This document shows positions 1 to 64,000 of a stretch of DNA of 64,000 bases, in pieces. Position numbers and translations under genes: made by a program. The notes beneath the pieces were generated by a model. It was not told the origin of the DNA. It was given only the letters and a program-made list of their open reading frames with translations, and searched no databases. Where the stretch lies: positions 1,803,001 through 1,867,000 of the forward strand of contig NZ_VISI01000002.1 in assembly GCF_007827365.1 (NCBI RefSeq), written 5' to 3'. The DNA is from Olleya sp. Hel_I_94. GTDB lineage: Bacteria > Bacteroidota > Bacteroidia > Flavobacteriales > Flavobacteriaceae. Position 1 is the stretch's first letter. The number at the start of each line of letters is the position of its first letter.

Positions 1-297
1 GTTAGAAAATAAAAACGCACCAAAAAGCGCTTGAAAACTGACTGCAACATAAGCTCCGAATGGAGAATATGGACTTACTGCCATTTTAATAATCAAGACA
101 ATAACCAATGCTTTTAAAATAGCTTGCCATTTATTTTTAGCATAAAAAGCAATTAAGCTAATTAACAATATTGAAACACCACCAACAATCAAACCTGTGA
201 ATGGCGAATTAAACACATGCAAAAAACCACCCAAACCAGACTCATTTAAAGCCCAAAGCGCAGTTAATTTATCTATGATTGATTTGTTTTTTTTCAT
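1..297 (-). CDS. Membrane protein, 3' part cut by the window edge
   Basis: An open frame starts with ATG at 297 and runs off the left end, giving the first 99 residues. After a charged N-terminus (MKKNKSIIDK) it has hydrophobic segments at about residues 36-53 and 62-73, and a third stretch near 80-97, so it is an inner-membrane protein. I do not recognise the family. It lies 87 bp beyond the stop of the XdhC-like gene on the same strand and could belong to the same transcription unit. The start is the first ATG after an A-rich leader (ATTAAAG). Confidence 0.65.
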   Translation of the reverse strand, partial: MKKNKSIIDKLTALWALNESGLGGFLHVFNSPFTGLIVGGVSILLISLIAFYAKNKWQAILKALVIVLIIKMAVSPYSPFGAYVAVSFQALFGAFLFSN

Positions 298-383
298 CTT
301 TAATTGCTGCAATAATAGCCATTCTTTTACTTACAAGACACTTCGTAATCTCATAGAGGGAATATTATCATCAAATCTTAGTA

Positions 384-1163
384 TTAATTAGCTAAGCTTT
401 TATAATGCACTTGTAGTAATTGTGCAACAACACTTATAGCAATTTCTTTTGGTGTATCACCTCCAATGTCTAAACCAATAGGGCAAACGACATTAGTCAT
501 ACCTTCAGGAATATTCATCTCTTTAATAAGCATATTGTTAAATCTGACTTTTTTAGTTTTACTGCCAATCAACCCCAAAAATTTAGTTTGATTTTGTAAC
601 GCCATTGCTATAACATCAAAGTCAATTGCATGATTATGTGTTAACACTAAAACGTAGCTGTTACTACCCCATTTTACAACCTCCTTAAACGTTTTGAAAT
701 CAGTTTCGTTAGTTTGATGTATTGTAATACTTGCGTCTAAATCTAAATTAGAAAACCAGTCGTCTCGAGAATCTATAAGATTAACTTTAAAAGGCGTGTC
801 TACTAAAAGTTTGCAGATTTCTACTCCAATATGTCCTGCTCCGAATAAAAATAACTCTGGCGATTGATTCATAGGTTCTATAATAAATTCGACTTTCCCG
901 CCACAGCACTGCTCAAACTCCGGTCCTAATGTGTAACTAGATTCTATAATTCTGTTGTCATTAATAGCAATTAATGCTTCGTCAATAGCTTTAAACTCTA
1001 GCTTCCCTCCGCCTATGGTTCCGTAAATCTGTTTGTCTTTAGTGACTATCATTCTAGAACCAACAACGCAAGGTGTTGACCCTAGACATTTGGAAACAGT
1101 AATAAAAGCAATAGGTTGTTGTTTTGCCTTAAAATCAGATAATAGACTAATCCAGTTTTGCAT
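384..1163 (-). CDS. XdhC/CoxI family protein
   Basis: This 259-residue protein has the XdhC layout: an N-terminal XdhC_CoxI domain (about residues 10-80, with GSTPCVVGSRM and GTIGGGKLE) followed by a C-terminal Rossmann-type domain (about 105-245, FLFGAGHIG then IDSRDDW). The family's QCCGG motif is present (EQCCGGKVEF). Family members mature the molybdenum cofactor of xanthine dehydrogenase-type enzymes, for example by delivering sulfurated cofactor. No molybdoenzyme gene lies in the window, so the client enzyme is unknown. The gene starts 5 bp after the stop of the antiporter gene, so the two are probably co-transcribed. Confidence 0.85.
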   Translation of the reverse strand: MQNWISLLSDFKAKQQPIAFITVSKCLGSTPCVVGSRMIVTKDKQIYGTIGGGKLEFKAIDEALIAINDNRIIESSYTLGPEFEQCCGGKVEFIIEPMNQSPELFLFGAGHIGVEICKLLVDTPFKVNLIDSRDDWFSNLDLDASITIHQTNETDFKTFKEVVKWGSNSYVLVLTHNHAIDFDVIAMALQNQTKFLGLIGSKTKKVRFNNMLIKEMNIPEGMTNVVCPIGLDIGGDTPKEIAISVVAQLLQVHYKSLAN

Positions 1164-1168
1164 AAAGG

Positions 1169-2410
1169 CTATTTAATTTCTAGTTTTTTAACCAATTTAC
1201 CAACGGTCATTCCTTGTATTAATATAGAAAAGACAACCACAACATAAGTAATTACCAAAATTAAATCACGCTCCATAACTTCTGTAAGACCTAAAGCCAA
1301 CGCTATAGATATTCCACCGCGTAATCCTCCCCAAGTCATAATTAGGTTGGTTTTTGGCACAAAGTCTAACTTGTTTTCAAAGAATTTTATTGGTATTAAC
1401 AACGAAATATATCTACAAACCAACACTAAAGGAATGGCTAATAAACCAGCAGTCAAATACTCAAATTTAAAGGTTAGCACTAACATTTCCATTCCTATTA
1501 AAACAAACAGAATGGTATTTAAAAGAATATCCAATAACTCCCAAAACTTATCGACATAGGTTTCTGTTGTTTTCGACATTGCACTATCTCTAACCGTATC
1601 ATTCCCAACCACCAAACCAGCGGTCACCATTGCTAAAGGCGCTGATATATGCAGCTTTTGTGCTAAAACAGTTCCTCCCATAACAGCAGCTAGGGTTATA
1701 ATAACTTCAATATCATAATCGTCAATAGACTTCATTAATCTATACGTAATCCAGCCCAAAATCAAACCTAATGCAATCCCTCCAAGCACCTCAACACCAA
1801 ACAGCTCCACAACTTCTAAAGCACTAACATTTTCAATACCTAAATCGGCAATTTTAAAAATGGTTAAAAATATAACAACACCAACACCATCGTTAAAAAG
1901 GGATTCTCCAACAATTTTAGTTTCTAATTTTTTAGGCACACCTGCCTTTTTTAATATACCCAAAACAGCAATTGGATCTGTTGGCGAAATTAATGCACCA
2001 AACAATAAACAGTATATAAAATCTATATGTAAGCCTATAATTGGCAATGCATAAAACATAGCACCACCAACTAAAAATGTCGAAATCAAAACACCAAAGG
2101 TCGCAAATGCAAAAACAGGCCAACGCTGTACTTTAAGCTGCTCAAAATTAGTATGTAAAGCACCTGCAAACAGCAAAAAACTTAGCATTACGTCTAATAG
2201 AACACTTTTAAAATCTATTTGTGTAATTATAAACTTCTCTGCGTTTAGTAAAGTATCATCAAAATAACTTAATGCAAAAACCCCTAATGTAAACACAATG
2301 GTAATTAACATTAAACCAATGGTATTAGGCATTTTTAAAAACCGCACATTTATATACCCAAAAATGGCAGAAATAAGTACTAATATTGATGCAATCACAA
2401 AATAATCCAT
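1169..2410 (-). CDS. Na+/H+ antiporter (CPA1/NhaP-type)
   Basis: This 413-residue integral membrane protein has about 12 predicted transmembrane segments. It carries CPA1 signatures: SPTDPIAVLGILKKAG, with the Asp pair region of the transport site, ESLFNDGVGVV, and the late GGLRGGISIALAL motif. The likely role is exchange of Na+ (or K+) for H+ across the inner membrane in pH and salt homeostasis. It ends without the cytosolic C-terminal domain of longer family members. It is first in a short minus-strand unit with the XdhC-like gene and is divergent from the esterase gene (79 bp apart). Confidence 0.9.
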   Translation of the reverse strand: MDYFVIASILVLISAIFGYINVRFLKMPNTIGLMLITIVFTLGVFALSYFDDTLLNAEKFIITQIDFKSVLLDVMLSFLLFAGALHTNFEQLKVQRWPVFAFATFGVLISTFLVGGAMFYALPIIGLHIDFIYCLLFGALISPTDPIAVLGILKKAGVPKKLETKIVGESLFNDGVGVVIFLTIFKIADLGIENVSALEVVELFGVEVLGGIALGLILGWITYRLMKSIDDYDIEVIITLAAVMGGTVLAQKLHISAPLAMVTAGLVVGNDTVRDSAMSKTTETYVDKFWELLDILLNTILFVLIGMEMLVLTFKFEYLTAGLLAIPLVLVCRYISLLIPIKFFENKLDFVPKTNLIMTWGGLRGGISIALALGLTEVMERDLILVITYVVVVFSILIQGMTVGKLVKKLEIK

Positions 2411-2489
2411 AGAAATATATTTATTGCTAAATTAAAATATTTAACATAAAAATCTGTTATTTGGCAAAATTTAGATTATTATACGTGTT

Positions 2490-3386
2490 ATGAAAAACCT
2501 ATGCATACTAGTTATTGTATTAACCTTTTTTTCCAGTCCAGCTCAAAACATGAAAACTTACACCTACGCCACAAAAGGATTAGACACACTTAAATTAGAT
2601 GTTTACACGCCAGAAAACATTAAACCAACAGATAGCTTACCTGTTGTCATTTGGATGCATGGTGGCGGATTTTCTAGTGGTGGACGTAATGGTATTGACG
2701 AGTTGAATATCGTTAATGCTGCCAATAAAAATGGGTATATTGGAGTATCGATAACATATAGATTATTAAGAAAAGGAACAGATACTGGCTTTAGTTGCAA
2801 TTGTAGTAAAGAAGACAAGATGTTCACCTTTAATCAGGCAGTTATCGACTTTTTAGATGCTACTAATTTTATCTATCAAAATAGCAAGATGCTACAAGTA
2901 GATACAACAAAAATTATTGCAGCAGGAAGCAGTTCTGGAGCAGAGACAGCACTACATGCAGCATTTATGCGACGTTTTTTTATTTCAGATTTAAGCATGT
3001 ATCAAGACATTAAATTTGCAGGAGTAATTGGTTTTTCTGGTGCATTTCTGGACATAGACCACTTGACTATTGACAATGCAATACCAGTAGCACTTACACA
3101 CGGTACGGAGGATCAAGCTGTACCCTTTGGCAGTGCTCCACACCACCACTGTAAACCAACAAAACCTGGTTATATTATGTTACATGGTGCCAAAACTATT
3201 ACCGAAAAATTAGACACTTTAGAAAGTTCCTACTATTTAAATCTTGTCAAAAATGGAACTCATGATGCAGCTAATGTACATCCTGAAGATCTTGACGATA
3301 TCTTTTATTTTTTGAATAAAACAGTCCTTAAAAACGAAGTTATTCAAACCAAAAAATACACCTTACCAAAACCTACTATCTATTAA
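2490..3386 (+). CDS. Exported alpha/beta-hydrolase (esterase/lipase-like)
   Basis: A 298-residue protein with a signal peptide (MKNLCILVIVLTFFSSPAQN). The alpha/beta-hydrolase features are an oxyanion-hole motif HGGGF at about residue 56 and a nucleophile elbow GSSSGAE at about residue 153. The likely acid is in the THGTEDQAVPFG segment, and the catalytic His is probably in NGTHDAA. This resembles the HSL/carboxylesterase branch (Abhydrolase_3/BD-FAE). It acts in the periplasm or outside the cell; the substrate is unknown. It is a single gene between the divergent antiporter gene and the arsenosugar-type operon, which has its own promoter. Confidence 0.8.
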   Translation: MKNLCILVIVLTFFSSPAQNMKTYTYATKGLDTLKLDVYTPENIKPTDSLPVVIWMHGGGFSSGGRNGIDELNIVNAANKNGYIGVSITYRLLRKGTDTGFSCNCSKEDKMFTFNQAVIDFLDATNFIYQNSKMLQVDTTKIIAAGSSSGAETALHAAFMRRFFISDLSMYQDIKFAGVIGFSGAFLDIDHLTIDNAIPVALTHGTEDQAVPFGSAPHHHCKPTKPGYIMLHGAKTITEKLDTLESSYYLNLVKNGTHDAANVHPEDLDDIFYFLNKTVLKNEVIQTKKYTLPKPTIY

Positions 3387-3403
3387 TTTATCATAAATAA
3401 CAG

Positions 3404-3423
3404 TACTTTTGTTAGTACTACTA
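3404..3423 (+). promoter_or_regulatory. Candidate promoter and operator of the arsS operon
   Basis: TACTTTTG at 3404-3411 fits the Bacteroidota -7 element TAnnTTTG. It is bracketed by two copies of AGTACT (3403-3408 and 3415-3420), each a palindrome, 12 bp apart start to start, so a dyad overlaps the promoter. About 60 bp separate it from the first ATG of the 13-gene run. The operator role is inference; no regulator gene is adjacent. Confidence 0.4.
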
Positions 3424-3470
3424 AAACTTTACGACAAAACGGTTTTAGATTTATATCTTTAAAAAAAATC

Positions 3471-3809
3471 ATGATGGCAAAAACATATTACGATCCAGCG
3501 GATCTAAGAAAATTCGGAAAAATAACAGAATGGAATGAAGAACTTGGAAACAAGTTTTTTGACTATTACGGAAAAGTATTTGAAGAAGGCGCTTTAACTG
3601 CTCGCGAAAAATCATTAATAGCATTAGCTGTTGCACATACTGAGCAATGCCCATATTGCATTGATGCTTATACCAAAGATACCTTACAACGTGGTATCAC
3701 AAAGGAGCAAATGATGGAAGCCATACACGTTGGTGCAGCTATAAAAAGTGGTGCAACTTTAGTTCATGGTGTACAAATGATGAATAAAGTAAACAAATTA
3801 GACGGTTAA
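3471..3809 (+). CDS. Arsenosugar biosynthesis-associated peroxidase-like protein (AhpD/CMD fold)
   Basis: This 112-residue protein belongs to the carboxymuconolactone decarboxylase/AhpD fold. The CxxC redox pair is C60-P-Y-C63 within HTEQCPYCIDAY. The His that follows the CxxC in classical AhpD is Tyr67 here. It closely matches the subfamily that accompanies the radical SAM protein ArsS (TIGRFAM name: arsenosugar biosynthesis-associated peroxidase-like protein). It is the first gene of the run and sits 56 bp before arsS. Its role is not established; a thiol redox or arsenic(III/V) redox step is a reasonable guess. Two consecutive ATG codons (3471, 3474) make the exact start uncertain by one residue. 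Confidence 0.85.
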   Translation: MMAKTYYDPADLRKFGKITEWNEELGNKFFDYYGKVFEEGALTAREKSLIALAVAHTEQCPYCIDAYTKDTLQRGITKEQMMEAIHVGAAIKSGATLVHGVQMMNKVNKLDG

Positions 3810-3865
3810 AATAAAACCAATTTGGTATTACTTACGTAAGAATTACAAACAAGACAAATTGATTA

Positions 3866-4921
3866 ATGGCAACAAAATCCCTTAAAAAATTAGGTAGCGA
3901 TTTAGCAAAAAGCAATAAACAACTAGAGATATTATCTGGCGGAATTTTTGCTGATGGCGAATTACCAACTTTCAAAGATAAAATTTCTGAAACTAGTCAA
4001 TTTCCGCTTAAAGCGAAAAAACTAGAAATACTTCAAATTAACGTTGGTTACATGTGTAATCAAGTGTGCGAGCATTGTCACGTAGATGCAGGTCCAGACC
4101 GAAAGGAAATTATGACCCAAGAGACTATGCAACAAATATTGGATGTTATTAAAACGACAGGTGCACATACTTTAGATCTTACAGGAGGTGCTCCAGAAAT
4201 GAACCCAAATTTTAGATGGTTTGTAGAAGAAGCTTCAAAAATTGGAATTAAAGATTTTATTGTACGTTCTAATTTGACCATTATTCGTGCTAACAAAAAG
4301 TATTACGATTTACCACAGTTTTTCAAAAAGCATAATATTCATGTTATAAGCTCAATGCCACATTGGACAAGAGGAAAAACGGACAAACAACGTGGGGAAG
4401 GTGTGTTTGACATGTCTATAAAAGCATTGCAAGAATTAAATGCTGTTGGTTATGGTATGCCAGGAAGCGATTTAAAATTGGACTTGGTTTACAATCCTTC
4501 AGGAGCCTTTTTACCTGGCGACCAAATGGCTATGGAAAAAGATTTCAAAAAAGCTTTGATGGAAGATTTTAGCATTCAGTTTCATAACTTATTTGCAATT
4601 ACAAACCTACCAATTGCTAGATTTTTGGACTTTTTAATAGCTTCAGAAAACTACGAAGATTATATGTACTCTTTAGTCGAAGCTTATAATCCTGCTGCAG
4701 TAGCAAACGTCATGTGTACTAATACATTGTCTGTAAGTTGGGATGGTTATTTATTTGATTGCGATTTTAACCAAATGCTAGAATTGCCTGTAAACAGTAA
4801 ATCTAAACACATATCAGACTATAAAACCGAATTACTTGAAGGTAGAAACATTGTAATTTCACAACATTGTTATGGTTGCACTGCAGGAGCAGGAAGTAGC
4901 TGTCAAGGTGTTGTTGCTTAA
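3866..4921 (+). CDS. arsS: Arsenosugar biosynthesis radical SAM protein ArsS
   Basis: A 351-residue radical SAM enzyme. The [4Fe-4S] motif is C64-x3-C68-x2-C71 (CNQVCEHC), followed by the GGAPE SAM-binding motif in LDLTGGAPEM. The C-terminal Cys-rich domain (DUF3641 type) ends in HCYGCTAGAGSSCQG. This is the architecture of the rSAM/selenodomain family; no in-frame TGA is used, so this is a Cys version. Characterised ArsS proteins attach a 5'-deoxyadenosyl group to dimethylarsinous acid, giving the nucleoside precursor of arsenosugars. Nearby genes for a nucleoside phosphorylase and two sugar-transferase-like families fit that pathway. Confidence 0.9.
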   Translation: MATKSLKKLGSDLAKSNKQLEILSGGIFADGELPTFKDKISETSQFPLKAKKLEILQINVGYMCNQVCEHCHVDAGPDRKEIMTQETMQQILDVIKTTGAHTLDLTGGAPEMNPNFRWFVEEASKIGIKDFIVRSNLTIIRANKKYYDLPQFFKKHNIHVISSMPHWTRGKTDKQRGEGVFDMSIKALQELNAVGYGMPGSDLKLDLVYNPSGAFLPGDQMAMEKDFKKALMEDFSIQFHNLFAITNLPIARFLDFLIASENYEDYMYSLVEAYNPAAVANVMCTNTLSVSWDGYLFDCDFNQMLELPVNSKSKHISDYKTELLEGRNIVISQHCYGCTAGAGSSCQGVVA

Positions 4922-4939
4922 TATAAAACTAACTTTTTT

Positions 4940-4953
4940 CGCTGTCGCGGAAA
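4940..4953 (-). repeat. Dispersed CG-rich palindromic repeat, variant copy
   Basis: Reads TTTCCGCGACAGCG on the minus strand, one base different from the 14-mer TTTCCGCGAAAGCG found exactly at four other places. It lies in the 39-bp gap between arsS and the next gene. Confidence 0.6.
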
Positions 4954-4960
4954 TCCATAA

Positions 4961-5647
4961 ATGAAGACTAAAACTGCCATTTTAATTTTTTCTAATTCTG
5001 CTAAAGAGGATGCTAAACGCAAATCTTTTGCTGATAGTCGGTTGTTTGAAACACTTACAAACGAGACTATTAAAAAAGTTAAAAAAACAGGATTACCGTT
5101 TTTTCATTTTACCGAAACAGAGCAACAAGGTTTAAACTTTGGTGATCGTTTTACAAATGCTATTCAATCGGTTTTTGATAGAGGTTTTACTAATGTTATT
5201 TCTATAGGAAACGACACACCACATCTAAAAACCAAGCACATAAATGATGCTTACCAAAAACTAAACAACAATCAGTTGGTTTTTGGACCATCAAAAGATG
5301 GCGGATTTTATTTAATGGGTTTAACCAAAAACCTATTTAATGCTAAGCAGTTTAAAAATTTACCTTGGCAAACTTCAGCTTTAAAAAGCACTACATTACA
5401 ATTCTTATCTTCGACTAAAATCACTTTTAGTACGCTTGAAACCTTAGACGACATCGATTCGTTTAAAGACTTAAAAGCTATTTTAAATAGTTATAAAACG
5501 GTTTCAAAAACACTAAAAACTATAATACTACAGCTTTGTATTTCCGCGAAAGCGATACTTAAACACATAGCATTACAATACCTATTATTACCACAACAAT
5601 TACCTTTTAACAAAGGGTCTCCTAAATTAGTTTACACCAACCACTAG
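4961..5647 (+). CDS. DUF2064 transferase-like protein (rSAM/selenodomain-associated type 1), divergent copy
   Basis: A 228-residue protein of the DUF2064/TIGR04282 family, which has a GT-A-like nucleotidyl- or glycosyltransferase fold. Conserved parts include GDRFTNAIQSVF, SIGNDTPHL and GPSKDGGFYLMGL. The N-terminal nucleotide-binding motif (ELGKVKTRLA in the paralogue at 13016) is degenerate here (SAKEDAKRKSF). The protein also carries about 60 C-terminal residues beyond the conserved core, part of which (CISAKAIL) is encoded by a dispersed palindromic repeat. It may therefore have a changed or reduced activity. It follows arsS in the operon and probably modifies the arsenic-containing nucleoside or sugar. 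Confidence 0.75.
   Translation: MKTKTAILIFSNSAKEDAKRKSFADSRLFETLTNETIKKVKKTGLPFFHFTETEQQGLNFGDRFTNAIQSVFDRGFTNVISIGNDTPHLKTKHINDAYQKLNNNQLVFGPSKDGGFYLMGLTKNLFNAKQFKNLPWQTSALKSTTLQFLSSTKITFSTLETLDDIDSFKDLKAILNSYKTVSKTLKTIILQLCISAKAILKHIALQYLLLPQQLPFNKGSPKLVYTNH
5541..5554 (+). repeat. Dispersed palindromic repeat TTTCCGCGAAAGCG inside a coding region
   Basis: An exact copy of the 14-mer within the DUF2064 gene, translated in frame as part of ISAKA near the C-terminus. Confidence 0.7.
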
Positions 5648-5688
5648 TGGCTTTTAGCCAATTTTATACTGAAACTAATTTAATTTAA

Positions 5689-8600
5689 ATGAAACACATT
5701 TACTTATGTGCTTTGCTTCTTGTTTGTACATTTAGCGTTGCACAAACTACAATTACTGGTACTGTAACAAGTGCACAAGATGGACAAACTTTAGCATACG
5801 TTAATATTTTAGCAGACCAAAATAACGGAACAATATCCGATAACAGCGGTTATTATTCTATTACAATTTCTGAGAAAACGGAAACCTTAACATTCTCATT
5901 TATTGGTTACCAAACACAACAAATTGCAATTAATAATCAATCGGTTGTTAATGTTATTTTAGAAGAAGACACCTCTAATTTAGACGAAGTGGTTATAACT
6001 GCTTTGGGTCTAGAACGAGATACAAAAGAACTTGGATATGTGGTACAATCTTTAAAAAGTGAAGGTTTAACCGAAGTCAAAACGGTTAACTTTATTGATA
6101 ATCTTGCTGGTAAACTTGCAGGTGTTACAGTCTCTCAAGGTGCGACAGGTGTTGGATCGTCTTCAAAAATAACGATTCGTGGTGAAGCCTCATTTTCTAA
6201 CAATAATCCTTTATTTGTAGTGGATGGTGTACCAATTAACAACAATACTGTTTTTAATTTTACTAACGAAGCTGCTGCTGGTTTTCAGGAAATAGATTTT
6301 GGAAATGGAGCTATGGAAGTTAATGCAGACGATATCCAAGAGGTTTCTGTATTAAAAGGTCCGAGTGCTGCTGCTTTATATGGTACGCGTGCATCCAACG
6401 GAGTGATTGTTATTAAAACCAAAGATGGTAAAAAAACCAAAGGTTTAGGGATTAGCATTAACACGTCGTTATTTGTTGACAATGCGTTTAGATTACCAAA
6501 ATTTCAAAATAGTTACGGACAAGGTAATTCTGGACAATTTGAATATGTTGATGGTCTTGGAGGCGGAATTAATGATAACATTACCTATTCTTGGGGACCA
6601 CAATTGGATGCTGGTATTTACCTTCCGCAGTTTAATAGTCCGGTGACATTAGCAAACGGAACTATTGTACGTGGTGGAGATACTGCTTTATATTCTGGTG
6701 ACGCTATTACACCAACCTTATTCCTGTCCAATCCTGATAACTTAAAAGATTTTTATCAAACAGGAATTACTACCATTAATAATATTGCTATTTCTAGTGG
6801 TTTTGATACTGGTGATTATAGATTATCGTTTACAGATTTAAGAAGCGAATCTATTATTCCTGGTGTAAATTTAGACCGACAAACTTTTGCTGCAAAACTA
6901 AATTTTGAGCCCACAGAAAAAACGACTATTTCAACCTCATTATCTTACACCAATTCTTCAAGTGATAACAGACCATCTAACGGTTATGGTAGCGAAAATG
7001 TAAATTACAGTTTGGTAGCTTGGGGACCACGAAGTCTTGATATTAATAGTTTAAAAAACTATTGGCAACCAGGTTTAGAAGGTGTACAACAATATAGTTT
7101 TAACTATACGTTTTTTGATAATCCTTATTTTATTTTATACGAAAACACAAATAGTTTTAATCGTGATCGTGTCTTCGGAAACGTTGCTATTACACATAAA
7201 TTTACAGACCATTTAAATCTTCAGGTTAGAACAGGAATGGATTATTCGTCTGAAAAAAGAGTACTAAAACGTGCGTATTCTAGTAATCGTTTTCAAAATG
7301 GTGCTTACGCAGAACATGATGTGTTTTACAGAGAAGTTAATACCGATTTTCTATTAAATTACAATAATACGTTTGGCGATTTTAAATTAGATGCATCCAT
7401 TGGTGGAAACCGATTAAACCAAACAGCATCAACCAAGCAATCACAAACGGTTAGTTTGGCACAACCTGGAATTTTTAATTTAAATAATGCTGCATCACCT
7501 ATTGAAGTGTTTCAGTTTGAATCTAAAAAACGTATTAATTCCTTTTATGGAATTGCAAAACTGGGCTATAAAGATTTTCTGTTTTTAGACATTACTGGTC
7601 GTAATGATTGGTCGAGTGCTTTAGCAACACCTTTTTCGATGGATGGCACTTCTTTTTTCTATCCTTCGGCTTCAGCCAGTTTTATTTTATCTAATGTTAC
7701 AGAGCTTCCTGAAGCTGTATCTTTTGCAAAAATAAGAGCCAGTGTGGCACAAGTTGGTAACGATACTAATCCATATCAAACTTCCGGAGCTTTTGTATCA
7801 CAAACACCTTTTAATAGTCAACCTACTTTTAGTAATCAGGATTTTATTCCTAATTCAGAATTAAAACCAGAAAGCACCACTAATTACGAATTTGGTGCAG
7901 ATTTACGTTTCTTGAAAGATCGTATTCGTTTTGACTTTACCTATTATAATGCCATAACTAAAGATCAAATAATTTCATTACCAATACCAATTTCATCCGG
8001 TTATGAACAACAAGTTGTAAATGGTGGAAAAGTAAAATCGACTGGTATCGAAATTATTGCTGGCTTAACTCCTATTAAGACGTCTAATTTTAAATGGAAT
8101 ACAACCTTCAATTTTGCTAAAAACAAAGCAACTATTGAAGAGTTACCTCAAGAAGATGGACGTTTAACTTTGGCTTACAGCCGAATTTATGATAGTGCCA
8201 ATCAAACGGTTTGGTTTCAAGTTGAAGAAGGTGGACAGATTGGAGATATTTATGGTACAGGTTATAGTGTTAACCCAACTGGAGAATTTGTTTTAGATGA
8301 CCAAGGTAATTACATCAGCAATAGTTTTTTGCAGAAACTTGGAAATTATAATCCAGATTTCACATTAGGTTGGAACAATGACTTTAGCTATAAAAATTGG
8401 ACTGCAAGCTTTTTATTTGACTGGAGGCAAGGTGGCGAAATTGTATCAAGAACTAGCGCATTAGGTAATGTTGGAGGACAATTAGCCGAAACAGAATACA
8501 GACCTGACGAAGGTATTGTAGCAGAAGGAGTTAATGTTAATACAGGTTTACCAAATACTGTAGCTATATCTGCAGAAAGCTATTACAGACAATTTTATGA

Positions 8601-8883
8601 CAGAAATCAAGAGCAAAATAACATCTACGATGCGTCTTACCTAAAATTGAGACAATTTTCTATTGGTTACAATTTTAAATTAAAAGAAGGCTTTTTAGGC
8701 TTAAAAGAAGGTGGAGACATTGCAGTGTCTTTAATTGGTAAAAACCTATTTGTTATTACTGAAAACCCACACTTTGACCCAGAACAATTAGCAGTACAAG
8801 GTAACGGTTTTGTTAGTGGTGTAGAAGATATGAGTTATGCCACATCACGCAGTTTTGGACTAAAAGCAAGTTTAAATTTTTAA
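5689..8883 (+). CDS. SusC/RagA-family TonB-dependent outer-membrane transporter
   Basis: A 1064-residue protein with a signal peptide (MKHIYLCALLLVCTFSVAQ), an N-terminal carboxypeptidase-regulatory-like (CNA-B-type) domain (about residues 20-95), a TonB plug (about 100-250, LDEVVITALG then KITIRGEASF and FVVDGVPI) and a large C-terminal beta-barrel ending in an aromatic residue (SLNF). It forms a lidded importer with the SusD-like lipoprotein encoded 10 bp downstream. Unlike a polysaccharide utilisation locus, the surroundings hold no glycoside hydrolases but arsenosugar-type genes. The substrate could be an arsenic-containing sugar or nucleoside, or a purine nucleoside; this is inference from position only. 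Confidence 0.9.
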   Translation: MKHIYLCALLLVCTFSVAQTTITGTVTSAQDGQTLAYVNILADQNNGTISDNSGYYSITISEKTETLTFSFIGYQTQQIAINNQSVVNVILEEDTSNLDEVVITALGLERDTKELGYVVQSLKSEGLTEVKTVNFIDNLAGKLAGVTVSQGATGVGSSSKITIRGEASFSNNNPLFVVDGVPINNNTVFNFTNEAAAGFQEIDFGNGAMEVNADDIQEVSVLKGPSAAALYGTRASNGVIVIKTKDGKKTKGLGISINTSLFVDNAFRLPKFQNSYGQGNSGQFEYVDGLGGGINDNITYSWGPQLDAGIYLPQFNSPVTLANGTIVRGGDTALYSGDAITPTLFLSNPDNLKDFYQTGITTINNIAISSGFDTGDYRLSFTDLRSESIIPGVNLDRQTFAAKLNFEPTEKTTISTSLSYTNSSSDNRPSNGYGSENVNYSLVAWGPRSLDINSLKNYWQPGLEGVQQYSFNYTFFDNPYFILYENTNSFNRDRVFGNVAITHKFTDHLNLQVRTGMDYSSEKRVLKRAYSSNRFQNGAYAEHDVFYREVNTDFLLNYNNTFGDFKLDASIGGNRLNQTASTKQSQTVSLAQPGIFNLNNAASPIEVFQFESKKRINSFYGIAKLGYKDFLFLDITGRNDWSSALATPFSMDGTSFFYPSASASFILSNVTELPEAVSFAKIRASVAQVGNDTNPYQTSGAFVSQTPFNSQPTFSNQDFIPNSELKPESTTNYEFGADLRFLKDRIRFDFTYYNAITKDQIISLPIPISSGYEQQVVNGGKVKSTGIEIIAGLTPIKTSNFKWNTTFNFAKNKATIEELPQEDGRLTLAYSRIYDSANQTVWFQVEEGGQIGDIYGTGYSVNPTGEFVLDDQGNYISNSFLQKLGNYNPDFTLGWNNDFSYKNWTASFLFDWRQGGEIVSRTSALGNVGGQLAETEYRPDEGIVAEGVNVNTGLPNTVAISAESYYRQFYDRNQEQNNIYDASYLKLRQFSIGYNFKLKEGFLGLKEGGDIAVSLIGKNLFVITENPHFDPEQLAVQGNGFVSGVEDMSYATSRSFGLKASLNF

Positions 8884-8893
8884 TAGACACATC

Positions 8894-10339
8894 ATGAAAA
8901 ACACATTATACATATTAAGCTTTTTTACGCTTCTTTTAATGACAAGTTGCACTAAAGACTTTGAAGACATAAATACTAATCCTAATACGCCAAACACAGT
9001 ACAACCTAGTTTGTTGCTGCGTCAAGTTATTTATGATTTTGGAGAACAAATGAGTTATGAAGGTTTTGTTGCTGGAGATTTATTATCGCAACACAGGACT
9101 GCCTTAGATTTCAATTTATTTGACAGACACGCCTTAAAATCGCCACAATTAGGTGGAAATCCTTGGCCAATATTTTACACCAATTTACGTGATAACGAGA
9201 TTATATTAACACAATCCAAAACCACCTCAACCTTTAAAGTCTATGAAGGTCCTGCTTTAATTTTAAAAGCATATATGGCAGCAGGATTAACAGATTTGTT
9301 TGGTGATGTGCCCTATTTTGAAGCCTTTAATGGAATAGAGGGAACCGTTACACCAAGTTATGACAGTCAAGAATCTATTTATTTAAATGAAGACGGGATA
9401 TTAGATAACCTTGATAAAGGGATTGAAGCTATTACCAATTACGATTTAGCGATTCCGTTGGAAGGAGATATTTTATTTAATGGAGATTTAGACGCTTGGG
9501 TAAAATTTGCAAATAGTTTAAAATTGAAATATTTACTTCGTATTTCCGATCAAGTGGATGTTTCAACTGAATTACAAACCATATATAATGAAGATAATTA
9601 TATTTCAGCTACAGCTGAAAATGCTATTTTCAACTTTACAAACACAGATCCAAACAGCTTTAGATTGGCTCAATTAAGAATAGGAGATTTTAATAATTTT
9701 GTTCTATCAGAAACCATGGAAAATATTTTAATTGACCTAAATGATGATAGAATAAGCACGTTTTTCAAACCTTTTGAAAACTCGTCTTCCAATCAATTTA
9801 ATGGATTGATTAATGGTATTGATGCTTCATCAACATCAATTGCTTTGGCAGATTATTCGTTAGCTGGAAGTGCATTTAGAGAAGACACTTCGGTTTTAGA
9901 TGCTAATTTTATAACCTCGTGGGAAGTTCATTTTATATTAGCTGAAGCTGCCTTAAAAGGGTTAATTAGTGCCAATGCACAAGAATTATATGAAACAGGA
10001 GTCGCACAAGCTTATGAGTATTGGCAAACCGATTTACCTGCAACGTACCTAACAACCAATGCTGCTTATAATGCACCTGGAACAACGCCTTTACAACAAA
10101 TTATCACCCAAAAATGGATTGCTAATCTTATAAATGGCTATGAAGGTTGGGTAGACTACAGACGCACAGGTTTCCCTGAGTTTAATGCAATATCTGCAAG
10201 TTTAAACAATGGATTAATACCTGTAAGAATGCCTTATCCTGCAGAAGAAGAAGCTTTAAATGCCATAAACTATAATCAAGCAGCAAGTGCAACTAATGGT
10301 AACGATATTAACTTCCCAGTTTGGTGGGACCAAAACTAA
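8894..10339 (+). CDS. SusD/RagB-family outer-membrane lipoprotein
   Basis: A 481-residue SusD-like protein. The lipoprotein signal peptide ends at a lipobox Cys (LLLMTSC) and is followed by DFEDINTNPNTP, typical of SusD-like_2 proteins. Later motifs include ALILKAYMAAGLTDLFGDVPYFEAF and, near the C-terminus, the GWVDYRRTGFP segment. It forms the lid of the SusC-like transporter encoded just upstream and should bind the imported ligand at the cell surface. It is co-transcribed with the genes on both sides (10-bp and 3-bp gaps). Confidence 0.9.
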   Translation: MKNTLYILSFFTLLLMTSCTKDFEDINTNPNTPNTVQPSLLLRQVIYDFGEQMSYEGFVAGDLLSQHRTALDFNLFDRHALKSPQLGGNPWPIFYTNLRDNEIILTQSKTTSTFKVYEGPALILKAYMAAGLTDLFGDVPYFEAFNGIEGTVTPSYDSQESIYLNEDGILDNLDKGIEAITNYDLAIPLEGDILFNGDLDAWVKFANSLKLKYLLRISDQVDVSTELQTIYNEDNYISATAENAIFNFTNTDPNSFRLAQLRIGDFNNFVLSETMENILIDLNDDRISTFFKPFENSSSNQFNGLINGIDASSTSIALADYSLAGSAFREDTSVLDANFITSWEVHFILAEAALKGLISANAQELYETGVAQAYEYWQTDLPATYLTTNAAYNAPGTTPLQQIITQKWIANLINGYEGWVDYRRTGFPEFNAISASLNNGLIPVRMPYPAEEEALNAINYNQAASATNGNDINFPVWWDQN

Positions 10340-10342
10340 AAA

Positions 10343-11677
10343 ATGAGTACAGAAATTTGGCAATGGATTTTAGTAATAGCTTCAAGTTTAATCTTGTTTG
10401 CCTTATCACCTTATGCAAAAACCACTGCATCTTTTTTTAAAGCCAATCACAACAAAAAGTCGCCAAATGTTTTAGTCCTAACTGGTAGTTTAATAATCTC
10501 TTGGATTTTTGCTAAAAGCATTACTAATGCTGCTAATTTAGGATTAGATTTTGGTCTAGTTGGAGGTGTCGCTTATGCTGGATATTATTTAAGTTTTGCG
10601 GTTGCAGGATTACTAATTTATCAATTACGTACCAAAGGTGGATATACAAGTATTCATGAATTTTTAACTAGTAAATTTGGGAAAAAAGCGGTTGCTATTT
10701 TCACGTTTTTAATCATTATTAGATTATTTAATGAGGTTTGGAGTAATACCATGGTTATTGGCTCTTACTTTGGTGAAACCGGAAGTTCTAGCTATTACAC
10801 TGCCATCATTGTATTTACATTACTAACATTAAGCTATGCTATAAAAGGTGGTTTGAGTAGCTCAATATTTACAGATGTGATACAAATGGTCTTATTTTCT
10901 GTACTATTAATCATTATTTTATATACTATTTTTTCAGTTGAAAATTTTAATACAAAAGACATTGTAAACTCTGGAACTTGGAGTTTTGAACTAGGTTTAA
11001 ACCTGTTTTTTGCAGCCATAATACAATCTTTTAGCTATCCTTTTCATGATCCTGTACTAACTGACAGAGCTTTTATTAGTTCGCCAAAAGTGACTAGAAA
11101 AAGCTTTTTATGGGCTAGTTTATTAGGTGCTATTTGCATCATACTTTTTAGTTTAATTGGTGTGTATGCACAAACTCAAGGTTTAAAAGGACAAGCAGCT
11201 GTAGAGGTTGGAAAAGCATTTGGAGTTGTGGTATTATTAGTCATTAATTTTATTATGATTACCTCAGCAGCATCAACCTTAGATTCAACGTTTTCATCGT
11301 TTTCAAAATTATTAGCTGTCGATTTGGGATTAGGTAAAAGTCTAACATTTGGTAGACTAGCAATGGTAGCCATTGCTGTACTTGGTACAATCCCAATCTT
11401 TTTTAATGCCGAAATCCTTTCTGCCACCACAATATCTGGAACTATGGTCATTGGTTTAACACCAATATTTGTATTTTGGAATTATAAAGTGCCAAAAATC
11501 AGCTTCTATTTAAGTATTGGTTGTGGTATCCTTTTTGGATTTTTATTAGTATTCAAAGTGTTCCCAGAAGCTTTAATTTTTACAAAGGGTCGTTATTCAG
11601 ATTTACTTTGGGTAAATGTTTGGGGCATTTTTAGTTGTAACCTTTTATATTTCGTTCCTAGATGGATAAAACAATAA
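10343..11677 (+). CDS. Sodium:solute symporter family (SSS) transporter
   Basis: A 444-residue polytopic inner-membrane protein with about 12-13 hydrophobic segments and SSS-family features such as KGGYTSIHEFLTSKFGKK, LSYAIKGGLSSSIFTDVIQM and ASTLDSTFSSFSKLL. It probably couples Na+ entry to uptake of the solute delivered by the adjacent SusC/SusD pair, completing a two-membrane import route. The ligand is unknown; nucleosides or sugars are plausible given the neighbouring purine nucleoside phosphorylase. It overlaps the following metallophosphoesterase gene by 16 bp. Confidence 0.85.
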   Translation: MSTEIWQWILVIASSLILFALSPYAKTTASFFKANHNKKSPNVLVLTGSLIISWIFAKSITNAANLGLDFGLVGGVAYAGYYLSFAVAGLLIYQLRTKGGYTSIHEFLTSKFGKKAVAIFTFLIIIRLFNEVWSNTMVIGSYFGETGSSSYYTAIIVFTLLTLSYAIKGGLSSSIFTDVIQMVLFSVLLIIILYTIFSVENFNTKDIVNSGTWSFELGLNLFFAAIIQSFSYPFHDPVLTDRAFISSPKVTRKSFLWASLLGAICIILFSLIGVYAQTQGLKGQAAVEVGKAFGVVVLLVINFIMITSAASTLDSTFSSFSKLLAVDLGLGKSLTFGRLAMVAIAVLGTIPIFFNAEILSATTISGTMVIGLTPIFVFWNYKVPKISFYLSIGCGILFGFLLVFKVFPEALIFTKGRYSDLLWVNVWGIFSCNLLYFVPRWIKQ

Positions 11678-12489
11678 ATAATATAGGCACATTATCTGGT
11701 AAAGTCTTACTTTTTGGAGGCGTTTACAGTAATCTTCAAGCCTTAGAAGCACTTAAAGCTATTGCTGAACAGCAAAATATAGCTCCAGAGAACTGTATTT
11801 GCACAGGAGACGTTGTTGGCTATTGCGCACAACCAGAAGAAACGGTTCAGCTTTTAAAAATCTGGAATGCTAAAAGCATTTTAGGTAATGTAGAAATCCA
11901 ATTAACTGAAGGTGAAGCAGATTGTGGTTGCGATTTTACAGAAGGCTCACGATGTGATGGATTTTCTAAACTTTGGTATCCTTATGCACAAAGCAAACTA
12001 AGTAAAAACTCGATAGCGTATTTAGCAACGTTTCCGGATCATATCTATTTTAATTATGCTAATAAAAAAGTAACCGTTGTCCATGGTGATTATTTTAATG
12101 TATCAGAATTTGTTTTTAAATCTACAGACTGGAATATTAAGGCAAAAACGATAGACGCAACCAAAAGCGATGTTATTATTGCTGGACATTGTGGGTTACC
12201 TTTTAGTCATGAGCAAGACAACAAATTATGGCTAAATCCAGGTGTTATTGGTATGCCTGCTAATGATGGAACGCCACAAGTTTGGTATGCCATTTTAGAA
12301 GAAATTAACGGTGAAATGAAATTTACCCATCATACGCTCGACTATAATTACAAGTTAACCAATAGCTTAATGAAAAATGGATTATTGCCAGAAGAATATG
12401 CAAGAACCATTATTACAGGAATTTGGGATAACACCGAGATTTTACCAGCTATTGAAAGTGGATTACAAGGTTTTGGACTTAATTTATAA
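11662..12489 (+). CDS. Calcineurin-like metallophosphoesterase
   Basis: A 275-residue cytosolic metallophosphoesterase. Metal-binding motifs are degenerate at the start (GGVYSNLQALEAL in place of GDxHGN) but clear later: CTGDVVGYCAQPEE (GDxVG), LGNVEIQL (where GNHE/D usually stands), VHGDYF and AGHCGLPF (GHTH-like). It is similar to the phosphodiesterase/phosphatase group that matches diadenosine phosphatase-like proteins. The Asp/His to Gly/Val changes at the first motif may alter metal binding. Sitting next to a nucleoside phosphorylase, it might dephosphorylate a sugar phosphate. That substrate is a guess. Confidence 0.75.
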   Translation: MDKTINNIGTLSGKVLLFGGVYSNLQALEALKAIAEQQNIAPENCICTGDVVGYCAQPEETVQLLKIWNAKSILGNVEIQLTEGEADCGCDFTEGSRCDGFSKLWYPYAQSKLSKNSIAYLATFPDHIYFNYANKKVTVVHGDYFNVSEFVFKSTDWNIKAKTIDATKSDVIIAGHCGLPFSHEQDNKLWLNPGVIGMPANDGTPQVWYAILEEINGEMKFTHHTLDYNYKLTNSLMKNGLLPEEYARTIITGIWDNTEILPAIESGLQGFGLNL

Positions 12490-12494
12490 ATCAC

Positions 12495-13016
12495 ATGAAA
12501 ACAGTATTATTAATTTTTATCAGTCTATTTACAGCACAAATATTTGCTCAAGACACTTTAGATGAGCTTTTAAAAAAACACAATAAAAATAGCGTTCCCT
12601 ACATTACCGTTCAAGAATTGGCAATGCCAAAAACTGACGCTATTATATTAGACGCAAGAGAACCTAAAGAATTTGAAGTCAGTCACATTAAAAATGCGAC
12701 GTTAGTTGGCTATGACTTTTTTGACATTAAAACAGTCACAGAACAATACACTAACAAAGATCAAAAAATAGTAGTCTATTGCTCACTTGGAATACGATCA
12801 GAAACGATTGCAAAAAAGCTAAAAGACGAAGGTTACACCAATGTACTTAATCTGTATGGTGGCATTTTCGAATGGAAAAACAACGATTTTATTGTAGTAG
12901 ATTCCGAAGAAAAAGAAACAGAACAAGTCCATACCTTTAATGAAGAGTGGAGTAAATGGTTGACAAAAGGAGAACAAGTATTTGAAGTAAAACCTACAAA
13001 AAAGAACACTAAATAA
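12495..13016 (+). CDS. Exported rhodanese-like domain protein
   Basis: A 173-residue protein with a signal peptide (LIFISLFTAQIFAQ, cleavage at about residue 19) and one rhodanese domain (about residues 40-135). The active-site loop is YCSLGIRSET, with the catalytic Cys followed by a six-residue loop that suits sulfur or arsenate-type oxyanions (Cdc25/ArsC-like loops are one residue longer). It acts in the periplasm. Its stop codon overlaps the next start (TAATG). In this operon it may handle sulfur transfer or thioarsenic chemistry; this is inference. Confidence 0.8.
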   Translation: MKTVLLIFISLFTAQIFAQDTLDELLKKHNKNSVPYITVQELAMPKTDAIILDAREPKEFEVSHIKNATLVGYDFFDIKTVTEQYTNKDQKIVVYCSLGIRSETIAKKLKDEGYTNVLNLYGGIFEWKNNDFIVVDSEEKETEQVHTFNEEWSKWLTKGEQVFEVKPTKKNTK

Positions 13017-13639
13017 TGGCTCATAATAACCTAATAATAACCTTCACCAGAAACCCTGAGTTAGGAAAAGTAAAAACAAGATTAGCTAAGACTATTGGCA
13101 ATATTTCCGCTTTAGCGATATATAAAAAATTATTAGAGCATACTGAAAGCGTTTTACAACAAATAGACTGTGACAAGGCAGTATATTACTCGGTTAAAAT
13201 TAGAGAGAACGACCTTTGGAATACTGATATTTACCAAAAACACCAACAAATTGGTGACCACTTAGGTGTAAGAATGTCTAATGCATTTAAAACTGGTTTT
13301 AATTCTGGCTATACTAAAATAGTTATTGTTGGTAGCGATTTATATGATCTAAAACCCAAACATATTAATCAAGCTTTTGACGCTTTAGATAATAATGATG
13401 CAGTGATTGGACCTGCAATAGATGGTGGCTATTATCTTTTAGGAATGAAACAATTGCATCCAGCAATTTTTGAAAATAAATCTTGGGGAACCGAAACAGT
13501 TTTTGAAGACACCATGAAAGATTTAGTTAAGGAAAACGTATTTTTGTTAGAACCATTAAATGATGTTGACACATACGAAGATATGTCCAACAACCAAACC
13601 TTAAAAGCCTTAATTGAACATGATAAAGCAAATAAATAA
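13016..13639 (+). CDS. DUF2064 transferase (rSAM/selenodomain-associated transferase 1)
   Basis: A 207-residue protein matching the TIGR04282/DUF2064 family throughout: FTRNPELGKVKTRLA at the N-terminus, GDHLGVRMSNAF, VGSDLYDLKPKHI and IGPAIDGGYYLLGMK, ending with LNDVDTYEDM. The fold is related to CofC/MobA nucleotidyltransferases and GT-A glycosyltransferases. It is the canonical copy; the one at 4961 is divergent. TIGRFAM naming links this family with radical SAM/selenodomain proteins such as ArsS, and here both occur in one operon. The likely job is sugar or nucleotide transfer in arsenosugar assembly. Confidence 0.85.
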   Translation: MAHNNLIITFTRNPELGKVKTRLAKTIGNISALAIYKKLLEHTESVLQQIDCDKAVYYSVKIRENDLWNTDIYQKHQQIGDHLGVRMSNAFKTGFNSGYTKIVIVGSDLYDLKPKHINQAFDALDNNDAVIGPAIDGGYYLLGMKQLHPAIFENKSWGTETVFEDTMKDLVKENVFLLEPLNDVDTYEDMSNNQTLKALIEHDKANK

Positions 13640-14432
13640 AACCGTAGAATACCTAAAAGAAAAAGGATTTGATCAACCAGAAGTTGGTATTATTTTAGGT
13701 ACTGGATTAGGAAAACTAACCGATGAACTTGAAGTTATCCAAGAGGTAAGTTATAATCACATTCCTAATTTCCCTACTGCGACTGTCGAGTTTCATAAAG
13801 GAAAATTAATTTACGGAACCTTAGCTGGAAAAAAAGTAATTGTAATGCAAGGTCGTTTTCATGTTTATGAAGGTTACAGCTTACAAGATGTTACTTACCC
13901 AGTTAGAATTATGGAAAAATTGGGCATCAAAACACTACTGGTATCTAATGCTTCTGGTGCTATTAATTTAAACTTTAAGAAAGGTGAATTAATGCTTATT
14001 GACGATCATATTAACCTACAAGGAAGTTCTCCTTTAGCTTTTAAAGGTGTTGCTGAGCTTGGTGAGCGTTTTGCAGACATGAGTGCGCCTTATGATTTAG
14101 ACATAAATGCAAAAATTAAAGCTATAGCAAAAGCTAATAATATAAAATTACATGAAGGTGTTTACGCTAGTGTTGTTGGACCACAATTAGAAACTAGAGC
14201 AGAATACCGAATGCTTAAAATTATTGGTGCAGATGCAGTAGGCATGAGTACTGTCCCAGAAGTAATTGTAGCTAATCATTTAAATTTAAAGGTAGCTGCA
14301 GTGTCAGTTTTAACAGACGAATGCGACCCAAGTAATCTAAAACCTGTAGATATTGGTGAGATTATAGCTATGGCTAATCAAGCAGAACCAGATATGATTA
14401 CGCTATTTAAAGGGTTGATAGAAAAACTATAA
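13620..14432 (+). CDS. Purine nucleoside phosphorylase (trimeric type)
   Basis: A 270-residue enzyme of the PNP/MTAP family. It has GIILGTGLGKL (phosphate-binding loop), QGRFHVYEGY, LLVSNASGAIN, GVYASVVGPQLETRAEYRML and MSTVPEVIVANH, with the Asn of the purine pocket in VLTDECDPSN. It cleaves purine nucleosides with phosphate to base and ribose 1-phosphate. In this operon it could remove adenine from the arsenic-bearing adenosine made by ArsS, leaving a sugar phosphate; that is inference. I choose ATG 13620 (MIKQINKTVEY); an upstream TTG at 13614 would add two residues. It overlaps the previous gene by 20 bp. Confidence 0.92.
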   Translation: MIKQINKTVEYLKEKGFDQPEVGIILGTGLGKLTDELEVIQEVSYNHIPNFPTATVEFHKGKLIYGTLAGKKVIVMQGRFHVYEGYSLQDVTYPVRIMEKLGIKTLLVSNASGAINLNFKKGELMLIDDHINLQGSSPLAFKGVAELGERFADMSAPYDLDINAKIKAIAKANNIKLHEGVYASVVGPQLETRAEYRMLKIIGADAVGMSTVPEVIVANHLNLKVAAVSVLTDECDPSNLKPVDIGEIIAMANQAEPDMITLFKGLIEKL

Positions 14433-14435
14433 CAC

Positions 14436-14455
14436 GATGTAACTTTAGTTACATC
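14436..14455. other. Intra-operon hairpin
   Basis: GATGTAAC, a 4-base loop and GTTACATC form a perfect 8-bp stem in the 56-bp gap between the phosphorylase and desaturase genes. It is followed by A-rich sequence rather than a T run, so it is not a classical plus-strand terminator. It could be a processing or attenuation element. Confidence 0.4.
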
Positions 14456-14488
14456 AAAAAAGTAACTAAAAGGCTAATTTAGCCAGCT

Positions 14489-15370
14489 ATGGAAAAGTAT
14501 TTAGAAATAATAAAAAACGCCTACTTTGGCTATTGGAACTATTTAAAACACCAGATTATATTCCCAAATAATTGGGACAACTATTTTTATGGATTAATCA
14601 TAATATCATTAGTTATTTGGGGTTTAGAAATTGTGTTTCCTTGGCGTAAAAAGCAATCTATTTTCCGTAAGGATTTTTGGTTGGATACGTTTTACATGTT
14701 TTTTAATTTCTTTTTACTAAATCTTATTGTATTAATAGCTTTATCTAATACTGCTGCAAGTTTTTTTGATGATATTTTAGGTGTTGTTGGATTATCAATT
14801 TCAAGTTTTCAACTGTTTGATGTAGATAATTTACCATTGTGGTTAGGACTATTTATTTTCTTTATAATTTCTGATTTTACACAATGGATAACTCACAATT
14901 TATTACATCGTTTTGAGTTTTTATGGAACTTCCATAAAGTACATCACAGTGTTAAAGAAATGGGATTTGCTGCTCATTTACGCTACCATTGGATGGAACC
15001 GGTTTTATATAAATCCATGTTATACATACCAATTGCCATAATTGGCGGTTTTGATGCGCAACACGTTGCAATAGTCCACTTTTTTGCAATAACTGTTGGA
15101 CACTTAAATCATGCTAATTTAGGTTGGGATTATGGTGTTTTAAAATATGTATTTAACAATCCAAAAATGCACATTTGGCATCATGTAAAACACTTGCCAG
15201 AACACACAAAGTTTGGTGTTAATTTTGGTATAACGTTAAGTATTTGGGATTATATTTTTAAAACCAATTACATTCCGCATGATGGTCGTGATATCGAGTT
15301 AGGTTTTGAAGGCGACGAAACGTTTCCAAAAGATTTTATTAGTCAAGAATTATATCCTTTAAAAAAATGA
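14489..15370 (+). CDS. Sterol desaturase / fatty acid hydroxylase family membrane protein
   Basis: A 293-residue membrane protein with four or so transmembrane segments and the three-cluster His signature of the family: HNLLHR, HKVHHS and HIWHHVKH, with HLNHANL between. These His residues bind the di-iron site used for oxygen-dependent hydroxylation or desaturation of lipids. It overlaps the DUF547 gene by 4 bp (ATGA). Its presence in an arsenosugar-type operon might point to a lipid-linked product, but no direct evidence exists here. The true substrate is unknown. Confidence 0.85.
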   Translation: MEKYLEIIKNAYFGYWNYLKHQIIFPNNWDNYFYGLIIISLVIWGLEIVFPWRKKQSIFRKDFWLDTFYMFFNFFLLNLIVLIALSNTAASFFDDILGVVGLSISSFQLFDVDNLPLWLGLFIFFIISDFTQWITHNLLHRFEFLWNFHKVHHSVKEMGFAAHLRYHWMEPVLYKSMLYIPIAIIGGFDAQHVAIVHFFAITVGHLNHANLGWDYGVLKYVFNNPKMHIWHHVKHLPEHTKFGVNFGITLSIWDYIFKTNYIPHDGRDIELGFEGDETFPKDFISQELYPLKK

Positions 15371-16329
15371 AACAACTTTTAGCCTTAGCATTATTAGTCT
15401 TGTTTTGCGCTTGTAAAAGCACAAAACAAACTGTACCAAATACTCAAATAGCAACTAATACAATTAAAAAAGAAGCTATAGCTGAAATTAAAATGGATAC
15501 TATCAACAAAACAAATGATAGTAGTTACATAATTAAAAAAGCAAAATACTTAATAACTGAAGATGTAAAAATTGCTGAATATGATCTTGTTGATAAACGA
15601 CAAAAATTTATATCAAACAAAAAAGATTCAATTCCTAAAAATAACGAATTCAATCAGATTCTTACGAAAACAGAGCATTCTAACATTCATTTTTTATGGA
15701 ATGAATTATTACAAAAACATGTTTCAGCTAACGGAAATGTAAATTATAAATCATTTAAAACAGATTATAAAAAATTACTAGAATACATAAATATTCTCGC
15801 GATACTAAAGTCTAAACCTGAATTTGATTCTATTTCCAGAGAAGAAAAACTAGCCTTTTGGATCAACGCTTATAATGCTTTAACAATAGATTTAATTATA
15901 AAAAATTATCCTGTAAAAAGCATAAAAGACATTAAAGACCCTTGGGAACAACGCTTATGGCAATTTGGTGACAAATGGTATAATCTTGAAGATATAGAGC
16001 ATAAAATACTACGTAAAATGGACGAACCACGCATACATTTTGCTATTGTTTGCGCCTCTTACTCTTGCCCTAAATTACAAAACTCTGCATTTACAGCAGA
16101 TAATTTAGAACAACAATTAACCTTGGCTACTCAAGAGTTTTTAAGTGATACAAACCGAAATGAAATCTCTGAAAACGCTTTAAAATTATCAAAAATATTT
16201 AAATGGTTTGATAAGGATTTTGAGCAAAACGGAAGTTTGATTGACTTTTTAAACAAGTACACAGCTATAACTATTTCAGCGAAAGCTAAAATTAGCTACA
16301 AAGATTACAACTGGGACTTAAATGACTAA
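15367..16329 (+). CDS. DUF547 lipoprotein
   Basis: A 320-residue exported protein. The N-terminus LALALLVLFCAC fits a lipoprotein signal with lipidation at the last Cys. A low-complexity linker of about 100 residues comes before a DUF547 domain (about residues 110-310) with the hallmark EKLAFWINAYNALTIDLI, the HFAIVCASYSCPKL motif with its conserved Cys residues, and FKWFDKDFEQNG. The biochemical function of DUF547 is not known. A second DUF547 gene lies at 21100 in the oppositely oriented neighbouring operon. Confidence 0.85.
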   Translation: MKQLLALALLVLFCACKSTKQTVPNTQIATNTIKKEAIAEIKMDTINKTNDSSYIIKKAKYLITEDVKIAEYDLVDKRQKFISNKKDSIPKNNEFNQILTKTEHSNIHFLWNELLQKHVSANGNVNYKSFKTDYKKLLEYINILAILKSKPEFDSISREEKLAFWINAYNALTIDLIIKNYPVKSIKDIKDPWEQRLWQFGDKWYNLEDIEHKILRKMDEPRIHFAIVCASYSCPKLQNSAFTADNLEQQLTLATQEFLSDTNRNEISENALKLSKIFKWFDKDFEQNGSLIDFLNKYTAITISAKAKISYKDYNWDLND

Positions 16330-16361
16330 AACCAACCTAATAAAACTTACGTAAATACAGC

Positions 16362-17057
16362 ATGATAAGTATTATTATTCCGGTTTTAAACGAAGCTAAA
16401 CATATTACAGAGGTATTGTATCATTTAATTGACAATGCCTCATTAAACACCATCCAAGAGATTATAGTTGTGGATGGTGGCAGTACTGATAATACTGTTT
16501 CAGTTATCCAAGCATTAGGTTTAAATATTAAAGTTTTACATTCTGAAAAAGGTCGTGCTAAACAAATGAATCTTGGTGCCAAAGCTTCAAAAGGAGATAT
16601 CCTTTATTTTTTACACGCAGATTCTTTTCCGCCTAACAGATATGACCAATTAATTTTAGATGAAATTAAAAAAGGTAATAATGCAGGTTGTTTTAGATTA
16701 CAATTTGATAGTAACCATTGGTGGTTACGTTTTACTAGTTGGTTAACTCAGTTTTCTTGGCGAGCAAGTCGTGGTGGTGATCAAAGTCAGTTTATAACCA
16801 AAGCGTTATTTAATGATATTGGAGGTTACGACGAAAATTATATTATTTACGAAGACAATATTTTAATTAACGAACTATATAAACGTAAAGAATTTGTTGT
16901 GATTAATCAAAAACTTAAAACCTCAGCTAGGTTATATCAAAAACATGGTGTTTGGACACTACAATATCATTACTTAGTCATTTATATAAAAAAATGGTTT
17001 GGTGCTTCTGCAAAAGAGTTGCATAATTATTATTTAAATAAAATCTGTAAGCGTTAA
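16362..17057 (+). CDS. Family 2 glycosyltransferase (rSAM/selenodomain-associated transferase 2)
   Basis: A 231-residue GT-A fold glycosyltransferase. It has the N-terminal ISIIIPVLNEAKHI, the VVDGGSTDNTV nucleotide-binding segment, KGRAKQMNLGA, and LHADSFPP (DxD region). This matches TIGR04283, the partner family of DUF2064 proteins in rSAM/selenodomain loci. It is the last gene of the plus-strand run and converges on the phosphatase gene 13 bp away. The likely role is attaching a sugar or aglycone in the arsenosugar pathway. Confidence 0.87.
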   Translation: MISIIIPVLNEAKHITEVLYHLIDNASLNTIQEIIVVDGGSTDNTVSVIQALGLNIKVLHSEKGRAKQMNLGAKASKGDILYFLHADSFPPNRYDQLILDEIKKGNNAGCFRLQFDSNHWWLRFTSWLTQFSWRASRGGDQSQFITKALFNDIGGYDENYIIYEDNILINELYKRKEFVVINQKLKTSARLYQKHGVWTLQYHYLVIYIKKWFGASAKELHNYYLNKICKR

Positions 17058-17069
17058 AAACCTTTAATT

Positions 17070-17828
17070 TTATTTAGAAGAATTATAAGACGTACTATTT
17101 CGTCCTGTTTCGTTTGGATATAGCTTAGGCAAATTATCGCTTTGAAAAACGGTTTTGTCATCAATATTTACATCTGAAACTTTACCAGTAAATGCAGCTC
17201 CTGTATCAATATTCCATACATTAATGGCTTGCATAGGTTGATCGAAGTTAAACCTAATCGTTGGTGTATGACCTATATAAATTTCGTGATAGTGTTTTAA
17301 ACGTTTAGGATATAATACAGAGTCTTTTTTCACTCTTTTATCCATAGTTACTGCCATTTCCCAAAGGGTTCTGTCAAAATATAAAGTCTCAGGATGCACT
17401 TCATTCTCTACGCCATGCATTGATGTAAATCCAGCATGTAAAAACAGTTGATTATTAGTGTTAAGATGATACAATTTCATTTGCTTAAAAAACTGTAAAT
17501 GTATGGCTTTGTCTTCGTCTGAAAACGGATTATAACTTGCTATTGTACCTTCGCCTCCATTAACAAACCAAGCTTGATTTACGGTTTTATCTTCTAACCA
17601 TTGTTCACACCAAACATCATGATTTCCTTTTATAAAAATACAATTGTATTGCTTAGAAAACTCAATTAAAAACTGTATAACCTGTGCAGATTCGCTCCAA
17701 CCATCTACATAATCTCCTAGAAAAATAAAACTATCATCTTCAGTCAAACCAATACGCTCTAACAATTGCTTTAACCCTTTTAGTCCTCCATGAATATCAC
17801 CAATTACAAAGTTTCTGTTTAATGTCAT
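17070..17828 (-). CDS. PPP-type serine/threonine phosphatase-like metallophosphoesterase
   Basis: A 252-residue protein with the full PPP metal-binding signature: GDIHGGLKGL, FLGDYVDGW and IKGNHDVW, then LFLHAGF and YIGHTPT. It probably acts in the cytosol as a phosphoprotein phosphatase or a small-molecule phosphatase (ApaH-like proteins share the motifs). It is the last gene of the minus-strand run 21819-17070, 36 bp after the BamA-like gene. The substrate is unknown. Confidence 0.87.
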   Translation of the reverse strand: MTLNRNFVIGDIHGGLKGLKQLLERIGLTEDDSFIFLGDYVDGWSESAQVIQFLIEFSKQYNCIFIKGNHDVWCEQWLEDKTVNQAWFVNGGEGTIASYNPFSDEDKAIHLQFFKQMKLYHLNTNNQLFLHAGFTSMHGVENEVHPETLYFDRTLWEMAVTMDKRVKKDSVLYPKRLKHYHEIYIGHTPTIRFNFDQPMQAINVWNIDTGAAFTGKVSDVNIDDKTVFQSDNLPKLYPNETGRNSTSYNSSK

Positions 17829-17864
17829 ATATTACTTTAATATTTAATTAAATTAAGACTGTTA

Positions 17865-19118
17865 TTAAAAATATTGACCGATACCAAAGACCAAGCCTTG
17901 ACCATCCTTTTCTGAAATTCCGTAACCATAATCTATTCTAAAAATAGCATTAAAAATAGATTTGTGTATAAAACGCAAGCCTACACCAGGAAACACTCGT
18001 AAGTTATCAGCATCACCAAAATCACCTAAATCTCCACCAGGATTTCGCCAACTTCCTGCATCTACAAACGCATTACCCTGTAGTGCAAACCAACCTTTTT
18101 CATATAACGTGTGTCTATACTCCGTGTTTATAACGACTGCTCCTGTACCTCTATCAATCGTATTACCAACACCTCTAATATTTAAATTATTATCCACTGA
18201 AAATGGTGCAAAAGGGGTCTCGTCATTACTGGATAAACCTAATCTAACACGTGTTGCCCAATTCCCTCTTTGCCCTACTCTTTTGTAATAATTAAAATCA
18301 TTCCATCCAATTAAAAATTCAGGTAAATCATCACTAGTAGACGTTACATATTGTACATTTAATTGACTTTTAAAACCCGAAACGTATTGGTAATTGTAAT
18401 CTAGATTATTGTATTCGTAGATGGCTTTATACAGTAATTTATTAACACTTAATACTTGAGGAACATCAGGATTTGTTGCTCCTGACTGATATTCATATTC
18501 TTCTAAAAAAGAATTAATACCAAACTCAAAACGGTTATTAAAGTTAGGCTGATACAATCCTAAAACTTCAAAAGATTTATTTCTGTATCTATAATCTGAA
18601 GTGGTATTATCAAAAAAAACAGGTTCTAAGGTTTGTAAATCCTGATGATTAATTGCCAAACCAAACTGACGACTAAACAAATAAGGTGCTCTAAAATTTA
18701 TACCATAAGAACTGAATATGTCTTTTTGATAAAATCCACCAAAAATCATATTTTGACCTAAAAGATTAAACTCATACACTCCAAGTCTATAAGCAAACTC
18801 GCCATCATTTGAAGTATACACATTAAAAGAAGGTATTATTGTAAAATTTTCTTCGATATTATAAAATACATTATAATCTCCATTTTCCGAAGGAAACACT
18901 TGATAATACGCATGAGAAACTGAAGGTAATCGTTTTAACAACTTAATATCTTCGTCCAACTGGATACTATCTAAAACTGCACCAGGCTTAGCATTAGCTA
19001 CTTTTTTGACAAAACTAGATTTTAGCTTTTTATTGCCTTGTATTTTTAAATCAGTAATGTTTTGCGATTGCGCAATTGTAACTCCAAAAAAGGTTAAAAC
19101 AAATAATAAATACTTCAT
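17865..19118 (-). CDS. BamA/TamA-like outer-membrane protein with one POTRA domain
   Basis: A 417-residue protein with a signal peptide ending at IAQSQ, one POTRA-like domain (about residues 20-93, ITDLKIQGNKKLKSSFV) and a C-terminal surface-antigen beta-barrel (about 95-417). The barrel ends with FGIGQYF, the terminal aromatic signal of outer-membrane proteins. The barrel contains NIRGVGNTIDRGTGAVVINTEYR, which matches the conserved RGY/F-like lid strand region of Omp85 proteins (here NIRGVGN). It is shorter than BamA (five POTRA domains), so it is a specialised Omp85 member. It starts directly at the stop of the upstream lipoprotein gene. Confidence 0.8.
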   Translation of the reverse strand: MKYLLFVLTFFGVTIAQSQNITDLKIQGNKKLKSSFVKKVANAKPGAVLDSIQLDEDIKLLKRLPSVSHAYYQVFPSENGDYNVFYNIEENFTIIPSFNVYTSNDGEFAYRLGVYEFNLLGQNMIFGGFYQKDIFSSYGINFRAPYLFSRQFGLAINHQDLQTLEPVFFDNTTSDYRYRNKSFEVLGLYQPNFNNRFEFGINSFLEEYEYQSGATNPDVPQVLSVNKLLYKAIYEYNNLDYNYQYVSGFKSQLNVQYVTSTSDDLPEFLIGWNDFNYYKRVGQRGNWATRVRLGLSSNDETPFAPFSVDNNLNIRGVGNTIDRGTGAVVINTEYRHTLYEKGWFALQGNAFVDAGSWRNPGGDLGDFGDADNLRVFPGVGLRFIHKSIFNAIFRIDYGYGISEKDGQGLVFGIGQYF

Positions 19119-20120
19119 TTAATTTACTTTATAATGTTCTTTAATAAGGGTTTCTGCAGGTTTATTTTGTGGTGTAAAACGGTTATTATCCACACCTCCA
19201 ACTTTGTCATGATTTATAAACCATTTCCAGACAAAACCTCCTGCAAACCAGTCTTCTTTCCAGAAAGCTTCAAATAAAGCTTTGGTAGTATTAACCTGTG
19301 CCTCTAGATTTACTTTTTCTTCAATTCTATCTACAGTCCATGGTGCTTTACCTGCATAATCTACACTACGGTAACCAAACTCGGTAAACAAAATTGGTTT
19401 ATTATATTTTTCAGTAAACTCTACTATTGTTTTTTTATGCTTTATCCAGCCCTTTAAACACTCTTCTACAGTAGGTGTTTTACTATCACTAACCGGAAAA
19501 TAGGCATCAATACCAATATAATCTAATTGTTCCCAGAAAGGTGTTTTTGTGTACTCATTCCAATTAGCTGCGTAAGTTAATTTACCTTTATAAATAGCTC
19601 TGACCTTAGTAATTAAATTAATCCAATAGTCTGGTCGCTGTTCCACAAAGTTCTCTAATTCTGTACCAATACAAAAAATTTCTGCTTTTGTATCTTGAGC
19701 CACTTGAGCAAAATCTAGAATATATTTAGTGTAAGTTTCTTCTAAGATTTTCCAATCCGCTTCGGTTTTCATTGTTATAAAACCAGTAAACTCGCCATGC
19801 CAAACCCAAAGTTGCGGTTTAAGCATGATTTTAATGTTATCTTTTTTTAAGGCATTTACATACTGTTTGCCACCTATTTTAGTCTCACCAAACCATTGTC
19901 TTTCGGCTCCATAACTAACCTCAGGATGAGCTAAATCTTTAATAACACCAAAAGGCATAATGGCAGCATAATTGGCATTAACATTTAAAAGTGGATTGAT
20001 ATTTTGCTGAGTAATACTATCTCTGTGCGCCACAAAACTTACTCCGTTTATTTTTTTGTCTTGTGCTGTACAAGATTGAAGTAAAATTGCAATAAGTAAA
20101 AGCTGAATAAAGCGCATCAT
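19119..20120 (-). CDS. GH113-like lipoprotein (TIM-barrel glycoside hydrolase)
   Basis: A 333-residue protein with a lipobox at Cys17 (LLQSCTA). The TIM-barrel resembles family GH113 mannanase-type hydrolases. The candidate acid/base is Glu154 in FCIGTELENF and the candidate nucleophile is Glu246 in LFTEFGYRS; both sit at the strand ends expected of clan GH-A. Other conserved pieces are MLKPQLWVWHGEF and YIGIDAYFPVS. It would be anchored in the outer or inner membrane on the periplasmic side or at the surface. The true substrate is unknown; beta-mannan is a family-level guess. Confidence 0.75.
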   Translation of the reverse strand: MMRFIQLLLIAILLQSCTAQDKKINGVSFVAHRDSITQQNINPLLNVNANYAAIMPFGVIKDLAHPEVSYGAERQWFGETKIGGKQYVNALKKDNIKIMLKPQLWVWHGEFTGFITMKTEADWKILEETYTKYILDFAQVAQDTKAEIFCIGTELENFVEQRPDYWINLITKVRAIYKGKLTYAANWNEYTKTPFWEQLDYIGIDAYFPVSDSKTPTVEECLKGWIKHKKTIVEFTEKYNKPILFTEFGYRSVDYAGKAPWTVDRIEEKVNLEAQVNTTKALFEAFWKEDWFAGGFVWKWFINHDKVGGVDNNRFTPQNKPAETLIKEHYKVN

Positions 20121-20192
20121 GTTTTTTTACTAAATATAAATAAATCCCGCTTTTCAGCAGGATATATTTACTTTTAAATTACTATTTAATTA

Positions 20193-21056
20193 TTAAAACA
20201 AGGCTCTTAAACCAATATTAAAAGATTGTCCTAAACCAGTATTGCTTCCTCTAACAAATTTAGAGTATAAAGTTTCAATATTTAACACATCACTAATTTG
20301 GTATTTTGCTCCTCCTCCAACTGCAGTAAAATCTTGTTCAAAATCATTACCTGTATCTATACGTTGTGAGTGTTGTACTAATCCTAAAACGGTAAATTTA
20401 GAACTCGGGAAATAACTTAAAAACAAACCTGGTGTTAAGCTTAAACTGTTATTAGCAAAACTATCTTCTTTTTTACCAAAGTGATATTCTGTATTAAGCT
20501 CTGTAAATAATTGCCATTTAGAGTTAAAATTATAATCATAAAAAAAACGATTTTGAAACGTAAACCCTTTTTGGTCTAAAAACACTCCGTTTTCACTTTC
20601 GTTATCTACTAAAGGAATATGAAACGCGGTCTGGATAGTAAAATTACTAACACTTTTAATAGGATTAAATTTAACGGCAGGCGCAAAAGAGGTAAAACCA
20701 GAACGTGCAGTATTTGTTTCGCCATCAAATTTAAATACATCTAAAGCATCACGATCTCCAATAACATTAGACCTAAACTCTAATAATAAACCAACATTAA
20801 AGCGGTTGTTAGCACTAATACCTGTAAACACATCTACGGTTGAAGTAAAATAAGTCTCTCTAGCTTCTGTACTTGATGTAAACGTACTTTCTGTTTGCGT
20901 ATATAGGTTATTAAAAAATTTAATATCCCATTGTCCTTGGCTTAATAATTTAGAAGGTGTGTAGGTTTGAATGTTACTTCCTGAAGTGTCATCATCTTGA
21001 GAAAAACCAGTTATTGAGGTTGTAATAGCTAATAGTAGTAAAGTTAGTTTTTTCAT
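20193..21056 (-). CDS. Outer-membrane beta-barrel protein of unknown function
   Basis: A 287-residue exported protein (signal peptide ends near TGFSQ). After a short linker (DDDTSGSNIQTYTPSKLL) the chain shows alternating amphipathic beta-strands (FRSNVIGD, FQNRFFYDYNF, LFTELNTEYHFG, LGLVQHSQRID) and a final FNIGLRALF with terminal Phe, as expected of a 10-12-strand barrel. I do not recognise a specific family. It lies between the DUF547 and GH113-like genes in the same run. Confidence 0.7.
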   Translation of the reverse strand: MKKLTLLLLAITTSITGFSQDDDTSGSNIQTYTPSKLLSQGQWDIKFFNNLYTQTESTFTSSTEARETYFTSTVDVFTGISANNRFNVGLLLEFRSNVIGDRDALDVFKFDGETNTARSGFTSFAPAVKFNPIKSVSNFTIQTAFHIPLVDNESENGVFLDQKGFTFQNRFFYDYNFNSKWQLFTELNTEYHFGKKEDSFANNSLSLTPGLFLSYFPSSKFTVLGLVQHSQRIDTGNDFEQDFTAVGGGAKYQISDVLNIETLYSKFVRGSNTGLGQSFNIGLRALF

Positions 21057-21073
21057 GCTTTTTTTTGTTTTGC

Positions 21074-21087
21074 TTTCCGCGAAAGCG
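21074..21087 (+). repeat. Dispersed palindromic repeat TTTCCGCGAAAGCG
   Basis: An exact copy in the 43-bp gap between the beta-barrel and DUF547 genes. Confidence 0.7.
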
Positions 21088-21099
21088 GTATATTTTTTT

Positions 21100-21819
21100 T
21101 TATTGTTTGTTAAGTTTCCAGTTATAAGAAAAGTACTTTAACTTATAATTTTCAGGTATTGTATTAGTTCTGTATTTATTTATAAATTCAATTTCAGTCA
21201 TACCGTTTTGCACAAAATCTTCATTGTACCATTTCATGATTTCAGAAGCTTCAACCGTTTTCTTTTTATCATCAACTTTCACAAAATAATCACCATTTAA
21301 CGCTAATTTTGTTTGCTGCTCTAATTGCGCATCAAGTGTTTTTGACAAATAAGCTTTAGCAATTAAAGGCGGACAACCATTGGCACCACAAACAAGTACA
21401 AAATGAAATCTTGCATCATTAAACTTGGCTCTTAACAATTCATTTTCAATGGTGTTTAATGTCACCTTTTGTCCTGCTAAACTGTACGTTGTTTTATCAA
21501 AAAAACCAGCTTTATCCAATGGTGAAGCTATCGGATAATTATCAACAATCCCTTTAATAACAGACAAATTATAAGCATTAATCCAAAAAGCTTGATAGTT
21601 TTTAGCATCTGTTTGGTCTACAATAATATGATCTGCAATAGTTAAAATTGTGTTTAAACTAACCACGTTTTCCTTAACTGCTATATAATCTACTTTACCT
21701 TTAACCACGTAGGATTTTAAAAAGGCGTCTGTTTGTGTAAAAAAGTCGTTAAGGGTTTGCGCTTTCGCGGAAAATAATCCGCTGACAACAAGGACTATTA
21801 TTAGGCTATTTTTAATCAT
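21100..21819 (-). CDS. Exported DUF547 protein (second copy)
   Basis: A 239-residue protein with a signal peptide (ending GLFSAKAQ) and a DUF547 domain that covers almost all the rest: QAFWINAYNLSVIKGIV, HFVLVCGANGCPPL (conserved Cys pair) and MKWYNEDFVQNG. It is a shorter relative of the lipoprotein at 15367, without the long linker. It heads the minus-strand run 21819-17070. The cleavage region SAKAQ is encoded by a copy of the dispersed palindromic repeat. The function of DUF547 is unknown. Confidence 0.85.
   Translation of the reverse strand: MIKNSLIIVLVVSGLFSAKAQTLNDFFTQTDAFLKSYVVKGKVDYIAVKENVVSLNTILTIADHIIVDQTDAKNYQAFWINAYNLSVIKGIVDNYPIASPLDKAGFFDKTTYSLAGQKVTLNTIENELLRAKFNDARFHFVLVCGANGCPPLIAKAYLSKTLDAQLEQQTKLALNGDYFVKVDDKKKTVEASEIMKWYNEDFVQNGMTEIEFINKYRTNTIPENYKLKYFSYNWKLNKQ
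21760..21773 (-). repeat. Dispersed palindromic repeat inside a signal-peptide coding region
   Basis: An exact copy of TTTCCGCGAAAGCG on the minus strand, read in frame as FSAKA at the signal-peptidase site of the DUF547 protein. Confidence 0.7.
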
Positions 21820-22016
21820 TATATTGGTTTTTAAATCTTTGTAACATTAATTAAGTCTTAACATTTAACAAAAACTTTCAAAAAAATAAAAAAAAAATTG
21901 ACGTCTCAATGTTTTTCAAAACCTTACAAACACGAGTAATTTAAACCCATTCTAAACTACTAAACCAATTAAGTTTTTAACTTTAAAAACGACAGACTAT
22001 CTAACAATCTCAATTT

Positions 22017-23321
22017 ATGGAACACATCGTCATTATAGGAAACGGAATTTCTGGAGTCACTCTAGCAAGACACGTCAGAAAATTATCAGATAAAAAAATT
22101 ACTATTGTTTCTGCTGAAACGGATTACTTTTTTTCACGTACAGCCTTAATGTATGTGTACATGGGTCACATGAAGTTTGAACACACTCAACCTTACGAAA
22201 ATTGGTTTTGGGAGAAAAACCGTATTGAGCTTAAAAAAGGTTATGTCAATGCTATAGATACTGATAAAAAAACACTCCACTTTACTGAAGGTGATGCAAT
22301 GTCGTATGATAAATTAGTAATTGCCACAGGAAGTAAACCTAATAAATTTGGTTGGCCAGGACAAGATCTAAAAGGTGTACAAGGCTTATACAGTAAACAA
22401 GATTTAGATAACATGCAGCAAACTGCACCAGATAACAAAACTTGTAAACATGCTGTAATTGTTGGTGGAGGATTAATTGGTATTGAAATGGCAGAAATGC
22501 TAAATTCAAGAGACATACCAGTTACTTTTTTAGTTAGAGAGACTAGTTTTTGGAATGGTGTTTTACCTGAAGGCGAAAGTCAAATGATTAACAGACACAT
22601 TAAAAATCATCATATTGATTTAAGATTAAACACTAATCTAAAAGAAATCAAATCGGACGAAAACGGAAACGTAAAATCCATAATTATTGAAGAAACTGGA
22701 GAAGAAATAGCCTGTAACCTAGTTGGGCTGACTGCTGGAGTATCTCCAAACATTTCATTTTTAAAAGACTCTAAAATTGAAACCAAACGAGGTGTACTAG
22801 TCAATCGTTATTTAGAAACTAACATCAAAGATGTATATGCAATTGGAGATTGCGCTGAGCAACACGAAGCTATTGGTAACAGACGTCCTATTGAAGCGGT
22901 TTGGTACACAGGACGTATGATGGGAGAGACTTTAGCACAAACCATTTGCGGAAATAAACTACAATACAAACCAGGACATTGGTTTAATAGTGCAAAATTT
23001 TTAGATATCGAATACCAAACTTACGGTTGGGTTTTTGGAGAGCGTGGACGTCCTGAATATGAAAAACATTTCCATTGGAAACATGAGGATGACACCAAAT
23101 GTATAACCGTAGCTTACAATAAAGACACCAGGACTTTTTTAGGCATTAACACTTTTGGTATCCGAATGCGACACGAAACTTTTGATACTTGGTTGACAGA
23201 ACAACGTGATGTGGATTACGTAATAAAAAACTTAAAAGAGGCCAATTTTGATCCAGAATTTTACAAACATTTTGAGCAGGATATCCTAAAGGCATACAAC
23301 AAACAACTACAAACAGTATAA
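22017..23321 (+). CDS. FAD/NAD(P)-dependent oxidoreductase (pyridine nucleotide-disulfide type)
   Basis: A 434-residue two-dinucleotide-binding flavoprotein. The FAD-binding N-terminus reads IVIIGNGISGVTLARHV (GxGxxG). The NAD(P)-binding second Rossmann motif is VIVGGGLIGIEMAEML at about residue 144, and DVYAIGDCAE is the second FAD motif. There is no CxxxxC redox disulfide, so it resembles ferredoxin/rubredoxin or nitrite-reductase-like reductases. It is first in a plus-strand run, 12 bp upstream of a polyferredoxin, which is the natural electron partner. Confidence 0.87.
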   Translation: MEHIVIIGNGISGVTLARHVRKLSDKKITIVSAETDYFFSRTALMYVYMGHMKFEHTQPYENWFWEKNRIELKKGYVNAIDTDKKTLHFTEGDAMSYDKLVIATGSKPNKFGWPGQDLKGVQGLYSKQDLDNMQQTAPDNKTCKHAVIVGGGLIGIEMAEMLNSRDIPVTFLVRETSFWNGVLPEGESQMINRHIKNHHIDLRLNTNLKEIKSDENGNVKSIIIEETGEEIACNLVGLTAGVSPNISFLKDSKIETKRGVLVNRYLETNIKDVYAIGDCAEQHEAIGNRRPIEAVWYTGRMMGETLAQTICGNKLQYKPGHWFNSAKFLDIEYQTYGWVFGERGRPEYEKHFHWKHEDDTKCITVAYNKDTRTFLGINTFGIRMRHETFDTWLTEQRDVDYVIKNLKEANFDPEFYKHFEQDILKAYNKQLQTV

Positions 23322-23333
23322 CAACATCCCAAT

Positions 23334-24923
23334 ATGAGTAATAAATTAAATCATAGTATGTCATTAGCATCACCAGATGCGTTTCATATATCAACAAAAC
23401 AAAAATTTGCTTTAGGTATTGGTCTTGTTGGACTATTAATTTTGGCATTAGCCTTATTTAACGTCAATCTACCAAATACAGCATTATTTTTAACGCTAGC
23501 ATTAGGATTGATTACAGTTGGTGTTATTATATATTCTAGAGAAGCGTATTTAACCAAATTAGAAGGTATAAAAAATGACGGAGTTTGGTATAAATCTATT
23601 TCATCCAGAGGATTTTGGGGTTGGGCTTTAGGTATCATACTAACCAGTTTTTATATTGTATTATACTTTTTTCCTGAATATTTAGGTTTAGGTAAAGATG
23701 GTGCAGCAAACACTGGTTTAATTAGATTATTCGACCCTTTAAGCAATTTATTAAGTGGTAGAAATGCTAGTCAATGGTTTGTCTATGGTACATTATATAC
23801 CATTGCCATTTTAGCATTTGGTTACAAATACATTTTAAAATATAGACATAATCGCTATCAGCAAATCCGAACCGTTTCTGTTATGTTTTTTCAGTTAGGT
23901 TTTGCTTTTTTAATCCCAGAATTTATGTACGTCATGAATAATGATTTACCTTATTATGATCTTAAAAGCGTTTGGCCATTAAATTATTACATTTTTGATG
24001 AGTGGTCTGTAAAAGGCTTTTTATCTAATGGTAATTTAGGACTAGCATTAATCATTTTTGGGATAGCTTCAACCTTTATCATTACTCCTATTTTAACATA
24101 TAAATACGGAAAACGCTGGTATTGCTCATGGGTTTGTGGTTGTGGTGGTCTAGCCGAAACTGCAGGAGATAGTTTTAGACATCTATCTTCAAAAAAACTT
24201 TCTGCTTGGAAGCTAGAACGATGGTTAATACATACTGTTTTGGTATTTTCTGTAGTGATGACAACAGCAATGGTGTATAGCTATTTAGGCAAAGACAGTA
24301 ATAATTTTTGGTTAACACGTGATGTTTTTATCATTTCTGTAATAACATTTTTAACCATTATTTTTGCAGGTGTCATGTATTTTAGAGGGAAAGAGCTTGG
24401 TAAAGATGCTAAAGCTGGTGCAATTGGTTATGCTGTTGTAATTGCTCTGTTATTAATTATGCACTTTACATCTACAACCGATCACTTATTTTTTGTAAAA
24501 GGTAGTGCTTTAAGATCCACTTATGGAATCTACATAGGCTCCATATTTTCAGGAGTTATCGGAACAGGTTTTTACCCAATTTTAGGTAGCAGATCTTGGT
24601 GTAGATTTGGATGTCCTATGGCAGCTATATTAGGATTTCAACAACGTTTATTTTCAAAATTCAGAATCACAACCAATGGTGGACAATGCATCTCATGTGG
24701 TAATTGTTCAAACAGTTGCGAAATGGGAATTGACGTACGTGCCTATGCGCAAAAAGGAGAAAACATTGTACGTTCAAGTTGTGTTGGATGTGGTGTTTGT
24801 AGTGCTGTTTGCCCAAGAGGTGTTTTAAAATTAGAAAACGATACTATGGATGGACGTATCAATCCAACAGAAGTCTTATTAGGTAATGATGTTGACTTAA
24901 TGGATTTTGTAAACAAAAAATAA
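23334..24923 (+). CDS. Membrane polyferredoxin (NapH/CcoG-like 4Fe-4S protein)
   Basis: A 529-residue integral membrane protein with about eight transmembrane segments, membrane-embedded Cys motifs of the NapH family (WYCSWVCGCGG and WCRFGCPMA) and a C-terminal cytosolic 2x[4Fe-4S] ferredoxin domain (CISCGNCSNSCEMGI and CVGCGVCSAVCPRGV). It should pass electrons between a cytosolic donor, probably the adjacent flavoprotein, and the membrane quinone pool or a periplasmic acceptor. The terminal reaction is unknown. The gene is followed after 1 bp by the YwqK-like gene. Confidence 0.87.
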   Translation: MSNKLNHSMSLASPDAFHISTKQKFALGIGLVGLLILALALFNVNLPNTALFLTLALGLITVGVIIYSREAYLTKLEGIKNDGVWYKSISSRGFWGWALGIILTSFYIVLYFFPEYLGLGKDGAANTGLIRLFDPLSNLLSGRNASQWFVYGTLYTIAILAFGYKYILKYRHNRYQQIRTVSVMFFQLGFAFLIPEFMYVMNNDLPYYDLKSVWPLNYYIFDEWSVKGFLSNGNLGLALIIFGIASTFIITPILTYKYGKRWYCSWVCGCGGLAETAGDSFRHLSSKKLSAWKLERWLIHTVLVFSVVMTTAMVYSYLGKDSNNFWLTRDVFIISVITFLTIIFAGVMYFRGKELGKDAKAGAIGYAVVIALLLIMHFTSTTDHLFFVKGSALRSTYGIYIGSIFSGVIGTGFYPILGSRSWCRFGCPMAAILGFQQRLFSKFRITTNGGQCISCGNCSNSCEMGIDVRAYAQKGENIVRSSCVGCGVCSAVCPRGVLKLENDTMDGRINPTEVLLGNDVDLMDFVNKK

Positions 24924-24924
24924 A

Positions 24925-25761
24925 ATGAAAACCTTTGTCCTATATTGCTTTATTGTTTTGGGTTATAACGCTTACGCGGAAAAAACTTACGTAAGGACGT
25001 ATTTCGATAACGGTAACCTATTTTCTAAAGGTTGGACTAGCGATAATAACAAAATAGATTTTTGGATTTATTACTACCCAAACGGAAGCATTAAAGAAAA
25101 AGGAAACTATAGTTACAACCTTAAAACAAGTTATTGGATAGAGTATCATGACAATAAAACAATCAAAGCTAAAGGCAATTATAATAAAGGCTTAAAAGAA
25201 AAGTATTGGACTTACTATCACAATAACAACACCTTACACAAAGCTGGCAATTATCTTCATGGTAAAACCAGTGGTTACTGGAAAACATATTATAAAAATA
25301 CCTACTTAAAAAGTCAAGGACTTTATATAAATGGAGTAAAAAATGGCTACTGGAAAACCTATTATGACAATTCAAAAACTAAAAGCGAAGGACATTATTT
25401 AAACGATTTAAAAAATAAATTCTGGAAATTCTATCATAGCAACTCAGTAATTTCTAAATTTGGAAGCTTTAACCAAAACCTAAAAGTTGGCTACTGGCAA
25501 TATTTCCGCGAAAGCGGTAAAAAAGAAAAGGAAGGCCATTACATAACTGATAAAAAGGTAAAATGGTGGCTATTTTATGATCAAAACGAAAAAATTAATC
25601 ATAAATGTCAACTTAAAGACAATCAAAAAAACGGATATTGTCTTATGTATAAAAACGAAGCGTTAATATCTGCAGTAAAATTTAAAGCAGGACAAAAAAT
25701 AAAAGAATGGACCGATTTAAAGTCCTTTAAAAAAGAAAATAAATTAAGCGACCTTAAATGA
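24925..25761 (+). CDS. YwqK/MORN-2 repeat protein
   Basis: A 278-residue exported protein (signal peptide ending NAYAEK) built almost wholly of about nine MORN-2-like repeats of roughly 23 residues, for example GNYNKGLKEKYWTYYHNN and GLYINGVKNGYWKTYYDN. Proteins of this type are annotated as YwqK-family antitoxins, but here it is exported and has no toxin partner. A structural or membrane-surface role is more likely. It overlaps the next glycosyltransferase gene by 4 bp (ATGA), so it is translationally coupled to glycan-synthesis genes. Confidence 0.75.
   Translation: MKTFVLYCFIVLGYNAYAEKTYVRTYFDNGNLFSKGWTSDNNKIDFWIYYYPNGSIKEKGNYSYNLKTSYWIEYHDNKTIKAKGNYNKGLKEKYWTYYHNNNTLHKAGNYLHGKTSGYWKTYYKNTYLKSQGLYINGVKNGYWKTYYDNSKTKSEGHYLNDLKNKFWKFYHSNSVISKFGSFNQNLKVGYWQYFRESGKKEKEGHYITDKKVKWWLFYDQNEKINHKCQLKDNQKNGYCLMYKNEALISAVKFKAGQKIKEWTDLKSFKKENKLSDLK
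25503..25516 (+). repeat. Dispersed palindromic repeat inside the YwqK-like gene
   Basis: An exact copy of TTTCCGCGAAAGCG, here read in a different frame as FRES within a MORN-2 repeat. Confidence 0.7.
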
Positions 25762-26450
25762 CCAAAATAAAAGTCATCATTCCTGCCTACAATGAGCAAG
25801 ATTCTATTGCAAACGTTATAAACGATATTCCTAAATTAGTTGATGAGGTGATTGTAGTTAGCAACAACTCGACAGACTTAACAGAAGTTAATGCAAAAAA
25901 CGCAGGCGCAACTGTTTTACAAGAAAACAATAAAGGCTACGGTTATGCTTGCTTAAAAGGTATGGATTATATCGCTAAACAAGATAGCAAACCTGATATT
26001 GTGGTGTTTTTAGATGGAGATTATAGTGACTATCCGGAAGAATTAACCAAAATTGTAGCGCCAATTATAGATCAAAATATGGATTTTGTTATTGGTGCAC
26101 GTGTCAAAAACTTAAGAGAAGAAGGCAGTATGATGCCACAACAAGTGTTTGGTAATTGGTTAGCAACAACCTTAATGTCACTTTTTTTTGGTGCTAAATT
26201 TTCAGACTTAGGACCATTCAGAGCTATTAAATATGATAAGCTTCTAGCTTTAAACATGGTAGACAAAACCTATGGCTGGACGGTAGAAATGCAACTAAAA
26301 GTATTAAAGCAAAAATTAAGCTATATAGAAGTCCCTGTAAACTACAGAAATAGAATTGGTGTCTCAAAAGTTTCAGGAACAATAAAAGGTAGTATATTTG
26401 CAGGCGTTAAAATACTAACGTGGATTTTCAAATACAGTTTTAAAAAGTGA
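25758..26450 (+). CDS. Polyprenyl-phosphate GT2 (DPM1/GtrB-like)
   Basis: A 230-residue soluble GT-A glycosyltransferase: KVIIPAYNEQDSI, VVSNNSTDLT, VVFLDGDYSDYP (DxD) and the QLKVLKQKLSYIEVPVNYRNR region typical of dolichyl/undecaprenyl-phosphate sugar synthases. It lacks membrane segments at the C-terminus apart from a short hydrophobic tail. It would move a hexose from a nucleotide sugar to a polyprenyl phosphate, to be used by the membrane mannosyltransferase-like enzyme at 28108. Confidence 0.87.
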   Translation: MTKIKVIIPAYNEQDSIANVINDIPKLVDEVIVVSNNSTDLTEVNAKNAGATVLQENNKGYGYACLKGMDYIAKQDSKPDIVVFLDGDYSDYPEELTKIVAPIIDQNMDFVIGARVKNLREEGSMMPQQVFGNWLATTLMSLFFGAKFSDLGPFRAIKYDKLLALNMVDKTYGWTVEMQLKVLKQKLSYIEVPVNYRNRIGVSKVSGTIKGSIFAGVKILTWIFKYSFKK

Positions 26451-27937
26451 TTCTCGAAACCATTACCATTATTATTTATAGCATTGCGCTAGTACTTATT
26501 TTCATGTATGCTTTGGCACAATTAAACCTACTGTTTAATTACTTAGCAGCAAAAAAGAAAGAAGAAAACGGACCAAAATTTAACTTTAATAATTCGGAAG
26601 AAATTCCGTTTGTAACTATTCAACTTCCGGTTTTTAACGAGTTGTATGTTATGGATCGTCTATTGGACAACATAGCCTTAATGGATTATCCAAAAGACAA
26701 ATTAGAAATCCAAGTTTTAGACGACTCTACGGATGAGACCGTTGCTACAACCAAAGCTCACGTTGACCAACTTAAAGCAAAAGGGTTAGATATTACACAT
26801 ATTACCAGAACTAACAGACAAGGTTTTAAAGCAGGTGCTTTAAAAGAAGGTTTAGAGATAGCAAAAGGAGAATATGTTGCTATTTTTGATGCCGATTTTT
26901 TACCAGAACCAAATTGGCTTAAAAAAACAATTCCGTTTTTTAAAGACCCAGAAATTGGTGTGGTACAGACACGTTGGGGACACATTAACAGAGATTATTC
27001 TACATTAACAAAAATACAAGCATTTGCCTTAGATGCACACTTCACTTTGGAGCAAGTTGGACGTAGTAGCAAAGGACATTTTATTAACTTTAATGGTACA
27101 GCTGGTGTTTGGCGTAAAGAATGTATTTTAGACGCAGGAAACTGGGAAGGTGACACCTTAACAGAAGATTTAGATTTAAGTTACAGAGCGCAACTTAAAA
27201 ACTGGAAATTTAAATATTTGGAAGACGTTGAAACTCCAGCAGAGCTTCCTGTGGTAATTAGCGCAGCAAGATCACAACAGTTTAGATGGAATAAAGGTGG
27301 TGCCGAAAACTTCCAAAAAATGTTTGGACGTGTGGTTAAAAGTAAAAATATTACAGCAAAAACTAAACTTCACGGATTATTACACTTACTAAACAGTACT
27401 ATGTTTTTAAACGTATTAATTGTTGGTATATTAAGTATCCCAATGTTGTACATTAAAAACGAATACGCACACCTAAGACCATACTTTTACGTCATGAGCT
27501 TTTTTGTAGTTAGTACAATCATATTTTTTGTGTGTTATTGGGTTATGTATAAGCAAAGTCATGGTAACACATTTAAAGACTTTTTAAAATACATTGCACT
27601 ATTTTTTACGTTTTTCTCAATAGCTATGGGCTTTTCATTACACAATTCTATTGCAGTATTAGAAGGTCATGTTGGTAAACGTAGTGAGTTTGTACGCACA
27701 CCAAAATTTAATATCAGTACACTTAAAGATAGTTGGAAAGGCAATAAATATTTACGTAAAAATATATCCATTAATGTGATTTTTGAAGGTGCATTAATGC
27801 TATACTTTGCGTTTGGTATGTATAGTGCTTTTGTGGTTGGAGATAAAGGTGGAGACTTCGGTTTATTTCCATTTCACTTAATGTTAACCGTAGGCTTTGG
27901 ATTTGTGTTTTTTAAATCCCTAACCTCTAAAGCATAG
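26447..27937 (+). CDS. Processive GT2 (cellulose-synthase-like, CESA/CelA family)
   Basis: A 496-residue inner-membrane glycosyltransferase. After an N-terminal TM segment it has FVTIQLPVFNE, VLDDSTDET, IFDADFLPEP (DxD), TEDLDLSYRAQ (TED) and the QFRWNKGGAE motif (Q/RxxRW class), followed by three or four C-terminal TM helices. These are the D,D,D,QxxRW features of beta-glycan synthases such as glucomannan or cellulose synthase-like enzymes. The start is GTG and overlaps the previous stop (GTGA). No PilZ or c-di-GMP domain is present. The product is unknown. Confidence 0.87.
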   Translation: MILETITIIIYSIALVLIFMYALAQLNLLFNYLAAKKKEENGPKFNFNNSEEIPFVTIQLPVFNELYVMDRLLDNIALMDYPKDKLEIQVLDDSTDETVATTKAHVDQLKAKGLDITHITRTNRQGFKAGALKEGLEIAKGEYVAIFDADFLPEPNWLKKTIPFFKDPEIGVVQTRWGHINRDYSTLTKIQAFALDAHFTLEQVGRSSKGHFINFNGTAGVWRKECILDAGNWEGDTLTEDLDLSYRAQLKNWKFKYLEDVETPAELPVVISAARSQQFRWNKGGAENFQKMFGRVVKSKNITAKTKLHGLLHLLNSTMFLNVLIVGILSIPMLYIKNEYAHLRPYFYVMSFFVVSTIIFFVCYWVMYKQSHGNTFKDFLKYIALFFTFFSIAMGFSLHNSIAVLEGHVGKRSEFVRTPKFNISTLKDSWKGNKYLRKNISINVIFEGALMLYFAFGMYSAFVVGDKGGDFGLFPFHLMLTVGFGFVFFKSLTSKA

Positions 27938-27941
27938 TATT

Positions 27942-28105
27942 TTGGGCGTTACCACAAGGGTCGCGTCTTCCATTATATCTTTTCTGCGACGCAGTTTTAT
28001 ATTAATTCAAAATTGTTTTATAACACAAACTCTTTGTAAACAGCAAAGATTTGTTGTAAACTATCGCAAAAAAGGATGCCATTTCAACCGCTAACGCAGG
28101 ACGCA
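27942..28105. repeat. Interspersed intergenic repeat, copy 1 (GGTCGCGTC ... AAAGGATGCC)
   Basis: The gap between two glycosyltransferase genes starts GGGCGTTACCACAAGGGTCG and continues CGTCTTCCATTATATCTTT. It ends AAAAAAGGATGCCATTTC then AACCGCTAACGCAGG. The same two end blocks flank a different centre at 31081-31197. This matches a repeat type I have seen between genes of many flavobacteria; its function is unknown. Confidence 0.65.
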
Positions 28106-28107
28106 TC

Positions 28108-29466
28108 ATGCTTAATACATATTTTTTAAAAACTAACAAACTAACACTACTGCTAATACTAGCTAGCTTTTGTTTGTATGGCGTGTTTGCATATGGTATA
28201 GCAAGAATAGACCACACCAATCTAATATCCATATATATTGTATTATTTGGATTATTTCTTAAAATACTAAATAACAACAAAAATAGTTTTAAGCTTTTAG
28301 TTGCAATAGCAATCATTAGCAGATTAATCTTTTTAATAGCAATCCCTAATTTATCACAAGATTTTTACCGTTTTATTTGGGATGGACGCATGATATTACA
28401 AGGCTTTAATCCTTACTTACATACACCTGCAAGTTTTATAATATCAGGAAACTATCCTATTGATCAAGCACAACAATTAGTAACAGGTATGCAAGCGCTT
28501 AACGCTAGCCACTACTCCAACTATCCTCCAATAAATCAATTACTATTTACGCTAGCTAATTTATTCTCTTCTTCAAGCATTCTGGGATCAGTAATAGGAT
28601 TAAGACTTATAATAATAGCTGCAGATATCGGAACCCTATATTTTGGAGCCAAACTATTAAAAAGACTAGGACTAAAACCACATAAAATATTCTGGTATAC
28701 CCTAAACCCATTTATTATAATAGAACTAACAGGGAATTTACACTTTGAAGGTGTCATGATATTCTTTTTAATACTAAGCTTATACTTATTACATAAAAAC
28801 AAATGGCAATGGGCTGCTGTAGTCTTTGCGCTGTCAATTTCAACAAAACTAGTCCCTCTTTTATTTTTACCGTTATTTGTAAAATGGTTTAGAGTTAAAG
28901 ACAACCATTCCAAAATTGATTTCAAAAAACTAATTTGTTTCTATTTAATAATTGGCGTCTCTACATTAGTATTATTTACACCATTTTTTTCAATGGAATT
29001 TGTAAACAACTACTCCAAAACTGTAGGTTTATGGTTTGGAGATTTCGAGTTTAATGCAAGTATATATTACATCGCTCGAGAGGTTGGTTATTTAATTACT
29101 GGATACAATCAAATAGCAATAATTGGTAAAATATTACCTATAATAATTTTTACCTCAATTTGGTACATAGCACTAACCAGACAAGACCAAAACTTTATAA
29201 CATTGGTAAAAAGTATGCTTATTGCTTTTACAGTATACTTATTACTAAGTACAACCGTACACCCATGGTACATTGCATCCATTTTATTGCTTTCTATATT
29301 TACAAACTACAAGTATCCATTAATTTGGAGTTTTATAATCATAATAAGTTATTTAGCATATGCCAATGCAGATAACATAGAAAATTTATGGATTATAGGC
29401 TTTGAATATCTTGTGGTTTTCACAGCACTATTGTGGGACGTATTAAAACAAAAAAAGCTTCTCTAA
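28108..29466 (+). CDS. GT-C membrane mannosyltransferase-like protein
   Basis: A 452-residue protein with about ten transmembrane segments and the GT-C pattern: a first periplasmic loop with acidic residues (SQDFYRFIWDGRMILQGFNP), where Asp is the presumed catalytic residue, and FSISTKLVPLLFLPLF, found in GT87/PIG-M-like mannosyltransferases. It would use a polyprenyl-phosphate sugar as donor, which fits the DPM1-like gene upstream. It is the last gene of the 22017-29466 run and ends in a strong terminator. Confidence 0.8.
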   Translation: MLNTYFLKTNKLTLLLILASFCLYGVFAYGIARIDHTNLISIYIVLFGLFLKILNNNKNSFKLLVAIAIISRLIFLIAIPNLSQDFYRFIWDGRMILQGFNPYLHTPASFIISGNYPIDQAQQLVTGMQALNASHYSNYPPINQLLFTLANLFSSSSILGSVIGLRLIIIAADIGTLYFGAKLLKRLGLKPHKIFWYTLNPFIIIELTGNLHFEGVMIFFLILSLYLLHKNKWQWAAVVFALSISTKLVPLLFLPLFVKWFRVKDNHSKIDFKKLICFYLIIGVSTLVLFTPFFSMEFVNNYSKTVGLWFGDFEFNASIYYIAREVGYLITGYNQIAIIGKILPIIIFTSIWYIALTRQDQNFITLVKSMLIAFTVYLLLSTTVHPWYIASILLLSIFTNYKYPLIWSFIIIISYLAYANADNIENLWIIGFEYLVVFTALLWDVLKQKKLL

Positions 29467-29481
29467 TAAGAGAAGCTTTTT
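29453..29481. terminator. Bidirectional rho-independent terminator
   Basis: AAAAGCTTCTCT (29453-29464), loop AATA, AGAGAAGCTTTT (29469-29480) with a T on the plus side and A run on the other. It ends the mannosyltransferase-like gene and, on the minus strand, the tRNA-Leu transcript. The stem overlaps the stop codon of the gene. Confidence 0.85.
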
Positions 29482-29488
29482 AACTTTG

Positions 29489-29570
29489 TACAGGCGGAGA
29501 GACTCGAACTCTCACACCTCGCGGCACTAGATCCTAAGTCTAGCGTGTCTACCAATTCCACCACGCCTGC
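29489..29570 (-). tRNA. tRNA-Leu (anticodon TAG)
   Basis: Minus-strand 82-nt tRNA. The acceptor stem GCAGGCG pairs with CGCCTGT (one G-U). The D-loop has TTGGTAGAC, the anticodon loop is CTTAGGA (anticodon TAG at 29534-29536) on a 5-bp CTAGA/TCTAG stem, there is a long variable arm, and the T-loop is TTCGAGT. This class II structure and the anticodon give leucine. The 3' CCA is not encoded (ACA follows). Confidence 0.95.
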
Positions 29571-29686
29571 AACTTATACCGATAATTTCGGATTGCAAAT
29601 ATAAACAATAGTTTGAATATTCATAATAACTTCAAACAAATAATTTTCATTTTTGTATTTTTACATAAATTCAATATTATTTTTCA

Positions 29687-31075
29687 ATGAAAAACATAAA
29701 ATCTTACGTCCAAGAAAACAAGCAACGTTTTCTTGACGAATTAATAGAATTACTTAAGATTCCGTCAATCAGTGCGGATTCTGCTTATAAAGAACATACC
29801 ATTAACACCGCAGACGTTGTGGCAAAAAGCTTAAAAGACGCTGGTTGTGATGTGGTTGAAATTTGCGAAACAGAAGGCTATCCAATTATTTACGCACATA
29901 AAATAATCGATAAAGACTTACCAACCGTTTTAGTTTATGGTCATTATGACGTACAACCGCCAGATCCATTAAATTTATGGACCTCTCCTCCTTTTGAGCC
30001 TGTTATAAAAACAACAGATTTACATCCAGAAGGCGCTATTTTTGCACGTGGTGCTTGTGACGACAAAGGGCAAATGTACATGCACGTCAAAGCAATGGAG
30101 TTTATGACAAAAAACAACACTTTACCTTGTAACGTCAAGTTTATGATAGAAGGTGAAGAGGAAGTTGGAAGTGTTAACCTTGGTAAATTTGTAAAGCAAA
30201 ACCAAGACAAATTATCTAACGATGTAATCTTAATTAGTGATACTGGTATGATCGCACAAGACACACCATCCATTACAACAGGATTACGTGGTTTAAGTTA
30301 TGTTGAGGTAGAAGTTACAGGACCAAATCGCGATTTACACTCAGGATTATATGGTGGTGCAGTTGCCAATCCAATTAATGTGTTAACTAAAATGATTGCA
30401 TCATTACACGATGACAATAACCATATTACCATTCCTGGTTTTTATGATAATGTAGAAGAATTATCTTTAGACGAGCGTGCACAAATGGCAAAAGCTCCGT
30501 TTTCATTAGACAAATACAAAGCAGCTTTAGACATTGATGCTGTATACGGAGAAGAAGGCTATACAACCAACGAGCGTAACAGCATTAGACCAACCTTAGA
30601 CGTTAACGGTATTTGGGGTGGTTATACTGGAGAAGGCGCAAAAACAGTAATAGCAAGTCAAGCATTTGCAAAAATATCGATGCGTTTAGTCCCAAACCAA
30701 GATTGGGAAAACATCACAGACCTATTCAAAAACCATTTTGAAAGCATTGCACCAAAAGGCGTTAAAGTAAAAGTAACACCTCATCATGGTGGACAAGGTT
30801 ACGTAACTCCAATAGACAGTGTGGGTTACCAAGCAGCAAGTAAAGCCTATCAAGAAACCTTTGGAAAAACACCAATACCACAACGTAGTGGAGGAAGTAT
30901 TCCAATCGTAGCTTTATTTGAGCAAGAACTAAAAAGCAAAACCATTTTAATGGGCTTTGGTTTAGATAGCGACGCAATCCACAGTCCAAACGAACATTTT
31001 GGAGTATGGAACTACTTAAAAGGAATCGAAACTATTCCATATTTCTATAAGTACTTTACAGAAATGCATAAATAA
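29687..31075 (+). CDS. M20-family dipeptidase
   Basis: A 462-residue cytosolic zinc peptidase. It has the M20 metal motifs VLVYGHYDVQPPDP (His and Asp), ARGACDDKGQMYMH (DDKG with the bridging Asp), MIEGEEEVGS (Glu general base and metal ligand) and a late HSPNEHFG His. The dimerisation insert lies in the middle (about 200-330, DLHSGLYGGAVANP). It matches the CNDP/PepV-like dipeptidase group. It hydrolyses dipeptides for amino acid recycling. It stands alone between a tRNA and an interspersed repeat. Confidence 0.92.
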   Translation: MKNIKSYVQENKQRFLDELIELLKIPSISADSAYKEHTINTADVVAKSLKDAGCDVVEICETEGYPIIYAHKIIDKDLPTVLVYGHYDVQPPDPLNLWTSPPFEPVIKTTDLHPEGAIFARGACDDKGQMYMHVKAMEFMTKNNTLPCNVKFMIEGEEEVGSVNLGKFVKQNQDKLSNDVILISDTGMIAQDTPSITTGLRGLSYVEVEVTGPNRDLHSGLYGGAVANPINVLTKMIASLHDDNNHITIPGFYDNVEELSLDERAQMAKAPFSLDKYKAALDIDAVYGEEGYTTNERNSIRPTLDVNGIWGGYTGEGAKTVIASQAFAKISMRLVPNQDWENITDLFKNHFESIAPKGVKVKVTPHHGGQGYVTPIDSVGYQAASKAYQETFGKTPIPQRSGGSIPIVALFEQELKSKTILMGFGLDSDAIHSPNEHFGVWNYLKGIETIPYFYKYFTEMHK

Positions 31076-31080
31076 TAATT

Positions 31081-31197
31081 AGGGTGTCACCACCTTTTGC
31101 TTTAAAAGAGGCAAAAGGTGGTCGCGTCATCCGTTATATCTTTATTTTGCCATATATGGCAGCAAAATAAAGGATGCCACTACTACCGCTTACACAA
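31081..31197. repeat. Interspersed intergenic repeat, copy 2, with two hairpins
   Basis: This shares its ends with the copy at 27942: GGTCGCGTCATCCGTTATAT then CTTT near 31120-31143, and AAAGGATGCC at 31169. It contains two perfect stems: ACCACCTTTTGC / GCAAAAGGTGGT (31089-31122) and TTTATTTTGC / GCAAAATAAA (31141-31171). It lies between the dipeptidase and the DMT transporter genes. Confidence 0.65.
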
Positions 31198-31206
31198 CCA
31201 ACCAAA

Positions 31207-32064
31207 GTGAAAGACCAACATTTAAAGCACGTCTTAGCATTAACCTTTGCCACACTACTAATTAGTACATCTGGTAGTTTAGGGCGTTATATAAGCATGC
31301 CTGCACCAGTAACCATTTGGTGGCGTAGTTTTCTAGCATTATTTTTATTATTAGGCTATTGCAAATACAAAAACATTACCCTAAAAATAAACTCTAAAAG
31401 AGACTTGGGAGCTTTTGTGTTAAGCGCCTTATTTATGGCCTCGCATTGGATTACTTACTTTATAGCACTACAGTTGTCAAGTGTCGCTATTGGTATGTTA
31501 GCCTTATTTACATTTCCCATAATGACAGCCTTTTTAGAACCCTTATTTTCTAAATCAAAATTTGATTACATGCACCTTTTATTAGGCGCAATGGTCCTTT
31601 TAGGGATTTATATCCTCTCTCCAGAATTAGACTTTCAAAATGACTCCGTAAAAGGGATTCTGTTTGGACTATTTTCTGCCTTCTGTTATGCTATGCGTAT
31701 TTTAATACTTAAACAATACGTAACCTCCTACCATGGTAGCAGTCTAATGTTTTTTCAATTATTAATAATTAGCATCATTTTATTACCTGCCTTATTGTTA
31801 TTCGACACTTCTAATATAAGCACACAGTTTCCGTATGTTATTATACTTGCATTAGTAACTACAGCAATTGGACACACATTATTTATTCAAAGTTTAAACC
31901 ATTTTAAAGTCAGTACTGCCAGTATTATTGGTAGTACACAACCAATATTTGGGATTATAATTGCCTTTTTCTTCTTAAACGAAATCCCTACTTGGAACAC
32001 TTTTTTTGGCGGAATGCTAATCTTATCTACAGTTGTTATTGAGAGTTTACGCTCTAGGAAGTAG
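31207..32064 (+). CDS. DMT-family (EamA) transporter
   Basis: A 285-residue inner-membrane protein with ten transmembrane helices in two EamA halves (about residues 10-130 and 150-280); each half has a conserved Ala/Gly-rich region. It exports or imports a small metabolite; the substrate is not predictable. An ATG at 31174 is in frame, but it lies inside the conserved AAAGGATGCC of the intergenic repeat. I therefore choose GTG 31207 (VKDQHLKHVLALTFATLLIS), which matches the usual short cytosolic N-terminus. The difference is 11 residues. Confidence 0.82.
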   Translation: MKDQHLKHVLALTFATLLISTSGSLGRYISMPAPVTIWWRSFLALFLLLGYCKYKNITLKINSKRDLGAFVLSALFMASHWITYFIALQLSSVAIGMLALFTFPIMTAFLEPLFSKSKFDYMHLLLGAMVLLGIYILSPELDFQNDSVKGILFGLFSAFCYAMRILILKQYVTSYHGSSLMFFQLLIISIILLPALLLFDTSNISTQFPYVIILALVTTAIGHTLFIQSLNHFKVSTASIIGSTQPIFGIIIAFFFLNEIPTWNTFFGGMLILSTVVIESLRSRK

Positions 32065-32567
32065 TGACTAATCCAATCCTGTCATAAAAATCACTTAATA
32101 AAAAGTCTTTATTTAGGCGTGCCTTTTTTGTGATAACGTAGTTATTTCCGTTTGGGATGAGATCCTGAAACTGGTTCAGGATGACTTGGTGTGAGTGATA
32201 ATACGTGTGAGATGCTTCAGTCGGACCTCCTTCTAAATGAAACAACAACACTTCTCCTTTTCTATTTGTGTTGCTATAAGATTCTTTTTTATAATAACAA
32301 TAATCACGTCGCATCTCTGTCATTCAGAGCATAGCGAAGAATCTCAAAAAATCAACATTCATTAATCATAACCCAAAATATCAAGGTTAATAATAATAAT
32401 ATCAAGTGTTACTACTCTCCTCTTTAGTTAAAGAGGAGAATGAATTTTATTTCCCCTGAAAAGGAATTAAAAGAAAGAGAAGTTTGAAAAACCAAAAAAA
32501 ACACCTCTACATTTGTAGAATCAAATATTTATTCTACATTTGTAGAAGTTAATCTAAACTTGTAGAC
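32065..32567. other. 503-bp intergenic region with degenerate dispersed repeats and the blaI-type promoter
   Basis: No convincing gene lies here. From left to right I see GATCCTGAAACTGGTTCAGG (a near-palindrome, 32160-32179), TGTCATTCAGAGCATAGCGA then AGAATCTC (about 32318-32345), which resembles a widespread Bacteroidota intergenic element, a CTCCTCTTT/AAAGAGGAG hairpin (32414-32435) and finally the operators of the BlaI-family gene. The reverse frame 32054-32323 follows the repeats and is probably not coding. Confidence 0.55.
32506..32566 (+). promoter_or_regulatory. Three BlaI/MecI-type operators overlapping -7 promoter elements
   Basis: TCTACATTTGTAGA occurs exactly at 32506-32519 and 32533-32546, and with two changes (TCTAAACTTGTAGA) at 32553-32566, just before the ATG at 32568. 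The palindromic TACAnnTGTA core is the known BlaI/MecI/CopY operator form. Each exact copy contains TACATTTG, a perfect TAnnTTTG -7 box, so repressor binding would cover the promoter. Autoregulation is inferred. Confidence 0.75.
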
Positions 32568-32933
32568 ATGCAATTATCAAAAACGGAAGAAGAATTAATG
32601 AACCATCTATGGAAACTTGAAAAGGCTTTCATGAAAGATTTACTAGAAGCCTATCCAGAACCAAAACCTGCAAACACAACAGTCGCAACCTTATTAAAAC
32701 GCATGACGGATAAAGGTTTTGTGACTTACACCAAGTTTGGTAACTCTAGACAATACCAACCAATGGTTAAGAAAAAAGACTATTTTTCTAAACACGTTAA
32801 TGGCTTGATAAAAAACTTTTTTAATAATAGCAGCTCTCAATTTGCCTCTTTTTTTACCAAAGAAACCGATTTAAGTAAAAATGAATTAGAGGAGTTAAGA
32901 GCAATAATTGACAACGAAATTAAAAACAAGTAA
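32568..32933 (+). CDS. BlaI/MecI/CopY-family repressor
   Basis: A 121-residue winged-helix regulator: MQLSKTEEELMNHLWKLEKAF (helix 1), PANTTVATLLKRMTDKGFV (recognition helix) and a C-terminal dimerisation helix pair. Like BlaI it should bind TACA(n2)TGTA palindromes, three of which lie directly upstream. Release would come from proteolysis by the M56 metalloprotease encoded 2 bp downstream, as in bla and mec systems. No beta-lactamase gene is in the window, so the pair regulates something else or only itself. Confidence 0.9.
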   Translation: MQLSKTEEELMNHLWKLEKAFMKDLLEAYPEPKPANTTVATLLKRMTDKGFVTYTKFGNSRQYQPMVKKKDYFSKHVNGLIKNFFNNSSSQFASFFTKETDLSKNELEELRAIIDNEIKNK

Positions 32934-32935
32934 TC

Positions 32936-35041
32936 ATGGAACTACTACTATTAAAATCCAGTGTTTGCCTTTTAGCTTTGCTATTGTTTTACAAAATAGC
33001 TTTAGAACCATTAAGCATTCATAAATTTAAACGTGTGTATTTATTGGTTGCTGTTGCAGTCGCAGCAATCATCCCTTTTATAACGTTTGTAAAATATGTC
33101 GACCCTACTTTTGACAATTCATCATTTATTTTTGATACTTCGGCAACAATACCATTAGACACAAATTTTAAAATAGTAGAAGAAACCAACTACTTATCCA
33201 TCATTTTATGGAGTATTTATGCTTTAGGAGTAGGTTTATTCTTTATTAGATTTTGCGCTAATCTATTTAAAATAGTTTCAAAAATCAGAAAACACACTAA
33301 AGTCAAAAGCAGCTCTTTTATAAATGTTTTAATGGAGCAATTAGAAATTCCGCATACCTTTTTTAATTATATCTTTTTAAATAAAAACAAGTTTGAAAAC
33401 AATCAAATTCCACCCGAAGTCTTACTTCACGAACAAACGCACGCTAAACAAAAACACAGTTTAGACATCATATTTATAGAGCTACTTCAAGTCGTGTTTT
33501 GGTTTAACCCATTAGTATATTGGCTAAAAAAAGAAGTGAAACTTAATCATGAGTTTTTAGCAGATCAACATGTTATAAACCAAGGAGTCAATACTAAAAC
33601 TTATCAAACTATTTTATTACAATTCTCGTCCAATCAACAAGAATTAGCATTAGCAAATGCTATCAATTATTCATCAATCAAAAAACGTTTTACACTTATG
33701 AAAACACAAACACCAAAAAGAACAAAATGGACACGTAGCGTATTGCTATTACCTTTATTAGCGCTATTACTTTATAGTTTTAGTAGTACTAAGGAAGTTG
33801 AAAAAGAATTAACTCCTGCTATGCTTTTTCAAGATGAAAAAGAATTAAATACTAGCTCAAACAACTTAACAAAACAAATTGAAGATGATTTAGAGAAAAT
33901 TGGACAATTAAAAATCAATTACCTTAATCAAGACACAAAACTATTAGTTAACGGAATAGCATGTAATGGCTGTACACTTAACTTATCAAAAAAAGGAATA
34001 GCAGAATTAATTTTAAGCACAACTAACCAAGAAGACATAACTAACTTTAAGTTAAAAATTCCTGGAATTAAAACAATATTTAACGAAGGTAACATGCCAA
34101 ATAATGAAACTAGACAATATGTTTTAAAAACCAAAAAAGGAGATATTATTCAACTATTTGATATCAAAACTAAATCCAACAAACTTAAGCCTGTTGTTAT
34201 AAAAGTTGTGGACAAAAATGATGAGAACTATTCAGAATCACCTAAAGTAAAAAAAGGAGAAGAATCTAGTATTCCGCCACCACCTCCACCACCACCTGCA
34301 AACCCTAATGCAACTCCAGAGGAAAAAGCAAAACAGGAAAAGGTTGTTAGCGAATACTATAAAAACAACAAAGTTGTAAACGGAAAAGTGTTAAGAAATC
34401 CACCACCTCCACCGCCACCTGCTAATCCAAATGCAACTCCAGAGGAAAAAGCAAAACAGGAAAAGGTTGTTAGCGACTACTATAAAAACAACAAAGTTGT
34501 AAATGGAAAGGTGTTAAGAAATCCACCACCACCTCCACCTCCGGCAAGCACATCAGAACACATTGCAGAAATGGCTAAAAAAAACACCACCTTTTTTCAT
34601 AATGGTAATCCTATTACCGCTGAAGAAGCTAAACAAGTCATAAAAAACAATAAACAAGTAAATATCTCTTCACACACCAATAATGGTGTTTCGACTGTTC
34701 TTCTTTCTAATAAGCCTATAGAAACGATAAATGGAAAACAAGTTAAGAGCAATTCAAATGACTGTTTAAGTTTTAATAATACAATAAACTTTAAGCAGTC
34801 AAATACAACTTTAAAAATTAATTGTATTGAAAACTACCCAAACAACGAATTAAAAATATTTAACCGTTGGGGAAAAATGATATATAGTAAAAAAGGGTAT
34901 AACAACAGTTGGAATGGTAAGGTAGACCAAGAATTTACAGATAATGAAGATGGATCTGTTACACAAGGCACTTATTATTATGTACTAAAAACAGGCACAA
35001 AAGAAGAACCAACAGCTGGACCTTTGTATATAATAAACTAA
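32936..35041 (+). CDS. M56 (BlaR1-like) membrane metalloprotease with Pro-rich repeats and a gliding-type C-terminal domain
   Basis: A 701-residue protein. The N-terminal 280 residues are BlaR1/MecR1-like: TM segments at about 1-17, 34-55 and 86-107, the zinc motif H165-E-Q-T-H169 (HEQTH) and the LNHEFLADQ segment with the third ligand, then a TM at about 264-282. An extracytoplasmic region follows with three PPPPPPP blocks separated by two near-identical 41-residue units. The last 70 residues (LKIFNRWGKMIYSKKGYNNS onward) match the gliding motility-associated/T9SS type B C-terminal domain. There is no penicillin-binding sensor domain. A terminator follows. Confidence 0.82.
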   Translation: MELLLLKSSVCLLALLLFYKIALEPLSIHKFKRVYLLVAVAVAAIIPFITFVKYVDPTFDNSSFIFDTSATIPLDTNFKIVEETNYLSIILWSIYALGVGLFFIRFCANLFKIVSKIRKHTKVKSSSFINVLMEQLEIPHTFFNYIFLNKNKFENNQIPPEVLLHEQTHAKQKHSLDIIFIELLQVVFWFNPLVYWLKKEVKLNHEFLADQHVINQGVNTKTYQTILLQFSSNQQELALANAINYSSIKKRFTLMKTQTPKRTKWTRSVLLLPLLALLLYSFSSTKEVEKELTPAMLFQDEKELNTSSNNLTKQIEDDLEKIGQLKINYLNQDTKLLVNGIACNGCTLNLSKKGIAELILSTTNQEDITNFKLKIPGIKTIFNEGNMPNNETRQYVLKTKKGDIIQLFDIKTKSNKLKPVVIKVVDKNDENYSESPKVKKGEESSIPPPPPPPPANPNATPEEKAKQEKVVSEYYKNNKVVNGKVLRNPPPPPPPANPNATPEEKAKQEKVVSDYYKNNKVVNGKVLRNPPPPPPPASTSEHIAEMAKKNTTFFHNGNPITAEEAKQVIKNNKQVNISSHTNNGVSTVLLSNKPIETINGKQVKSNSNDCLSFNNTINFKQSNTTLKINCIENYPNNELKIFNRWGKMIYSKKGYNNSWNGKVDQEFTDNEDGSVTQGTYYYVLKTGTKEEPTAGPLYIIN
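34271..34541 (+). repeat. Tandem 123-bp coding repeat with poly-proline blocks
   Basis: The unit is 123 bp (41 codons). Two nearly identical copies plus a third partial proline block lie inside the M56 gene. The shared segment starting CAACTCCAGAGGAAAAAGCA recurs at 34311 and 34434. The period is a multiple of three, so copy-number change keeps the frame. Confidence 0.85.
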
Positions 35042-35063
35042 ACTACTTTTAATCTTTAATTTT

Positions 35064-35096
35064 AAAACCAGAAAAATATTTTTCTGGTTTTTTTTT
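35064..35096 (+). terminator. Rho-independent terminator of the BlaI/M56 pair
   Basis: CCAGAAAAA (35068-35076), a 2-base centre and TTTTTCTGG (35079-35087), followed by a T run of nine. It lies 23 bp after the M56 stop codon. Confidence 0.85.
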
Positions 35097-35189
35097 GCTC
35101 AAAACTGTAACAAAACCAGCTATTTAACGTTCTAATAGATAATCAGTCCTGAGCTTGTCTTAGAGTCATCAATCAAAATCAATCACATC

Positions 35190-36290
35190 ATGTTAAAACA
35201 ATTTTTTATAATCTGTTCTGGAGCAGATACAGACCTTCTTAAAACATCCTCCATTGGCGAACAAAATAAATACGCAGGAATAGGCGCAACCGTGTTTTTT
35301 ACTGCAGTAATGGCGTTTATAGCTTCTAGTTATGCACTTTACACCGTTTTTGACAACGTATACATGTCCATTGGATTTGGATTAGTCTGGGGACTTTTAA
35401 TTTTTAATTTAGACCGCTTTATTGTGTCAACAATTAAAAAAAGAGGTAACTTTTTCAATCAATTATTACAGGCAACACCTAGACTAATTTTAGCTTTAAT
35501 TATAGCTATAGTCATCTCAAAACCTTTAGAACTTAAAATTTTTGAAAAAGAAATCAATCAAGTATTACTGACAGAAAAAAATGCAATGACGCTTCAAAAT
35601 CAAGAGGATATTGCTTTACAGTTTTCACCAAAAGAAACGGAATTAAAACAAAAAATCACAACTTTACAGACTACTATTGACACCAAAGAAGCAGAAGTAA
35701 ATACGCTTTACAACACCTATATTACAGAAGCGGAAGGTACATCTGGAACTAATACATTAGGAAAAGGACCGGTCTATAAAGAAAAACGAGACAAGCACGA
35801 TACTGCATTAGCAGACTTACAACTATTAAAAACAGAGTCTAAAGATAAAATTACAGCTATTGAATTGGAACTGCTTGAGCTTAAATCAAATTACGAGTTA
35901 CAAGTAGCCAACACGCAGCCTATTATTGATGGATTTGACGGTTTAATGGCCAGAATAAATGCCTTAAACACATTACCTTGGTTGCCATCCTTTTTTATAT
36001 TCTTGTTGTTTTTAGCTATTGAGACGTCTCCAATAATAGCTAAACTATTGTCACCCAAGGGAGAATATGATTTTAAACTAGAAGATCAAGAAACAGCTAT
36101 TAAAACGGTTGTTGAGCAACGTGTTCAAGAAAGAAAACTATCTGCGAAAGCTGACTTTAAAATAAATGATAAAATTTATACTGATTTATCTGAAGACGAT
36201 GAATTGTATCAATACAAACGTAAAAAAGCACGTGCATTAATGCAACTTCAAGCAGATGCATTTTACAAACAACAAGAAAAAGCATTGTAA
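35190..36290 (+). CDS. DUF4407 membrane protein
   Basis: A 366-residue protein of the DUF4407 family. Two N-terminal TM segments (about residues 31-50 and 57-75), a third at 91-107, then a long coiled coil (about 130-245, rich in KxxELKxKI heptads) and a last TM (about 262-280, WLPSFFIFLLFLAIETSPI). The conserved FNLDRFIVSTIKK segment follows the second TM. The function of DUF4407 is unknown. It is a single gene flanked by terminators. Confidence 0.85.
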   Translation: MLKQFFIICSGADTDLLKTSSIGEQNKYAGIGATVFFTAVMAFIASSYALYTVFDNVYMSIGFGLVWGLLIFNLDRFIVSTIKKRGNFFNQLLQATPRLILALIIAIVISKPLELKIFEKEINQVLLTEKNAMTLQNQEDIALQFSPKETELKQKITTLQTTIDTKEAEVNTLYNTYITEAEGTSGTNTLGKGPVYKEKRDKHDTALADLQLLKTESKDKITAIELELLELKSNYELQVANTQPIIDGFDGLMARINALNTLPWLPSFFIFLLFLAIETSPIIAKLLSPKGEYDFKLEDQETAIKTVVEQRVQERKLSAKADFKINDKIYTDLSEDDELYQYKRKKARALMQLQADAFYKQQEKAL

Positions 36291-36296
36291 CAAAAA

Positions 36297-36325
36297 AGGC
36301 TTCAATTAATAATTGAAGCCTGTTT
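36297..36325. terminator. Bidirectional terminator between convergent genes
   Basis: AGGCTTCAATTA / TAATTGAAGCCT form a 12-bp perfect inverted repeat (36297-36321) in the 53-bp gap between the DUF4407 and PhnA genes. It has A residues on the left and TTTTAT on the right. Confidence 0.85.
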
Positions 36326-36343
36326 TATATGTTGTCATTAAGA

Positions 36344-36922
36344 TTATAGTTTCTTAACGTACTCTGTAATAATAACGGTTAGTGTTGGTCCTACTTTACC
36401 TTCAATATAGGTAGCATTTTCACGATCTAATCTAATATTTCTAACTGCTGTACCTTGTTTAGCCACTTGACTAGAGCCTTTTATTTTAAGATCTTTAACT
36501 AAAACAACACTATCTCCAGTTTCTAAAATTACACCATTACAATCTCTATGGATAATTTTATCCGCTTCATCTTTATGCTCATCAGTTAATCTAGCAATTG
36601 CTAAGTTATCATCGTCCAAGTACATCATGTCCAACAAATCTTTTGGCCAACCTTCGCCTCTTAATCGTTGTAACATTCTCCAAGCCATAATCTGAACAGC
36701 AACGTGCTCTGACCACATACTATCGTTTAAACACCTCCAATGGTTAACGTCCATCTCTGTGTTTTTTTCGATTTGGTCATAACAGTTAGCACATACCATT
36801 AAACAAGTATCAACAGTTTCGTTTAATGATGGCGGAATATTATATTGTCTTGTATCTACATTAGAAGTACACAACTCGCAATTAGAGTTACTTCTTTCTT
36901 TTAACATTTGTAAAACGCTCAT
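36344..36922 (-). CDS. PhnA-like (YjdM) zinc-ribbon protein
   Basis: A 192-residue protein. The C-terminal PhnA domain (about residues 128-192) has DCNGVILETGDSVVLVKDLK and the conserved IKGSSQVAKQGTAVRNI. An N-terminal zinc-binding region has Cys pairs (NCELCTSN and MVCANCYDQ). The C-terminal domain is that of E. coli YjdM/PhnA, whose cellular role is uncertain despite its phosphonate name. The ATG at 36922 is preceded by A-rich sequence. It lies 64 bp after manA and may be the last gene of the manA operon. Confidence 0.85.
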   Translation of the reverse strand: MSVLQMLKERSNSNCELCTSNVDTRQYNIPPSLNETVDTCLMVCANCYDQIEKNTEMDVNHWRCLNDSMWSEHVAVQIMAWRMLQRLRGEGWPKDLLDMMYLDDDNLAIARLTDEHKDEADKIIHRDCNGVILETGDSVVLVKDLKIKGSSQVAKQGTAVRNIRLDRENATYIEGKVGPTLTVIITEYVKKL

Positions 36923-36986
36923 ATTTAATATTATTTGATGCGCACAAATATAGTAATTGCTTTGTGTTTAGCTATTAAAACTACAA

Positions 36987-37988
36987 CTAAGATGCGTGTT
37001 GTATATTATTTACTGAGCTATCGTCAATATATACCTCTAATAGTTTAGCGTTAGTAGAATTAAAAACGACTGCATTTGCTTTAGCTGGAATTAGTATGGT
37101 TTCGCCCATTTTTAAAGTTTCATGTTCAGTACCTATGGTAACTTCTACCGTACCTTCCACACACATAAATATTACAAAAGAGTCCAAGTTGTCATATGAT
37201 TTTGCTTGAAGATTAGTAATATCCAAAATATTAGTGGTAAAGTATTCGCAATTAACCAAATTAGTCCTAGTGTTAGGTTTTATGTTATAACTAGCTTTAC
37301 CGTTAGTATCAAATTGTTTTGTTGCTTGCTCAGCTAACTTAGTATGCAACTCTCTTTTTTGACCATTATCATCTACTCTATCCCAATCATATACGCGATA
37401 TGTAACATCTGAAGTTTGTTGTATCTCTGCAGCTAAAACACCTGCTCCAATAGCATGTATTTTTCCTGCTGGTATAAAAAAACTATCGCCTTTTTTAACT
37501 TGTTCTCTGTTAAAAATAGCATCTACATTATTTGCATTTATATGGTTTAATACCTCTGGGTTTATTGTTTTATCTTTTAATCCTAATACAATATCTGCAT
37601 TTTCATCACTATCCATTATGTACCACATTTCAGTTTTACCAAAACTATTATGATGCTTTTTAGCCATTTTATTATCAGGATGCACTTGTACAGACAAATC
37701 TGTTTTGGCATCTAAAAATTTAATTAGCAATGGAAAATCAAATCCAAAATTTGCAAAGTTATTTGCACCTAACAAATCTGCTTGATGTGTTGCAATTAAT
37801 TGTTTTAAACTAGACCCTTTGTATACACCATTACTAACTTCAGAAATATTTCCATTTACATCAGAAATCTCCCAACTTTCGCCAACATTATCTTTAGCAG
37901 TGTTTTTACCTAATAAAGTTCCTAGTTTGTTTCCTCCCCAAATTTTTTCTTTTAATATTGGATTGAATTTTATTGGATATACTTTCAT
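36987..37988 (-). CDS. manA: Mannose-6-phosphate isomerase, class I
   Basis: A 333-residue type I phosphomannose isomerase of the short Bacillus ManA type. Conserved pieces: LKEKIWGGNKLG, GESWEISDV, LSVQVHPDNKMA (zinc ligands Gln and His), GKTEMWYIM (zinc Glu) and FIPAGKIHAIGAGV (zinc His), with the C-terminal cupin about 235-330. It interconverts fructose 6-phosphate and mannose 6-phosphate, feeding GDP-mannose for glycan synthesis. It is third in a run behind two glycosyltransferase genes that starts at a LytTR-type promoter. Confidence 0.92.
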   Translation of the reverse strand: MKVYPIKFNPILKEKIWGGNKLGTLLGKNTAKDNVGESWEISDVNGNISEVSNGVYKGSSLKQLIATHQADLLGANNFANFGFDFPLLIKFLDAKTDLSVQVHPDNKMAKKHHNSFGKTEMWYIMDSDENADIVLGLKDKTINPEVLNHINANNVDAIFNREQVKKGDSFFIPAGKIHAIGAGVLAAEIQQTSDVTYRVYDWDRVDDNGQKRELHTKLAEQATKQFDTNGKASYNIKPNTRTNLVNCEYFTTNILDITNLQAKSYDNLDSFVIFMCVEGTVEVTIGTEHETLKMGETILIPAKANAVVFNSTNAKLLEVYIDDSSVNNIQHAS

Positions 37989-37998
37989 AGTTCTGAAT

Positions 37999-38493
37999 TT
38001 AAAATTTACTTAAATATTGTAGTTCGATAAACTGGTTTTTGACTTTTATTTTTTTTAAATAATCAATAATTGAAAACAAGCTTTGAAACAGAGATACTTT
38101 AATTTTACGTTTTTTAAGCTCTTCGATATTAAACTTAGATAGTAGTTCTTGATTTTCGTTTATGGCATCTATCAAACCATTTAAGCCATGATACTTGATG
38201 TTTAGCATATTTGCAGACACATATCCTAATTGATTTAAATTAAATTGGTTGGACATATATCTTGCTCCTGCTCTGACTGCCGAAATATCTGATTTAAACT
38301 TTTTAATATTTACTACAGACACTTCTGGACAAGCCTCTTTAATTTCGTCTAACATAACAGATGTATTATCCTTACTATCATTATCAACAAAACATAATTT
38401 TAAATTTGATGTGTTTCTTATTTTTTGAATAAAAAAAGAGGGGTTAATTTGTTTTTCGTTATTGTGAAAGATTATGATAATACCTGTTTTCAT
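37999..38493 (-). CDS. Small GT2-like protein
   Basis: A 164-residue protein with a truncated GT-A fold: TGIIIIFHNNEKQI (strand 1), KLCFVDNDSKDNTSVML (nucleotide-binding segment) and AGARYMSN. It stops before the acceptor-binding half and has no clear DxD, so it may be inactive, or a partner of the adjacent receiver-GT2 protein. It sits between that gene (20-bp gap) and manA (10-bp gap). Confidence 0.7.
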   Translation of the reverse strand: MKTGIIIIFHNNEKQINPSFFIQKIRNTSNLKLCFVDNDSKDNTSVMLDEIKEACPEVSVVNIKKFKSDISAVRAGARYMSNQFNLNQLGYVSANMLNIKYHGLNGLIDAINENQELLSKFNIEELKKRKIKVSLFQSLFSIIDYLKKIKVKNQFIELQYLSKF

Positions 38494-38513
38494 GATTTGG
38501 GGAAATTTAAAGA

Positions 38514-39698
38514 TTAGGCTACATTAACTTTAGTTGCGACTGCAGCTTTTGAATTTTGTTTTTTATTTCTGTAAACCCAAGCAATTTGTCCTAATTGTCC
38601 AACAATTTTTACTGAGTCCTTCATTGATAATTTAGAACCATCTGCATGTATCCATCTTTTTAATGGTTGCTCGCATAGCATTGCTTTTGCTTCTTTTAAT
38701 CCAAAATGGATACTCATTCTTTTAAAAATCTCTACATCAAAAATCCATTGTGTTACGAACTTTTTACCAAAAGCGATGTCAATTACATCTTTATGGAATA
38801 TTTTAGCACCACATTGAGTGTCTTTAAAATCCATTTTTAAAATCTTTCTGATAATAAAGTTTATCGTTAAGCTAATTATTTTTCTTGCAGACTCTTTAGT
38901 AATATTTGCTCCCATTCTTGAAATTCGAGAACCACTTACAATTTTAAAATCTGTAGTTTCAATAGTTTTAACTAAATCATCAAAATCTGCTAAGTCTGTA
39001 GATAAATCTGCATCTAAAAATCCGATGTAGTCTAAATCTTCTTTTTTAGCCATATGCAACATTCCTAAACGTACAGCTTCAGCTTTTCCTCCGTTTTTCT
39101 CACAGTCATAAACTGTAATAAAATCTTCTCTTCCTTTTTGTAATTCTTTTAAAACTTCTAATGTTTTATCCTTACTTCCATCATTTACAAAACATAAATG
39201 ATATCCTGAGTTTTTATCTATATAAGTAATAAACTCTTCACTTAGTAAACGCTCTTCTTCATTGTAACATGGGATCACAACACCTACGCAACGCTCTTGT
39301 ATCATTACATCACTTTTAGTTACTATATTAGAAACTTCTGGTGCACCAATTAGACGTTTTACACGAGCACTAATTTCGTTTAAGCTTAATGGTTTTTTCA
39401 TGTAGTCGTTAATACCTAATTCAAAACCTTCAGTAATAGTTTCATCTTTAGTTTCACCAGACAAAACCATTATTGGTGTTTGCGAGTTTTTAGTCAGTCT
39501 AATATGTTTTACAACTTCTAATCCAGATAATCCTGGCATATTGATGTCTACTATTACTAAATCTGGATTAAAAGATTCATATAATTCTAAACCTTTAACT
39601 GCATCTGTTTCGATTTTTACTTCGTAACCTAACTCTACTAATCTTTTTTGTAAAGGCAGTAATACTAATTGTTGGTCATCTATTGCTAAAACTTTCAT
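38514..39698 (-). CDS. Receiver domain fused to a GT2 glycosyltransferase
   Basis: A 394-residue fusion. Residues 1-118 are a CheY-type receiver: MKVLAIDDQQ (acidic pair), LVIVDINMPGLSGL with phospho-acceptor Asp51, MVLSGETKD, and the KKP motif at 101-103. Residues 138-375 are a DPM1/GtrB-like GT2: VVIPCYNEEERLL, VNDGSKDKTL, GFLDADLSTD (DxD), QCGAKIF and QPLKRWIHADGS. It therefore looks like a glycosyltransferase whose activity is set by phosphorylation. I choose ATG 39698. An in-frame ATG at 39731 would lie inside the predicted -7 box (39729-39736) and adds 11 atypical residues. The gene heads the operon with the small GT and manA. Confidence 0.85.
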   Translation of the reverse strand: MKVLAIDDQQLVLLPLQKRLVELGYEVKIETDAVKGLELYESFNPDLVIVDINMPGLSGLEVVKHIRLTKNSQTPIMVLSGETKDETITEGFELGINDYMKKPLSLNEISARVKRLIGAPEVSNIVTKSDVMIQERCVGVVIPCYNEEERLLSEEFITYIDKNSGYHLCFVNDGSKDKTLEVLKELQKGREDFITVYDCEKNGGKAEAVRLGMLHMAKKEDLDYIGFLDADLSTDLADFDDLVKTIETTDFKIVSGSRISRMGANITKESARKIISLTINFIIRKILKMDFKDTQCGAKIFHKDVIDIAFGKKFVTQWIFDVEIFKRMSIHFGLKEAKAMLCEQPLKRWIHADGSKLSMKDSVKIVGQLGQIAWVYRNKKQNSKAAVATKVNVA

Positions 39699-39728
39699 AA
39701 TAAGTGTATTTGTTTGTTGTTGATGGTA

Positions 39729-39812
39729 CAAATGTACATGAGATAAGTGCCTTAAATTTGTAATTTAGTTTAACCTATAGCTAAGTGTCGACGAATGGTA
39801 GATTGCTGTAGA
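39729..39812 (-). promoter_or_regulatory. LytTR-type promoter A (receiver-GT2 operon)
   Basis: On the minus strand, box 1 TCTACAGCAA (39812-39803) and box 2 TCGACACTTA (39791-39782) start 21 bp apart. TACCATTCG precedes box 2. After 45 bp comes the -7 element TACATTTG (39736-39729). The start codon at 39698 lies about 30 bp downstream. Confidence 0.75.
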
Positions 39813-39877
39813 TAATTAAAAATGGAAGCACTATTTTATTTATTTATCTTTACCATATATAATAGCGTAAGCTTTAA

Positions 39878-42800
39878 ATGAAGGAAACCTCAAACAAATA
39901 CTTAATCACAGCTATACTTTTAGCTTTAGCATTTCATGGTAGTGCCATATTTTTTACTTTGGAAACTACTTATGATGCGTTAATTCATTTGTTTTTTGCA
40001 GATCATTATGCTAATAGCTGGTTTGAACCTTGGAATTACGAATGGTATACAGGTTTTACCGTACAAAGTTATCCACCTTTAGTACATCAATCCATCGGAC
40101 TACTCTCCATGATTGGTGGTTTAAAATTTGGAATGTTTAGTGTTGCGTTAATTGCTATTGTGCTGTTTGTGACTGGTACTTATCGTTTCTCTTTAATGAT
40201 GACCGCTAATAAAACGGTAGCTGGTTATGCTTGTGTACTGGCAGTATTTAGCTCATCGTTTGTGGAGACGCTTCATATTTTTGGACAATTACCCAGTATT
40301 GTTGGTGTGTCTGTATTAATGCATGCCTTACCCGAAATTTACTTATGGTTAAAAACAGGTAAAAAATGGTATTTAGCAACCTCCTTATCTTTAATAGCAG
40401 TAACGGTAACTTCACATCATGTAACGCCAATTTTTGGAATGATCTTTTTTATCTTCCCTTTAATAGGAATGGTAATTATGGATGTTTCGCGAGAGCAAGT
40501 CAGCACCATGAAAGAAGTGACTTTCAAAATATTTTTGAATAGTTTTTTTAAACTTTTTAAACGTATTGTAAGTTTTGGAATGCTATCATTAGTCTTAATC
40601 GTTGGATGTATTTTTCCATATTGGCTAAACTCTAAAGCCAATCCAATTACTCAGGTTCCAATTCCGCATGGTTCTCGTGATAATTTCTTAGAAATCACAT
40701 CCTCAGGATTAGTCTTCTTTTTAATTCCTTGGGGAATCTTACTAATATTATTACCCTATATTTTTTACAGATATTACAGTAAACGCTACTTGTTTTTTGG
40801 ACTATCAATAACTATTTGTACCATTTTAGGAACTGGAGGAACTACTCCTGTACCACTAAAAATGTTAGGCGAAACTGCTTTTAATATTTTAACCTTAGAT
40901 AGATTTACACTTTGGGCTTCTATATTATCCATTCCTTTAATGGGTGAATTTGTATATCGTTTTGTTGAAGGTGATTTAAAAGAACTTATTCAGTCTAAAT
41001 TTGGTGCTGTTTACCATCGTATTATTGGCGGAATACTTGCTGGACTCATGGTATTTATGGTAGTTTTTACTATGAGTTTAAATTATTTTAGACCTTCGCA
41101 GCCACAAAAAATTAAGATGTTGCCTATTGTTAATTTTTTAAATCAAGATGACCACGATAAATGGCGTTTTTTAACGCTAGGCTTTGGAGATCAAATGGCT
41201 TGGCTAAGCGCGCAAACTAATGCCATGACAGTAGATGGTAATTACCATTCTGCACGTCGATTACCAGAATTAACCACACGACCAATCGAGCGCTTAGAAA
41301 ACTCAAAATTTAAAGGAGTTGCCGGAATTGGATCTTTACAGCAATTTTTAACAACGCCAGAAAAATACAATCTTAAGTACATATTTTCTAACGATAAGTT
41401 TTACGATCCCATACTCTACTTTTGTGGTTGGCAACGTTTACGACAATTAGAAAACGGGATTATGGTATGGGAACGATTAAACATTCCGCCTGTGTCTTCA
41501 ATTTTACCAAAAGAAGATGTTGCCAAATGGGTTAAAATAATGTGGGGAATTATTCCGTTTTTAACCGTTTTAGTGGCATTTGTTTTAAATATTCAAATGC
41601 TTTGGGTTAACGCTTTAAAAACTCGCATAAAACCAGTTACCGAATTTTTAAAATTCCCAACGACCTATAATAAGTTTAATAGAAACGTTTTACGTATCAC
41701 ACACGTTTGGGCATTAATTCTAGCCATAGCTGTGTTTTATGGTATTTATTTGTTTTACTTAAAAAACGATTCGCAACGCAGTCCAGAAAATGCCATTATT
41801 GCCTACTATGATGCGTTAGATTTTAAAGAATTTGAAAAAGCACATAGCTTAATAGATCCCGAAAACAACTTGCCAATAGCACAATATATGCTAGAGATAT
41901 CGGTAACCGATGGGTTGCTAAGTAGCTACGCAAAAATGGATGCTATCGAGACTGAAATAACTAAACATAACGACAGTACAGTATCGGCAAAAGTAACCAG
42001 CCAATGGATTACACCTTTAGAAAAAATTGAAAAAGTGGATTACAAATCGCTATCAAAACGTCAAGGCAAATGGTATTTACAACCTGACGATTTAAATAAC
42101 GACTTACCTCCAGACCAACTCTATTCTGATAACACAACCAAGTATTTTAATCAAGGTCGTAGACGTATTACAACAGAAGCAACACACCATGAAGATATTT
42201 TAAAACAGCCTGTTTTGGAGATCGTTTCAGCTAAATTAGTGAAGTATGATGGTAGTTATGCTATTATTGGAGAAGTCCAAAATGTAGACAATGTACCAGC
42301 AGATGTTATTTTAAAAGGCACCTTGTATAACGATAACAACAAACAACTAGCAACATACAACGCAAAATACCACGTCAAGCATAAATTAATGCCTAAAGAG
42401 TCTAGTAGTTTTAGGATTAATTTTGAAGGTATTGCTTGGTCTAGAACACAAGATTCCATTCCAGACACATTTAATCCAGATGAATTTACTCCAGTTGAGT
42501 TTGAAGAGCAACCAACAAAATTTAACTTACAAGCAGCAGGAAATGTTTCGGGATCTGACTTGTACAAAAACGTTGTACTAAGTGCCATTAGCATTAAAGA
42601 CAGTATTATAAACGGAAACTTATTTAATAGTGGTATCCAAGAGATTACAATACCTCAGCTTTTAGTAACTTACTATGATGAAAACAAAAACATGGTTTGG
42701 GTCGATCATTTATTTGTAAAAGAAGGTGTAAGGCAACAACGCAAACAAGATTTTGAATATCAGATTTTAAAGGACGGTAAAGTTAAAATCATAAATAGTG

Positions 42801-42967
42801 ATATGAAAAATATTTTTGTAAATGGTTTACCAAACGATGCTATAGCTGGAAAAGTCGTTCCTAACAGAATTGAAAACCATAGCGATGCCCAATTACAAAA
42901 AATTGATCATCCTGATTTTAGTTATATTAAAATAGAAATTAACACCTACATAGGAAGTCCAAATTAA
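39878..42967 (+). CDS. Large GT-C-like polytopic membrane protein
   Basis: A 1029-residue protein. Residues 1-640 hold about 13 transmembrane segments with a first periplasmic loop typical of GT-C or 6-pyruvoyl-tetrahydropterin-synthase-related membrane proteins (TTYDALIHLFFADHYANSWF and WEWYTGF-like NYEWYTGFTVQSYPPLV; acidic Asp in the DALIH motif). The C-terminal 390 residues form a periplasmic part: an NTF2/SnoaL-like stretch (about 655-750) followed by two FxxG-type immunoglobulin-like pieces. It may transfer sugars to, or polymerise, a lipid-linked glycan. It is divergent from the receiver-GT2 operon and overlaps the next gene by one base. Confidence 0.7.
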   Translation: MKETSNKYLITAILLALAFHGSAIFFTLETTYDALIHLFFADHYANSWFEPWNYEWYTGFTVQSYPPLVHQSIGLLSMIGGLKFGMFSVALIAIVLFVTGTYRFSLMMTANKTVAGYACVLAVFSSSFVETLHIFGQLPSIVGVSVLMHALPEIYLWLKTGKKWYLATSLSLIAVTVTSHHVTPIFGMIFFIFPLIGMVIMDVSREQVSTMKEVTFKIFLNSFFKLFKRIVSFGMLSLVLIVGCIFPYWLNSKANPITQVPIPHGSRDNFLEITSSGLVFFLIPWGILLILLPYIFYRYYSKRYLFFGLSITICTILGTGGTTPVPLKMLGETAFNILTLDRFTLWASILSIPLMGEFVYRFVEGDLKELIQSKFGAVYHRIIGGILAGLMVFMVVFTMSLNYFRPSQPQKIKMLPIVNFLNQDDHDKWRFLTLGFGDQMAWLSAQTNAMTVDGNYHSARRLPELTTRPIERLENSKFKGVAGIGSLQQFLTTPEKYNLKYIFSNDKFYDPILYFCGWQRLRQLENGIMVWERLNIPPVSSILPKEDVAKWVKIMWGIIPFLTVLVAFVLNIQMLWVNALKTRIKPVTEFLKFPTTYNKFNRNVLRITHVWALILAIAVFYGIYLFYLKNDSQRSPENAIIAYYDALDFKEFEKAHSLIDPENNLPIAQYMLEISVTDGLLSSYAKMDAIETEITKHNDSTVSAKVTSQWITPLEKIEKVDYKSLSKRQGKWYLQPDDLNNDLPPDQLYSDNTTKYFNQGRRRITTEATHHEDILKQPVLEIVSAKLVKYDGSYAIIGEVQNVDNVPADVILKGTLYNDNNKQLATYNAKYHVKHKLMPKESSSFRINFEGIAWSRTQDSIPDTFNPDEFTPVEFEEQPTKFNLQAAGNVSGSDLYKNVVLSAISIKDSIINGNLFNSGIQEITIPQLLVTYYDENKNMVWVDHLFVKEGVRQQRKQDFEYQILKDGKVKIINSDMKNIFVNGLPNDAIAGKVVPNRIENHSDAQLQKIDHPDFSYIKIEINTYIGSPN

Positions 42968-44184
42968 TGCCATTTAAACACACATACATATTTGTGATAG
43001 GTCTGATTTTATTATCATCGTTTGCTGTTGTACAACAAAGCGAGAAGACTAATCCTATCAAATTAGTAACAACACTAACAAATTATAATGTTGGCAAGCC
43101 AATTGTTTTAAAATTTACTACTTCAGAAGGCGAAAAACCATTATTGTATTGTTCAAACAGTTATGGATCTACTTTAGTTTCGGCTATAGCCAAAGATGGT
43201 ACACTTCAATATATAATTCCGGAAAACATAACCAAAAAAATTGGTGTGGTCAATTGGATAGTATTAGACAAAAATAAATCTGCGTCTGGTCAATTTAATA
43301 TAAATCCAAAAGCAGAAGTTGCAACCATGGAAACTTATATTGGACCTCCAAGTATTGAGGCTGGAGCAACAGATTACGCCATGCTGGTTGTTATACCTAC
43401 AGATTCTTTAGACAATCCAGTGCCAACAAACACTAAAGTTGATGCTAAATTTCAATTTTTAGCTTCAGAAGAAAAAGAGGTCATTTTTACAAAAAATTTG
43501 ATTTCTTATAAAAACATTTATTCTAAAAAAGAAAGTGGACGCATGTTAGTGTCATCAGAAAGTTTAGGAGTTAATTCCAAAGAGTTTACCATTAATGTTT
43601 GGGCTGCAATTCCTACAGATTTTAAAATTTCGGCAAAAAGACCACATAATTACGCAGACGGAAATCAGGTTACCACGTTTAACACCACAGTAATTAAAGA
43701 CAAGCAAGATAATGTGGTTAGCGATGGGACTTTTGTTACCTTTTTTATTACCAACACTAGTGGAAATATTTTAAAAACTACAGGTACAACAATTGAAGGA
43801 GTGGCACATGCAAAAATTATTCATCCTGATTTTAAGGATAATTGGAGTATTAAAGCCTATGTTGATGGCATGGCAGAAAGCAATACAATTACTTTAAGTT
43901 ACCAACGCGTTATTGAAGATTTTGAGGTTGCTTTTGCCAAACAAAATCGCGAAATTTTAGTAGGTCCATTACAAAGTTTTATGAAGCAAATGATTCCGGA
44001 TGGCTTGCACGTCAAACTTTTAATTTACAAAGACAATGTGCTTATTGACACCATTATAAAAACATCTTTTAATGGGTATGTTACTTTTAATTTAAAGCCT
44101 GCTGTTTATCAAAACGACACCTATAGTTTTAGTGTTGAAACTGCTGGAATAAATAAAACATTTAATAACAAAAAACTATGGTAG
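42967..44184 (+). CDS. Exported Ig-like domain protein
   Basis: A 405-residue protein with a signal peptide or anchor (HTYIFVIGLILLSSFAVVQQ). The rest looks like several immunoglobulin-like beta-sandwich domains (repeated patterns such as PIVLKFTTSEGEKPLLY, TFVTFFITNTSGNILKT). I find no catalytic motif and no sorting domain. It is translationally coupled to the genes on both sides (1-bp and 7-bp overlaps), so it probably forms an envelope complex with the polytopic protein and the GH5-like protein. Its function is unknown. Confidence 0.7.
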   Translation: MPFKHTYIFVIGLILLSSFAVVQQSEKTNPIKLVTTLTNYNVGKPIVLKFTTSEGEKPLLYCSNSYGSTLVSAIAKDGTLQYIIPENITKKIGVVNWIVLDKNKSASGQFNINPKAEVATMETYIGPPSIEAGATDYAMLVVIPTDSLDNPVPTNTKVDAKFQFLASEEKEVIFTKNLISYKNIYSKKESGRMLVSSESLGVNSKEFTINVWAAIPTDFKISAKRPHNYADGNQVTTFNTTVIKDKQDNVVSDGTFVTFFITNTSGNILKTTGTTIEGVAHAKIIHPDFKDNWSIKAYVDGMAESNTITLSYQRVIEDFEVAFAKQNREILVGPLQSFMKQMIPDGLHVKLLIYKDNVLIDTIIKTSFNGYVTFNLKPAVYQNDTYSFSVETAGINKTFNNKKLW

Positions 44185-45692
44185 GTCTTAACAAAAACAT
44201 ACTACGTACCATATTAATAATCTCATATATTATGATTGTAGCCTTAATAATATCTGGTATTAGTGGGCTTTTTAGCTACTTAAACACTGGAGCAGACAGA
44301 AGCACAATGCTACATACCGAAATACAAAAAATAGAACAATATGCTCCAAAATTAATTTGGGAACCTTTAAATAACGAAGGCAGACCAATGGATAACGAAA
44401 ATCTAAATGCACTTCAAAACAACTACTTGGACGCTTGGTATGTTAAACAAATAGCATATCAAACCAATAAAACTGCTGGTATAAAAGATTATTATACTGA
44501 TAGCGCTAGAGAAAACTTATATGCATTTATCGAATTAAACAAAGCTGAAAACACGACCATTGAAGCCACAACATTAAACCACAAACCCACTTTAGAGTTT
44601 TTTAGTGAAGATGGACAGTTGGCTGTTGTTACCGATAGAGATGTTGTAGAATATAAACGTGTTTTTAAAGCTGAAAAACTAGTCCTAGAAACAACAGAAA
44701 CCTCAACTTATAAAATGGTGTTTTTATTAGAAGATGGTTTTTGGCGTATTAGACATCTTGTTAAAGAAAGTACTAAACCGTACTTACCAGAAATAGCAAA
44801 AATTGAAACTGATAGTTTAGTTATTAAAGGAATTAATTATTACCCAAAAGCGACACCATGGAATATGTTTGGTGACGCTTTCGCGAAAGACACAATTGCT
44901 AACGACTTTAAAATCATTAAAAATGCTGGCTTAAATTCGGTTAGGATTTTTGTGCAATATGATGACTTTGGAAAAGCTAAGGTTGATCCTAAAAAGTTAG
45001 AAAAACTAAAACACACTTTAGATGCTGCAGAAGAGCAAAACCTAAAAGTAGTAGTTACGTTATTTGATTTTTATGGTGATTATTCTGTAATGAATTGGAC
45101 CTTAAACCAACGTCACGCAGAAACTATAGTGTCCACTTTTAAAGACCACAACGCTATTATTGCTTGGGATATTAAAAACGAACCTAACCTAGATTTTGAA
45201 TCTAGAGGAAAAGATATGGTTATCGCTTGGTTGGACAATATGATTGACTTGGTAAAATCTATAGACAAGGTACATCCTGTAACTATTGGTTGGTCAAACA
45301 CCCAAAGTGCACCAATTTTAAAAGATAAGGTAGATATTGTTTCGTTTCATTATTATGAAGGCTTAAGCGAATTGGATGCTGCAATAAAAACCATGCAAAA
45401 CCAAATACCAAACAAACCATTAGTATTACAAGAGTTTGGAATGTCATCTTACAATGGTTTTTGGAAACCTTTAGGAAGCAATGAAGAAGATCAAGCTAAT
45501 TACCATAAAAAAATACAAGAGATTATTGCTGCTAATAATTTACAATTTATGTCTTGGACGTTGTATGATTTTGTAGACGTACCAAAAGCTGTTGTAGGTA
45601 TCAGACCTTGGCGTAGAAATACCCAAAAACATTTTGGGTTTATTGATAAAAATGGTGTAAAAAAGGCATCGTTTAAATATATTACTAACTAG
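44178..45692 (+). CDS. Membrane-anchored GH5-like (cellulase-fold) hydrolase
   Basis: A 504-residue protein with one N-terminal TM anchor (about residues 9-31), a linker domain (about 60-205, NTF2-like) and a TIM barrel (about 210-500). Clan GH-A catalytic residues are visible: acid/base Glu335 in WDIKNEPNLDF and nucleophile Glu419 in LVLQEFGMSS. NSVRIFVQYDDFG and VSFHYYEG fit the family. It should face the periplasm and trim or transglycosylate a beta-glycan, in the way that hydrolases accompany exopolysaccharide secretion systems (BcsZ, AlgL). A CG-rich palindrome (44876-44889) lies inside the coding region. Confidence 0.82.
   Translation: MVGLNKNILRTILIISYIMIVALIISGISGLFSYLNTGADRSTMLHTEIQKIEQYAPKLIWEPLNNEGRPMDNENLNALQNNYLDAWYVKQIAYQTNKTAGIKDYYTDSARENLYAFIELNKAENTTIEATTLNHKPTLEFFSEDGQLAVVTDRDVVEYKRVFKAEKLVLETTETSTYKMVFLLEDGFWRIRHLVKESTKPYLPEIAKIETDSLVIKGINYYPKATPWNMFGDAFAKDTIANDFKIIKNAGLNSVRIFVQYDDFGKAKVDPKKLEKLKHTLDAAEEQNLKVVVTLFDFYGDYSVMNWTLNQRHAETIVSTFKDHNAIIAWDIKNEPNLDFESRGKDMVIAWLDNMIDLVKSIDKVHPVTIGWSNTQSAPILKDKVDIVSFHYYEGLSELDAAIKTMQNQIPNKPLVLQEFGMSSYNGFWKPLGSNEEDQANYHKKIQEIIAANNLQFMSWTLYDFVDVPKAVVGIRPWRRNTQKHFGFIDKNGVKKASFKYITN
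44876..44889. repeat. Variant of the dispersed palindrome (CGCTTTCGCGAAAG)
   Basis: It contains the perfect 12-bp palindrome CTTTCGCGAAAG and is one base shorter in the middle than the TTTCCGCGAAAGCG copies. It lies in the GH5-like gene and encodes AFAK. Confidence 0.5.
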
Positions 45693-45730
45693 TAGCAGAT
45701 AGCTGTTTAAATAGTTTTATAAAAGCAAAA

Positions 45731-45760
45731 ATCTCAAATTAAGTAGGTTAATTTGAGATT
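45731..45760. terminator. Terminator between convergent genes
   Basis: ATCTCAAATTAA (45731-45742), loop GTAGG, TTAATTTGAGAT (45748-45759), a 12-bp perfect stem. On the minus strand it is followed by TTTTGCTTTT, so it best serves the group 1 glycosyltransferase gene. It may also stop the GH5-like operon. Confidence 0.8.
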
Positions 45761-45837
45761 GTATAAAACTATATTTGCTAAATCAATATGAGATATTTAT
45801 TTGTTTGGGACAAAAAAGGTATCGTAATTTACTAGTA

Positions 45838-47085
45838 CTATTCTGCTGAAGCTGGCTCTAAAACCACTGCTTTTTGACTCATTTTTCTTAGGGCTTTTTT
45901 TGGTGATTTAGTTGCAATGATAGCATCAAAGTTATTAAGGTACATATCTGCAATTTTTTCCATTGGGTAGGCTGTTGCAGCTTCGTAGTTTGCTTTACCT
46001 AAAGCTATTCTGTGTGCTTCATTTGTTACTATTGCCTCAATTGCATTTGCTAAACTTTCTACAGAAGTAGGCTCAAAAAATTCACCTCTATAACCTTCAT
46101 CCTTTACTAATAATGCAAGGTCACCTAAATCTGGCATAACAACAGCTTTACCATAACTTCCTGCTTGGTGTAAAACACCAGAGCTTCCTGTTGTTGACGT
46201 GTATGGAAATACAACTACTGCACTTTCTTTAAACAAGGTTGGTACTTCAAATTCTTCAACATATCCTGTAAAACGCACTTGTGGCACATGCTTATAATCT
46301 TCTTGCACTTTTGCTAAATAACCTGGTACGTTTGGGTTGTCTGTTCCTGCTATTACAACTTCTAGATCTAATCCAGTTGAAGCTCTTACTTTTTCAACCG
46401 CTTCAATCATACCCTCTACTTTTTTGTAAGTTCCAAATTTTCCAAAAGTCATAACTTGTAAAGGTCCTTGTGGCAAATCGTATTCTGGCTTTTCTTCAGA
46501 GATTTCAAAAGTTCCGTGCGGAATTAATGTCACATTTTTCACCTTATACTTTTTCTCTAAAATATCAACATATTTTTGCATTGTTACCGCAACTGTATCT
46601 GCTTGTAAGATTAGCTTTGTTAAGCTTGTTCCTATAAAACCATAAACTTTTTGCATAATTTTGCTACTTGTAAATCCAGCAGATCCTAAATCTACTTCTT
46701 CTAATATATTATGCAATAACACGATATTAGGAATTTTTTTAAGTTTACAAACTAGTGGTAACATTAATCCTAAAGCTGCAGCTATTTTTTTGTCTCCAAA
46801 CTTCATGAATTGTAAGTTAAATAAAACTGCATCTGGCTTAGTCTTACTGATAGCTTTAGTTACATTTATAATGTTTGTGTAGCTATTAAACGCCCAACAC
46901 TCTTTAACTGTTATTTTACAACCATCTTCTGTAAAAGCAATGTCTTTTGCGCCTTCTGTTTTATCTGTTAATAAAACAATCTCAGTTACATTTTCTTTTT
47001 GTCTAAAGTGCTTTACTAAATGGTAAGCGTACTCATTTAATGTTACTTTACTTGGTGGATATGCTGTTACGATTGCTAGTTTCAT
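45838..47085 (-). CDS. Group 1 glycosyltransferase (GT4-like, GT-B fold)
   Basis: A 415-residue GT-B enzyme: N-terminal KLAIVTAYPPSKVTLNEYAY, central VTLIPHGTF, and C-terminal VMTFGKFGTYKKVEGMIEAV and VFPYTSTTGSSGVLHQAGSY, with the nucleotide-binding EX7E region around the last segment. It would add a sugar from a nucleotide donor to a growing lipid-linked glycan on the cytosolic face. It has its own LytTR-type promoter (47124-47207), with a 5' leader of about 32 bp after the predicted start site. Confidence 0.87.
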   Translation of the reverse strand: MKLAIVTAYPPSKVTLNEYAYHLVKHFRQKENVTEIVLLTDKTEGAKDIAFTEDGCKITVKECWAFNSYTNIINVTKAISKTKPDAVLFNLQFMKFGDKKIAAALGLMLPLVCKLKKIPNIVLLHNILEEVDLGSAGFTSSKIMQKVYGFIGTSLTKLILQADTVAVTMQKYVDILEKKYKVKNVTLIPHGTFEISEEKPEYDLPQGPLQVMTFGKFGTYKKVEGMIEAVEKVRASTGLDLEVVIAGTDNPNVPGYLAKVQEDYKHVPQVRFTGYVEEFEVPTLFKESAVVVFPYTSTTGSSGVLHQAGSYGKAVVMPDLGDLALLVKDEGYRGEFFEPTSVESLANAIEAIVTNEAHRIALGKANYEAATAYPMEKIADMYLNNFDAIIATKSPKKALRKMSQKAVVLEPASAE

Positions 47086-47396
47086 TTTTATGTGTTTTAA
47101 TATGTTGTTTCTTAATTACACTACAAATTTGCGTTATTTAAGACACTAATTAAGACCTCTTTAGACAGATTGCAAGTTACTGTAGACGAATGGTAAAAAG
47201 GTGTCGTTTTACCATTTAACGTGTTGACTTTCAAAAGAAAAAAACCAACAAAACTTATACTATTATTTAAACTACTATAATATAACATTAAGATAAACAT
47301 TTTAATATCCACTTGCAAAATACTTACAACAGAAAAAGCCATGGTTTAAAACCATAGCTTCTTCATTTATAATAGACTAATAAAATAAATTACTTT
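47086..47396 (-). other. 311-bp intergenic region with regulatory site
   Basis: This stretch between the flippase stop and the group 1 GT start holds the LytTR-type promoter B in its left third. The rest is AT-rich with no convincing gene; a 73-residue reverse frame (47121-47342) spans the regulatory site and has no coding signature. Confidence 0.6.
47124..47207 (-). promoter_or_regulatory. LytTR-type promoter B (group 1 GT)
   Basis: On the minus strand, box 1 ACGACACCTT (47207-47198) and box 2 TCTACAGTAA (47186-47177) start 21 bp apart, with TACCATTCG before box 2. After 45 bp lies CAAATTTG (47131-47124), a -7 element with one mismatch to TAnnTTTG. Confidence 0.72.
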
Positions 47397-48641
47397 TTAT
47401 TTTTTCATTTTAGACTCAAAAACAAAGAAGATCACTTGGATGACCAATAATGATACCATTGCTATTATTTGCATGTGTACGACTTGCTCTAAACTGTCAT
47501 GAAAAAAGATAACTAATCCCATTTGCAACATTCCGAAGACTCCAGATATTACCACAGGAATATATCTATCTAATGATAAATAGTAGTATGCAAAGATGTT
47601 TGATATGGCAAACAAACCAGTTGCTAAAGCATACTTCCATAATAAAGGCGCCATAGTTAGATAACTATCTCCAAATAATATAGTAATTGCAGTTTCTGGA
47701 AATAAAGCACAACCAATAACTATTGCAGTTGCAATTGCTGCAATGTAACCAACGTATTTAAATAAAATTGGCGCTGTTGCTTTTCCTTCTTTTTTAAGTT
47801 GTACCACTGTTGGTAATGAAAGCATAATAAACATCCATGCTACAAAATATACAATACGACCTATTAAGGCTAGTGATGCATACAATCCTGCGTCGTAAGC
47901 GTCAAAGTAATGCTTAACTAATAAGATGTCACTGTTGTTGATTATAATCTGTGTAAACTCGTAAAACGCTGTGATAATAAAAAAGCTTTTTACTTGTTTA
48001 GATTGACTTGCTTCTATAGCAATAGTTTTTTTGAAGTTTAAATTTTTAAATTTAAAAGGCACTAATCCAAATCCAAAAGAAATTAAAATTCCGACTGCAA
48101 TAACAACCGATGATTGTATGTCAAATAAAAAAATTAAAGCTAACGTAATAACCAATCGGCTTAGCATTTCGGCTTGATAGGTAATGGATAAAGACTTGAA
48201 TTCTTTTTTACCCTGAAACACACCTCTGTTTACACTCATTAAAAAATAAAGTGGTACTCCTACTCCAAAAATGGTAAACATACTAGAAGATGATGTATTA
48301 AAAAGAGCTTGTAATTGATTTGCAAACACGATAATTAAAGCACCTAAACCTAATCCTACAATTGTCGCATTTTTGTAAATTTTTGAGATAAAATTTTTAA
48401 ACGTATCGTTTTCAAAAACTACCGAGAATTTTGCAGTCACTAATTGAAACGTCATGGCTACAAAAGATAGCACTAACAAAAAGGTAATTAACACAGCTGC
48501 ATCTGCAAATTGTGCTGGACCTAACACACGACCTAAAATAAGATTGTACAAATAGTTTCCTCCATTTACTGCTAATACGCTAAGCATAAATAATTGCTCT
48601 GGAGATATTTTTTTTGTTTTTAATATAGATAAAGCTTGCAT
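47397..48641 (-). CDS. Polysaccharide flippase (MOP/Wzx-type)
   Basis: A 414-residue inner-membrane protein with about 12 TM segments and the pattern of oligosaccharide flippases: GNYLYNLILGRVLGPAQFAD (N-terminal motif), GVFQGKKEFKSLS, and FDAYDAGLYASLALIGRIVYF. It should flip a lipid-linked glycan to the periplasmic face. It follows the STAS gene by 28 bp on the same transcript, which starts at LytTR-type promoter C. The group 1 GT and TPR-barrel genes are neighbours. Confidence 0.87.
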   Translation of the reverse strand: MQALSILKTKKISPEQLFMLSVLAVNGGNYLYNLILGRVLGPAQFADAAVLITFLLVLSFVAMTFQLVTAKFSVVFENDTFKNFISKIYKNATIVGLGLGALIIVFANQLQALFNTSSSSMFTIFGVGVPLYFLMSVNRGVFQGKKEFKSLSITYQAEMLSRLVITLALIFLFDIQSSVVIAVGILISFGFGLVPFKFKNLNFKKTIAIEASQSKQVKSFFIITAFYEFTQIIINNSDILLVKHYFDAYDAGLYASLALIGRIVYFVAWMFIMLSLPTVVQLKKEGKATAPILFKYVGYIAAIATAIVIGCALFPETAITILFGDSYLTMAPLLWKYALATGLFAISNIFAYYYLSLDRYIPVVISGVFGMLQMGLVIFFHDSLEQVVHMQIIAMVSLLVIQVIFFVFESKMKK

Positions 48642-48669
48642 CTTATTATGGTGTGTTGATTAATACTAA

Positions 48670-48948
48670 TTAGGCTACTTGTGGATATACAAATGCTTCG
48701 TAAATTTCTTCACTTCTGTTACCTTCAACAAAAAACATTTTCTGGTTTGCTACACCTTTAACATACATTGCTTTTAAAGTTTGTAATGCACAAGCATCCA
48801 TATCTGTAACCTTATCAATGTTTAGTGTTACACTTTTAAATGCGTTTAGTATAAAGCCAAAATGTGTTGTAAAATTATTGATGGTTGCAGTGTTTAAGCT
48901 TCCTTCTAAAATAATTGTGTTGTCCTGTTGTGTAATTGTTAATGCCAT
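48670..48948 (-). CDS. STAS-domain protein (anti-sigma antagonist-like)
   Basis: A 92-residue STAS domain: ALTITQQDNTIILEGSL, TLNIDKVTDMDACALQTL and VEGNRSEEIYEAF. In classical SpoIIAA-type proteins the phosphorylated residue is the first or second Ser of DSSG; here the aligned D-A52-C53-A54 has no Ser, so phosphorylation control is probably lost. It may act as a docking or regulatory subunit for the flippase or a glycosyltransferase. I choose ATG 48948. An in-frame ATG at 48990 falls inside the predicted -7 box and adds 14 low-complexity residues. Confidence 0.78.
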   Translation of the reverse strand: MALTITQQDNTIILEGSLNTATINNFTTHFGFILNAFKSVTLNIDKVTDMDACALQTLKAMYVKGVANQKMFFVEGNRSEEIYEAFVYPQVA

Positions 48949-48987
48949 AATTGTTATATTTAAATTGTTATTGTCTGATTTCTGATA

Positions 48988-49071
48988 CAAAGATGCGACG
49001 CAAACCTCTGAAGGACTGTTGAATTTCGATGAGTGGACGATTGGTGTAGATGAATGAATGGATATGAATGC
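48988..49071 (-). promoter_or_regulatory. LytTR-type promoter C (STAS-flippase operon), degenerate
   Basis: On the minus strand, box 2 TCTACACCAA (49050-49041) is preceded by ATTCA (others: ATTCG). Exactly 45 bp later is CATCTTTG (48995-48988), a -7 element with one mismatch. Box 1, expected at 49071-49062, reads GCATTCATAT and does not match, so only one half-site is convincing. The spacing is what supports it. Confidence 0.55.
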
Positions 49072-49100
49072 CTAACTTGCAATTGATTTAAAACTGAAAC

Positions 49101-51161
49101 ATGAAACTCAAATTTTTTACCCTACTTACCTTTTTAATAACTACTGTATTTAGTTATGCTCAAGATATGCAAGAAGGCTTTACATACCTAGAAACAGGGA
49201 AGTACGCTAAAGCGGAAACGTTTTTCCAAAACATACTAAAGGAGCATCCTACCAATAAAACCGCTAGACTATGTTATGGTCGTGCAATTGGTTTAAACGG
49301 AAAACCAGAAGAAGCCAATACCCTTTTTACAAATCTTTTGGCAGATTACCCAACAGATTTTGAGGTGAAACTAAATTATGGCGAATCCCTATTATGGAAT
49401 AAAAACTTTCCAAAAGCAAAAACATATTTTAAAACGCTAATAGATGAAGACCCTAAAAGTTTTCCCGCTTTACTAAGTTATGCCAACACATTATCTAATT
49501 TAAAAGAATATGAAGACGCGTTACTATATGTAAACAAAGCTTTAAACGTTTTACCTGGCAACCCAAATGCTTTAACCTCTAAAAAATACATGTATTTAGG
49601 TTATGCTTATCAAAAACAACAAGCGCAACAATATGATGAAGCTGAAGCTTTATTAAAACAAAACCTGACACTTTTTGATAACGACAAAGACACTTTATTA
49701 AACTTAGCAAACTTATATTTAATAGCAAATAGATTAGACGATGCTAAAGCAACCTATGATATTTTAGCTAAAAATCCTGAAAATAAAATCACAGCATTAA
49801 ATGGTTTAGCATTAGTATCCCACTTAAACGGTAAAGAAAAAGACGCGCTACAATTAAGCCAACAAGCCTATAATAGTTTAGAGGCATCAACAGATGCAAC
49901 ATTAACACAACAAACTACAGAGCGTTATGCGCAAGCCTTAATTTGGAATAAAAAATATAAAACTGCAGATACGCTTATCGCGAAATTAATTGAGTCTAAA
50001 CCTAACGAAAATTGGGTTTTAGCCTTACGCGCAACACTTAATATTTATAAAAGTGATTTTAAAAAGAGCGTCAAAGATTACGACCAAATTTTGGTAAATG
50101 ACAGCACGTCTTTTGATGGTAACCTAGGAAACGCAAATGCATTAAAAGCCTTAGGAAAATATGAAGCTGCTTACACATCTGCAGAAAATACCTTGAAGTT
50201 TTACGACAATCAAAAAGACGCAACAAACTTTATAAAAAACCTTAATACAACCTTTACACCTTTTTACGAAGGAAAAACATCATACACCTTTGACAATGGA
50301 GATAATGAAGCGTTTGCAGTAAACAACAATCTAGAGTTTCCATTTTCTACAAAATTTAAAATATTAGGAAGCTACAATTATAGAAGCACCACTAATGCAG
50401 TAACAAATAACGAAGCAACCTCTCACGATTTTAGCGCAGGAATATCCTACCAATTATTACCAAACTTAACCTTTAAAGGAACTGCTGGTTTAACGTCTGC
50501 AAAAGCAACCACTAATGACTACACACAATTATTAACAGACTTGTCATTTAATATTAAACCTTTTAAGCTGCAAGATTTAACCGTAGGTTATAAACGCGAA
50601 TTACAAAGTTTTAATGCCGAGTTATTAGATCGCGAGATTGTACAAAACAACTTTTACGCAAACTACAGTTTAAATACTAATTTTAATCTAGGTTGGTTTA
50701 CGCAGTACTTTTATACTAGTCAAAGTGATAGCAATGCCAGAAACTTATTATTCACATCTTTATATTATAATATTTTACCCAAACCATCACTTAAAGCAGG
50801 TTTAAATTACCAATACATTACGTTTAAAAACCAAGTTCCATCCGTATATTTTTCGCCAGAAACCTTTAATGCTGTAGAGGTGTTTGCAAACCTTATTAAA
50901 GATGAAAACATCGCAAAGCCAAAAGAATGGTATTATGAATTAACTGCTGCAACCGGTTTACAATATATTGAAGACGACGAACAGCAAAGCACTTACAGGA
51001 TACAAGCTAAATTAGGTTATAAATTCTCAGAGCGCTGTATGGCTAACCTTTTTGGTACACGAAGTAACATTGCATCTGCAACTGCTGCTGGTTTTACTTT
51101 TAACGAAATTGGATTACGTTTTAAATGGTTATTGTTTGATAAGCCAGTTTTTAGGGATTAG
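49101..51161 (+). CDS. TPR outer-membrane protein with C-terminal beta-barrel (PgaA/BcsC-like exporter candidate)
   Basis: A 686-residue protein with a signal peptide (LITTVFSYAQD). Residues 25-390 are a TPR superhelix of about nine to ten repeats (for example AKAETFFQNILKEHPTNKTAR, NALKALGKYEAAYTSAEN). Residues 395-686 form a beta-barrel with alternating strands (NFYANYSLNTNFNLGWFTQYF, IGLRFKWLLF). TPR scaffold plus barrel is the design of exopolysaccharide exporters such as PgaA, BcsC and AlgK/AlgE. It lies at the end of the glycan-synthesis gene block, so it may secrete the polymer. It is divergent from the STAS-flippase operon. Confidence 0.8.
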   Translation: MKLKFFTLLTFLITTVFSYAQDMQEGFTYLETGKYAKAETFFQNILKEHPTNKTARLCYGRAIGLNGKPEEANTLFTNLLADYPTDFEVKLNYGESLLWNKNFPKAKTYFKTLIDEDPKSFPALLSYANTLSNLKEYEDALLYVNKALNVLPGNPNALTSKKYMYLGYAYQKQQAQQYDEAEALLKQNLTLFDNDKDTLLNLANLYLIANRLDDAKATYDILAKNPENKITALNGLALVSHLNGKEKDALQLSQQAYNSLEASTDATLTQQTTERYAQALIWNKKYKTADTLIAKLIESKPNENWVLALRATLNIYKSDFKKSVKDYDQILVNDSTSFDGNLGNANALKALGKYEAAYTSAENTLKFYDNQKDATNFIKNLNTTFTPFYEGKTSYTFDNGDNEAFAVNNNLEFPFSTKFKILGSYNYRSTTNAVTNNEATSHDFSAGISYQLLPNLTFKGTAGLTSAKATTNDYTQLLTDLSFNIKPFKLQDLTVGYKRELQSFNAELLDREIVQNNFYANYSLNTNFNLGWFTQYFYTSQSDSNARNLLFTSLYYNILPKPSLKAGLNYQYITFKNQVPSVYFSPETFNAVEVFANLIKDENIAKPKEWYYELTAATGLQYIEDDEQQSTYRIQAKLGYKFSERCMANLFGTRSNIASATAAGFTFNEIGLRFKWLLFDKPVFRD

Positions 51162-51165
51162 ATAA

Positions 51166-52449
51166 TCACTTTTTAAAACCCAACGTTTTATAAACCCATT
51201 CCATAACAAAGCAAAATAAGATAATACCTAAAGCCACCATAACACCAGTAACGTTAGTTTGAAATTGTTGGATAATAAGTGTACAAAAAGCCAATAAGCA
51301 TAAAACGCTTGCTATTAAATGAATGGACTTATTAGATACTAATTCTTGATGTTTTTTAAAACCAATGTAATTAACCAAGCAAAAAATTAATAAAAAACCT
51401 GCGCTACCAGCTGTGGATATACTTTCTAAATTGAATAAATTTACCAAGATTATTGATAAGATTGCTGTCACTAAATACCCAATAGGTTTACCCCAAAACA
51501 TATGACAAAAATAACGTGGTAACTCTTGATCTTCAGCAATATCATAATTTACCCTTCCGCTTCCTAATATGGTAGCATTAATTGCTGAAAAAGTAGAAAT
51601 CAATGCAGTAATAGTAATTATAGTAAATCCTATTTGCCCCAAAGTAGGTGCTGCTGCTTCTGCTAAAACATAATCTTTGGCACTTGCTATTTTGTCAAAA
51701 GGTAAAGATCCTACAGTAACAATTGCAATTAAAATATATAAGACAACTACAAAACCTACTGCTCCAAAATAGGCTTTTTCAGTATTTTTTTCTCGGTTTT
51801 TTAAATCTGAAATAGAGTTTGCAATTAGCTCAAAACCTTCATAAGCAACAAAAATTACCATTCCGCCAGATAGCAATAAAAAAGGACTCTCCCAATTACT
51901 AGGTTGTAATTGATGTACATTTTCTGAATGTAAAAAAAACCCATAAAACCCAACACCTATAAATACAACTAATATTAACAGCTTGACAATCACTGCAACA
52001 GACTCAATACGACCAACTAAACTTACACTTAGATAATTAATAGCTAAGGCCAGTACAATTATTGACGTTTGACAAATACGGACATCTAGATATTTATCAC
52101 CTGTAACACTAAATAACTCGGAAGCATAAGATCCAAATGCGGAAGCATACAACGCTAACATCACGATATAACTTATCCAAAGCAAATTATTTATTCCGCC
52201 AGCAAAAATCCCGCTACAATATTGTTGGTGGACAAATCTAACAGTCCCTCCATTTTCTGGAAATTTTTTAGATAATTTAGCATAGGAATATGCTGTTAAT
52301 AACGCAATAATACCTGCAAACGAAAAAGCAACAGGTGTACCTCCTTTAGCTAATGACACTGCCAACCCAAGAACTGCAAATATTCCGCCTCCAACCATAC
52401 CTCCAATTCCTATAGAAATAGCGTCTTTTAAAGTTATTTGTTTACTCAT
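51166..52449 (-). CDS. APC-family amino acid permease
   Basis: A 427-residue transporter with about 12 TM segments. It has the APC-type start DAISIGIGGMVGGGIFAVLG, with the GxGxxGGG-like unwound helix 1, and SFAGIIALLTAYSYAKLS. Substrate specificity (amino acid, amine) cannot be inferred. It converges on the TPR-barrel gene with a 4-bp gap and does not look functionally linked to the glycan genes. Confidence 0.85.
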   Translation of the reverse strand: MSKQITLKDAISIGIGGMVGGGIFAVLGLAVSLAKGGTPVAFSFAGIIALLTAYSYAKLSKKFPENGGTVRFVHQQYCSGIFAGGINNLLWISYIVMLALYASAFGSYASELFSVTGDKYLDVRICQTSIIVLALAINYLSVSLVGRIESVAVIVKLLILVVFIGVGFYGFFLHSENVHQLQPSNWESPFLLLSGGMVIFVAYEGFELIANSISDLKNREKNTEKAYFGAVGFVVVLYILIAIVTVGSLPFDKIASAKDYVLAEAAAPTLGQIGFTIITITALISTFSAINATILGSGRVNYDIAEDQELPRYFCHMFWGKPIGYLVTAILSIILVNLFNLESISTAGSAGFLLIFCLVNYIGFKKHQELVSNKSIHLIASVLCLLAFCTLIIQQFQTNVTGVMVALGIILFCFVMEWVYKTLGFKK

Positions 52450-52809
52450 TTACATTTTAATTTAAGTATTAAAGATAATAAATAACAAAAAGATGTTACA
52501 AATACTAAGTAGCTAAAGTTTTAAATTCTATTAAAAAAAGCTATGAGATTAATCATTGAACGATTTTATTAATTTATATTGCTTTTAAACAAGAACATTC
52601 AACGTTGTTTTAACCAAACTTAATTAATAATCAGATACAATAAAAAGAATAAAAACTAAAAATATTGCTGTGATATGTTATTTTAACTGATAAATATTCC
52701 TTTTAACAGATGCTTATTATTATATTTACTTTAAAAAATACTTAGACACTAAAAATCAACAAATTACACTCGATAAGCCCTAACTTATTAGTACTGAACA
52801 ATTACTTAC
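52450..52809. other. 360-bp divergent promoter region
   Basis: AT-rich region between the permease (minus) and the PAS kinase (plus). I see no gene, no LytTR-type box and no convincing TAnnTTTG element. TATATTTA near 52720 is a weak candidate for the kinase promoter. Confidence 0.5.
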
Positions 52810-54324
52810 ATGAAAGAACTTTACAATCAGTTATTTCAAAAACATACGACTAAAGACAATATTAGTTACACCTACATGGACTCTTTACAAAGAGACATAG
52901 CTATTGGATCTTGGGAAGTTAATCTCCAAACCAATAAAGCTACATGGAGCGCCATGACTAGAACTATCCACGAAGTAGAGCCAGAATACAAACCAAGTTT
53001 AGAAGAAGGTATCAACTTTTTTTTAGAAGGTTATGACAGAGAATTAATAAGCATCCTATTTGATCGCGCTATTAAAAATCAAGAACCTTATGATAATGAG
53101 GTACAACTAAAAACTGCTAAAAACAATATTAAATGGGTACGTATTGTAGCTTATCCTGTTATAAAAAATAATAAAACTGAAAAAGTTATAGGTGTCATTC
53201 AGGATATTACCGAAAAAAACAATACACTTTTAGAACTTAAACTAAAGGAAGAACTAATTAGAACCACGTTTGACAACGCACCTAATGCTATGGCATCAAT
53301 TAATTTGGATGGTCAAATACTAACATTAAACAATAGCTTTAGCGACTATTTAGGCTACAGCAAGGAAGAGCTTTCCGGCTTCCCTATTAATACGTTATCA
53401 CATCCAGAAGATGTCGATTTAGTACAACAAAACTCAAAAGACTTAGTCGCAGGTAAAAGCAATAAGTTTCAGTGTGAAATACGATACATTAAAAAAGATA
53501 AATCCATAATAAACTGTTTATTGTCTGTTTCTATTTTAAGAGATGAAAACTATAAACCTGTACATTTTATATTTCACCTTATTGATATAACAAAAAGAAC
53601 AATTGCTAGTAAAAAAGTGGAGTTACTGTTAAAAACCACAAAACAGCAAAATGAAAGGTTACTTAATTTTGCACATATATTATCTCATAACTTAAGATCA
53701 CATTCTGGAAACATAGAAATGTTATTAGATTTAATGTATACAGAGGTCCCTGAAGCCACAAATAACGAATTTGTTCCATTAATATTAGAAGCTGTAAATA
53801 AACTAAGCGAAACCATTGATAACCTAAACGAAGTATCTACCATTAGCGCAGATAATAACGATGATTTGCAACCTTCCAATCTTTTAGATTACACAAAAAA
53901 AGCTTTAGCAAACTTTAGCGCAGAAATTAAAGAAACCAAAGCCATAATTAATATAGATATAGAAGAGGATATTTATGTATTAGCAATACCTGCTTATTTG
54001 GATAGCATTTTATTTAATTTTATATCCAATGCCCTAAAATACAGACATCAGGATAGGACACCTAAAATAAATTTAAGCGCAGAGCAAACAAAACACTATA
54101 TTAAAATTGACATTGAAGATAATGGACTTGGCATTGATTTAAATTTACATAAAGATAAAGTTTTTGGCTTATATAAAACCTTTCATAATCACAAAGACGC
54201 TAAAGGTTTAGGTTTATATATTACTAAAAACCAAATTGAAGCTATGCAAGGAAAAGTAAAAGTTAAAAGCATTATAAACAAAGGAAGCGTTTTTTCTATA
54301 TATTTAAAGTATGAAACAAATTGA
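52810..54324 (+). CDS. PAS-domain histidine kinase
   Basis: A 504-residue kinase without TM segments. It has two PAS domains (about residues 20-140, ending GVIQDITEKN, and about 150-265, ending FHLIDITKRT). A DHp domain has the H-box FAHILSHNLRSHSGNIEML, with the phospho-acceptor His, and a HATPase_c domain has NFISNALKYRH (N-box), IEDNGLGID (G1) and KGLGLYITKN (G2). Cytosolic. It overlaps a single-domain receiver gene by 14 bp, its likely partner. The signal sensed by the PAS domains is unknown. Confidence 0.9.
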   Translation: MKELYNQLFQKHTTKDNISYTYMDSLQRDIAIGSWEVNLQTNKATWSAMTRTIHEVEPEYKPSLEEGINFFLEGYDRELISILFDRAIKNQEPYDNEVQLKTAKNNIKWVRIVAYPVIKNNKTEKVIGVIQDITEKNNTLLELKLKEELIRTTFDNAPNAMASINLDGQILTLNNSFSDYLGYSKEELSGFPINTLSHPEDVDLVQQNSKDLVAGKSNKFQCEIRYIKKDKSIINCLLSVSILRDENYKPVHFIFHLIDITKRTIASKKVELLLKTTKQQNERLLNFAHILSHNLRSHSGNIEMLLDLMYTEVPEATNNEFVPLILEAVNKLSETIDNLNEVSTISADNNDDLQPSNLLDYTKKALANFSAEIKETKAIINIDIEEDIYVLAIPAYLDSILFNFISNALKYRHQDRTPKINLSAEQTKHYIKIDIEDNGLGIDLNLHKDKVFGLYKTFHNHKDAKGLGLYITKNQIEAMQGKVKVKSIINKGSVFSIYLKYETN

Positions 54325-54721
54325 ATCAGCTTGTCTAATTGACGACGACCACATCTTTATTTTTGCTGCTAAAAAAATTTTATTAGCTACAGATATATGT
54401 CAAAATTTTACAGTTTATAACAATGGAGCTGATGCTATTTCAGGCTTAACCGAAATTATTAAAACCGGAAAAAACGTTCCTGAATTAATATTACTAGATA
54501 TTAATATGCCAATAATGGATGGATGGCAATTTTTAGATGAATTTATTAAAATTAAATATCCCAAAAAAGTTACACTATACATCGTTAGTTCTTCAATCGA
54601 TCCTGTAGATATTAAAAAAGCTAAAGAGTATGAAGCTATTACAGATTTTATAATCAAACCCATTACACGAAAAAACTTGATTAATATGGTGTCTACTGTA
54701 TCTGCAAACGAGCAAGATTAA
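54311..54721 (+). CDS. Single-domain response regulator
   Basis: A 136-residue protein that is only a receiver domain: CLIDDDHIFIF (acidic cluster Asp11-13), LILLDINMPIMDGW with phospho-acceptor Asp63, YIVSSSIDP and IIKPIT (Lys motif). With no output domain it must act by protein-protein contact. It could be the acceptor of the adjacent kinase and pass phosphate on to an Hpt protein such as the one at 59071; that link is inference. Its start lies within the kinase gene. Confidence 0.9.
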   Translation: MKQIESACLIDDDHIFIFAAKKILLATDICQNFTVYNNGADAISGLTEIIKTGKNVPELILLDINMPIMDGWQFLDEFIKIKYPKKVTLYIVSSSIDPVDIKKAKEYEAITDFIIKPITRKNLINMVSTVSANEQD

Positions 54722-54778
54722 AGTTAAACACCTTTTTATTATCAAAGAAAAAATAACAGCAAACTTCTTAAATAAAAA

Positions 54779-54806
54779 AAGGGCAAAAGATTTCTCTTTT
54801 ACCCTT
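54779..54806 (-). terminator. Terminator of the T9SS cargo gene
   Basis: AAGGGCAAAAGA (54779-54790), loop TTTC, TCTTTTACCCTT (54795-54806): 11 of 12 pairs, with a C-A mismatch. On the minus strand it is followed by a run of seven T, so it ends the gene at 54883. Confidence 0.75.
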
Positions 54807-54882
54807 AGTGAGTAACCAACTGTATAAAGCTATTATTAGTTATTAGGTTACCACGTATCAATCAACAAACTAAATGAAATTG

Positions 54883-57498
54883 TTACTTTATTAGCAACTT
54901 TAAGGGATTGTAATGTGTTTTAGCACTTGATAATTTACAGATATATAATCCAGAACTTAAATTTTGTCTGCTTAGTGCTATCTGGTTTTTACCAACTTGT
55001 GCTTTTATTGTTTTATTATAAACTACTTTACCTAACTGATTGTAAATAACTAACTGTACTGTTTCAGATTGGGTAGTAGTAAAATATAAATTTGATGTAT
55101 CCACCATTGGATTTGGGTAGGCTGTAATACTATTTTCTAAACTTGTTGTCTCAAAATCATTAACAGATAATGTTGTCCCTCTAGAAAAACGCACATCTTG
55201 TAAATTCATTTCTTTAGTCACAGTACTTCCATCTTCACTAACCATAGTAAAAACAATAGTAACAATGTCATTTGCATCTAAACCTAATGATAAGGTAGAT
55301 GTGAAATCAGCAAACGAAAGTGCGTAGTTTTGAAAATTATCTGTTAAAGCAATAGTGGTCTTGTATTGTTCTTCCCAATTGGTAATACTTTGCTTCACTA
55401 ATGTAATCTCTAAGTTTCCTGTTCCTTTAGCTTTTAATTTAAGACTATTAAAATCTGTTAAATCAACAGCTTTAAAACGTGGTGTTATCGCTCTGTAAGC
55501 TGCAAAATAAGTGCTTGTGGTTGCATTAAGCGTCACATTACGTTCAATTGGAAAATCTAAACTATTAAATGTAGTCGTGTTTTCTGTAACATTATAATTA
55601 TTGACGTTAGTAGACACCTGAGAGTCATCAAAACCCCAAGGACCATCAGACATAAATAAATCATCAGGAGTATTAATTCCATCTCCAATTCTAAATCCAA
55701 TATCAAATAAATGTCCTGTTGGTACTGTTATCTCTGTAATGTAATTTTCGTTTAAATCAAGACTGCTAGACGTGTAGTTAAAATCACTAGTTTCAGTAGT
55801 TCTAAAACCAGAATCAAAAGCAACAGTGTTAGTCGCATTTGTATTTATTATTTGAAGATCTAAAGCACCATTGTTATATTTTCCTTTTCTAACAAATACA
55901 GTTGGAGGCGTTGATAGTTGATATTCCGAAATTGGCTTTACCGTATCCAATAAGTTTAACACCTCTTGAGCTAAATTATATAAATCATCAATTGAGTCTG
56001 ACCAAATTTGGAAATTATAAAACGTTACATCTGATTGATATAAATCTAAATTCCAATGTGACTCTATTGCAAAATTAGCATCAGCATTGTCTAATTTAGC
56101 CGACAAACTTAACACATACTCAAAACTACCATCAGCGTTTTTAATAATTGATTTAATAAACGGTTGATCGTTGATAGCTATGGTTGACACCGAAATTAAC
56201 TCGGCTCCCAATAATCTATCACAGATATATTTTGTGTGCTCATACACACCATTTTCTGTTTTTAAAGCTAAAATCGAAGCAATTGAAGCACCTCCTTGCA
56301 TGTAGTCTACTGAGTATACCTCTGTAGCGTTAGTAATATTTAGTAAGTCTAAAGGTGTTGAGTCTATTGCATAATCTTCATTAATAGTTGTTAATGGTAT
56401 AAAATCTTGTAATTGAAAACTAGTACTTGCTGATCTATAATTAGAATACAAATTACTTGTATCTCTTGTTACACGTTTTGCAGATTTCTGGTCAAATTTA
56501 TAACTTGATTTTGCTCTATTAAAATTACGTTTATTAATTGCTTCAGACAATCTTCCGTTACTTTCTAAACCACCATCATTAGCTGTAGTTGGAGGTGCAA
56601 TTACATCACAACTTCCAAATCCAGAACAAGATGGATCTTCACAATCAATTAAACCATCACCATCATCATCAATACCATTATCACAAATTTCTTGTGCTAC
56701 TGGAGCAGTAGGACAACGTGCACCATCATTACTTGCACTTGAAGGACCAAAAGCAAATAAGTTAGAATCCATCATAGTTGAAGGCGTTACATCCTGTACA
56801 TTTTGGATAACATATACTGTTCCTGTTTGATTAGCAGACACGTAAAAACGACCATCTGCATCAAAATAAACAGCTCCATAAGTATAATTTAATCCTGACA
56901 AAATTGGCACTTCACCTAAAGCCTGAACAGTACTTGTAGTTGGATCAATACGGTATAAAATATTTGTACTTTTTTCTACTGCATATAAATTTCCATCCAC
57001 TGCATTAAAAGCCCAATCGTGAATACTAATATTTTGAGATAAGTTTTCTGTAGATAAATATTGTGTATATGTAGCTGAGCTTGGATCTAAATCTACTTTA
57101 AAATAACTAGTTCCACCTGCTTTAAAATAATAAATTCCGTCTGGACTAATATCTCCAACATATTTATTTCCTGAGGTCAACTCTGGAATAGTAAACGTTG
57201 TTGTTTGAAAATCGCTACCAATTCTTACTATTGTTTGAGATGGCGAGCTTAAATAACCCCAAATAAATCCATCAGCTGGGTTGTAAGCTGCTGCATTAAT
57301 ATTACCTGGAGTAATATCCTTAGCTGCTAAAAAAGCATTACCAGAAGCTAAGTCAACAGCATAAACATCATTATACTGAAATAAATACGCACTATAATCA
57401 CAATTAAAAGGTGTGTCTTGTGCTAGACTAGAAACGCTTATTAATAGTATTGCTAGTGCTGATATTTGATTTTTAATAGAGTGTAATATTTTAGTCAT
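54883..57498 (-). CDS. T9SS-secreted surface protein with carbohydrate-binding-like domain
   Basis: An 871-residue protein. It has a signal peptide (ISALAILLISVSSLAQ), a beta-propeller-like region (about residues 30-250, DUF6923 type), a calcium-binding segment (EICDNGIDDDGDGLIDCEDP, about 268-287), a long middle region of unknown fold (about 330-620), a CBM11-like beta-sandwich (about 640-780) and a C-terminal T9SS type A sorting domain (ITAYPNPMVDTSNLYF onward, about 790-871). I see no hydrolase motif, so it looks like an adhesin or a glycan-binding scaffold. Its promoter is the best example of the LytTR-type motif. Confidence 0.82.
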   Translation of the reverse strand: MTKILHSIKNQISALAILLISVSSLAQDTPFNCDYSAYLFQYNDVYAVDLASGNAFLAAKDITPGNINAAAYNPADGFIWGYLSSPSQTIVRIGSDFQTTTFTIPELTSGNKYVGDISPDGIYYFKAGGTSYFKVDLDPSSATYTQYLSTENLSQNISIHDWAFNAVDGNLYAVEKSTNILYRIDPTTSTVQALGEVPILSGLNYTYGAVYFDADGRFYVSANQTGTVYVIQNVQDVTPSTMMDSNLFAFGPSSASNDGARCPTAPVAQEICDNGIDDDGDGLIDCEDPSCSGFGSCDVIAPPTTANDGGLESNGRLSEAINKRNFNRAKSSYKFDQKSAKRVTRDTSNLYSNYRSASTSFQLQDFIPLTTINEDYAIDSTPLDLLNITNATEVYSVDYMQGGASIASILALKTENGVYEHTKYICDRLLGAELISVSTIAINDQPFIKSIIKNADGSFEYVLSLSAKLDNADANFAIESHWNLDLYQSDVTFYNFQIWSDSIDDLYNLAQEVLNLLDTVKPISEYQLSTPPTVFVRKGKYNNGALDLQIINTNATNTVAFDSGFRTTETSDFNYTSSSLDLNENYITEITVPTGHLFDIGFRIGDGINTPDDLFMSDGPWGFDDSQVSTNVNNYNVTENTTTFNSLDFPIERNVTLNATTSTYFAAYRAITPRFKAVDLTDFNSLKLKAKGTGNLEITLVKQSITNWEEQYKTTIALTDNFQNYALSFADFTSTLSLGLDANDIVTIVFTMVSEDGSTVTKEMNLQDVRFSRGTTLSVNDFETTSLENSITAYPNPMVDTSNLYFTTTQSETVQLVIYNQLGKVVYNKTIKAQVGKNQIALSRQNLSSGLYICKLSSAKTHYNPLKLLIK

Positions 57499-57524
57499 GA
57501 TGTAGTTGTTTATTATTTACAAGA

Positions 57525-57607
57525 CAAATTTACTTGTAATTCTTGCTGGAAAACTCGTTTTTCGATTGATGCTTTGTAAGTGTAGACGAATGGTAATTAA
57601 CTGTAGA
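57525..57607 (-). promoter_or_regulatory. LytTR-type promoter D (T9SS cargo gene), best match
   Basis: On the minus strand, box 1 TCTACAGTTA (57607-57598) and box 2 TCTACACTTA (57586-57577) start 21 bp apart, with TACCATTCG before box 2. After 44 bp comes TAAATTTG (57532-57525), a perfect -7 box. The spacer also holds AATCGAAAAAC and TCCAGCAAG, shared with promoter E. Confidence 0.8.
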
Positions 57608-57623
57608 TAAACTAATTTTACGT

Positions 57624-58118
57624 TTATAGTTTTACAAAAATATTAGTAAAATAGTTTTTACCTTCTGCATCTTGTTTTGTGGATATACCAATGTTTGTTG
57701 CTTCTGGGTTTTCTATATTTTCTCTGTGACTTTCGCTATTTAACCAAGCATTAACTAAAGCTTGCGCATTACTAAATCCAAAAGCAACATTCTCTGAAAC
57801 TGTCTTTGCATTAACCGTTTGTTTTAGGTTTTGAGAACGTAAATAAAAATAGTCATGACTTGGTGTACCTTGAGTAACCATATATTGATTATGATCAATA
57901 GCTTCTTTTGAAGCTTCATTTAAAATAGCCAAACTTGATAATCCTTGAGAAATTCTGTAATTATTAATCAACTCTATAATCTCATAATCCAATTGCGTGT
58001 ATGATACATCTGCGATTGTAGCACTATAGCTTTCAGGTGTATTCACCTCTTCCTCTACAGAACAAGACATTAAAAAAATATTGAATAATACAATTAGGGT
58101 TACAGTTAGTTTTTTCAT
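57624..58118 (-). CDS. CAP/SCP-domain lipoprotein
   Basis: A 164-residue protein with a lipobox (NIFLMSC, Cys19) and a CAP (SCP/PR-1) domain (about residues 45-160). Motifs include IIELINNYRISQGLSSL, SENVAFGFSNAQALVNAWLN and SESHRENI, with the conserved His/Glu cavity residues in SESHRENI and IDHNQYM. Bacterial CAP proteins are surface or envelope proteins of uncertain function. It is expressed from LytTR-type promoter E. Confidence 0.87.
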   Translation of the reverse strand: MKKLTVTLIVLFNIFLMSCSVEEEVNTPESYSATIADVSYTQLDYEIIELINNYRISQGLSSLAILNEASKEAIDHNQYMVTQGTPSHDYFYLRSQNLKQTVNAKTVSENVAFGFSNAQALVNAWLNSESHRENIENPEATNIGISTKQDAEGKNYFTNIFVKL

Positions 58119-58139
58119 CTTTATTTAGTTATTTGATGA

Positions 58140-58223
58140 CAAAACTAATTTTAAAGCTTGCTGGATTTATAGTTTTTCGATTAGTGCATTTTAAACTATC
58201 GACGAATGGTAATAATCAACAGA
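58140..58223 (-). promoter_or_regulatory. LytTR-type promoter E (CAP lipoprotein gene)
   Basis: On the minus strand, box 1 TCTGTTGATT (58223-58214) and box 2 TCGATAGTTT (58202-58193) start 21 bp apart, with TTACCATTCG before box 2. After 45 bp comes TAGTTTTG (58147-58140), a perfect -7 box. The spacer shares AATCGAAAAAC and TCCAGCAAG with promoter D. Confidence 0.75.
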
Positions 58224-58343
58224 TTAGCTATTTTTTTTTACCTTACGTCTATGATTTGTTTAAAAACAACACAAATAAAACACCACCTAACGTGTTAATA
58301 AGATATAAGTTAGGTACGATGCAAACAATTTAAAAAGATACTG

Positions 58344-59057
58344 TTATAGTAAATTTAAACGTTTCATTAATTCTGGTCTATTAGATCGACTTACAGGAAT
58401 TACGTCTTTTTTGATTAATACACTATTGTCCTCGATATCAATAATTTTTTTAACATTAATAATGTAAGATCTGTGGACTTTTAAAAATAAATCATCGGGT
58501 AATTTATCTTCAATTTTTTTTAATGTAGAATGTACTGTATAATTTTTATCCTCTGTTTTAACTTGAATATAGTCACCTTTAGCTTCCACTAAATAAATAC
58601 TTGGAATATCAATTTTAATTAAACGTCTATCAATATTAACATACAAATCATTACCAGAAGAGGTTTCTACATTTTCAGATTTTGAAACTGGTTTAGCTGT
58701 CGTTTCCTTTATTGATTCTGCTTTATCAATTGCTTTTTTAAAACGCTCTAAAGTTATAGGTTTAACTAAATAGTCAACGATACAGTCGTACTCAAAAGCT
58801 TGAATAGCAAAATTTGGATCTGATGTTGTAAGTACTATTTTAGGTGGATTTTTAAGGGTTTCGATAAAATCAAAACCAGTAAAATCAGGCATATGTATAT
58901 CTAGAAAAATTAAATCTACTTCGTTTTGATTTAAATATTTTATGGCTTGCATTGCATTTGGAAACTCTTCCAAAACATTTAGACTTGGTACATTTGAGCA
59001 CAATTGAGAGATAATCATCCTTGCTGTAGCTTCGTCATCAATGATAATACAATTCAT
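58344..59057 (-). CDS. LytTR-family response regulator
   Basis: A 237-residue regulator. It has an N-terminal receiver (residues 1-120: CIIIDDEATAR, LIFLDIHMPDFTGF with phospho-acceptor Asp53, VLTTSDP, and LVKPIT) and a C-terminal LytTR DNA-binding domain (about 135-237: VNIDRRLIKIDIPSIYLVEA, VHSTLKKIEDKL, FLKVHRSYIINVKKI, VIPVSRSNRPEL). LytTR proteins bind tandem boxes about two helical turns apart. Five such tandem sites occur upstream in the window. It is last in the operon behind Hpt, FIST, H-NOX and two kinases. Confidence 0.93.
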   Translation of the reverse strand: MNCIIIDDEATARMIISQLCSNVPSLNVLEEFPNAMQAIKYLNQNEVDLIFLDIHMPDFTGFDFIETLKNPPKIVLTTSDPNFAIQAFEYDCIVDYLVKPITLERFKKAIDKAESIKETTAKPVSKSENVETSSGNDLYVNIDRRLIKIDIPSIYLVEAKGDYIQVKTEDKNYTVHSTLKKIEDKLPDDLFLKVHRSYIINVKKIIDIEDNSVLIKKDVIPVSRSNRPELMKRLNLL

Positions 59058-59070
59058 ATTTTTTTTATAT

Positions 59071-59388
59071 TTAAATTTCTTCTAGATAGTTTGTTATGCT
59101 TTGCAATATCGCTTCAAACTGATCTTTAAGATCTGTAGTACCGTCTAACAAATTGTTTTCGTATGCTACTGCGACTTCATAACCTTTTTCCAGGCCTAAA
59201 ATACTAATTTTATGCTTAAGTTTATGCACATTATCTGCTGCTAATTTAAAATTATTAGCTTCAAAATTATCAAAATAGACTTGTTTCTCTTCTGGATACT
59301 CTTTTTTAATAATATCAATTAGCTTTTGTTTGAAGGCTTCATCACCTCCTGATAGACTGTTAATGTAGGATTGGTTAGGTTGTTCCAT
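59071..59388 (-). CDS. Hpt (histidine phosphotransfer) protein
   Basis: A 105-residue four-helix-type protein with the Hpt motif ADNVHKLKHKISILGLE, in which His55 is the likely phospho-acceptor (family HKLKGxxxxLG). It lies 13 bp upstream of the LytTR gene and overlaps the kinase gene by 14 bp. It probably shuttles phosphate to or from the LytTR receiver. Neither kinase in the operon has a receiver domain, so the donor for this Hpt is not obvious. Confidence 0.85.
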   Translation of the reverse strand: MEQPNQSYINSLSGGDEAFKQKLIDIIKKEYPEEKQVYFDNFEANNFKLAADNVHKLKHKISILGLEKGYEVAVAYENNLLDGTTDLKDQFEAILQSITNYLEEI

Positions 59389-60439
59389 TTGGGGATTTTT
59401 TTAAAGTGAAATAAAATGTTGTACCAACATTGACTTGAGATTCTAGCCAGATTTTACCACCATATAATTCGACAATTTTTTTAACTATAGACAATCCAAT
59501 TCCTGTTGAGTCTGGATTGTTTTCTAATTTTATAAAGGTTTTAAATATTTTATCAAAGTAGGATTTATCAATACCCTTACCGTTATCTTTTATGTAAAAT
59601 TGCCAGTAGCTGGCTTTATCTTCTGCTCCAATTTCAATAACGCCTTGGTCTTTATCATTGTATTTAATAGCATTACTAATAAGGTTTTGAAACAATTGTT
59701 GCAACCTATATTTATCACCTTTTATTACTGGTAAATTGGTTTTAGTAACACTAATATTACTTGGTACATGAATAATTTTTAGAATGTTTTCTGTTAGTAG
59801 ATTAGCATCCACATCATAGGTTTCTATTTGATTTTTACCAATCGTAGAGTATTCTAAAATACCACTAATAAGCGTGTCCATTTTCTCCACGTTATCTCTT
59901 ATTAGATCTAATGTGTTTTTTCCGTTACTATCAAAAACCTCAGCATAGTCTTCCGTTAACCAAGACGTTAAAGCGTCTATACTACGAAGTGGTGATTTTA
60001 AATCATGAGACACCATGTGTGCATAGTCACTAAGTTCCTGATTTTGGTGCGCTAACTCATTTAATAATGCTTGTTTTTGTTTGTTCATTTCAATAATCTC
60101 CTTGGTTTGATTATCGATAAAGTCAACTAATTTTGAACCTGTAAGTTCTATATTTTCAGTTTTTTGGTCTTCTTCTAGATTATAAAACTTAAGCGTATCT
60201 ATAACACTTTTTAGTTTTTGAATAACCACTTTTTGTTCTTCAGCTTCGTTCTGTAATTTTCGATTTGCTGCATACAACTCGTCAGAACTAATAGACATTG
60301 CTCTTTGAATCATATGTGATTGCTCGTCAAAATTATTGTAAGAGCTACTTATAGCATTAAAAAACTCTGAAAGTGCGTCGTTGTTTTTTAAATCTTCACT
60401 TAAATATTTGCGTATTTGTCTTTTTAATAATGAATTCAT
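59375..60439 (-). CDS. Soluble histidine kinase, partner of the FIST protein
   Basis: A 354-residue kinase without TM segments. It has a helical N-terminus (about residues 1-140, with coiled coils such as AANRKLQNEAEEQKVVIQKL). A DHp domain has the H-box AHMVSHDLKSPLRSIDALTS, and a HATPase_c domain has FQNLISNAIKYNDK (N), IKDNGKGIDKSYFDKIF (G1/F) and STGIGLSIVKKIV (G2). Its kinase core is close to that of the kinase at 61575, so the two may have arisen by duplication. It overlaps the FIST gene by one base, fitting the paired sensor-kinase organisation of NosP-type systems. Confidence 0.9.
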   Translation of the reverse strand: MNSLLKRQIRKYLSEDLKNNDALSEFFNAISSSYNNFDEQSHMIQRAMSISSDELYAANRKLQNEAEEQKVVIQKLKSVIDTLKFYNLEEDQKTENIELTGSKLVDFIDNQTKEIIEMNKQKQALLNELAHQNQELSDYAHMVSHDLKSPLRSIDALTSWLTEDYAEVFDSNGKNTLDLIRDNVEKMDTLISGILEYSTIGKNQIETYDVDANLLTENILKIIHVPSNISVTKTNLPVIKGDKYRLQQLFQNLISNAIKYNDKDQGVIEIGAEDKASYWQFYIKDNGKGIDKSYFDKIFKTFIKLENNPDSTGIGLSIVKKIVELYGGKIWLESQVNVGTTFYFTLKKSPNGTT

Positions 60440-61572
60440 TATTCGCTAATTAGCGTTATAGTCATGGTTTGATTATGTAATTGACACGCAACTTCGCCAT
60501 GAAATGGTGCTATTTCTCCGTAGGAATAAAATCCGCTAATGACTGTATCAGTACCTATGACCTCAATAACTTCTTCAATTTCTTCTTCTACACGTTGGTC
60601 TAAAACAATTTTTCTACCAATACAACTTACTAATATGGCTAATTCTGGTTTGTTTTTTCTGTGCGTTAAGGCTTGGGTTGCTGCACGCTCTGACGCATTA
60701 GCTATGTGATCCACGTTAGTCATCATTAACTGTACTTTGGAGTTTTCTTTGATATCTCCTGCTAAAATTACAGCATTTTCTGCTTCGTTTATATTTAAAA
60801 TTGAACGTACTATGGATTGATCTTCGTCTTCAGACTTTACATTTAAAGGATATAATAAAGCTGCTCCTGGAAGGTCTCTAGCTTTGTCACCTAAATACGT
60901 TTTGTATAAGTCTAAAGCTGGTTGATCATCCAACTCGTACAACACATTACCACTAGATTTAGTAACAATACGCTCTGGACCAAAAGGTGTCCATCCACCA
61001 TGAATTGAAAACGAAATCTCAAGTGTGTCTCCATAAAACCCTATAGCAACTAGCTCTCCTTCTTTTGGGTTTTCATTATAAGATGCTAATGTTTTTTCAA
61101 AACGCGCATCATCACCACATAGTCCACCTGTTATTAATAGGTTGTCATTTGTAGCAGCACTCATCCCTTTTGTTAATTGGCTTCCGTTAATAAAACTACC
61201 TTCTGAGACTACAAAAGCATATTTTAATCCTTCTTCAGGAAATTGTTTTATCAATTCGTTTCCTGTTTTAAAACTATCTAAATCTTTGTTTAGAACGTTA
61301 CTAGTTTTTATTAAAAACTTACTTTTTTCAAATTGTATAGCTGTAACTGTAATACTATTTTGATTAACTGTATTAGACGAAATTTCTGCACAAGAAGATG
61401 CAAAAACAATATGCCCATCAGGAAAAATTTGTCTAAGATCTTGGTATACCGTTTTTTCTTCCAACATAAATCTATTTCCAAAAACCAATACTAAAGGCTC
61501 TATTAGATCCTGTTTTTCAACAACATATTCCCAATTTTTATTTTTATGTTTTACTAATTGTACTGTTTTCAT
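60439..61572 (-). CDS. FIST-domain signal sensor (NosP family)
   Basis: A 377-residue cytosolic protein with a FIST_N domain (about residues 25-210, ITGGLCGDDARFEKT) and a FIST_C domain (about 215-365, ISGFYSYGEIAPFHGEVACQ followed by LHNQTMTI, with Cys363 and His366). FIST proteins are small-molecule sensors. Members called NosP bind haem and NO and control a partner kinase in several proteobacteria. Whether this one binds haem cannot be told from the sequence alone. Its gene is directly before a kinase gene and after the H-NOX kinase gene. Confidence 0.88.
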   Translation of the reverse strand: MKTVQLVKHKNKNWEYVVEKQDLIEPLVLVFGNRFMLEEKTVYQDLRQIFPDGHIVFASSCAEISSNTVNQNSITVTAIQFEKSKFLIKTSNVLNKDLDSFKTGNELIKQFPEEGLKYAFVVSEGSFINGSQLTKGMSAATNDNLLITGGLCGDDARFEKTLASYNENPKEGELVAIGFYGDTLEISFSIHGGWTPFGPERIVTKSSGNVLYELDDQPALDLYKTYLGDKARDLPGAALLYPLNVKSEDEDQSIVRSILNINEAENAVILAGDIKENSKVQLMMTNVDHIANASERAATQALTHRKNKPELAILVSCIGRKIVLDQRVEEEIEEVIEVIGTDTVISGFYSYGEIAPFHGEVACQLHNQTMTITLISE

Positions 61573-61574
61573 TG

Positions 61575-63533
61575 CTATTTTTTTAATGTAAAATAAAAAG
61601 TGGTTCCTACAGTTGGTTGACTATCTAACCAAATTTCTCCGTCATGTAAATTAACTATCTTTTTTACAATAGATAATCCAATTCCTGTAGAGTCTTTACT
61701 TTTATTAAGTGCATGGAATATTTTAAATATTTTATCATGAAACTTTTTATCAATTCCCATACCATTATCTTGAATTGAAAACTTGTAGTGACTTTTTAAA
61801 TCCTCCACATCTATGATAATATGTCCTTCTGTTTTATCAATAAACTTTACTGCGTTACTAATTAGATTTTGAAATAACTGCTGTAATTTGGTTTTATCAC
61901 CATTAATATTTGGTAATGTTTTAAGGCTTTTAATGTGTATATGGTCAGGAATGTAGAGCATACTAATTAGCTCACTAACCATACTATTTAAATCTACTTC
62001 AGATTTTGCTGTATTATCAGCTCCTACGCTAGAGTAATTTAAAACATCTGTAATTAGTTGCTCCATTTTTTCTAGAGTAGATTCTATCAATGCAAAATTT
62101 TGAAGACTTACATCGTCTAACTTTCCTTGATTGTCTTCTTTTAACCAACTAATTAGTGCGTCTATGCTTCGTAAAGGCGATTTTAAATCGTGTGAAACAA
62201 TGTGTGCATATTCTTGCAACTCGTCATTACTTTTTTCTAATTTGGCTAAAAGTTTTTCTTTTTGAAGCTCTAAATTTTTAATTTCGGTGATGTCTAAATG
62301 GATCCCAATTGACCCTACAATGTCACCTTCTATATTATAATTAGGTGCACCACTAATTAACCAATATCTTATTTCTCCAGCTTTATTTTTAACCTTAAGC
62401 TCATAGGAATTAGACAATCCTTTTTGGCGCTTTTTATTTTGTTCTTTTATAATGTCAGAACCATCTTCAATTGGAAAAATTTGTGCTGCATTTTTTCCTT
62501 TTAATTCCTTTTCTGTATAACCTGATAATTGCTCAAAACTTTGATTTACCATCAATATTTGGTCTTGATTATCAACCTCAATCAGACCTAAATTCATGTT
62601 AGCAATTATGTTGTAATATTTTTGTTTTTGTGCTTCTAAACTTTTTCGGTAGGTACGATTTAAGGTCACATCTTTGAATGTCCACAAATACCCTTTGGAC
62701 TTTTCGCCAATTATAATTGGTGTATAATTACGTTCTAAAATTTTACCATCAACCATTTCTAGTTCATCACCAAGTACCACTTGTTTAGCCTCATCAATTG
62801 CTCTCATTCTTTTTAAAAACCCATCTGGATCTTTAAATAATATTTTATTTTGCTCTGAAGCTGCTTTACAATCTATACCTATTAAATCTTTGGGAGTTGT
62901 ATTTATTCCGAAAAGCTCACAAAATTTATTATTAGTTAGTACTATGTTTCTGTTTTCATCTTCCAAAACAATACCACTATCCAAATTAACAACTAGCGAT
63001 GCTAATCTGTTTTCAGATTCTATTAATTTTTCTTCAGAAATTTTTTGATTGGTGATATCTCTAACAATACCTTGTGCAGCAACTGGCTTTTTATCTTTAT
63101 CAAAAATAATACTAGCATTAATGTGCACCCATTTTACCTCTTTAGATTTGGTGTATACTCTGGCTTCATAACCTTTAAAAAAACCCTTAGTGTATAACTC
63201 ATAAAAAGAAGTCATAGCGTATTGGTAGTCTGCCTTATATATAAGATTGGTAACATTTACTTTATCTCTAGAGACATCGTAACCAAATAATTTTGTTGCA
63301 GCTTCGTTAAATTTTATGACATCGCCTTGAAGATTCATTACGACATAGGCATCAGCTATATTCTCGAAAACGCCTTGTAGCTGTGACGATTTTTCGTCCA
63401 ATAACTGCTCTAACCTTTGAGATGTAAAGTAGAGTTCTCTTGATTTTTCTTCAAGAATTTTTTCAGCAGCTTTTCTTGCTGCCTTTTCTCTAGTTAAAGC
63501 ACGCTTTAATATTTCTGACTGATCTTGACTCAT
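61575..63533 (-). CDS. Multi-PAS soluble histidine kinase, partner of H-NOX
   Basis: A 652-residue kinase without TM segments. It has an N-terminal coiled coil (about residues 1-55), three PAS domains (about 55-170 ending GIVRDITNQK, 175-295, and 300-420 ending GIHLDITEIK), a DHp domain with the H-box AHIVSHDLKSPLRSIDALIS, and HATPase_c (FQNLISNAVKF, IQDNGMGIDKKFHDKIFKIF, STGIGLSIVKKIV). Its start codon overlaps the H-NOX stop by one base, the usual H-NOX/kinase arrangement. H-NOX proteins change the activity of their kinase when NO binds. Confidence 0.92.
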   Translation of the reverse strand: MSQDQSEILKRALTREKAARKAAEKILEEKSRELYFTSQRLEQLLDEKSSQLQGVFENIADAYVVMNLQGDVIKFNEAATKLFGYDVSRDKVNVTNLIYKADYQYAMTSFYELYTKGFFKGYEARVYTKSKEVKWVHINASIIFDKDKKPVAAQGIVRDITNQKISEEKLIESENRLASLVVNLDSGIVLEDENRNIVLTNNKFCELFGINTTPKDLIGIDCKAASEQNKILFKDPDGFLKRMRAIDEAKQVVLGDELEMVDGKILERNYTPIIIGEKSKGYLWTFKDVTLNRTYRKSLEAQKQKYYNIIANMNLGLIEVDNQDQILMVNQSFEQLSGYTEKELKGKNAAQIFPIEDGSDIIKEQNKKRQKGLSNSYELKVKNKAGEIRYWLISGAPNYNIEGDIVGSIGIHLDITEIKNLELQKEKLLAKLEKSNDELQEYAHIVSHDLKSPLRSIDALISWLKEDNQGKLDDVSLQNFALIESTLEKMEQLITDVLNYSSVGADNTAKSEVDLNSMVSELISMLYIPDHIHIKSLKTLPNINGDKTKLQQLFQNLISNAVKFIDKTEGHIIIDVEDLKSHYKFSIQDNGMGIDKKFHDKIFKIFHALNKSKDSTGIGLSIVKKIVNLHDGEIWLDSQPTVGTTFYFTLKK

Positions 63534-64000
63534 TAATTTTTATTAATAACAAATCTAACTTCTGTACCGTCTTCTTTAATTTTTTGTAAATCTATAGTTG
63601 CTGTTGCATTAAAATGCGCGAATGTTTTATTCATTAACCCTAAACCAAAGTGATGCATTGCTCTGCTTGAAGTATATATCATTACTAAAGAGTTTTCAGT
63701 TTTTTCCACTACTTCAAACGTTGGTAATTCTGCGTCAGGATAAATTTTTCTAACTTCTACATGAATATGATTTTCAATAGATGAAATCATCTCGATTGGA
63801 TCTTTATAGGTTGCTAAAAGTCCTGGATAACTATTTTCTATTACACTAAAAAAGTGCTCTGCATAAACCAGTAATAAGTTATCTATTGAAATACCAGTAT
63901 TTTCGCTTAAATGCGTTAAAAGCTGAAGCATTTCTGAAAAACTATACGTCCCAACAGCTGTGTAAACTCCATCGGATTCTAGCGTAGAGCTGGTTATTAT
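63533..64000 (-). CDS. H-NOX (haem NO/O2-binding) sensor, N-terminus cut by window edge
   Basis: The open frame runs to 64000, showing the last 155 residues of a family of about 180-190. Visible signatures: GVYTAVGTYSFSEML, ENSYPGLL, NHIHVEVRKIYPDAELP with the axial haem His (codon 63763-63761), and the Y-x-S-x-R haem-propionate motif as YTSSR (IYTSSRAMHHF). This makes haem binding very likely. H-NOX proteins sense NO (and in some anaerobes O2). The distal-pocket Tyr that gives O2 binding (near residue 140) is not clearly present, which favours NO selectivity. It is transcribed first in the visible operon. Confidence 0.92.
   Translation of the reverse strand: MITSSTLESDGVYTAVGTYSFSEMLQLLTHLSENTGISIDNLLLVYAEHFFSVIENSYPGLLATYKDPIEMISSIENHIHVEVRKIYPDAELPTFEVVEKTENSLVMIYTSSRAMHHFGLGLMNKTFAHFNATATIDLQKIKEDGTEVRFVINKN

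Follow-up and report, generated by a model that had tools for sequence, protein, structure and literature searches.

A 64,000-nucleotide stretch of the Olleya sp. Hel_I_94 genome (the window) contains five minus-strand promoters, A to E, which an earlier note had read as a regulon sharing one layout. The questions raised by this locus are which protein would recognize these sites, and to what signal it would respond. The three-part switch of these promoters and of two further ones, F and G, is very probably under one regulator, the LytTR protein encoded at 58344. Judged from sequence, we consider it likely that the seven sites are the operator-promoters of this LytTR protein, and that it is the output of an NO-sensing phosphorelay encoded in its own operon, autoregulated and controlling polysaccharide and secreted-protein genes. 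The operon of the regulator also encodes a nitric-oxide-sensor protein, and the genes for the sugar coat and for secreted proteins may therefore be responsive to nitric oxide.

Layout of the sites

The shared layout of A to E was recovered both by direct reading and by a full-promoter profile trained on 53 of 56 selected sites, all from other genera (the three dropped belonged to L060, of the same genus). In the scan of the window, the five sites occupied ranks 1-5 with 63.7-40.3 bits, and the sixth match scored 11.2 bits. Each site consisted of three direct-repeat boxes with the core TTCGTC[TG]ACA at a period of about 21 bp, followed by a -7 element (Table 1). Direct reading confirmed the -7 elements quoted previously for A to E, as well as the 21-bp interval between box starts in A, B, D and E, where the sequences were TACCATTCGTCGACA in A, TACCATTCGTCTACA in both B and D, and TACCATTCGTCGATA in E. 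As had been described, site C kept the strong box ATTCATTCATCTACA with a poor upstream box, and its -7 distance was unchanged (CATCTTTG, 49 bases after the box). The spacer was formerly said to end in TACCATTCG; these bases belong to the box itself, and the former box and spacer end together form a single 15-bp box, TACCATTCGTCKACA. The proposed two-box layout had missed a third box. Box 3 (e.g. CTAATCGAAA) was located 21-22 bp downstream, where a -33 element would lie, with the distance to the -7 element fixed within 1 bp; it was weaker than the other boxes and its spacing varied by 1 bp. The sites accordingly presented boxes of about 9 bp with the LytTR core, in direct repeat with gaps of 10-13 bp, just upstream of the promoter core, the commonest -7 offset being 48-49 bp after the middle box.

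Table 1. Sites, genes behind them and genes of the LytTR operon (window coordinates unless a contig or locus is named)
Feature	Coordinates	Strand	Description and evidence
Site A	39726..39815	(-)	three-box operator, -7 TACATTTG; profile 44.5 bits, window E 6.9e-13
Site B	47120..47216	(-)	three-box operator, -7 CAAATTTG; profile 53.1 bits
Site C	48985..49077	(-)	three-box operator, box 1 poor, -7 CATCTTTG; profile 40.3 bits
Site D	57521..57615	(-)	three-box operator, -7 TAAATTTG; profile 63.7 bits
Site E	58136..58232	(-)	three-box operator, -7 TAGTTTTG; profile 49.6 bits
Site F	G000:C2:1867517-1867611		just outside window; promoter of the LytTR operon itself
Site G	C2:986402-986481		outside window, distant; secreted-protein gene
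Gene behind A	38514..39698	(-)	response regulator receiver-GT2 glycosyltransferase fusion; Pfam
Gene behind B	45838..47085	(-)	GT1 glycosyltransferase; Pfam
First gene behind C	48670..48948	(-)	STAS-domain protein; PF01740 E 5e-5, 23.5 bits vs cut-off 22.6
Second gene behind C	47397..48641	(-)	polysaccharide flippase-like protein; PF13440, PF01943
Gene behind D	54883..57498	(-)	DUF6923 protein with Por secretion (T9SS) tail; Pfam
Gene behind E	57624..58118	(-)	CAP-domain lipoprotein; PF00188 E 7.7e-17
LytTR response regulator	58344..59057	(-)	proposed site binder; PF04397 E 1.8e-21, PF00072 E 1.8e-18
Hpt-like protein	59071..59388	(-)	PF01627 E 7.9e-4, 20.1 bits, below cut-off 24.6
Histidine kinase	59375..60439	(-)	HisKA + HATPase; Pfam
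NosP-like protein	60439..61572	(-)	FIST N + FIST C; PF08495, PF10442
Histidine kinase	61575..63533 (L136:3575-5533)	(-)	three PAS stretches, 652 aa; Pfam
H-NOX protein	63533..64000, runs past right window end (L136:5533-6072)	(-)	haem-NO-binding; PF07700 E 3.6e-38

This arrangement suggests that LytTR would bind the three boxes, which lie on one face of the DNA at intervals of about 21 bp, and would activate transcription by replacing the missing -33 contact. In the accessible text of PMC11347149, the CO-sensing LytTR proteins RcoM and CoxC resemble the present case, RcoM with three LytTR boxes at 12-13 bp gaps and CoxC with three repeats overlapping the -35 element. They share with it the sensing of a diatomic gas, which is putative here, but both are one-component proteins, whereas the present operon combines a receiver-LytTR protein with separate H-NOX and FIST proteins and kinases. 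If true, the present sites would join RcoM and CoxC as a further case in which gas sensing is connected with three-box LytTR operators. AlgR of Pseudomonas aeruginosa, a LytTR response regulator, has the core CCGTTCGTC, matched by eye at 8/9 bases by CCATTCGTC, and its targets likewise include polysaccharide promoters (algD, algC); it differs in that its sites need not form direct repeats spaced by 12 bp, and in phylum and sensor, as far as the available portion of PMC4064291 describes. The HdrRM and BrsRM LytTR Regulatory Systems of Streptococcus mutans show an autoregulated operon, direct repeats in the promoter and further targets, as proposed here, but with paired repeats and a membrane inhibitor in place of a phosphorelay (PMC6193735, in the part at hand).

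The LytTR operon and its putative signal

The H-NOX, NosP-like FIST, two kinase, CheY-like and Hpt-like genes assigned from sequence in this operon are new relative to the earlier note, which had overlooked H-NOX and the NosP-like gene upstream of LytTR. The CheY-like protein is encoded in addition to those of Table 1. The H-NOX gene encodes an HNOB-domain protein with haem-pocket residues. Its closest solved homologue was the H-NOX of Kordia algicida (PDB 6bdd/6bde, E about 1e-94, aligned over 179 aa), which is described by structure and simulation only and for which we know of no regulon. In the relatives' loci, here and below the best 80 of at least 561 relatives, H104, Y133 and S135 were present in 76/76 rows, H102 in 74/76 and R137 in 71/76 (K in 5); we take H102/H104, Y133, S135 and R137 to be the H-NOX haem-site residues (His ligand, YxSxR). 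The PAS kinase gene lies directly downstream of hnoX in this genome, and a PAS kinase was matched in 78/80 of these loci, a number that may include cross-matches to other PAS kinases. Both H55 and H59 of the Hpt-like protein were conserved in 81/81 rows from the same best 80. Membership of the FIST protein in the NCBIfam NosP family was rejected (E 8.1e-16, but 58.1 bits against an equivalog cut-off of 450); with its FIST N and FIST C architecture, it is therefore named NosP-like only.

In the proposed circuit, H-NOX and the NosP-like protein, as NO-sensing haem proteins, would tune the two histidine kinases, from which phosphate would reach LytTR by way of the CheY-like and Hpt-like proteins. 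The regulator would then control its own operon through site F, and the polysaccharide and secreted-protein genes through A to E and G. Tuning of histidine kinases by H-NOX or NosP is described for Vibrio, Shewanella and Legionella; the Vibrio relay passes phosphate via the Hpt proteins LuxU and SypF, and H-NOX-HahK of V. fischeri reaches exopolysaccharide genes (PMC6769237, PMC8738867, as far as available). These systems belong to other phyla, and in the portions of the literature on them at hand no LytTR output was found. According to the same portions, NO inhibits the kinase in most H-NOX/NosP systems, and the sign differs among them, NosP-NO stimulating a kinase in Legionella (PMC6769237, PMC8738867); by analogy with the majority, expression here would fall. 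The accessible text of PMC6769237 also describes S-nitrosylation of AgrA, in which NO acts on a LytTR regulator via C199 of its LytTR domain; unlike AgrA, the LytTR domain encoded at 58344 (residues 145-234) has no cysteine.

A possible, though clearly less probable, reading keeps the regulon of the 58344 LytTR but denies that NO is the physiological signal: H-NOX and FIST would respond to redox state, to O2 or to some other ligand, or would merely modulate the PAS-kinase relay. The three PAS stretches of the first kinase fit this reading, as does the NosP-like gene, found in 51/80 and not found in 29/80 of the best 80 loci of at least 561 relatives, and a review raises possible redox and haem-independent sensing for some H-NOX groups (PMC8738867, in its available part). 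Against it speak the conserved haem-pocket residues and the simulation of the nearest solved homologue, 6bdd, with NO, CO and O2 (PMC7356049, in the part seen). The co-occurrence of H-NOX, computed directly, also argues against it: among 49 family genomes, with kinship ignored, H-NOX was present in 20/21 carriers of the LytTR gene and 0/28 others. It lay within 5.3 kb of LytTR in 19 of the 20 carriers having H-NOX. The two genes were on different contigs in G020; G014 (90% complete) kept LytTR and sites, H-NOX not being found there, and none was found at locus L083, although the contig there was not short.

On balance we lean, with modest confidence, towards a co-inherited, autoregulated NO-response module of Flavobacteriaceae, in which two haem-type sensors, a multi-step phosphorelay and LytTR at three-box promoters would serve polysaccharide and T9SS-secreted surface proteins. 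If true, this would be a complete signalling circuit for marine Flavobacteriaceae, running from sensor and kinases through the relay to the regulator, its exact DNA sites and its targets. It would also link surface polysaccharide and secreted proteins, which are likely important for life on algae and particles, to the sensing of NO. The literature searched on marine Flavobacteriaceae yielded no such regulon, and a search with the box letters returned no paper on LytTR by title.

Co-inheritance of the sites with one LytTR gene

The genome encodes 12 LytTR proteins. An orthologue of the one encoded at 58344 is also present in O. marilimosa CAM030. Only the 58344 gene had counterparts at 89% identity or more in 5/5 site-bearing sister genomes and at 38% or less in 4/4 site-less ones (G006 of this comparison is 75% complete). 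This unique match of presence and absence in the genus supported the earlier prediction of LytTR control through the 58344 gene. Across the 49 family genomes, again with kinship ignored, sites at profile E <= 1e-3 occurred in 20/21 carriers vs 1/28 others, and at E <= 1e-6 in 18/21 vs 0/28, each scan covering the best 106-150 candidates per genome. Among the carriers, G027 lacked a profile site and G018 and G020 had marginal ones only (E 3.2e-4, 9.6e-4); the non-carrier G012 had one marginal site (E 4.7e-4). Since G017 and G045 matched loci L117 and L126 at 100%, they were taken as the same assemblies; with both excluded, sites outside the genus were present in 12/13 carriers vs 1/24 others. 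The 15-base pattern alone gave a weaker contrast outside the genus (12/15 carriers vs 7/24 other genomes), with 21 real vs 10 control matches in the carriers. The presumed cognate LytTR regulator was encoded and inherited together with the sites.

It is improbable that the sites belong to another LytTR or another DNA-binding protein, with the neighbouring LytTR operon merely a target, although a mere target operon would also carry site F, and the 58344 protein, the predicted binder, is one of 12. The presence and absence of sites in the genus was not matched by any of the 11 remaining LytTR genes, and outside it a site lay at most 5.7 kb from the 58344 orthologue in 13/14 site-bearing carriers; in G011 profile sites and LytTR were on different contigs.

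Spacing, conservation and rarity

The selection of promoters for DUF6923, CAP, GT1 and STAS demanded a -7-like element; the -7 spacing is therefore to be judged on the spacing analysis, which did not select for it. In the relatives, four of the five promoter classes had their highest mean core match at +21, -21 or +22; in the DUF6923 promoters (logo built from 49/51 sites) +21 was tied with +17. The -7 offset signal was weakest at the STAS promoters (6/27). A layout recognized by an alternative sigma factor, in place of an activator operator, would explain the nearly fixed -7 spacing (48 or 49) common to several promoters. We regard this as very unlikely, as conserved elements with a period of 21 bp extended upstream for about 90 bp, the operon promoters and a similar number of DUF6923 promoters showed a register shift of a whole 21 bp (offset 69 = 48+21), and the -7 element resembles the ordinary one of Bacteroidetes, TAnnTTTG.

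The comparison of orthologous promoters proposed earlier was carried out on the best 80 loci of at least 561 relatives, and the motif was present at the promoter of the conserved LytTR operon in 75/77, vs 0/77 for the reversed motif at its first gene. Within the same best 80, it stood upstream of CAP in 13/15, STAS in 27/31, DUF6923 in 51/64 and GT1 in 29/38, and was absent before operon-internal genes (H-NOX 0/75, NosP-like 0/51, HK2 0/80, Hpt 0/80, LytTR 0/80); reversed matches per gene class numbered one each for LytTR, DUF6923 and RRGT2, otherwise 0. Before RRGT2 homologues (67% identity) the motif was found in 0/8 of these loci, and the conservation of site A therefore rests on its counterparts in five sister genomes.

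Across the 3.56 Mb genome, 6 matches to TACCATTCGTCKACA with at most one mismatch were found vs 1 for the reversed pattern. There was no clear excess with at most two mismatches in the whole genome (14 real vs 20 control) or at most three in the window (5 matches vs 1.97 expected, 5 reached in 7/100 shuffles). It is therefore the exact core together with the full layout that carries the evidence, and because mismatch patterns alone were too weak the full-promoter profile was built. The genome scan, in which 150 of 6532 first-look candidates were scored, returned A to E, G and F as its first seven rows (all E <= 1.2e-7), and the eighth separate place had E 0.05. The layout was thus not common at unrelated genes, and the five-site regulon held for all its members in the window, but had missed F and G outside it. 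Chance likeness among AT-rich intergenic regions, which the loose patterns would allow, is hardly credible in the face of the exact core, the full profile and the orthologous conservation.

In the best 80 loci of at least 561 relatives, the motif also occurred at genes not counted as targets (PASHK1 4/77, Wzx 6/42, up102 3/11), and at RRsolo in 17/23, these having a median identity of 27% and being taken as matches to the CheY-like gene.

Promoter sites in the window and genome

The five minus-strand promoters of the window (sites A to E) had been described in an earlier note as tandem boxes with a spacer and a -7 element of TAnnTTTG type, and direct reading of the sequence confirmed this description. 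The strongest element common to the promoters was TACCATTCGTCKACA. With up to one mismatch, it occurred at six places in the genome (3,557,447 bases, 2 contigs), which were four places in the window and sites F and G, while the reversed pattern matched one place. Looser mismatch matching gave no clear excess over the control.

Features in the window and related sites; bare coordinates are window positions, C2 is the contig of the window, and the positions of sites A to G are those of TACCATTCGTCKACA matches
Feature	Position	Strand	R1 (bits)	Predicted target or content
Site A	39786-39800 (exact)	-	44.5	receiver-GT2 fusion
Site B	47181-47195 (exact)	-	53.1	GT1
Site C		-	40.3	STAS and flippase-like
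Site D	57581-57595 (exact)	-	63.7	DUF6923 with T9SS tail
Site E	58197-58211 (one mismatch)	-	49.6	CAP lipoprotein
Site F	C2:1867593			own LytTR operon
Site G	C2:986410			1550-aa protein, LamG-like domain, weak match to a T9SS tail (24.3 bits; cut-off 27)
Eighth site	C2:1867908-1867999 (L136:6908-6999)	-		start of small ORF
LytTR regulator	58344-59057	-		proposed binder of the sites
Gene behind A	38514-39698	-		fusion of response regulator receiver and GT2 glycosyltransferase
Kinase and receiver	52810-54721	+		PAS histidine kinase, solo receiver
M56 peptidase ORF	32936-35041	+		BlaR1-type M56 peptidase and CHU_C type IX secretion signal domains
Sister-genome site (L291)	G002:C22:686703-686784			large secreted-looking protein

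The sequence-only profile R1 (98 positions) was trained on 53 sites from named loci outside the genus. In the unfiltered window scan, sites A to E took ranks one to five, and rank six scored 11.2 bits. When the best 150 of 6532 first-look candidates in the genome were scored, A to E, G and F were found at E <= 1.2e-7, followed by the first box of F alone at E 0.003.

Orthologous promoters were sampled at the named loci of the best 80 of 561 LytTR relatives, which share 78-95% identity and come from Lacinutrix, Winogradskyella, Psychroserpens, Algibacter, Dokdonia and other groups. The motif CCATTCGTCKACA, within 2 mismatches in the 300 bp upstream of each gene, preceded the first gene of the operon in 75 of the 77 loci scored, as that gene was missing from three short contigs. 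One miss was a degenerate box (L118), and the gene at the other was no orthologue (33%, L133). The motif also preceded DUF6923 (51/64), CAP (13/15), GT1 (29/38) and STAS (27/31). In the same loci it was found upstream of none of the operon-internal genes (H-NOX 0/75, NosP-like 0/51, and second histidine kinase, Hpt and LytTR 0/80 each) nor of the TPR gene (0/51), and the reversed motif gave 0 or 1 per gene.

Three boxes and the -7 element

The promoters of relatives changed the two-box layout to three boxes: TCTACA and the spacer end TACCATTCG, taken in the earlier note as box and spacer, formed one single box. Periodicity was measured as the average number of positions agreeing with the core TTCGTC[TG]ACA at each offset; the median offset scored about 2.7-2.8 out of 10. 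The core match peaked at -21 and +21 in the GT1 (6.6 and 5.0) and STAS promoters (5.7 and 5.7), at +22 (6.1) and -21 (5.4) in the CAP promoters, and at +21 (7.2) with +42 second (4.4) in the operon promoter. The DUF6923 promoters were less clear, +17 and +21 being tied at 4.6 and -21 fourth (3.9).

The element [TC]AnnTTT showed preferred offsets 3' of the strong box: 49 in the CAP (13/13), GT1 (21/29) and STAS promoters (6/27), 48 and 69 in the DUF6923 promoters (22/51 each), and 69 (22/75) and 70 (8/75) in the operon promoters. Because 69 equals 48 + 21, the offset-69 promoters probably share this layout, except that their strong box comes first instead of in the middle. The distance from box 3 to the -7 element was constant within 1 bp (+22 and 49 for CAP, +21 and 48 for DUF6923, +21 and 49 for GT1 and STAS), which places box 3 roughly at the position expected for a -33 element. 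The earlier remark that no -33 element is seen fits this placement.

Co-occurrence with the LytTR regulator

The genome encodes 12 LytTR proteins. An orthologue of the 58344 regulator (89-100% identity) was found in six of the ten same-genus genomes, own included, and these carriers held 4-7 box matches each (31 in total; reversed pattern 2). The four same-genus genomes without it held no box matches (reversed pattern 2) and nothing below E 0.019 with R1. When each of the 12 proteins was compared with all 84 LytTR loci of the nine sister genomes, only the 58344 protein was present in all five with sites and absent from all four without. Among 49 family genomes, where carriers had the orthologue at >= 63% identity, R1 sites at E <= 1e-3 occurred in 20/21 carriers versus 1/28 others (Fisher 1.5e-11, without ancestry correction), and at E <= 1e-6 in 18/21 versus 0/28.

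Putative NO-sensor operon and predicted targets

The operon starts at site F, just past the right end of the window. Its genes, from first to last, are those for a CheY-like receiver, H-NOX, PAS histidine kinase, FIST N/C protein, second histidine kinase, Hpt-like protein and LytTR regulator. From their positions, the operon is probably one transcript and site F autoregulatory. The H-NOX protein matched PF07700 (E 3.6e-38), and its haem-pocket residues were conserved in the relatives sampled. It also gave a 179-aa alignment with PDB 6bdd/6bde (E about 1e-94), given as Kordia algicida (Ka) H-NOX in PMC7356049. The FIST protein matched NCBIfam NosP at E 8e-16, but its score of 58 bits fell far short of the 450-bit cut-off. 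H-NOX was found in 75 of the 80 loci sampled; four of the other five were short contigs, and that of L083 was not short. In the family genomes it occurred in 20/21 carriers versus 0/28 non-carriers, within 5.3 kb of LytTR in 19/20 and on different contigs in G020; the carrier lacking it (G014) is an assembly 90% complete.

According to PMC11347149, the typical target of a LytTR protein is a pair of 9-bp direct repeats separated by 10-13 bp, most of these proteins act as activators from a position upstream of -35, and the CO sensors RcoM and CoxC use three-repeat operators. Streptococcal (S. mutans) LytTR systems are autoregulated (PMC6193735). As described in PMC6769237 and PMC8738867, H-NOX or NosP with NO bound inhibits its partner kinases in Shewanella and in Vibrio, where the circuits run via Hpt proteins, whereas NosP-NO stimulates a kinase in Legionella; a cysteine of the AgrA LytTR domain can be nitrosylated by NO (PMC6769237). 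In contrast to AgrA, the LytTR domain of the 58344 protein has no cysteine, and nitrosylation is thus unlikely at this DNA-binding domain. Taken together, these facts lead to a model of an NO-sensing phosphorelay with LytTR output. Judging from the parts present, the relay would run from the CheY-like receiver through the Hpt-like protein to LytTR, and NO dependence and the sign of the response would follow by analogy. Titles and abstract openings in the literature on LytTR, H-NOX, Flavobacteri, Bacteroidetes and NO, with subscription journals thinly covered, contained no description of the regulon, nor did those matching the box letters; in texts naming both LytTR and H-NOX, the mentions of LytTR dealt with AgrA or belonged to a general list.

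On a plain reading, the predicted targets would constitute a surface-polysaccharide and secreted-protein regulon. A site and gene matching G were also present in G009. The receiver-GT2 glycosyltransferase directly behind A may itself be under phosphorylation control. A further PAS histidine kinase and solo receiver lie inside the cluster on the opposite strand, with no strong R1 match of their own in the window scan, and one ORF combines M56 peptidase and CHU_C domains. A weak eighth three-box-like site (E 0.05) lies about 300 bp upstream of F; the sister genome G002 has a stronger R1 match in a similar place (E 2.3e-4). In G002, R1 also detected a site (E 3.2e-4) ahead of a gene for a large secreted-looking protein (L291), a possible further member of the regulon.
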